Part shown: positions 1-24,335 of the stretch, piece after piece
Numbering within the stretch: position 1 is the stretch's first letter
Layout: each line of letters begins with the position of its first letter
Source of the DNA: a virus
DNA length: 24,335 bases
Strand: one strand, 5' to 3'
Virus record (IMG/VR): IMGVR_UViG_3300022725_000049
Location: 1-24,335 of that record
Made by a program: the position numbers and the translations under genes
The notes under the pieces: model-generated
What the model saw: only the letters and a program-made list of their open reading frames with translations
The model's database searches: none
Told to the model about the DNA's origin: nothing

Positions 1-1829
1 GTTCCGACAGACGTAAGATGGCTTGGTGGGTTCTGAGCCAGTGAATAAAGCTCTTTAACAATTCTGTTTTCAAGTGTGAAATATCTTCGGAATCCAAATA
101 GATTCTCGATATATTCGGCAGGTTCGGACCAGTATACCTCAGTACCGACACCTCCTGGTTGACGCATTGAGCAGAACTTTTGTTGGGTTTCTTCTCGTTT
201 TTTGGCAACATCTGGGAACATCTCACTTAAGCGTTTAGAAGCTTCCTGAATATCCTCAAGGTTTTTATTAAGAGTCTCAGCTTGCTTCCTTTCCTGACCG
301 CCATACATCCAAGCAAAGTCAGTATTCTTTACACGTACATACTCATCTACATCCTTGATTATTTCTTGAGCATTCTCACCATGCCAGACTTCAGCCATGA
401 TCTTATGGAACTTGAATTCTCCATATTCTCGTTTGGACTCAATCAGGGCATTGGTTAGATTATCATCCCCATAGATGGCTGCTAAGATGACGACTTCAAA
501 TGCCTCAAAGTCGCCTCCGTCAAGTACTTCACCATCTGCTGACATTCTGAAAAGATTGCGGATGGTAGGAGTTCTGGGTATACCTTGGGGATTGATGGAT
601 TCCCTTGCTGCTTCATCTCCTCCTCCAGCCATTCGATTCGACTTAGTTCCGATGATTTTAAAATCCGGATGGAATCTTCCAGATACAGTATAGAGGTACT
701 TGAGTTTCTCAACAATATCCAGTCTTTTTTCCGCAGAGCGTGCCTTGCTAACCTTTTCAGCAGCCTTTGATAAGTCAGGAGATCCTGATCGTATAAGATT
801 CTCGAGGACGGCTTTTGATGTATTAGTAATCTCAGGTTTTTCAATGTCAGTAGCGTGTGTAAGTAAGTAGCGTTTGGCATTGTTAGGAGATCGCGGAGCA
901 ATCTCTTTTTCGTCTTCGTATTTAGTAATAGCATTACTTGGATCATTGAGTTGAAATCCTCTCCATCTGGAATTAGCGATGGCTATAGTAAGATTACTAT
1001 CAATGTCGCCTGGTGTGGGCTTGTCAAATTTTGAATATAGCTTAGACAGCAGTTCAACATCCCGAGCAGCATAGTGCCGAGCGGTTGAGTTATTAGACCA
1101 TACACCTATATGATAATAGATATGACAATACCAGTCAGATCCATAGGGCCGCCATGAAACTTCATCAGGCATACGTTCTTTAGGTATTACAAACTCACCC
1201 TTTCCCTCACCAAGGACTTCCTGACATAAGGCTTCTAATGAGGTACTTGGTCTGAAGCGTAGGACTATATCACTGAAATCGCCGTCAGTACCGTCGGTGC
1301 TGACTACATCCCAGCGATAACCAAGTGTAGATTTTGCAAAGTGGATTGCTGAGATATCAATGTTATTCTTGAGTATATCAGCAAGTGGGTAGGCTAATAC
1401 TGTAGGCACTTTACGTATGCGTATATCCTTACGGGACATAGCAGTCTGGTATTTATCCCGTCGTGCTATGAGCATAAGATCACAGGCATTAGGTGGTTTA
1501 AGTACCCACTTATTGCAATATGGCTCAATGGTCTTAACACTTTCTGGAGATGGAGATGAATCAATAACACCTCCATAATCCCGTAAAGCTCGTAAGATAT
1601 TATATATCTTAACGATGTGGAACCAATCAAAAGCTAGGTTGAATCCTACAATATTATACCGAGTCAATTCCTCAATGAGCATGAGAGTCTTATTGACAGG
1701 TTCCTTGAAGATCTCATGCAGGTATATTGGACCACTAGTGGTACCATCGTCGTCAGCATACTGATATTGTAGGAGGACCATAGGTCCTGTAAATCCGCAT
1801 GTCTCAGTGTCTAGGTATATTATACTCAT
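1..1829 (-). CDS. Family A DNA polymerase with 3'-5' exonuclease (C-terminus outside window)
   Basis: Replicative phage DNA polymerase; 609 residues are visible and the frame is open to the window edge. The proofreading exonuclease is at the N-terminus: Exo I is D7-x-E9 in YLDTETCGF, Exo II is D68 in GFNLAFDWF, Exo III is Y253-x3-D257 in HYAARDVELL. The polymerase domain follows, with the pre-motif-A stretch around SINPQGIPR-T-TIRNLF (411-427), motif A D440-x4-E445 in GDFEAFEVVILA, and motif B K501-x3-F505-x3-YG in VKNTDFAWMYGG. The arginine expected four residues before the motif B lysine is displaced (R499). Motif C (HDE) should lie beyond position 1. The start ATG overlaps the stop of the upstream small gene (ATGA), so translation is probably coupled; there is no good Shine-Dalgarno of its own. 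Two quasi-palindromes (1284-1304, 1731-1742) sit in frame and code for STDGTDG-like and DGTTSG linkers. Confidence 0.93.
   Translation of the reverse strand, partial: MSIIYLDTETCGFTGPMVLLQYQYADDDGTTSGPIYLHEIFKEPVNKTLMLIEELTRYNIVGFNLAFDWFHIVKIYNILRALRDYGGVIDSSPSPESVKTIEPYCNKWVLKPPNACDLMLIARRDKYQTAMSRKDIRIRKVPTVLAYPLADILKNNIDISAIHFAKSTLGYRWDVVSTDGTDGDFSDIVLRFRPSTSLEALCQEVLGEGKGEFVIPKERMPDEVSWRPYGSDWYCHIYYHIGVWSNNSTARHYAARDVELLSKLYSKFDKPTPGDIDSNLTIAIANSRWRGFQLNDPSNAITKYEDEKEIAPRSPNNAKRYLLTHATDIEKPEITNTSKAVLENLIRSGSPDLSKAAEKVSKARSAEKRLDIVEKLKYLYTVSGRFHPDFKIIGTKSNRMAGGGDEAARESINPQGIPRTPTIRNLFRMSADGEVLDGGDFEAFEVVILAAIYGDDNLTNALIESKREYGEFKFHKIMAEVWHGENAQEIIKDVDEYVRVKNTDFAWMYGGQERKQAETLNKNLEDIQEASKRLSEMFPDVAKKREETQQKFCSMRQPGGVGTEVYWSEPAEYIENLFGFRRYFTLENRIVKELYSLAQNPPSHLTSVG
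1284..1304. repeat. Quasi-palindrome inside the DNA polymerase gene
   Basis: Arms GTCAGTACCG (1284-1293) and CGGTGCTGAC (1295-1304) are inverted copies with one mismatch around a central T. It codes in frame for a Ser/Thr-Asp-Gly linker in the exonuclease part. A second, perfect 12-bp palindrome ACCACTAGTGGT is at 1731-1742 in the same gene. Confidence 0.8.
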
Positions 1830-1999
1830 GGAAGTTTCGCCCCGGTTGACTTATCTGACTTACGTAACTTACAGATGTAGTCAAGGATGAGACAATATAT
1901 CATAACAACAGCTATCCCAATAGCAAGTGGTGGTGGATTATATTCTATAAAATATAAGTAGACTATAATGGTGATTGCATACACGAAAATACTATGCAT
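1826..1999 (-). CDS. Small two-helix membrane protein
   Basis: 57 residues. Two hydrophobic segments are visible, roughly residues 3-18 and 24-41, joined by a short NPPP turn, followed by a basic tail (CKLRKSDKSTGAKLP). I chose ATG at 1999 rather than the longer open frame because a GGAGG sits eight bases upstream and the longer version would overlap its neighbour out of frame by more than 100 bases. It overlaps the stop of the upstream gene by a few bases and its own stop overlaps the polymerase start (ATGA), so it is in the replication operon. Function unknown; a small phage inner-membrane protein is all that can be said. Confidence 0.65.
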   Translation of the reverse strand: MHSIFVYAITIIVYLYFIEYNPPPLAIGIAVVMIYCLILDYICKLRKSDKSTGAKLP

Positions 2000-2198
2000 G
2001 TTCACAGCCTCCATAGAAGAAGTGATGTCTATCATGCTTAATATACTTATGAATTCTAGACGTTGTATCCAACCCAGTGTATATTGATGAATCAGTATCA
2101 AACTCTAGGTTGACCTCATCAACATCGGAATCTATAATGATGAATGAACCATCAATAGGGCCTCCATAGAATTCAATAACTACTTCGCGTTGGTTCAT
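1992..2198 (-). CDS. Small hypothetical phage protein with GGPIDG motif
   Basis: 68 residues starting MNQREVVIEFYGGPIDG. The N-terminal GGP-(I/L/F)-DG strand-turn followed by an acidic segment and a C-terminal aromatic FFYGG is reminiscent of widespread small phage proteins of unknown function whose sequence begins with a GGPxDG motif and ends in a Y/F-x-G strand. The start at 2198 is chosen because it forms an ATGA overlap with the stop of the upstream gene; an ATG 36 bases further upstream would extend the overlap without a better ribosome site. Function unknown. Confidence 0.6.
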   Translation of the reverse strand: MNQREVVIEFYGGPIDGSFIIIDSDVDEVNLEFDTDSSIYTGLDTTSRIHKYIKHDRHHFFYGGCEHA

Positions 2199-2515
2199 GG
2201 CGTTGGCTCGTTGAATTGCTTGTAGTAATTCCATAGATCCAATTCACCGCTGGTAAAAAACTCATTATCTTCAGGAGTTTCCCCTGCGGGAAGTCGTTCC
2301 TTTTTATAATTAAGGTGAGGTTGTAAAGCATCACTGATTTGATACATCAGTATTACGGTCTCATCCTCTGTGTAAAAATGTTTATCCCCTGAGGCTGAGG
2401 CCCTGCGGGACTTACGAAACTCTGCATTGCAATATGAGCACTCCTGTTCAAAAGAGAATACCGGCAGTGTGCATTTTGGGCAGTGATGGGTCACTCTGGC
2501 GATTAGAATTCTCAT
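2195..2515 (-). CDS. Small zinc-ribbon protein
   Basis: 106 residues. Two CxxC knuckles, CPKC (residues 12-15) and CSYC (residues 27-30), are spaced as in a rubredoxin-type zinc ribbon near the N-terminus. The rest is acidic and of unknown fold. Its start lies 68 bases inside the end of the upstream gene, and its stop overlaps the next start by ATGA. Zinc ribbons of this size in phage replication operons may bind nucleic acid or host RNA polymerase, but nothing specific can be assigned here. Confidence 0.65.
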   Translation of the reverse strand: MRILIARVTHHCPKCTLPVFSFEQECSYCNAEFRKSRRASASGDKHFYTEDETVILMYQISDALQPHLNYKKERLPAGETPEDNEFFTSGELDLWNYYKQFNEPTP

Positions 2516-2921
2516 TTAGCTGTCTCTCATAATGGATTATAAAGTATTTAGCAGCCTGCATTGGTGTATAGTTACTTGATATGTACTCATTAATACCATG
2601 AGAAACCCAGTAAATGTTTTTATACTGGGACAATGATAAGTAACTATTTTCTTTTTTCTTTGGCATTATCAATTGCCATGCTTCCCTCCACTTTTCTGGT
2701 ATTTCACTTATGTGAGCGGGAAAATCTATATCAGCATTATTTCTTAAGTATGCACGCAGGGCACGAGCAGTACGAGTGATGTTATCAGTATATATACTAC
2801 ATGTAGTATATGTAGTATATATACTACATGTACTACCCATCACCTGAACAAGATCATCCTCAAACAGATGACAGGATGCTGGAGAAATACTTAAGATGCT
2901 GAATGGTAATGCAATGTTCAT
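2448..2921 (-). CDS. Hypothetical protein with palindromic repeat insert
   Basis: 157 residues, not recognised. Residues 28-48 are encoded by an AT-only nested palindrome (2788-2836) giving alternating Ser/Thr/Ile/Tyr/Cys, unlike the rest. The remainder looks alpha-helical (TARALRAYLR, IPEKWREAWQLI, AAKYFIIHYERQL). The start overlaps the previous stop by one base (TAATG). An alternative start is the methionine at residue 28 immediately before the repeat. The last 68 bases overlap the zinc-ribbon gene. Confidence 0.55.
   Translation of the reverse strand: MNIALPFSILSISPASCHLFEDDLVQVMGSTCSIYTTYTTCSIYTDNITRTARALRAYLRNNADIDFPAHISEIPEKWREAWQLIMPKKKENSYLSLSQYKNIYWVSHGINEYISSNYTPMQAAKYFIIHYERQLNENSNRQSDPSLPKMHTAGILF
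2788..2836. repeat. Nested TACTACATGTAGTA palindromes within a gene
   Basis: A run built from TGTAGTATA-type 9-base units in both orientations, including a perfect 14-bp palindrome TACTACATGTAGTA (2796-2809). It keeps the surrounding reading frame open. Confidence 0.8.
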
Positions 2922-3172
2922 TAGTTAAGCTTTTGCCATCTGTGGGAATGACGAGGATAGATGCTCATATTATTATCCCCATGAACAATGATGCTTTGAC
3001 CATCCTTGCGAGAATGCTTATTGGGTGGAAGAACGGCTACTACCATATAAGTCCCAATCATGTTTTTGGAATAACTATCTTGTTCCCCAATGTATCGGAG
3101 AATTGATCCAATCTCAAAGGGTGCCGGTTCCAGAGTGATGGTGGTAGATTCCTGAATTTGTTCTGCAGTCAT
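2921..3172 (-). CDS. Hypothetical protein
   Basis: 83 residues, not recognised. Predicted beta-rich by eye (STTITLEPAPF, GSILRYIG, IGTYMVVAVLPP, QSIIVHG), suggesting a small barrel. The start at 3172 has an AAGGAAG seven bases upstream, only 12 bases after the end of the helicase gene, so it is co-transcribed with it. The stop overlaps the next start by one base. Confidence 0.6.
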   Translation of the reverse strand: MTAEQIQESTTITLEPAPFEIGSILRYIGEQDSYSKNMIGTYMVVAVLPPNKHSRKDGQSIIVHGDNNMSIYPRHSHRWQKLN

Positions 3173-3184
3173 CTTAGGACTTCC

Positions 3185-5095
3185 TTATGATACATAACTC
3201 AACATTGTCTTGTCCAACGCAGACAAAACTTCCCCCATCGTTAGGGATTGAAGTGTTCGTTTCTTCTGTAGATTATCCAAGATATATTCATCAATGGGTA
3301 AGTGGATGAGATCAATGATGTTGGCAGACTCACCCATTCCAATACGATGAATACGATCTTCAGATTGGATTCTGTTTTCAGCATTGAAAGAATTACTATA
3401 ATACACAATGGTATCACTAGCATGTAGCGTAATTCCCATGCTTGCACTATCAGCAGTAGCAACAAAGGCTATAGGTACATCTAGATCCTTACTTTGAAAC
3501 TGTTCCTGTGTTGGATTGGTACTAGTGATACGGAAGGAACCTGTATCATAGCCTTTCCATCGGCTAGTGGTGCCGCTGGTGGTACCAGTGGTACCACTAC
3601 TCAAAATTACATTCCAGCCATTATCAACACATAGATCCTTGACTTTTTCTGCAGATGCTATGAAACCTGTATAGATAACTATACGATACTTATCATTACT
3701 TAAAAAGTTATTCAGTATATCAAGAAGTGCGTCATCCTTTGGACACTTGAATAACTGAGTTCGCTTGTCAGATGGTATACTTTCTATGTAGTCTGTGATA
3801 CCATCGCCAGTGTCATCGGTGCTGTTATATCTAAACCCATCAGATATCTGACGGATCTTTGTCATTGCTTCAACGACTGTAGTTGAATTTTCAGTAATGA
3901 GCCTAGCCAAGGACAGTATGTCGTTGGTGCAGCCTGTGCGGAGTCTGGTATACGTTTTAGGTGGAAGATCAAGGCAGTCAATTTTTCGTTTGATCAGTGT
4001 GATTGGTTTAAGACGTTTATACAATCTAGTGATTTCGTCTGACTTCCACTGATTAATAACCAGATACTGGCCACCATATTGACCAGCCTCTGTTTGAGTA
4101 TCAGCAAGAGACCTTAAAAGTTTCCTGGGGGAATTCTCCCTAAGAAGACCAGGGAAAACTATTTCACTTTGAGCCCACCAATCTGTGGGATTTTTAGGAC
4201 TGGGAGAACCAGACATTAGGACTATGTATCCGTCCCAGCCCCACTGGTTGAATTGGTGGGCTTCGATCTGTGCAAGAACCTTGGTTCTGCTTGCATTGAT
4301 GTTCTTGAACTTTGTTGACTCATCAACAATGAGCACCTGGGGTGGGGATGATTTTCGTGCAATTCTCTTGAGAGCCTGCACAGAAGAAGGAACAAAGGTT
4401 ATATGATAACCTGTATAGTTCCACTTCTTAATCTCATAACGCCAAGCCATCAACGCTGAATGAGGAGCAATGATCCATACATCACCGAGTAACTGTCCTA
4501 TTTTCTCGAGATGCTCAATTAGTTTAAGGATTACTAAGGATTTTCCAAGGCCCATTTCATACCCGATTAATGCTCGATGAGTATGAAGGATGAACTGTAG
4601 CATCTCATACTGATGTTTCATGAGCATGCTAGTGTTACTAGTGTTACTAGTGTTACTAGTGTTATCTATAAGATTATTATAATATTCTTTAGCCCGTCTA
4701 TAAAGAAAGTTTATACCCCCCGGTGCATCAGGGTGCAGTGAACCAGGCATTTCGCCGTTAGTGAACAGTCCGAATAAGACTTGATTTCGTCTGCTGGTGC
4801 CGGCACCATTGGTGCCAGCCACTGTCCAAGTTTTAGACTCAGGACGCCATCTTGCTTTTTCAAGTTGGCGTACCATATCTAGCAACTGTTTGTTGTAGGG
4901 AAACCTCAATTCTAGGAAGGGCATACCGGAATTCATGTACGGCATAACTTCCACAGACACCTTTGTGCTGTGTGAACAGGTATAACTAGGTGGTAGGATG
5001 AAGTCTATGTTGTTCATAAAACTGTAACTCAGGTTTCCCTGAGTTACAGTGTATACAGTGTATACACTGTATACACTGTATACACTATATTTCAT
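3185..5095 (-). CDS. SNF2-family DNA helicase/translocase with HARP-like N-terminus
   Basis: About 636 residues. Numbering from the alternative GTG three codons upstream (5104): Walker A is GYEMGLGKS (181-189), the Walker B/motif II equivalent is VDEST (260-264), motif III is MSGSPSPKN (297-305), motif V lies in SMGITLHASDTIVYYS, and motif VI is QSEDRIHRIG (580-589), the last matching the SNF2 QxxDRxHRIGQ pattern. The segment LRFPYNKQLLDMVRQL-x-KARWRPESKTWTV (66-95) resembles the HARP domain that precedes the helicase core in SMARCAL1-like enzymes, which anneal or remodel forked DNA. Likely role: DNA remodelling in phage replication or recombination. Start is uncertain: ATG 5095 has GGTGA five bases upstream; GTG 5104 has none; ATG 5017 lies directly after a strong hairpin and would exclude the Tyr-Val-Ser repeat. 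Three in-frame low-complexity inserts (NTS x4, SGTT, AGTNGAGTS) interrupt the family sequence. Confidence 0.9.
   Translation of the reverse strand: MKYSVYSVYSVYTVYTVTQGNLSYSFMNNIDFILPPSYTCSHSTKVSVEVMPYMNSGMPFLELRFPYNKQLLDMVRQLEKARWRPESKTWTVAGTNGAGTSRRNQVLFGLFTNGEMPGSLHPDAPGGINFLYRRAKEYYNNLIDNTSNTSNTSNTSMLMKHQYEMLQFILHTHRALIGYEMGLGKSLVILKLIEHLEKIGQLLGDVWIIAPHSALMAWRYEIKKWNYTGYHITFVPSSVQALKRIARKSSPPQVLIVDESTKFKNINASRTKVLAQIEAHQFNQWGWDGYIVLMSGSPSPKNPTDWWAQSEIVFPGLLRENSPRKLLRSLADTQTEAGQYGGQYLVINQWKSDEITRLYKRLKPITLIKRKIDCLDLPPKTYTRLRTGCTNDILSLARLITENSTTVVEAMTKIRQISDGFRYNSTDDTGDGITDYIESIPSDKRTQLFKCPKDDALLDILNNFLSNDKYRIVIYTGFIASAEKVKDLCVDNGWNVILSSGTTGTTSGTTSRWKGYDTGSFRITSTNPTQEQFQSKDLDVPIAFVATADSASMGITLHASDTIVYYSNSFNAENRIQSEDRIHRIGMGESANIIDLIHLPIDEYILDNLQKKRTLQSLTMGEVLSALDKTMLSYVS
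3579..3597. repeat. Palindromic insert in helicase gene (GTGGTACC arms)
   Basis: Arms GTGGTACC (3579-3586) and GGTACCAC (3590-3597) with loop AGT. Together with the flanking GTGGTGCC it codes for the Ser-Gly-Thr-Thr repeat in the second helicase lobe. Confidence 0.8.
4629..4664. repeat. 4 x 9-bp tandem repeat in helicase gene (NTS repeats)
   Basis: Four perfect copies of CTAGTGTTA, each containing the palindrome ACTAGT across junctions. Encodes (Asn-Thr-Ser)4 between the HARP-like part and the helicase core. The 9-base unit keeps the frame. Confidence 0.9.
4796..4816. repeat. GGTGCC/GGCACC palindrome in helicase gene
   Basis: Perfect 12-bp palindrome GGTGCCGGCACC (4796-4807), ATT, then another GGTGCC (4811-4816). 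Encodes the in-frame Gly/Thr/Ala linker AGTNGAGTS just after the HARP-like segment. Confidence 0.8.
5021..5050 (-). promoter_or_regulatory. Perfect 13-bp GAAA-tetraloop hairpin at helicase 5' end
   Basis: Arms 5021-5033 and 5038-5050 are perfect inverted copies (ACTGTAACTCAGG / CCTGAGTTACAGT on the minus strand). On the minus-strand transcript the four-base loop is GAAA, a GNRA tetraloop, so an RNA hairpin should be very stable. It ends three bases before an in-frame ATG at 5017 and could gate translation of a shorter helicase form. Function is inferred. Confidence 0.6.
5051..5086. repeat. 4 x 9-bp GTATAC repeat at helicase N-terminus
   Basis: GTATACAGT followed by three copies of GTATACACT. 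Each unit contains the palindrome GTATAC, and the whole block is nearly self-complementary. If translated it gives a (Tyr-Ser/Thr-Val)n N-terminal tail on the helicase; if the helicase starts at 5017 it is untranslated leader. Confidence 0.9.
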
Positions 5096-5609
5096 TCCTC
5101 TCACCCGGCAAAGTCGGGTAAGTAAAATGAGGAATGGGGAACAATAAATCCTTAACAGTTACTTGGGGATCATACTCCTGAAACCGTCTTAGGGAATAGT
5201 GTTCCGGGTCGATCTCATGTAGCAATCCCTTCATGAAATTTAGGGTGATTTTTGGCCAGCCACGCTTAGCATCTTCATCCATGTTTTCCCAGAATTGGAG
5301 TGGAAGATGGTCGATGAGGTAATCAACATGCTCGAAGATGCGTTTGAATGCCGGTGACTTTGGATGATTCTCATACAAGGTACTGATGTATGAGTATAGT
5401 AACAGTAGTAGGGGATCATCCGTAAGACTTCGAGTCCATAAATATACGGATTCTACGTTACGATTCAGTCTAATAGGATTCATTCTGAGGAACAGGTAAT
5501 ATGCTGATTGCATAGAATAAGCCCGTTCTTTGTTTCGTAGAATACGTGCGCAGTGCTCGAAGTTATTGAAGGGGATGAAAGTTAAAAAAGGATATAAATT
5601 GTATTCCAT
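5085..5609 (-). CDS. Hypothetical protein, weak likeness to pyrimidine-dimer glycosylase-type phage proteins
   Basis: 174 residues, helical, basic and aromatic-rich. The stretch IPFNNFEHCARIL-NKERAYSMQ, then ENHPKSPAFKRIFEHVDYLI, then DPEHYS near the C-terminus loosely follows the order of motifs in a family annotated as pyrimidine dimer DNA glycosylases (N-x-S-Arg-x-Leu ... NHP-x3-W ... DPxHY), but the match is partial and key residues cannot be verified by eye. The start ATG is formed at the edge of the 17-bp iteron array and has no Shine-Dalgarno. Its end overlaps the helicase start by about 11-20 bases, suggesting coupled translation. Confidence 0.55.
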   Translation of the reverse strand: MEYNLYPFLTFIPFNNFEHCARILRNKERAYSMQSAYYLFLRMNPIRLNRNVESVYLWTRSLTDDPLLLLLYSYISTLYENHPKSPAFKRIFEHVDYLIDHLPLQFWENMDEDAKRGWPKITLNFMKGLLHEIDPEHYSLRRFQEYDPQVTVKDLLFPIPHFTYPTLPGERNEI

Positions 5610-5676
5610 AATAGATATACTTATGTAATAGATATACTTATGTAATAGATATACTTATGTAATAGATATACTTATG
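5609..5676. repeat. 4 x 17-bp perfect direct repeats (iterons)
   Basis: Four identical head-to-tail copies of TAATAGATATACTTATG (plus strand), at 5609-5625, 5626-5642, 5643-5659 and 5660-5676. They fill exactly the gap between the stop of the 5679 gene and the start of the 5085-5609 gene. The unit is not a multiple of three and contains TATA-like sequence. Candidates are a protein-binding iteron array for replication or partition, or an operator. Confidence 0.92.
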
Positions 5677-5678
5677 TA

Positions 5679-6398
5679 TTACCGTTCAAAGTCGTCCTGT
5701 GTCTCAGGTGCACTGGGTACACTGGGTACACTGGGTGTACCCGTCCCTTGAAAAGCTTCAACATCAGGCTTGATATGTTCGAGGAACTCTGCTTTACTTT
5801 CAAACTTACTATCAAGTTCCGTAATCAATGCAGGTGTAGAGACTTTATTAGTAATGTACCACTGAAAGTTCTTGCGTGAAACAAGCTGTGAAACCAATTT
5901 GAATCCCTGTCCCTGCTCATCAGGGAGAAAAGAATTCTGTCGATTGGTCTTAGCAAACAGGAATGTTGCACACATATGCAGTTCAGGAAGATACAGCAGC
6001 CATTTCGGACCGTGGATATACTGATTCATTTCATCAGATACCCTTGAGAGATCCTTTTGTCTGATGTCCTTAAAGGCTTGTGAGTTTGGATCACTGGTGG
6101 AAGCGATCAGTGAGCCACTCTGGATATGCATAGCAAAGGGTTGCCATACAATGGGAACTACAGAAATCTCAGCGAATCCCTCCTTAGGTGCTTTACCAGT
6201 GAGTTTAGAAATGGGTGTGTTATCATTATACAGGTAAAACTCACCAGGTCGTACCAGCTGATCCTGCACAGGTTTAGACATAAACTGTGCTAGGACGATG
6301 ATAGGAGTCAAACCACCACCCTGAGTAGTGTCTTTGAATAGTTCTAATTCTGTTTCTTTATCGGTTTTATTGAAAATATCAAGTTCCGTGTTTGTCAT
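5679..6398 (-). CDS. Conserved-type phage protein, possible ssDNA-binding or recombination accessory protein
   Basis: 239 residues. The order of features, a loop-rich acidic N-terminus, then LTPIIVLAQFMSKPVQDQL and RPGEFYLYN, then a strand EISVVPIVWQ, a central mixed region and a disordered acidic Pro/Ser C-terminal tail (PSVPSVPSAPETQDDFER), is similar to uncharacterised phage proteins found beside replication and recombination genes. An acidic, flexible C-terminus is typical of single-stranded DNA-binding proteins, but no OB-fold motif can be shown here. It overlaps the ParB-like stop by ATGA. The tail contains a palindromic 9-base repeat (5711-5742). Confidence 0.6.
   Translation of the reverse strand: MTNTELDIFNKTDKETELELFKDTTQGGGLTPIIVLAQFMSKPVQDQLVRPGEFYLYNDNTPISKLTGKAPKEGFAEISVVPIVWQPFAMHIQSGSLIASTSDPNSQAFKDIRQKDLSRVSDEMNQYIHGPKWLLYLPELHMCATFLFAKTNRQNSFLPDEQGQGFKLVSQLVSRKNFQWYITNKVSTPALITELDSKFESKAEFLEHIKPDVEAFQGTGTPSVPSVPSAPETQDDFER
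5711..5742. repeat. 9-bp repeat with GTAC palindrome, encoding VPS repeats
   Basis: Repeats of ACTGGGTAC; the last two copies form an inverted repeat GGGTACAC (5724-5731), TGG, GTGTACCC (5735-5742). Encodes Val-Pro-Ser repeats in the C-terminal tail of the upstream-listed protein without breaking frame. Confidence 0.85.
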
Positions 6399-7438
6399 TT
6401 AAGTGCCTCTGCAAGTTCCTGACTATCCTCAGTGAGAATATCCGTGGACTTATTCTTGGGAAGCAACTGTTTCAGGACTCGATTACCAGGATCTTGCTCA
6501 TCCTTTTCGCGTTCCTTAGCCAGCCGCTTCTCAGCTTTCTCACGTTCCCGAACCTCATGCTCTTGAAGTTGCTGTTTCAGACTTTCATCATCAAGGCACA
6601 AGGCATAACGGATACCATCATAGTATCCCATCTTGTATTCGGGTGAATCTAGATTTACAGCCTCAGGGTTGACGTCTTTGATCTGCTTATATTGCTGCTC
6701 GAATACAGGAAGCAGTTCAGTTTTCTTGCGAATCTTAGCTCGAGGTTGAAAGGTAGGGCCATTGCCGGCACCAGTGCCGCGAGAGGACTGATTTCTTCTG
6801 ATTTCACGAAGACGATCACTGACCTTTGTCATGAAATCCTCAGTCTTGAGATTCTGAGCATCGTCGATGTAGGCTTCCTGCTCCTCTATGGGGAGTCTAG
6901 CAATGTAGATTAGGTTGGACAGCTTGATATGTCCCTGGTTTGCGAGTTCCTGAACCCGCTCGTGAGAGTTAGCAATCTTCAATTGAGATTGAATCCAGCT
7001 TACGCTCATATTGAAACGGTCTGACCAGTATTCCAGTGATTTTTCAGGATGCTCGAATACAAGTACGCGAATCTGCTTCGCATACTCTGCAGGTTTAGTT
7101 TCTACCTTATGGACATTAGCAGCAATCTGCATTTCCATGATCTCCTGTTTCAGGAGATACGGATCAGCAGCAGTTTCTTCGTCAAAGGTAATTACCTGCA
7201 ACGGGATTTCAGTAAGACCACATTCCTTTGCAGCCTCAAAGCGATGACCTCCGTCAATAATGACATAGGTATCTCTGACTTTTCGAGCAATAGGAGTATT
7301 AAGGATACCTCGTTTCTTGATATCCTCCACAAAGTATTGCCAGCGTTCATCCGCCTTATCAGGGTTGCGAAGATACACTGTATCAATGGTAACATTGTCA
7401 ATAGGGACTAAGATGTTCTCTCGTTTGATGATTGGCAT
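6395..7438 (-). CDS. ParB/Spo0J-like DNA-binding protein
   Basis: 347 residues. N-terminal ParB domain: RNPDK (24-28), box II-like DGGHRFEAAKE (62-72) in place of GERRxRAA, and box III-like ANVHKVETKPAEYA (107-120). A helix-turn-helix follows at about 138-155 (YWSDRFNMSVSWIQSQLK). The C-terminal third is a highly charged coiled coil (REREKAEKRLAKEREKD). ParB-fold proteins bind specific palindromes, and the fold can bind CTP or carry nuclease activity; which applies here is unknown. The GGHR version of box II suggests a phage branch rather than a chromosomal segregation ParB. No ParA is present in the window. Strong AAGGAG six bases before the ATG. A Gly/Thr/Asn insert encoded by a small hairpin (6763-6779) follows the HTH. 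Confidence 0.85.
   Translation of the reverse strand: MPIIKRENILVPIDNVTIDTVYLRNPDKADERWQYFVEDIKKRGILNTPIARKVRDTYVIIDGGHRFEAAKECGLTEIPLQVITFDEETAADPYLLKQEIMEMQIAANVHKVETKPAEYAKQIRVLVFEHPEKSLEYWSDRFNMSVSWIQSQLKIANSHERVQELANQGHIKLSNLIYIARLPIEEQEAYIDDAQNLKTEDFMTKVSDRLREIRRNQSSRGTGAGNGPTFQPRAKIRKKTELLPVFEQQYKQIKDVNPEAVNLDSPEYKMGYYDGIRYALCLDDESLKQQLQEHEVREREKAEKRLAKEREKDEQDPGNRVLKQLLPKNKSTDILTEDSQELAEALK
6763..6779. repeat. TGCCGGCA palindrome and hairpin in ParB-like gene
   Basis: TGCCGGCA (6763-6770) overlaps a hairpin CGGCA (6766-6770), CCAG, TGCCG (6775-6779). Encodes the in-frame linker RGTGAGNGP. Confidence 0.7.
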
Positions 7439-7758
7439 GTTTGACTCCTTGTTCTAAGTAGATGAGACCAGTTCCGATGGAAATCTTTTAGTGCATCAAT
7501 ATCCTCCTTTTCTATTAAATCTGTTACAACTTGTATATTCTTTTTACCCTGTTCAGTGTTGGGATCAAAGACAACAGGGTAAAAGTTTTCAAGCGTTTGA
7601 AGGCACCTCATGATATCTACCAGATGTCGATACTTCTGGAAAGATATCTTGAAGTGCCTTTGGGCATTAAGAAACTCTGGAGTTACAGTCCAGAGTGTAT
7701 TCTCGATGAGATGTCTTTGTTCTTCTCGTAACTGATTATAATCTATAAGCTCAGTCAT
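7408..7758 (-). CDS. Hypothetical protein, first gene of the replication operon
   Basis: 116 residues, not recognised. Predicted mainly helical (YNQLREEQRHLIENTL, YRHLVDIMRCLQTLENF, KKNIQVVTDLIEKEDIDALKDF). No membrane segment. It is the first gene after a strong promoter at 7795-7823 and its leader would be only about 30 bases, without a clear Shine-Dalgarno. The last 31 bases overlap the ParB-like gene in another frame. Confidence 0.65.
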   Translation of the reverse strand: MTELIDYNQLREEQRHLIENTLWTVTPEFLNAQRHFKISFQKYRHLVDIMRCLQTLENFYPVVFDPNTEQGKKNIQVVTDLIEKEDIDALKDFHRNWSHLLRTRSQTCQSSNERTS

Positions 7759-7794
7759 ACTTTAATCTCGGTACTTACACCGCGTGTTCATTAT

Positions 7795-7823
7795 ATTATA
7801 TGCGACTACATTGTTGAAGTCAA
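7795..7823 (-). promoter_or_regulatory. Near-consensus sigma-70 promoter for the replication operon
   Basis: On the minus strand, TTGACT (7823-7818), a 17-base spacer and TATAAT (7800-7795): a 5/6 and a 6/6 match at ideal spacing, about 37 bases upstream of the first ATG at 7758. This is the strongest promoter seen by eye in the window. Confidence 0.85.
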
Positions 7824-7826
7824 CAA
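7811..7826. promoter_or_regulatory. Palindromic operator overlapping the -35 box
   Basis: TTGTTGA-AG-TCAACAA, perfect 7-bp arms, covers the -35 element. Further TATGTTG/GTTGA half-sites follow at 7829-7857, so a repressor or activator could bind cooperatively. Function is inferred from position. Confidence 0.6.
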
Positions 7827-8029
7827 CTATGTTGTAACTATGTTGATATTGTTGACTGTGTTTGAATTATCATAACAGTGTAACAGTGTAATAGAAGAAT
7901 ATAGCAGAAGTAGCAGAAGGTAGAAATGGGGTAGCGTCGGGTAGCCGAAATGTATATACGAACTTAGAACCGCGTAGTCGCATATAGAAATGCCCATCGA
8001 ATCTTAGGTGAAAAATTTTTTGAGAATGT

Positions 8030-8059
8030 AGCAGAAGATAGAATTTTCTATCTTCTGCT
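8030..8059. repeat. Perfect 14-bp inverted repeat
   Basis: Arms AGCAGAAGATAGAA (8030-8043) and TTCTATCTTCTGCT (8046-8059), two-base centre. It pairs two copies of the AGCAGAAG motif. AT-rich and without an adjacent T-run, so not a classic terminator. Confidence 0.85.
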
Positions 8060-8122
8060 TAAGCGGCGTTTTACTTCTTCTTTTTGATCCTGTTCTCCTT
8101 CTAGAGCACAATTAGCAGTGCT

Positions 8123-8197
8123 GGGATCATATTGACTGATAAACTGGCTTCTTGGCTGAGGTTAGGGCTGTGCCAGTTTTGTTTATCATATGACCCC
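8123..8197. other. Long imperfect inverted repeat, possible structured RNA or origin hairpin
   Basis: Arms 8123-8148 and 8172-8197 share, in inverted orientation, GGG-x-TCATAT, GATAAAC and ACTGGC with small internal differences, around a 23-base loop. Total length about 75 bases in the gene-free region. No coding sense. Confidence 0.6.
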
Positions 8198-8404
8198 TTA
8201 AGCAGAAGAAGGGAATCCTTAAGCAGAATTTCAGGCGTCCTGAAGTGTACTTAAGCAGAAGATCAGTTTCATCGAGCGGCCCCGAAGAAGAAGAGGAATT
8301 CTTTACAAGCTGGATTAAGCATAATAGAAAACGCCTATCCGCGAAAAGAAGAAGGTAGAAGAAGATAGATCGAACTTAGACGCCGATCTGAAATTGTGTA
8401 TATA

Positions 8405-8439
8405 TGAAATTGTATATTCGTCGGGGATATACAATTTCA
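8405..8439. repeat. Perfect 13-bp inverted repeat, possible ParB-type binding site
   Basis: Arms TGAAATTGTATAT (8405-8417) and ATATACAATTTCA (8427-8439) around a 9-base centre. A near-direct copy of the left arm, TGAAATTGTGTATATA, precedes it at 8389-8404. The minus strand shows no T-run after it, so it is not a typical terminator. Confidence 0.8.
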
Positions 8440-8499
8440 CCACGCCGCCCTTGCCCGTTTCTATCTTCTTCTATCTTCTGCTGTTCTGCTGTTCTGCTG

Positions 8500-9021
8500 T
8501 TATCCTTTTATTCGTTTATACATGTAGGTGGCAATGGACTTGGGGGACAATTCGTCTATATCCTCTTCGTATTTCTTTAACAATTGCAGGACTTTCTGTA
8601 GATAATCATCGACGCTGTCGAATTCATCATCCCAGAAACCTGGAGTTCTTTCAAATTCCATAATAAACTGAAAAGATTCAAGATGAACTTGAAACATTGT
8701 AAGATTTGCTGATGGTAAGGGTGTTTCCTCCCAGTTTTGAACCATCCTGGGAATGTCAAGTCGTTGATCTTTCAACCAAGACAATAATGCTAATACCTCA
8801 ATACAGCATATCTGATCATCAGATGGATGATAGTCAGGATCGTCTATAAGCTCAAGAAGTGTTCTGAAAGTATTGTAATAGAAGTCTTCAAACTCTTTGA
8901 AGACTTTGACTCTGATATGTGATAAGGTACATGCAAGATCTTCCTCATTTATCTTGGGGTGTGACTGTTTGACTTTCTGGTAAGACACTGTAAATAAAAT
9001 TACCCCGGGTACGTTAGGCAT
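8500..9021 (-). CDS. Hypothetical acidic helical protein
   Basis: 173 residues, not recognised. Mostly helical and acidic (FKEFEDFYYNTFRTLLELIDD, VDDYLQKVLQLLKKYEEDIDEL); no membrane segment or known motif. AAAGGA lies eight bases before the ATG at 9021. A terminator immediately upstream (9041-9080) separates it from the small-paralogue array, so it may depend on read-through or have its own promoter that I could not identify. The stop falls at the edge of the repeat-rich gene-free region. Confidence 0.65.
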   Translation of the reverse strand: MPNVPGVILFTVSYQKVKQSHPKINEEDLACTLSHIRVKVFKEFEDFYYNTFRTLLELIDDPDYHPSDDQICCIEVLALLSWLKDQRLDIPRMVQNWEETPLPSANLTMFQVHLESFQFIMEFERTPGFWDDEFDSVDDYLQKVLQLLKKYEEDIDELSPKSIATYMYKRIKG

Positions 9022-9040
9022 GATGATAGTCCTTTGAAGA

Positions 9041-9080
9041 GAAAAACAGGGGGTCAGGACCGAAGACCTGATCCCCCTGT
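9041..9080 (-). terminator. Intrinsic terminator (minus strand) after the small-gene array
   Basis: Stem 9046-9058 (ACAGGGGGTCAGG) with 9067-9080 (CCTGATCCCCCTGT), one bulged base, eight-base loop. On the minus strand the stem is followed by TTTTTC. It lies between the stop of the 9092 gene and the ribosome site of the 8500-9021 gene. Confidence 0.85.
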
Positions 9081-9091
9081 GAGAAAGGAAA

Positions 9092-9310
9092 CTAGTCGAG
9101 ATGATCTTTCCCGTTTGGGATCAAAGTACGTGTGAGCAACAGGGTGTTCTCGATGGTTTCAGGGTACACTTCTACTGACATGCTCTCATGAGTATCGGTG
9201 TATTCTGATGGGATGCTGTGGTCGATTCTCATGGTTCTAATGGTATTTCTTTCCCATTCAGTGTAGATCAATTGCTGTTTCTCATTGAACGCTAACGTGA
9301 TTCTAGTCAT
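9092..9310 (-). CDS. Small array protein A (~72 residues)
   Basis: Unknown function. Begins with two probable strands (TRITLAFNEKQQLIY) and ends with SVEVYPETIENTLLLTRTLI, matching the general strand-strand-...-strand-helix plan of the other four proteins in this array, though it is the most divergent. It is the last gene before the terminator at 9041-9080. The start has only a weak GAAG ribosome site and lies within the 3' end of the frameshifted copy upstream (…AATGACTAG). Confidence 0.6.
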   Translation of the reverse strand: MTRITLAFNEKQQLIYTEWERNTIRTMRIDHSIPSEYTDTHESMSVEVYPETIENTLLLTRTLIPNGKDHLD

Positions 9311-9313
9311 TCT

Positions 9314-9514
9314 TCACTTCACTTCCATTGTATCCGACCACAATAGCATTAAGCAGGTGAATGATCTCCTGGTGAGCTCACCGAAGTAGTCGGCTATGAC
9401 ATCTTTTGGCCACTTTTGAGGACGTTCATAGATGAGCTCTCCTCGATCATGATCGAAGGCTGTCAGTGAGATGATTCTGTTGTCCTTGATGGAGATGCTG
9501 ATGAATGCTTTCAT
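9314..9514 (-). CDS. Small array protein B, apparently frameshifted
   Basis: As written the frame gives 66 residues: MKAFISISIKDNRIISLTAF matches its neighbours, but the C-terminus after GELTRR does not. In the -1 frame the DNA codes for AHQEIIHLLNAIVVGY followed by NGSEVKND and a stop at 9303-9305. That matches LMNVIKMGY and LVNALKNGY at the ends of the neighbouring paralogues. One lost base near 9371-9382, where there is a perfect palindrome GGTGAGCTCACC, would explain it; the restored product would be about 70 residues, the family length. Either a mutation, a sequencing error or programmed -1 frameshifting; no canonical slippery heptamer is present. Confidence 0.65.
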   Translation of the reverse strand: MKAFISISIKDNRIISLTAFDHDRGELIYERPQKWPKDVIADYFGELTRRSFTCLMLLWSDTMEVK

Positions 9515-9532
9515 GTTATTTTTCTTCTGTGG

Positions 9533-9751
9533 TCAGGAAAGGTGTTGCTTCAGGAGTTCCACGATCTCTTCGAGAGCGTACAGGTAATCAGTTTCGACAG
9601 TGATGTTGATCTCGGGTTGATCATGCAGATTCGGATTGTATTCATATTCCGGGTGACCCCAGATGTGCAGAGGATTGTCTGATTCATCAAATACGGAGAT
9701 GAATTGCAGCTTTCCTTTTTGATCCTTTACCAGTTTGACATAGGCCTTCAT
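9533..9751 (-). CDS. Small array protein C (72 residues)
   Basis: Start ATG at 9751 is chosen because GAAAGGAAAG lies just upstream and MKAYVKLVKD matches the beginnings of the neighbouring copies; a longer open frame to 9808 has no support. Pattern: two strands (AYVKLVKD, GKLQFISVFD), a Trp before a variable loop, a strand (INITVE), and a C-terminal helix (YALEEIVELLKQHL). Unknown function; cytoplasmic by composition. Confidence 0.65.
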   Translation of the reverse strand: MKAYVKLVKDQKGKLQFISVFDESDNPLHIWGHPEYEYNPNLHDQPEINITVETDYLYALEEIVELLKQHLS

Positions 9752-9805
9752 GATACTTTCCTTTCGCGAGACGTGAGGGTGACTACATGATCTTACGTAA
9801 TCATG

Positions 9806-9840
9806 CATAAAAGAATGGAAGTGGCTTTCGCCACTTCCAT
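9806..9840 (-). terminator. Intrinsic terminator (minus strand) inside the array
   Basis: Perfect 10-bp stem ATGGAAGTGG (9815-9824) / CCACTTCCAT (9831-9840), loop CTTTCG, followed on the minus strand by TCTTTTAT. It lies between genes D and C of the array and would lower expression of C, B and A. Confidence 0.8.
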
Positions 9841-9844
9841 TTCA

Positions 9845-10063
9845 TTACTTGAGACTGTCCCACATATAGCCCATCTTGATAACATTCATGAGCTGGAGAA
9901 AGTCATCTTTACGCTCGTAGTCGATGTGGAGTTTGATTGACTGATCAGGTTCAGCGTCTTTCTTTGCATTCCACTTGAAGAGAATTTCGTTGTTCGTGGG
10001 ATGCAGAGCGATAATATGAATAAGACGCCCTTTGTGAGTATGAATGTATACCTTGGCTTCCAT
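9845..10063 (-). CDS. Small array protein D (72 residues)
   Basis: Start ATG at 10063, preceded by GGAGTGGAAAG; the longer frame to 10162 overlaps the next gene and adds an Arg-rich stretch unlike the family. Sequence plan: EAKVYIHTHKGRLIHIIALH, EILFKW, IKLHIDY, then LQLMNVIKMGYMWD. The K-G/E-x-L-I-x-I-I-A core and the L-(M/V/L)-N-(V/A)-x-x-x-G-Y ending are shared with proteins E and (after frame correction) B. Function unknown. Confidence 0.68.
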   Translation of the reverse strand: MEAKVYIHTHKGRLIHIIALHPTNNEILFKWNAKKDAEPDQSIKLHIDYERKDDFLQLMNVIKMGYMWDSLK

Positions 10064-10083
10064 GATTGCTTTCCACTCCTGTT

Positions 10084-10305
10084 TCATGACTTGAGAAGGA
10101 TATCCCCAAGGTATCCGTTCTTGAGAGCGTTCACGAGCTCGTCGAGCTGGTGTCGGTAGCATTGACCATAATGGATCATGAAAATATGAGTCCGCTTAAG
10201 ATCAGTTTCCATGTACCAAGCATTGATAATATCACCCTTTTTGTTCTCGGCAATGATGGAGATCAATGTCTCCTTATGGAAATGAAGAGTAATGACGCCT
10301 TGCAT
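10084..10305 (-). CDS. Small array protein E (73 residues)
   Basis: Start ATG at 10305 with GAAAGGAAAG upstream; the open frame extends to 10356 but the extra residues have no match in the sister genes. Sequence plan: QGVITLHFHKETLISIIAEN, IINAWY, FMIHYG, then LDELVNALKNGYLGD. Clearly related to protein D. It is the promoter-proximal copy of the array. Function unknown; no catalytic motif is visible. Confidence 0.68.
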   Translation of the reverse strand: MQGVITLHFHKETLISIIAENKKGDIINAWYMETDLKRTHIFMIHYGQCYRHQLDELVNALKNGYLGDILLKS

Positions 10306-10383
10306 GGTGCTTTCCTTTCTCATGGTGACTGTATACAATTTACCGGCGATATCCAATTCGACCCCCGATATGCTGTTTATGCT

Positions 10384-11007
10384 TTACGCATCCTGCTCCT
10401 GATATTCGTCTTTCGCGATCTGGGACCAGTCAATCGGTTTAAGGATGGGCCGATGAGTGTTGGGATCGAATTCCGGTCCGGGAAAGTAGCGTTTGATGAA
10501 GATACTGGATCCCAAGCGATTCCAGGCATTCAGGCACAGTTTCCGGATCATCTTTTCGTTCTCGGGGACGTTGTCGGGATGAGTCAATTTCGAGATATCC
10601 CCATCCGGATCCAGGCGACGGGGATCGTCTTTACGCCAGACGGCCGACGTAACGGGTTCCTCGTAGGGAGATTCGTTGAGGCGCCCCTCGTTGACCGTCT
10701 CGAAGTACGTCTCAAGAGCAACGGTGGCAGCCTGTTCCCAGACGTTCCACGTTGACGGATTCCGCCAATTGGCAGTAAATTCGCCAAAATGGCGACGGCA
10801 GCAGGGGTTGCCGGTAAGGCGGCGGTAGAAGAATTCCGCAACCACGAGATGCTCCTTGTTCCGCATGGTATCTTCATCCCCGCGAAGGGAACCGTAAGCA
10901 CATGCGGCGATGGTGGCAATCTTCCAATTTCGATCGCCTCTCGAGGTTGCTGTAACCTGCCGAGCGGTCGCAGCATTGATATTGATATCGAAATTCGGGG
11001 TTTCCAT
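10384..11007 (-). CDS. Hypothetical protein, GC-richer than its neighbours
   Basis: 207 residues, not recognised. Start at 11007 is preceded by GAAAGGGA; it is the first gene of the minus arm after the divergent control region. Notable are CCRRHFGEF and several Trp/Pro-rich loops (NWRNPSTWNVWEQAA, SAVWRKDDPRRLDPDGD). No membrane segment. Base composition is visibly higher in G+C (third positions included) than the rest of the phage, suggesting a different history, for example recent acquisition. Being next to the control region it may be expressed early, which is inference. Confidence 0.65.
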   Translation of the reverse strand: METPNFDININAATARQVTATSRGDRNWKIATIAACAYGSLRGDEDTMRNKEHLVVAEFFYRRLTGNPCCRRHFGEFTANWRNPSTWNVWEQAATVALETYFETVNEGRLNESPYEEPVTSAVWRKDDPRRLDPDGDISKLTHPDNVPENEKMIRKLCLNAWNRLGSSIFIKRYFPGPEFDPNTHRPILKPIDWSQIAKDEYQEQDA

Positions 11008-11752
11008 GATGATATCCCTTTCTCTGTAGTGTACGAAGGTGTACGGGTGAGAAAGCAATATCGGGGGCCGAATAGGATATCGCCTATTAGATATTCAATT
11101 ATCAAAGAGCGTTCGGCATGGAAGCCGTGTTGGGCGTTATGGATGAGCTCGGTCAAGTCAGCCAATCCGAATTGATCCGATCGCCTTACACGTTGCAATC
11201 TTCGTGCCAACCGATGGAAATTCCGGGAAATTGTTGATACCGGGCCGGAATCGCCGCTTTTGTGATAATGTACGATCGTTTATCATATTGATATCATGCC
11301 ATTTTGGCATATTTTGACAATATGGCAGTGTCATAATGACATGCGAATATTCACCGAACAGATTGAAAAAGTAACTGATTAGTTACTATCAGTATATAGA
11401 TATAATGAATTGTCTTGTCCAAGACCATGACAAGGCGTTTCCGGGCTTAAGGTACGTCAATATCATGAAGGTGCTTAATGATATCGAGAGGTCATAATGT
11501 CTTATCAATTCAACAGTGATTATATTATATCATAATCTATTATCATGAAGGTGCTTAATGATATCGAGCGATCATAATATATTATCAAGTCATGAGTCAA
11601 TGATAACGAGCAATCATAATATATTATCATGAAGCGAGATGATAAGTGATAATTGGGGGTCAGGGGGGTATTGGAGTCCCGGACAGCGATGGATCCTATA
11701 AATGGGTGGTATGGCAGTCAGGAACCGATTTTTAGTTTTTGGGAGATCTATC
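11008..11752. promoter_or_regulatory. Divergent control region between minus and plus arms
   Basis: No convincing gene in 745 bases. Palindromes: ATGCCA-TTT-TGGCAT (11296-11310), TGTCATAATGACA (11329-11341) and the hairpin GTAACT-GATT-AGTTAC (11371-11386). TTGACA at 11314-11319 has no good -10 at normal spacing. A TATAAT at 11401-11406 is the best plus-strand -10, with only a weak -35 (TTAGTT, 16-base spacing) inside the hairpin. TTATCA/TGATAA elements recur throughout, and a ~47-bp unit is repeated (listed separately). The region should hold promoters for both arms and could hold the packaging start, being just upstream of the terminase genes. Confidence 0.6.
11461..11629. repeat. ~47-bp direct repeat, two strong copies and a degenerate third
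   Basis: Copies at 11461-11507 and 11541-11587 share TATCATGAAGGTGCTTAATG and ATATCGAG and the TCATAAT...TTATCA end, with four differences. A third, shorter copy is at 11588-11629 and a further TATCATGAAG at 11626. Noncoding. The period between the first two copies is 80 bases. Confidence 0.85.
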
Positions 11753-12244
11753 ATGAAACGAGTCACGCCCTTAATGCTGTTCCTTATCCTATTGGCTTTC
11801 ATGAATGTTTCCTGTGAGAAGCAAATTGCTGAGTTAAAGTTACGAAGTCAGCAAATAAAATTGGAAACTGATCAGGTAATTAAAGATATCAAGGAACAGG
11901 GATTCTTAACCCCTGAACAGGTTTTGAAACTGGATGAACTAAATGTAAAATATAATAGGATAAATGATAAGATAAATAACATCGAGACTCTCTGGGACAT
12001 CGGCGATATGATTGTTGCCACCGTGGCCACTGGAACTCCTGTATCACTTGTATGGGCCATTTTCTCAACCATTGGGAAACGTAAAAAGGAACAACAACGT
12101 CTCACTGAGGAAGAGGACTTCAAAAAGCTTGTTAATAACATTGAACAGGTTAAGGGCGACGGTATCAGTACCACCCTCGACTGGGGTAAGTTGAAGGAAC
12201 TTAATAAGGATATAAACCTTAAGATCCATAAGGCACGGGAGTAA
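11753..12244 (+). CDS. Candidate lipoprotein with coiled coil and a second membrane segment
   Basis: 163 residues. Start at 11753 follows GGGAG by seven bases; a longer frame begins at 11702. The N-terminus has a KR pair, a hydrophobic stretch (residues 7-17) and Cys21 in MNVSC, a non-canonical lipobox (Asn at -3). Residues 22-80 look like a coiled coil. Residues 84-107 are hydrophobic (MIVATVATGTPVSLVWAIF) and followed by GKRKKEQQR, positive-inside. This topology, lipid anchor, helical periplasmic part, inner-membrane helix, resembles a unimolecular spanin, but the periplasmic part is short and the cytoplasmic tail long; superinfection-exclusion lipoprotein is an alternative. First gene of the late operon. 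Confidence 0.65.
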   Translation: MKRVTPLMLFLILLAFMNVSCEKQIAELKLRSQQIKLETDQVIKDIKEQGFLTPEQVLKLDELNVKYNRINDKINNIETLWDIGDMIVATVATGTPVSLVWAIFSTIGKRKKEQQRLTEEEDFKKLVNNIEQVKGDGISTTLDWGKLKELNKDINLKIHKARE

Positions 12245-12246
12245 AT

Positions 12247-12660
12247 ATGTCATATACTCAGGGACTCGAAACATCAAGTGACTTCGCATTAGTACGCGAG
12301 GCTATATCCAAGCGGTGGAATATTCCTGAAGCCACCCGCCAGCGTTGTATTGCACTACTGCAGCAGGTCGTACAATCCCCATATAATCCTGATAGCCCCA
12401 AGGAAGTTAAAAATCAAATTGAGGCTGTGAGAACTATTGTATCAATGGATAGGTTGAATCTATCTGAAGAACAGATGCTGATGCCTATCATGCATATTCA
12501 CGATCATGCTCACACCGTTCGCCTGGAAAATCTTGCTGATGATGAATTGGAAAATGAAATCCAACGACTACGTGAGGCGAACCTTTTAAGTGACCTGATG
12601 CAATCTGAAAGTCATGATGTGTTGTTTATAGACTCACATTATGATTTATATGCCATATGA
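12247..12660 (+). CDS. Putative small terminase subunit
   Basis: 137 residues, mainly helical. The evidence for TerS is position (immediately before TerL, ATGA overlap), size and the pattern REAISKRWNIPEATRQR followed by VRTIVSMDRLNLSEEQ, a style common in small proteins preceding phage TerL. TerS recognises the packaging site and feeds DNA to TerL. An unusual alternating histidine run H83-x-H85-x-H87-x-H89 (MHIHDHAHT) could bind metal. GGGAG lies five bases before the ATG. Confidence 0.6.
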   Translation: MSYTQGLETSSDFALVREAISKRWNIPEATRQRCIALLQQVVQSPYNPDSPKEVKNQIEAVRTIVSMDRLNLSEEQMLMPIMHIHDHAHTVRLENLADDELENEIQRLREANLLSDLMQSESHDVLFIDSHYDLYAI

Positions 12661-14291
12661 CCACACGACGCGAACAACTTCTCAAAGAGGCTAAACTTCT
12701 CTACGAACGGCAACGTAGGGACAGTGATCCTCTGTATGCTTATAAGCCTTGTTCACACCCCGAGCGTAACCAGTTAGCCTTCCATCAAAGTCGTGCTCGT
12801 ATTCGTTTGGTTACTGGAGGTAACCAATCTGGAAAATCCATCTCTGGGGCAGCGGAGGTAGCCTATACCCTCCTAGGCGTTCACCCCTATCAGCCGACGT
12901 CTCCCTGCCCCAGAATTTTTTGCTTATCTGCTAGTTATCGTACCATTCAGGAAGGCATATGGAGACATCTTGATCCACATTCTCGTATAAACGGCCAAGG
13001 TGCAGGATTCTTATCTGAATCCCAGATTGTAAAACGCGGACCTAATATCCCTGGTTGGCAGATACCTAGTTATATTCAGGTGTATAATAATATTAATACC
13101 GGCGGCAATGCCGCCGGCATAGCACAGTTAGATTTCCTCTCAGCGGAGGGTGGTAAATCTGCCCGGCGTAGACTTCAATCTGCGGCTGTAGATGATTTCT
13201 TCATTGATGAAGAGGTTGAGGAAATCCTTTGGAATGAGATCAACATGCGACTGCTTGTTAAGTCAGGTAGAATCGTAATTACATGTACCCTTGTTGAGAG
13301 TGAACAATATCTTCTAGATATTGAGGAACGCGGTGCCCTTGGGGGCACCGATGCCTCGGTACATCTAACACGGCTTAATACAGACTATAATGAGCATATT
13401 GATGAGGGTGTTCGGGATCAGATATTTTTAGGAATGTCCGATGAGGAACAACAGGTTCGTAGGTATGGATATTCCCGTAGTAGCGAGGGTAGAGTATATA
13501 AGGACTTTGGCAAACAGCATATCTGTGAGCCATTCCCAATTCCTCAGGAGTGGCCCAGGTTCATGGCAATGGATCCAGGCTTTAGAACCTTTGCGGGTCT
13601 GTGGATTGCCATAAATCCTGATACCCTTCGTGCATTTATCTATCGGGAAATGTATCTACACGAAACCGACCTTGAACATGTTGCAAAATTTATTTATAGT
13701 GAAGAGCAAGCACTGTGGGACCCAGTGGAAAGACGAAGAACTATTGGTCCAGATACAGAAATAATTTCCACCAGATGGATTGATAAGTCAGCGTTTTCCC
13801 ATTATACTAGCGGTGAGGTGGGTCCAGGAATTCAGTTAGCATCTAAGTATGATATAATCAGTGTGCCTTCAGATTCCCAGTTACATGGTGGTATTGAAGC
13901 CGTCAAAGGGTGGATGAAACCTGGTTTAGATTCAGAGCCTATGTTAAAGATCTGGAATACACTAAGGAATTTTAAGAATGAAATACGAAAGTATAAATAC
14001 AAAAGGGAGGACTCAACTACTGGACATGATGCAAAGCCGGATCGCCCTATTAAGAAACATGACCACCTTATGGACTGTCTACGATATTTAGCAATGGGCA
14101 TCGTTGGAGTAAACCCAGATATACGAGATATTGTAGAACAAAGTAGAGATAATAACATTAGTGGTATTACTAAATCTTCCCAGTGGGCACAGTCACTTAA
14201 TAAGAGAGCTCAACCCAGTGAGATACAGAAACATGTGGACAAACTTCTAAAAGAGAGGAACCTTACTAATGATCGTTGGACCAGACAATAA
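12657..14291 (+). CDS. terL: Large terminase subunit
   Basis: 544 residues, the DNA packaging motor. ATPase domain: Walker A GGNQSGKS (54-61), Walker B VDDFFIDEE (178-186) with catalytic Glu, coupling motif IVITCT (206-211). Nuclease domain (RNase H-like): D306 in RFMAMDPGF, likely D377 in TRWIDKSA, and D473 in HLMDCLRYLAMG. Length is ordinary for the family and the domains are intact. It overlaps the upstream gene by ATGA and the glycosyltransferase start by 23 bases. Two GC-only hairpins (13099-13117 and 13331-13350) sit in frame in the ATPase part, coding NTGGNAAGI and RGALGGTD, in regions that should be surface loops. Confidence 0.95.
   Translation: MTTRREQLLKEAKLLYERQRRDSDPLYAYKPCSHPERNQLAFHQSRARIRLVTGGNQSGKSISGAAEVAYTLLGVHPYQPTSPCPRIFCLSASYRTIQEGIWRHLDPHSRINGQGAGFLSESQIVKRGPNIPGWQIPSYIQVYNNINTGGNAAGIAQLDFLSAEGGKSARRRLQSAAVDDFFIDEEVEEILWNEINMRLLVKSGRIVITCTLVESEQYLLDIEERGALGGTDASVHLTRLNTDYNEHIDEGVRDQIFLGMSDEEQQVRRYGYSRSSEGRVYKDFGKQHICEPFPIPQEWPRFMAMDPGFRTFAGLWIAINPDTLRAFIYREMYLHETDLEHVAKFIYSEEQALWDPVERRRTIGPDTEIISTRWIDKSAFSHYTSGEVGPGIQLASKYDIISVPSDSQLHGGIEAVKGWMKPGLDSEPMLKIWNTLRNFKNEIRKYKYKREDSTTGHDAKPDRPIKKHDHLMDCLRYLAMGIVGVNPDIRDIVEQSRDNNISGITKSSQWAQSLNKRAQPSEIQKHVDKLLKERNLTNDRWTRQ
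13099..13117. repeat. GC hairpin inside terL (CCGGCGGC arms)
   Basis: Arms CCGGCGGC (13099-13106) and GCCGCCGG (13110-13117), loop AAT. Perfect 8-bp GC stem in an AT-rich gene, in frame. Confidence 0.85.
13331..13350. repeat. GC hairpin inside terL (CGGTGCCC arms)
   Basis: Arms CGGTGCCC (13331-13338) and GGGCACCG (13343-13350), loop TTGG. Perfect 8-bp stem, in frame, encodes part of GALGGTD. Confidence 0.85.
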
Positions 14292-15192
14292 GCCTATCAA
14301 AGGGACTCAGGATGGTACTAGTAAGCCCCCAATAGTTATAGGAGCATTCCTTGTATATAATTCTATCCAGGCACCAACTTTTGAATGTGCTATGAACATT
14401 GCTGGATCTGGCTGTCTAGCTGGTTGGATTGTAGTTCAGAGTGTAATCTTACCTACTGCTCGTAACTTAGCTTTCCAACAGATTTCTGAACACTTTCCCG
14501 ACTATGAATACATTTTATTTATGGATCATGACATGGCGGGAATATCAGAAGTCCATATTGCTAAACTAGTAAAGACAATGAGAGATAATCCCGACATTGG
14601 AGTAATTGCTCCTTTGATGGTTAGGCGTAATCCTCCATTTTCTCCTGTATGTAATCCCATTGATAGCAATGGTAATGGTGTTGCTCAACTATTGTTTGAT
14701 GAACTCAATAAGAGTGATCCAGGATTCATTGAGTGTGAGCACGTTGGTACTGGGGTCATGCTTGTTCGTCGAGAAGTAATCGAGAACACAGCAATTGAAG
14801 TAAATAACTGCGAAGACCCTCATAAAGAGTGGTTTACAATGGATAGGTATCCATACACCTGGCATCCTGATGAAGATATCAAACGACTTCAAGAACTTTA
14901 TCTTAAGGAATTATACAATAATGATAATAATGATAATGGTGATAGGTTGTTTAACAACAAAGACTTCGTAAAACGACTTTATGAAGCATCCCTAGAGGAA
15001 TTTTATTCCCATGATATGCGTGGAGAAGATGTATTCTTCTGTAATCGTGTAAGGGATAAAGGTTATAAGGTGTATGTCCACTGTGGAGTACAGATTGCAC
15101 ACTTAGGACATTTTCCCTTCCACATTGGACATCATATTCAGGAAATGCAGAACGAAGGCAAAATTAAAGTAACACCTAAGGAGATGTCATGA
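14269..15192 (+). CDS. Glycosyltransferase, GT-A fold (family 2-like)
   Basis: 307 residues. LPTARNLAFQQI (61-72), then YILFMDHDMAGIS with the DxD metal/sugar-nucleotide motif D86-H-D88, then IGVIAPLMVRRNPP, VGTGVMLVRREV, and GEDVFFCNRVRDKGYKVYVH with the ED acceptor-site pair and a late histidine (IAHLGH). This is the order seen in phage GT-A glycosyltransferases. The acceptor is unknown: virion protein, modified DNA base or host surface glycan. Located between TerL and portal, where most phages have none, so it is an accessory insertion. A 9-base repeat gives NNDNNDNGD in the variable region. AGAGAGGA precedes the start. Confidence 0.85.
   Translation: MIVGPDNKPIKGTQDGTSKPPIVIGAFLVYNSIQAPTFECAMNIAGSGCLAGWIVVQSVILPTARNLAFQQISEHFPDYEYILFMDHDMAGISEVHIAKLVKTMRDNPDIGVIAPLMVRRNPPFSPVCNPIDSNGNGVAQLLFDELNKSDPGFIECEHVGTGVMLVRREVIENTAIEVNNCEDPHKEWFTMDRYPYTWHPDEDIKRLQELYLKELYNNDNNDNGDRLFNNKDFVKRLYEASLEEFYSHDMRGEDVFFCNRVRDKGYKVYVHCGVQIAHLGHFPFHIGHHIQEMQNEGKIKVTPKEMS
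14917..14943. repeat. 3 x 9-bp repeat in the glycosyltransferase gene
   Basis: AATAATGAT, AATAATGAT, AATGGTGAT; encodes Asn-Asn-Asp, Asn-Asn-Asp, Asn-Gly-Asp in frame. Confidence 0.85.
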
Positions 15193-15581
15193 TTATTGCT
15201 GATATTGGCTGTGGTGCTGGACATTCTACTAATAAAATTTGCAGGATTCTTAATGATAATGATTGTAATATCATCTTAGCCATCGACCTCTTTGAGGGTA
15301 AGGTTGATGGTAGTGATATTGATGTTCTTGAGTATTTTTATAAAAATACGGTGCCTACATGTATGAACATAATCCCCATTAAGGGATCAGCCATAAGAAT
15401 CCTTGAGGGATTCCCGGATAAGTTCCTTGACTTTGCTCATTATGATATTGGAAATGAACTGACGGAGGCAGGGATTTATAATGTTCTAAAATATAAAGTA
15501 AAAACACCTGTTAGGGGGCCAAGATGCCTGGAGACATTAGTGGAAATGGTTGGAAGTTATTCTTCATCCTCCTTGGATTAG
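15189..15581 (+). CDS. Short SAM-dependent methyltransferase-like protein
   Basis: 130 residues. Motif I is ADIGCGAGHS (4-13), the acidic end of strand 2 is ILAIDLFEG, and FLDFAHYDIGNE (79-90) fits the motif IV strand. The class I fold normally continues for about 80 more residues with a Gly-Gly loop and two strands; here the sequence ends soon after the last recognisable strand in a non-conserved Ser-rich tail that overlaps the next gene out of frame by 58 bases. It is therefore probably truncated or degenerate. Start: AAGGAG plus ATGA overlap with the glycosyltransferase, so the two are coupled and may act on the same target. Confidence 0.75.
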   Translation: MIIADIGCGAGHSTNKICRILNDNDCNIILAIDLFEGKVDGSDIDVLEYFYKNTVPTCMNIIPIKGSAIRILEGFPDKFLDFAHYDIGNELTEAGIYNVLKYKVKTPVRGPRCLETLVEMVGSYSSSSLD

Positions 15582-15784
15582 TAATCACTGGTGGTCAGGC
15601 TATGTGCGGGTGGCTCATCCTGGATCATTTAGCAACTAGAGATAGAGTACTAAGCATTGAACAAAATATGATTACACGACAGGAAATAGAATCCTTTATA
15701 ACAAATCAGGCTGTTGCGGATAATACCTTAATCCGTATTCAGGAAGACGTTCAGGAACTCAAGACTATGATGAAAGAGAGATAA
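15524..15784 (+). CDS. Small single-helix membrane protein with coiled coil
   Basis: 86 residues. N-terminal membrane helix about residues 11-33 (LFFILLGLVITGGQAMCGWLI), then an acidic-polar helical tail (LSIEQNMITRQEIES, LIRIQEDVQELKTMMKE) likely to form a coiled coil. AGGGGG sits six bases before the ATG. Size and topology would suit an accessory lysis or holin-like protein, but one membrane helix plus coiled coil is not diagnostic. Confidence 0.6.
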   Translation: MPGDISGNGWKLFFILLGLVITGGQAMCGWLILDHLATRDRVLSIEQNMITRQEIESFITNQAVADNTLIRIQEDVQELKTMMKER

Positions 15785-15791
15785 TACTATT

Positions 15792-16106
15792 ATGACTATT
15801 ACCGGCAATGGCATTATGGTTATTGGTGCATTTTGCGTAGGATTAACAGTAGGACTTATTACCATGAGTTTCGTTACAATGAAGTATGCTCGATTACTTG
15901 AGAATACTAACATTGTTATTCACTATATCCTACAGGCTATTCATACGCATAATAACATTGAAACGGCTGCTAATAGTAGTAAATACTACAATAAAGAATA
16001 TGGTAATAATAGGTATAATAATAGGTATGGCAGTGCCGATTATTATCCCCAGGATAGAAGTGATGAGTCTGAAGCCATCATTGAGGAATTAAGAACTAAT
16101 GGCTAA
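15792..16106 (+). CDS. Small membrane protein with Asn/Tyr-rich tail
   Basis: 104 residues. Membrane helix at about residues 8-30 (IMVIGAFCVGLTVGLITMSF), a helical segment, then a low-complexity tail rich in Asn, Tyr and Gly and an acidic end. The tail carries a 12-base tandem repeat (16005-16028) encoding Asn-Asn-Arg-Tyr twice. The stop overlaps the portal start. Unknown function; with its upstream neighbour it may form a pair. Confidence 0.6.
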   Translation: MTITGNGIMVIGAFCVGLTVGLITMSFVTMKYARLLENTNIVIHYILQAIHTHNNIETAANSSKYYNKEYGNNRYNNRYGSADYYPQDRSDESEAIIEELRTNG

Positions 16107-18345
16107 AGCACAATCGCAATTGAAGCAATTTGCTAATCAAAATCTCTCTCTTGATATGGATGATGACAAGGCTGTCAATGAGTTCATCAAGAAGGAGTTT
16201 GAGAAACGTAAGACTCGTATGTACGAGTTTATGCGTCAGTGGTATATTCAAATTGCTTTTTTCGCAGGTCATCAGAATCTACGATGGAACAATATCACTA
16301 ATACTCTTGAGGAACCACTTACGCCTACCTGGAGGCAAAGACTTGTAATAAATCTTTTGCAGCCCACTGCTAGAACTACAGTATCAAAATTGATTAAGCA
16401 GCGCCCGTATATTGAGGTGGTTCCTGCAACGGGTGATACAGAAGATATTGTGATTGCCAGTAAAAATAGTAAGATAATGTCCTTTTATTGGGATTATCTT
16501 AATATCGGTTCTAAACTCATTGATGCGTTGTTCTGGATGGTAACTACAGGTAATGGGTTTCTTAAGCCTAGTTGGGATTCAAGTGCAGGTGAATATCTGG
16601 AGATCAGCCCATCGGATCTTCTGACAGCTGAGGATCTGAGTAAAGAATCTCGAGCCCGAGCCTTAAAGCTCTTTAAGAGATATTTTAATATAGAGGATTC
16701 CCAAAAAATTGATATGAAGAAGATTTATAAGCTACCAATTGGGGAGCCTAGATTAGATGTAGTATCACCGTTTGAGATTACACCACCATCTCGCTGTACT
16801 AAGCTGGAAGATGCTCGCTGGCTAATACAATCTAGAGTCTATCACATTGATGAACTCAAAGAAATGTTCGGCCATAATGCTGATGATCTAACTGAAGGAA
16901 CCTTTACTGACTCCGATCTGCAATTAATTTTTGAGGAACGATTGTTGGATCTTACGCCGAGACATGGAGGTTTCCTTGGAGGTACTAATCCTCAACGTAA
17001 GGATTATGTACTTGTTCATGAGTTCTGGCATAAACCTACTCGATATTATCCCGATGGAATTCATTATGTATTTTCCCAGGACAAAGTCCTCAATACTAAT
17101 AATAGAAATCCCTATAACCATAAACTAATTCCTTACGTACATCTTAAGGAAATCCCTGTTCCAGGGAGATTCTGGGGTACGTGTGTTGTTGAACAGTCTA
17201 TGGATATCCAACGGGATTACAATAAGACTAAATCCCAGATATCTGAGAATCGGAATACAATGGTTGGTGGTAAATGGATTGTGCCTAACACATCAGGTAT
17301 ATCGGATGCTCAGATCACCAGTGATCCCTTTGAGATTATTAAATATAATTTTCCTTTCAAGCCCGAATTAGCTAATATGCCTACATTGCCCACATATGTA
17401 GAGCGTACATTGGATTTCAATCGTCGAGATTTGGAGGATATTTCAGGACAACATGAAGTTACCAAAGCCCAAGTTCCTGGACAGGTTAGATCAGGTGCTG
17501 CTATTGCCCAGTTACAGGAAGCAGATGATACACGTCTGGGAACTGTTTCACAGGAAATTGATTTTCAGAGCTCACGAGCGAGCAGAATGCTGCTGAATAA
17601 TATTTCGCAGTTTGTTAAAGAAGAGCGTATTATCCGTATTGTGGGAACAGAAGCTTCATACTCATCCATGAAATTTACGGGTGAAGATCTAACAGGTCAG
17701 AATAATAAGCCCAATGTTTCATACTTTGATGTTAAAGTTAAGATGTTTAGTAGACTTAGTATGTCTCGTTCTTCCCAGTTGAATCTTATAAATACATTCC
17801 TGGAAAGGGGGTTACTCAATCCAGAAACTGATCGTGAACTAGTATTCCACTTAACTGAGTTAGGGGATATTAGTGAAACTGTATCAGGAACCAGAAAGGC
17901 TAAAGCTAAACAACTGAATGAAATTGAGCGTATTGTTCAGGGTGAGACTATTAGTGCAGCATTTTGGGAGTTACATGAAACTCATATACGTACATTACGA
18001 GATTTCATGAACTCTGCTGAGTTTGATAATATGGAGGAAATAACCAAAAATCAAATCATTGAACATTATAAGCAGCATCTTGAGTTACAGGCTCAGGAAC
18101 AAATTTTGCCTGAAATCCTTATGGCTAAGGAAAGTATGGAAGCTAAAGCTCAAATTGAACAGGAATTACAACAGAAAGGTATAAATCCCAATGTCCCAGA
18201 TCAGCAAGGAGCAATCGGAGTACTTGACCAGGGCTTCGCAGGGGGACCAGCCCCCGCAGGGGGACCAGCCCCAGGGCCAACAGGTCCCCCCGCAGGGGGA
18301 CCAGGCTCAGAAGAGACGTATTCGGTACGGAACGCAGGAGTATGA
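16099..18345 (+). CDS. Portal protein
   Basis: 748 residues; the dodecameric head vertex channel for DNA packaging. Recognised by FFAGHQNLRWN near residue 55, WRQRLVINLLQPTARTTVSKLIKQRP (portal clip-to-wing start), DALFWMVTTGNGFLKPSWD, the long DDTRLGTVSQEIDFQSSRASRMLLNNISQFV helix and a helical C-terminal region, all typical of P22/SU10-style portals. Length fits. The last ~35 residues are a Pro/Gly/Ala-rich tail encoded by the GC-rich 18-bp repeats shared with the scaffold gene in another frame. Confidence 0.93.
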   Translation: MAKAQSQLKQFANQNLSLDMDDDKAVNEFIKKEFEKRKTRMYEFMRQWYIQIAFFAGHQNLRWNNITNTLEEPLTPTWRQRLVINLLQPTARTTVSKLIKQRPYIEVVPATGDTEDIVIASKNSKIMSFYWDYLNIGSKLIDALFWMVTTGNGFLKPSWDSSAGEYLEISPSDLLTAEDLSKESRARALKLFKRYFNIEDSQKIDMKKIYKLPIGEPRLDVVSPFEITPPSRCTKLEDARWLIQSRVYHIDELKEMFGHNADDLTEGTFTDSDLQLIFEERLLDLTPRHGGFLGGTNPQRKDYVLVHEFWHKPTRYYPDGIHYVFSQDKVLNTNNRNPYNHKLIPYVHLKEIPVPGRFWGTCVVEQSMDIQRDYNKTKSQISENRNTMVGGKWIVPNTSGISDAQITSDPFEIIKYNFPFKPELANMPTLPTYVERTLDFNRRDLEDISGQHEVTKAQVPGQVRSGAAIAQLQEADDTRLGTVSQEIDFQSSRASRMLLNNISQFVKEERIIRIVGTEASYSSMKFTGEDLTGQNNKPNVSYFDVKVKMFSRLSMSRSSQLNLINTFLERGLLNPETDRELVFHLTELGDISETVSGTRKAKAKQLNEIERIVQGETISAAFWELHETHIRTLRDFMNSAEFDNMEEITKNQIIEHYKQHLELQAQEQILPEILMAKESMEAKAQIEQELQQKGINPNVPDQQGAIGVLDQGFAGGPAPAGGPAPGPTGPPAGGPGSEETYSVRNAGV

Positions 18346-18991
18346 CTTCGATCAAGAAGAAATTGATGCTCTTGCACAATTTGGACTCGCTAAATACTTG
18401 GAGGAAAACAATGCTGGGCAAACGAAAGAGTCATCCACCGAAGTCGGACGGAGCGGACAAAGCCGCGAGCAAAGCACAAAAAGGTACGAAGAGCACGCCG
18501 GGCAAGGGGAAGACGAAGATGACCCCAAGCCGGCGGATGGTGAATTACAGCAAAGGCTACAAAAAATAGAACAAAACCTGGATACTGTTGTTCAGACCTT
18601 TCAGAATCAACAGATTCAACAACAAAATCAGCAGGTTGTTAATGATCTCCGCGACGAGATTGAAAGTAACGAGTTTCTAAATAGGTATCCGGGTCTAAGA
18701 CCCCACGTAATTAAACTCGCTTCTTTCAACCACGCCAATGCCCCACGACTGGGCATTCGGCGTCATGTTCAACAAGTTATTGGAAACCTTCAAACTGCTG
18801 TTACCCAAGAAGGTAGTGCTGGTAAGAAGGCAGCCCAGAAACTTGAAGATAATGTAGAAACCATGACCGGAGCAGGTGGTGGTTCACCTGGAATGGAGTC
18901 ATCCTCTAATAAAGAGAAGTTTAGTCCTTCTGATCTTTTCAAGGGTAAAATTAGGCGTAGTGTTAGTGAACGTGCTAAAATGAAGACGTAA
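18191..18991 (+). CDS. Putative scaffolding protein
   Basis: 266 residues. Position between portal and major capsid, acidic Gln-rich composition, a long coiled coil (about 118-160: ELQQRLQKIEQNLDTVVQTF) and a basic C-terminus (GKIRRSVSERAKMK) are typical for scaffolds, which bind capsid protein through a basic C-terminal helix. Start at 18191 has GAAAGG upstream; it lies 155 bases inside the portal gene. Residues 16-39 are the QGDQP repeats produced by the overlapped 18-bp repeats. Residues 74-126 overlap the nested basic ORF. Confidence 0.75.
   Translation: MSQISKEQSEYLTRASQGDQPPQGDQPQGQQVPPQGDQAQKRRIRYGTQEYDFDQEEIDALAQFGLAKYLEENNAGQTKESSTEVGRSGQSREQSTKRYEEHAGQGEDEDDPKPADGELQQRLQKIEQNLDTVVQTFQNQQIQQQNQQVVNDLRDEIESNEFLNRYPGLRPHVIKLASFNHANAPRLGIRRHVQQVIGNLQTAVTQEGSAGKKAAQKLEDNVETMTGAGGGSPGMESSSNKEKFSPSDLFKGKIRRSVSERAKMKT
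18237..18305. repeat. 18-bp GC-rich repeat in the portal/scaffold overlap
   Basis: CGCAGGGGGACCAGCCCC at 18237-18254 and 18255-18272 exactly, partial third copy at 18291-18305. GGTCCCCC (18284-18291) and GGGGGACC (18296-18303) form a GC hairpin with a 4-base loop. The repeat is in frame for both overlapping genes. Confidence 0.9.
18411..18569 (+). CDS. Nested very basic 52-residue ORF inside scaffold gene (candidate)
   Basis: Third-frame ORF inside the scaffold gene, in the frame opened at the portal stop (ATGA at 18342). The ATG at 18411 is preceded by GGAGG at six bases, the best ribosome site in this part of the window. Product: 16 Lys/Arg and two Asp in 52 residues (starts MLGKRKSHPPKSDG). 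About two thirds of its third codon positions are G or C, unlike neighbouring phage genes. It could be a DNA-binding or virion-packaged peptide. A chance ORF under a GC-rich stretch is the main alternative. Confidence 0.4.
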   Translation: MLGKRKSHPPKSDGADKAASKAQKGTKSTPGKGKTKMTPSRRMVNYSKGYKK

Positions 18992-19003
18992 CGGAGAAAA
19001 CAA

Positions 19004-20254
19004 ATGGGTCTCGATATTTCTGCTTTTGATGACATTCTCAAGATTGATTATCTTCCTCCAATTCGGGATGCAATCAATCAAGATACTGCCTTATATGATT
19101 ATCTTGAAGATGGGAATGAATTTATTTCTGGTAAGCATGCTTACATCCCTCGACACACAGGAAGGAATGAAGGCATTGGTGCTCGTGCAGAATCTGGTAC
19201 GCTGCCTACTGCTGGAAATCAAGTTTACGGCAGTGCAACGTATGGTATGAGATACATGTACGCACGTATTCAAGTGACTGGTCCTTCTATGTATTCCTCA
19301 CGAGACGATGAGGGTGCCTTTGGACAAGCACTTGACCTTGAGATTCAGGGCATTACTAAGGATATGCGTAACGAGCATAACCGTATGTACTGGGGCTGGG
19401 GTGATGGTGTTCTGGCTGTTCCTGCTGGTAATTATTCTAATGTTAAGACTGTTACAGTCAGTACCGGGGCACCCGGATATAATCGTAAGTTCCTTCGTGC
19501 TAATATGACTTGCGATCTCCTTAATTATGTTGATGGTGCTGGTTCTGGTAATCAAGTTGATAATAAAATTGTTAGTGGTGCTGATGCTGATGGTGTCATT
19601 GTATTCACCAATGCTGTTACGGTTTCAACGACGACTGGGATCTATCGTGCTGATTCTCGCAACATCGAGCCTTATGGCTTAGGTGCACTCATTGATAATA
19701 CTGATCCTGATGAGCGATTCAGTGCAAGCACAAAGACTGGTGTTACCGATGTTGGTGGATTGGATCGTGCAAGCAATGAGGATTGGCAGGCTCAGGTTCT
19801 TAGTAATGGTGGTACTAATCGTGAATTGACTGTTGCTCTTCTTCAGGAAGGCTTGGATGAAGTTGAGATCAACTCAAACGGTTATGTAATCTGCATGTTC
19901 ACCAGTTACGCTATCCGACGTAAGTATGCTAATATTCTTATTGTGGATCGTCGATTCCCTGAGGCATCTGGTAATCCTCGTGACTTTGATGGTGCTTATA
20001 ACGCTAAGTCACTGGAATTTAATAATATTCCGATTAAGGTGGATAAGTTTGCTCATCCCAATCGAATCTATGGAATTAGTGGTGGCAATATTCATCAATT
20101 CCTTTGGAGTGACTTTGATTGGATGGATGATGATGGGGCTATCTTGAATCGTGTATCCAATAAGGATGCTTATGAAGCAACCCTGTTCAAATATGTGGAA
20201 CTCGGTACTAGTAACGGTAACGAGAATATTGTTTGGAAGGATATTTCCTCATGA
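19004..20254 (+). CDS. Major capsid protein (HK97-like fold)
   Basis: 416 residues. Pattern typical of phage major capsid proteins of this type: early YLPPIRDAINQDTALYDYL, YIPRHTGRNEGIGARAESG and LPTAGNQVYG, then ARIQVTGPSMYSSRDDEGAF (E-loop and spine helix) and a long beta-rich P/A-domain with an insertion (about 150-230). The C-terminal part (LQEGLDEVEINSNGYVICMF, RFPEASGNPRDFDG) is also characteristic. GGAG is seven bases before the ATG. The stop overlaps the next start by ATGA. Confidence 0.9.
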   Translation: MGLDISAFDDILKIDYLPPIRDAINQDTALYDYLEDGNEFISGKHAYIPRHTGRNEGIGARAESGTLPTAGNQVYGSATYGMRYMYARIQVTGPSMYSSRDDEGAFGQALDLEIQGITKDMRNEHNRMYWGWGDGVLAVPAGNYSNVKTVTVSTGAPGYNRKFLRANMTCDLLNYVDGAGSGNQVDNKIVSGADADGVIVFTNAVTVSTTTGIYRADSRNIEPYGLGALIDNTDPDERFSASTKTGVTDVGGLDRASNEDWQAQVLSNGGTNRELTVALLQEGLDEVEINSNGYVICMFTSYAIRRKYANILIVDRRFPEASGNPRDFDGAYNAKSLEFNNIPIKVDKFAHPNRIYGISGGNIHQFLWSDFDWMDDDGAILNRVSNKDAYEATLFKYVELGTSNGNENIVWKDISS

Positions 20255-20682
20255 TAAACGCTAAAAAGCTGACTCGGGATGCACGAATTCAGGCAATTCC
20301 TTTCAATACAGGAGAGGTGCAAGCAGACAAAACTTTGCAACTTTTGTATGATCCACACAGAGAGTGGTGGGTTGTAGGAATTAGTGTACTATTTACTGCA
20401 GGCACTACGGATAGTATTTCAATTAATGTAGGAAGACAGGATAATTCTACATTTTTTCTTGGTTTGGAAGTTGGTGCTAAATCTGCTGATGATACCCTTA
20501 ATTATGCTGAAACCAGGGGTGATGGACAGGTATTTGATAAGTCAACATTGCACCAACAGAAAATTCTTGAAGTGCAGTTTGAACGGACTAGTGCTACAGA
20601 AACCATTAACATGTCTGGTTGTGTTTTTGTAGCACCAAAGGATAAGGATTATAACTCACCAATTACGGAAGAAAAAACCTAG
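20251..20682 (+). CDS. Probable virion protein (beta-rich), decoration or head-completion type
   Basis: 143 residues, start taken at 20251 because it forms ATGA with the capsid stop and has GAAGGA upstream. Beta-strand rich (REWWVVGISVLFTAG, DSISINVGR, STFFLGLEVG). It sits directly after the major capsid gene, where head decoration or head-completion proteins are usual. No specific family recognised. Confidence 0.6.
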   Translation: MINAKKLTRDARIQAIPFNTGEVQADKTLQLLYDPHREWWVVGISVLFTAGTTDSISINVGRQDNSTFFLGLEVGAKSADDTLNYAETRGDGQVFDKSTLHQQKILEVQFERTSATETINMSGCVFVAPKDKDYNSPITEEKT

Positions 20683-20684
20683 TT

Positions 20685-21197
20685 ATGGATACTGATGTTA
20701 AGCGTATACAACGCCGTAAACTGATCAAGGAAACCCGGAGGTATAATCGACCTCTTAGTAGGTGTAAGCGTATTGAATTACCCATAGCCATTCCTTGGAT
20801 ACGAGATGGCACTCCGATTGATAGTCGTCTTAAAAAGATGATTACTGATGGGTATCCAGAGGTCGAATTATTTTGGCATCCGCTCCGACATACCTGGGAG
20901 TTGTATAGAGTAACGCATAAGGCTGCTGCACCCGCTTGGGATACAATGACACATGAATTTACTCTTAAAGCGCCCCCGGGTATTTGGCTATATTATCATC
21001 TTAAAAAGCATGATGTATTTACTAAGGTTAATAACACTAGTGTTGCCAATCACGTTATGAAGAACATCACAGAGCAAGAAGAACGTCGTGATGAGGAATT
21101 CAATAATAAGATTAGGGATCTTAGTGGATATATTGCACGAGAATCTAGAATGATTCTTCGTGGCAGAGAGAGTATCATTGTTCCAGGAGAAATCTAA
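20685..21197 (+). CDS. Hypothetical structural-region protein
   Basis: 170 residues. Very basic N-terminus (KRIQRRKLIKETRRYNR), a middle region HPLRHTWELYRV ... KAPPGIWLYYHLKKHD, and a charged helical C-terminus (ITEQEERRDEEFNNKIRDLSGYI). The HTWELYRV/PGxWL combination occurs in uncharacterised phage head-module proteins. Stop overlaps next start (TAATG). Confidence 0.6.
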   Translation: MDTDVKRIQRRKLIKETRRYNRPLSRCKRIELPIAIPWIRDGTPIDSRLKKMITDGYPEVELFWHPLRHTWELYRVTHKAAAPAWDTMTHEFTLKAPPGIWLYYHLKKHDVFTKVNNTSVANHVMKNITEQEERRDEEFNNKIRDLSGYIARESRMILRGRESIIVPGEI

Positions 21198-21580
21198 TGA
21201 TTAGATCAATGGGTCAAGGCCCACATCCACTGAATTATACTAATACTTTTATTGCAAGTAATACTACATCTGCTACATTTACGATGTTCACCAAGGAACA
21301 GCATTATAAGTTTGTTATTGATTACATTCTAATTAGTGCTGAACCTGATTCTGCTAATTCTATGGATATGGTTAATCTGGATGTTGCGGATGAAGTTGAA
21401 ACTTTATTCCCCTTTAGATTAGGATCAAGTGGAACGGGGAATAAAGATAATCAACTTACCAAGGAATATCATCCTCACTTGGAATCAGCAGAAAATAATG
21501 ATGTCACACTTTCACATAAGTCCGGTACGGGAACTTTGAATATTAGATTAGGTTATTATAAGCATCGTGTTTCAACTTAA
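21197..21580 (+). CDS. Hypothetical beta-rich protein, possible head decoration
   Basis: 127 residues; strands such as NTFIASNTTSATFTMF, HYKFVIDYILISAE, DVTLSHKSGTGTLNIRLGYY suggest a jelly-roll or immunoglobulin-like fold. General architecture is similar to the 20251-20682 product, so the two might be distant relatives; I could not confirm this by alignment. Lies in the head module. Confidence 0.55.
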   Translation: MIRSMGQGPHPLNYTNTFIASNTTSATFTMFTKEQHYKFVIDYILISAEPDSANSMDMVNLDVADEVETLFPFRLGSSGTGNKDNQLTKEYHPHLESAENNDVTLSHKSGTGTLNIRLGYYKHRVST

Positions 21581-21592
21581 GGAATATAGGAT

Positions 21593-22288
21593 ATGTCCCT
21601 TACCAAACAGGACTTGCGGTCTGCTTTTTTACTAAAGGTCCATGATAAGAATCAGGATGAATGGTCAGATACTGATGTTGATCTATTGTTGTGGGAAGCA
21701 ACAGTAGAGATAATCAATGAAATTGAGGAATCGGAACCCTCATATTTCCTATATACCACTACATTCACACATACAGCTAATACTACTACAATGCCCTTAA
21801 GTAACATTGAAACTGATACTAGCCTGATTAGAAAGATTGTTGGTCTTCAGAAATTGAATAATGATGGTAGTGTATATCCCATTACTATCAATCGAATTCA
21901 GGATGATGAAAGGTGGAATAGACCCTTTCCTATCATTCGTAGTGAATATGTTCATGGTAATCCTTCAGTATACTTTGTTAGAGATTCCTTGTTATTCTGG
22001 GATCCTCCTGAAGAGGACTGGGGAATTCAAGTAGAGTATACTAAGGAATTTAGTTATGAGTCTTTTCAGTCATTAGCAACATCAAGTACCTTTACATATC
22101 TTCCTGCTCAAGTTCATCCTCTGATATATCTTTCGGCTGCAGTATCAGCCCTAACTGCTGAGAATGCGGAGCGTTCTAGGGTTGATCCTCTTGAGAGAGA
22201 ATTGGGACGTAAGAAGCAACTAACTTTGCACACCATTACGGATAGACAATTACAAACGGCTAGATATGGTCGATATATAGGAGATTAA
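21593..22288 (+). CDS. Head-tail adaptor-like protein
   Basis: 231 residues. N-terminal helical DLRSAFLLKVHDKNQDEWSD followed by LLWEATVEIINEIE and later beta strands, then LIYLSAAVSALTAENAERSR and a C-terminal helix, matches the layout of SU10/P22 gp4-type adaptors that dock under the portal (N-terminal Ser-Lys/wsD motif and long helices). Preceded by AAGGAATATAGGAT. Position directly downstream of head genes fits. Confidence 0.7.
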   Translation: MSLTKQDLRSAFLLKVHDKNQDEWSDTDVDLLLWEATVEIINEIEESEPSYFLYTTTFTHTANTTTMPLSNIETDTSLIRKIVGLQKLNNDGSVYPITINRIQDDERWNRPFPIIRSEYVHGNPSVYFVRDSLLFWDPPEEDWGIQVEYTKEFSYESFQSLATSSTFTYLPAQVHPLIYLSAAVSALTAENAERSRVDPLERELGRKKQLTLHTITDRQLQTARYGRYIGD

Positions 22289-22291
22289 TTT

Positions 22292-24335
22292 ATGGCTGAT
22301 AGGGCCTTTGATAACTTCCAGGGTATAAGTCAACGAGCAGATCCTCGTAAGTTACCTTCTGCTTTTGCAGATATAGCAGATAATGTATATGTACGGGATT
22401 CTAATTATCTTGTAAGACCCACAATGGAGAGATATAATCTGGAATTTATGTCTCCTCTTGGTTCTATAATTGAATTGTATGATTTTCAGGGAATCAATAA
22501 ACAAACATTGATTATTGCAACAGGGTGGAAGATATATACCTTACTTGCTGCTCATTTAGAATCCACCCCCAATGTAGCATTTAGTAGTACGGATACTTTT
22601 TCAATCTTTGAGTTTGGATATAATTGTTTACCCTATACTAAGGATAATCAATATATTGTTATTGCTGGTGGTCAAAATGGTTTAGGCGTTCGTCTAATTA
22701 CTACTGATATTCAGGGACAAACTTTAAGTCAAGAAACCCTAGGTAGTAAGTCTGTTACGGAACCTTTAGCGATAATGAGTGCTTGGTTTACTAAGACTCA
22801 GAAATATCTTATAGTATACCGCGTTTCAGGTGGTGTTAAGGCTATTGTAGTAAAAGTTAATGATAATCTTTCTCTTACCTGGGGAACTGAAGTTGATGTG
22901 CAGACATCTCAGGAGGAAATTCTTCGTGGTTTAGCTGGTATATCCTTCTTTAATGTTGCTCTAATTACATTTGATGCAATGAATAGTCGTACTCGAATGT
23001 ATCCCATAAAGTTGGATGAACCAGTAGACTTAACCATATATAATCCTACAGATATAACTGTAGATAACTATGACATAGATGCTGATAGAGGGGATAATGA
23101 ACAGAAGAATTCTGATTATAAGTTAGTTGCGAATAATCAGATTGCATATACGGTTTTTGATGGAACCCAAACTAAAGTTTTAATGACTCGACTATTCAAT
23201 AATGGAACAGTTGCTGGAGTTCTAACAGGAACAAACTTTGATTTATCTGGGAATATGGCATCAGCCCACAACCCAGTTATAGCGAATGTAGGTAATGATA
23301 AATTTATTATTTTTGGCGTAAAGAATGGAATACCTAATAGTATTTATGCTACTCCTATAGAAACTATCAATGGTTTCATGGTTGAGAAATCCGCATCTCT
23401 AATTAGTACACATACTGATACTATTACTGTACGATTTGCATCTGTACTTAATGATAGGATCATTACTCTTGGTGTTCAACGGGATGACGGAATTTCAAAC
23501 AATATTATGGATATTATTAATGTAGGATATGATAACTTTAATCTAACTAAAGTGGGGGAAACACTTGAGATTCAAAATACCACTAATAAATGGTGGAAGG
23601 GTGGTAATCCTAAAATTAATGATTATTTTTCCTTATATGTAACAGGAACTGAAACGGATAATATACAGAGAAATTACCTGTTTCAGTTTACAATGTCAGT
23701 TAAGTCTCTGTTTAATTTTCAATCAAAGTATACTTCAGTAGATATGGCAGCATATAATGATCTATTATATCTCTCAAATGATATGAAGAAAACGGATCTA
23801 ACTAATAATTGGGATATTGGAATAGATTCCCCATCAACCAAAGCAGATATTAGTACCGCTACTGTAGAAACTAATCTTACAGGAACATATGATTATGTAT
23901 ATACATATTATAATCCCACTTTTGATATTGAATCTGGTCCATCCCCACTAACTGATAGAATTGAAGTAGAAAGTGGAACTATTGTTCTAACAAGTCTTCA
24001 GTATACTACAGATACCCAAGTAACTAAAACTCGTATATATAGACGTAAGATTAGTTCAGGGGAAACCCTGCACTATCTTGTTGATAATTTGACTTTAACA
24101 ACTACAATGACTTTTACTGACTCGGTTGCTGACAATAAAGTTTCACAAATCATTGTAGCCCCTATTGTGGATGGAACACCAGGTACATGTCGGATCATTG
24201 AATTTTATAAAGATAGAATGTGGTATGGTAATTTTTATACTGATGACTTTGAATCACCACATCTTATTAAGTATAGTGATGTTGGTCGTCCGGATATTGT
24301 GGATCCTGAGAGTTTTATCCGGATTGGTGGCAATG
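22292..24335 (+). CDS. Large tail or stopper-type structural protein, 3' end outside window
   Basis: At least 681 residues, open to the window edge. The beginning, FDNFQGISQRADPRKLPSAFADIADNVYV followed by LVRPTMERYN, resembles the N-terminus of podovirus nozzle or stabilisation proteins that cap the portal-adaptor channel (a strand pattern then RxG-like turn). The rest is beta-rich with repeated short strands, compatible with a propeller or tail-tube-like barrel; an Ig-like segment around YTYYNPTFDIESGPSP is visible. AGGAG lies eight bases before the ATG. Confidence 0.75.
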   Translation, partial: MADRAFDNFQGISQRADPRKLPSAFADIADNVYVRDSNYLVRPTMERYNLEFMSPLGSIIELYDFQGINKQTLIIATGWKIYTLLAAHLESTPNVAFSSTDTFSIFEFGYNCLPYTKDNQYIVIAGGQNGLGVRLITTDIQGQTLSQETLGSKSVTEPLAIMSAWFTKTQKYLIVYRVSGGVKAIVVKVNDNLSLTWGTEVDVQTSQEEILRGLAGISFFNVALITFDAMNSRTRMYPIKLDEPVDLTIYNPTDITVDNYDIDADRGDNEQKNSDYKLVANNQIAYTVFDGTQTKVLMTRLFNNGTVAGVLTGTNFDLSGNMASAHNPVIANVGNDKFIIFGVKNGIPNSIYATPIETINGFMVEKSASLISTHTDTITVRFASVLNDRIITLGVQRDDGISNNIMDIINVGYDNFNLTKVGETLEIQNTTNKWWKGGNPKINDYFSLYVTGTETDNIQRNYLFQFTMSVKSLFNFQSKYTSVDMAAYNDLLYLSNDMKKTDLTNNWDIGIDSPSTKADISTATVETNLTGTYDYVYTYYNPTFDIESGPSPLTDRIEVESGTIVLTSLQYTTDTQVTKTRIYRRKISSGETLHYLVDNLTLTTTMTFTDSVADNKVSQIIVAPIVDGTPGTCRIIEFYKDRMWYGNFYTDDFESPHLIKYSDVGRPDIVDPESFIRIGGN

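Follow-up and report, generated by a model that had tools for sequence, protein, structure and literature searches.

The genes of an uncultured tailed phage carry more short tandem arrays and perfect hairpins than expected by chance, and these repeats keep the reading frame in coding sequence, lie in variable loops, and have no element in common. The window analyzed here is the phage contig as a whole, an IMG/VR fragment of 24,335 bases. The best explanation, which we consider reasonably probable, is replication slippage together with hairpin-templated strand switching, filtered for frame and position. Lineage-specific expansions would arise locally where proteins tolerate them: replication slippage would duplicate short sequences, mostly 9-bp units, and hairpin-templated strand switching would copy one arm onto the other to give perfect inverted repeats. 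Selection would remove events that shift the frame or fall in conserved motifs, so that the survivors would be multiples of three in linkers and gene junctions. We infer the molecular events themselves, and the phage's own polymerase as their agent, from these patterns.

The window encodes a family A DNA polymerase, an SNF2-type helicase, a ParB-like protein, and a P22-like portal. The large terminase (TerL) gave a weak Pfam match slightly below the curated cut-off, with homologues backing the assignment, and the SSB-like, scaffold, and capsid genes were named from their position and from relatives. The nearest relative found, G001, is 31 kb long and has the same gene order (57% identity for TerL and 49% for the helicase). 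G005 (46 kb) is a further relative with 38% polymerase identity, and the TerL proteins of G004, L003, and L005 are ~40% identical to that of the window. Searches of viral contigs with the helicase, TerL, ParB, polymerase, major capsid, and portal, and of bacterial genomes with TerL, returned no relative closer than 57% in TerL. The polymerase copy of G001 is frame-shifted in its contig.

Table 1. Repeat and hairpin sites in the window
Gene or region	Position	Strand	Feature
Polymerase A gene	1284..1304	-	Imperfect hairpin with one mismatch and a 3-nt loop; variable loop
Polymerase A gene	1728..1745	-	5-6 residue insertion (DDGTTSG) holding the 12-bp palindrome ACCACTAGTGGT
Gene 2448	2787..2836	-	9-bp units in both orientations; 16-bp perfect inverted repeat
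SNF2-type helicase	3560..3600	-	Degenerate 9-12-bp GGTACCACT units encoding GTTGTTSGTT; 9-bp hairpin
Helicase	4629..4664	-	Four exact copies of CTAGTGTTA, encoding (NTS)n; variable loop
Helicase	4795..4818	-	GGCACC/GGTGCC palindromes encoding AGTNGAGTS; +3 to +6 residues
Helicase 5' leader or N-terminal extension	5021..5086	-	Two overlapping perfect hairpins
Intergenic array, SSB-like gene/gene 5085	5609..5678	-	17-bp period (not divisible by three); 4.1 exact copies
SSB-like gene, C-terminal linker	5707..5742	-	GGTACACTG in 3.3 copies, continuing into an inverted copy; VPS repeats
ParB-like gene, linker	6761..6781	-	RGTGAGNG with GGCAC/GTGCC palindrome
TerL	13099..13117	+	9-bp GC-rich hairpin; 84% GC in 42% flank
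TerL	13331..13350	+	8-bp GC-rich hairpin
Glycosyltransferase-like gene	14917..14943	+	9-bp array AATAATGAT (NND); not palindromic
Gene 15792	16004..16028	+	12-bp in-frame array (NNRY)2; absent from the initial annotation
Portal C-tail/scaffold start overlap	18237..18305	+	18-bp array translated in two frames; portal tail extra versus relatives

Exact or near-exact units arranged head to tail were above chance in the window. With tandem runs defined as exact and having at least 9 matches, 10 were counted in genes, whereas 100 codon shuffles gave 0.83 on average and at most 3; the observed count includes two runs from the helicase leader, and the 18-bp array was scored once for each of the two overlapping genes. 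Runs with a period of 9 numbered 7 against 0.18 expected from codon shuffles. The overall density of 6.2 tandem repeats per 10 kb is high without being unique among the contigs compared: L025, L040, L041, and L024 had 4.5 to 6.7 per 10 kb, those of L040 and L041 being mainly trinucleotide runs or runs of acidic codons.

Perfect inverted repeats with short loops were also in excess at the DNA level. Perfect hairpins (stem of 8 or more, loop of 8 or less) numbered 13 in the coding sequence against 4.3 after synonymous codon shuffling. The observed/expected hairpin ratio of the window (3.5) was third-highest among 26 contigs or loci, after G004 (12.7) and L041 (4.1), with most ratios falling between 0 and 2.7; nine further loci had no clear hairpin excess. 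The 13 sites named in the initial annotation, picked post hoc, held six perfect coding hairpins with stems of at least 8 against 0.48 expected, a number reached in none of 200 synonymous shuffles. Outside these sites, stems of 8 or more were not significantly enriched (7 against 4.0, reached in 22 of 200 shuffles), and stems of 7 or more numbered 22 against 12.2 (reached in 1 of 200). The arrays and palindromes that had been described were recovered at or very near their original coordinates and above both codon-shuffled and synonymous-shuffled nulls, with a repeat density well above that of shuffled sequence.

The period is a multiple of three in each of the seven purely coding arrays but in only two of the seven intergenic or leader arrays (one-sided p 0.010), which bears out the earlier claim that the coding repeats keep the frame. 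Selection against frame shifts predicts this pattern provided that repeats arise without any bias toward three, and in-frame filtering of the events is supported. Alignment with G001 and G005, and for the polymerase also with further homologues, placed the sites in variable, gap-rich stretches between conserved motifs. Many of the inserts are GC-rich islands (about 60-84% against 34-46% in the flanks), and a few are AT-rich.

The initial annotation had described the linkers as inserted, and by the alignments about half of the sites are true insertions. Relative to G001 and/or G005, extra residues were seen at polymerase 1731, helicase 3579 (+8 residues versus G001), helicase 4796, TerL 13331 (+2 residues versus G001, G005, G004, and L003), glycosyltransferase 14917 (an array within a 17-residue insertion versus G001), and portal 18237. 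The ParB 6763 site is probably an insertion as well, the ParB copy of G001 being frame-shifted. At TerL 13099, the extra length is present in the window and in G001, which is longer there, and absent from G005, G004, and L003, so that it is extra only versus the more distant relatives. The description does not hold for polymerase 1284, where the window is shorter than all six aligned relatives, or for the SSB linker, which is shorter in the window than in G001. Helicase 4629 is equal in length to G001 and 5 longer than G005, and is therefore an insert relative to G005 only. Homologues lacked the same linkers; for gene 2448, neither G001 nor G005 had a homologue. An AlphaFold model of TerL (five sequences) had a mean pLDDT of 39, too low for placing the inserts.

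Such sites might also come from in-frame insertion of degenerate mobile palindromic elements belonging to one family. Rickettsia palindromic elements are in-frame palindromic gene insertions that form one recognizable family of longer elements, and the window resembles them in its palindromic in-frame insertions within genes. Several inserts are GC-rich islands, as noted above, and a weak 21-nt similarity (71-81%) joins helicase 3577, helicase 4798, and ParB 6763. Each site in the window nevertheless differs, as had been claimed: beyond weak similarities of 13-21 nt there is no shared element, and a repeat search returned no dispersed repeat family covering the sites. A single mobile element was rejected because the sites have no common sequence, length, or target, and an origin from a mobile family is largely refuted and most improbable. 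Relatives bear different arrays at the same linkers: the SSB linker of G001 carries a 6-bp (GQ)n array, and the G001 portal tail has an 18-bp array unlike the one found there in the window. In the window and in G001 alike, the portal-tail array lies over part of the scaffold gene and is read in two frames.

The helicase leader is the clearest case among the sites. The helicase start codon of G001 shares bases with the stop of the gene upstream (TAATG), and the same junction in the window has ~68 extra bases by comparison. A 9-bp array here turns into its own inverted copy with 19-bp arms (5048-5086), and a second perfect hairpin with 13-bp arms (5021-5050) had been missed by the initial annotation; ~66 bases of the 70-base stretch examined sit in these two overlapping perfect inverted repeats. 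The segment 5051-5086, previously assigned to the helicase, falls outside its conserved part and lies between the upstream stop and the conserved start methionine at 5017. It may belong to an untranslated leader (start at 5017) or to a 26-codon N-terminal extension (ATG at 5095), both in frame.

As single-stranded DNA, the helicase leader was predicted to fold with an energy of -26 kcal/mol, compared with -7.9 in shuffled sequence (z -8.6). Such strong folding exactly at a gene junction would suit hairpins kept by selection as nucleic-acid structures, with roles in mRNA stability or processing, termination, translational coupling, or as DNA signals, and the distant relative G004 is likewise hairpin-rich in coding sequence. 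Against this, G-U pairs were not favored over A-C on the sense strand (numbers are small, and arrays contribute to them), and the excess of perfect 9-bp stems (5 against 0.9 in the window and 15 against 0.6 in G004) was larger than that of one-mismatch stems. RNA-hairpin selection is therefore not indicated, and the excess of perfect stems without a G-U preference fits DNA templating better. Homologous positions in relatives lack hairpins, no Rfam match was obtained, and among the named sites in positions 1-12000 only the helicase leader is terminator-like, on the strand opposite to the genes. We regard functional hairpins as very unlikely, and no evidence was found for the host-avoidance or regulatory role that had been raised as a possibility.

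Pure slipped-strand mispairing in linkers rich in Gly, Thr, Ser, Ala, and Asn, with palindromes resulting from mutually complementary codons (GGT/ACC, GGC/GCC, AGT/ACT), is possible, if rather unlikely. Coding minisatellites are made by slipped-strand mispairing and consist of exact head-to-tail, in-frame units in linkers; the window arrays share these properties, and linker arrays occur in relatives too. The repeat units had been reported to carry palindromes in most cases. Set against letter-shuffled versions, the arrays showed no excess of palindromy (combined p 0.59), so slippage and palindromy represent partly distinct signals, and three arrays, those of the glycosyltransferase, of gene 15792, and of the 17-bp unit, lack palindromic structure. 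Unlike coding minisatellites, however, several window arrays continue into inverted copies of their own unit (2787, 5045, and 5711), to which extent the reported palindromes stand. Slippage alone is further disfavored by the helicase leader and by several sites that are palindromic without being tandem. When codons were resampled synonymously by genome usage with residues fixed, the observed stems were rare at TerL 13331 (p<0.001), TerL 13099 (0.002), helicase 3579 (0.008), SSB (0.008), and helicase 4796 (0.011), these p values being for sites chosen after the fact; stems at the portal, the glycosyltransferase, and helicase 4629 were not rare. The amino acids encoded do not by themselves account for the palindromes.

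Slippage combined with strand switching explains both classes of repeat, slippage accounting for the arrays and hairpin-templated strand switching for the perfect inverted repeats and reversing arrays. Strand switching followed by in-frame selection, as first proposed, agrees with the frame filter and with the excess of perfect stems; it does not extend to the whole set, since some sites are not inserts, some arrays are nonpalindromic, and slippage by itself is enough for several sites. Comparison of inverted-repeat arms with relatives revealed no one-sided conversion at about 40% nucleotide divergence, and because the comparison is uninformative at this divergence, templating is a mechanism that we infer.

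The proposed generating process is already known. In S. cerevisiae and yeast lineages, template switching between inverted-repeat arms is reported to alter coding genes (PMC8604942). Short perfect inverted repeats in coding DNA are common to that case and the window, and the known quasi-palindrome process homogenizes the arms, causing multinucleotide, multi-residue changes; the window differs in having many net insertions and 9-bp arrays, not substitutions only. The nearest described genome-wide pattern is that of the coding palindromes of Nematomorpha mitochondria (PMC6649704), where many lineage-specific perfect inverted repeats likewise lie in protein-coding genes and are translated. The Nematomorpha palindromes reach much greater lengths (mean 43 bp, largest 142 bp), with conserved residues encoded by both arms (PMC6649704), whereas window arms measure 6-19 bp and sit for the most part in variable linkers. 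In the open literature, for which coverage was incomplete, no report of a phage with a pattern of this kind was found, and it is unusual for one phage to show so dense a pattern. Should the repeats indeed be templated, one phage genome records many slippage and strand-switching events that survived inside essential genes, and would offer a natural setting in which to study how protein loops of phages are built by replication errors. A type of error studied mainly by model-organism genetics would then also be tied to the way replication and packaging proteins evolve in uncultured phages.

The distant relative G004, for which no close relative was found, had 38 perfect hairpins against 3.0 expected, and its coding sequence had 12 against 3.35 after synonymous shuffling. 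Several of these hairpins lie at conserved protein positions and were formed by substitution rather than insertion. It is conceivable, though in our estimate quite unlikely, that some phages of this group continually turn near-palindromes into perfect hairpins genome-wide, so that protein loops evolve chiefly by hairpin-templated rewriting; the window would then be a mild case and G004 an extreme one of a trait gained or lost between relatives. Six-base palindromes are almost absent from G004 (63 against 408), with an observed/expected ratio of 0.15 compared with 0.32-0.85 in the other loci tested.

GCGC was strongly avoided across the whole window (observed/expected, 0.16), and the ratio was 0.00-0.08 in G001 (the nearest syntenic relative found), G005 (a more distant one), L003 (a relative by TerL), and L037 (another compared locus). 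This strong avoidance suggests a restriction or modification pressure common to the window and these sequences. In G004 (IMGVR_UViG_3300009370_000145), a distant relative covered over L030 1-20000 and L031, perfect hairpins with stems of 8-11 bp were in 12.7-fold excess over expectation, several of them at conserved coding positions, and alongside this excess six-base palindromes were reduced to 0.15 of expectation.

In both the window and G001, the 18-bp array of the portal tail runs into the first part of the scaffold gene and is read in two frames; the unit sequence differs between the two. Between the SSB-like gene and gene 5085, the intervening DNA is taken up by a 17-bp unit repeated in four exact copies. 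The divergent intergenic region with 42-bp repeats is possibly a control region or origin. Another intergenic region (7780-8500) contains CTTAAGCAGAAG words recurring at 8052, 8197, and 8250. It also has short arrays and a pair of long hairpins (8030-8059 and 8405-8439).

Repeat features of the window and G001 (L028 coordinates)
Feature	Window	L028 (G001)	Location
17-bp-unit array, 4 exact copies	5609-5678		SSB-like gene/gene 5085 gap
Intergenic region with repeats	7780-8500		
Long, diverged 42-bp repeats, TATCATGAAGGTGCTTAATGATATCGAGCGATCATAATATAT	11461-11634		Divergent intergenic region
18-bp array	18191-18345	1567-1679	Portal tail/scaffold start overlap
28-bp tandem array, unit CGTCCGATAACCTCGCGGGACCAACCAG, nearly 4 copies		8357-8463
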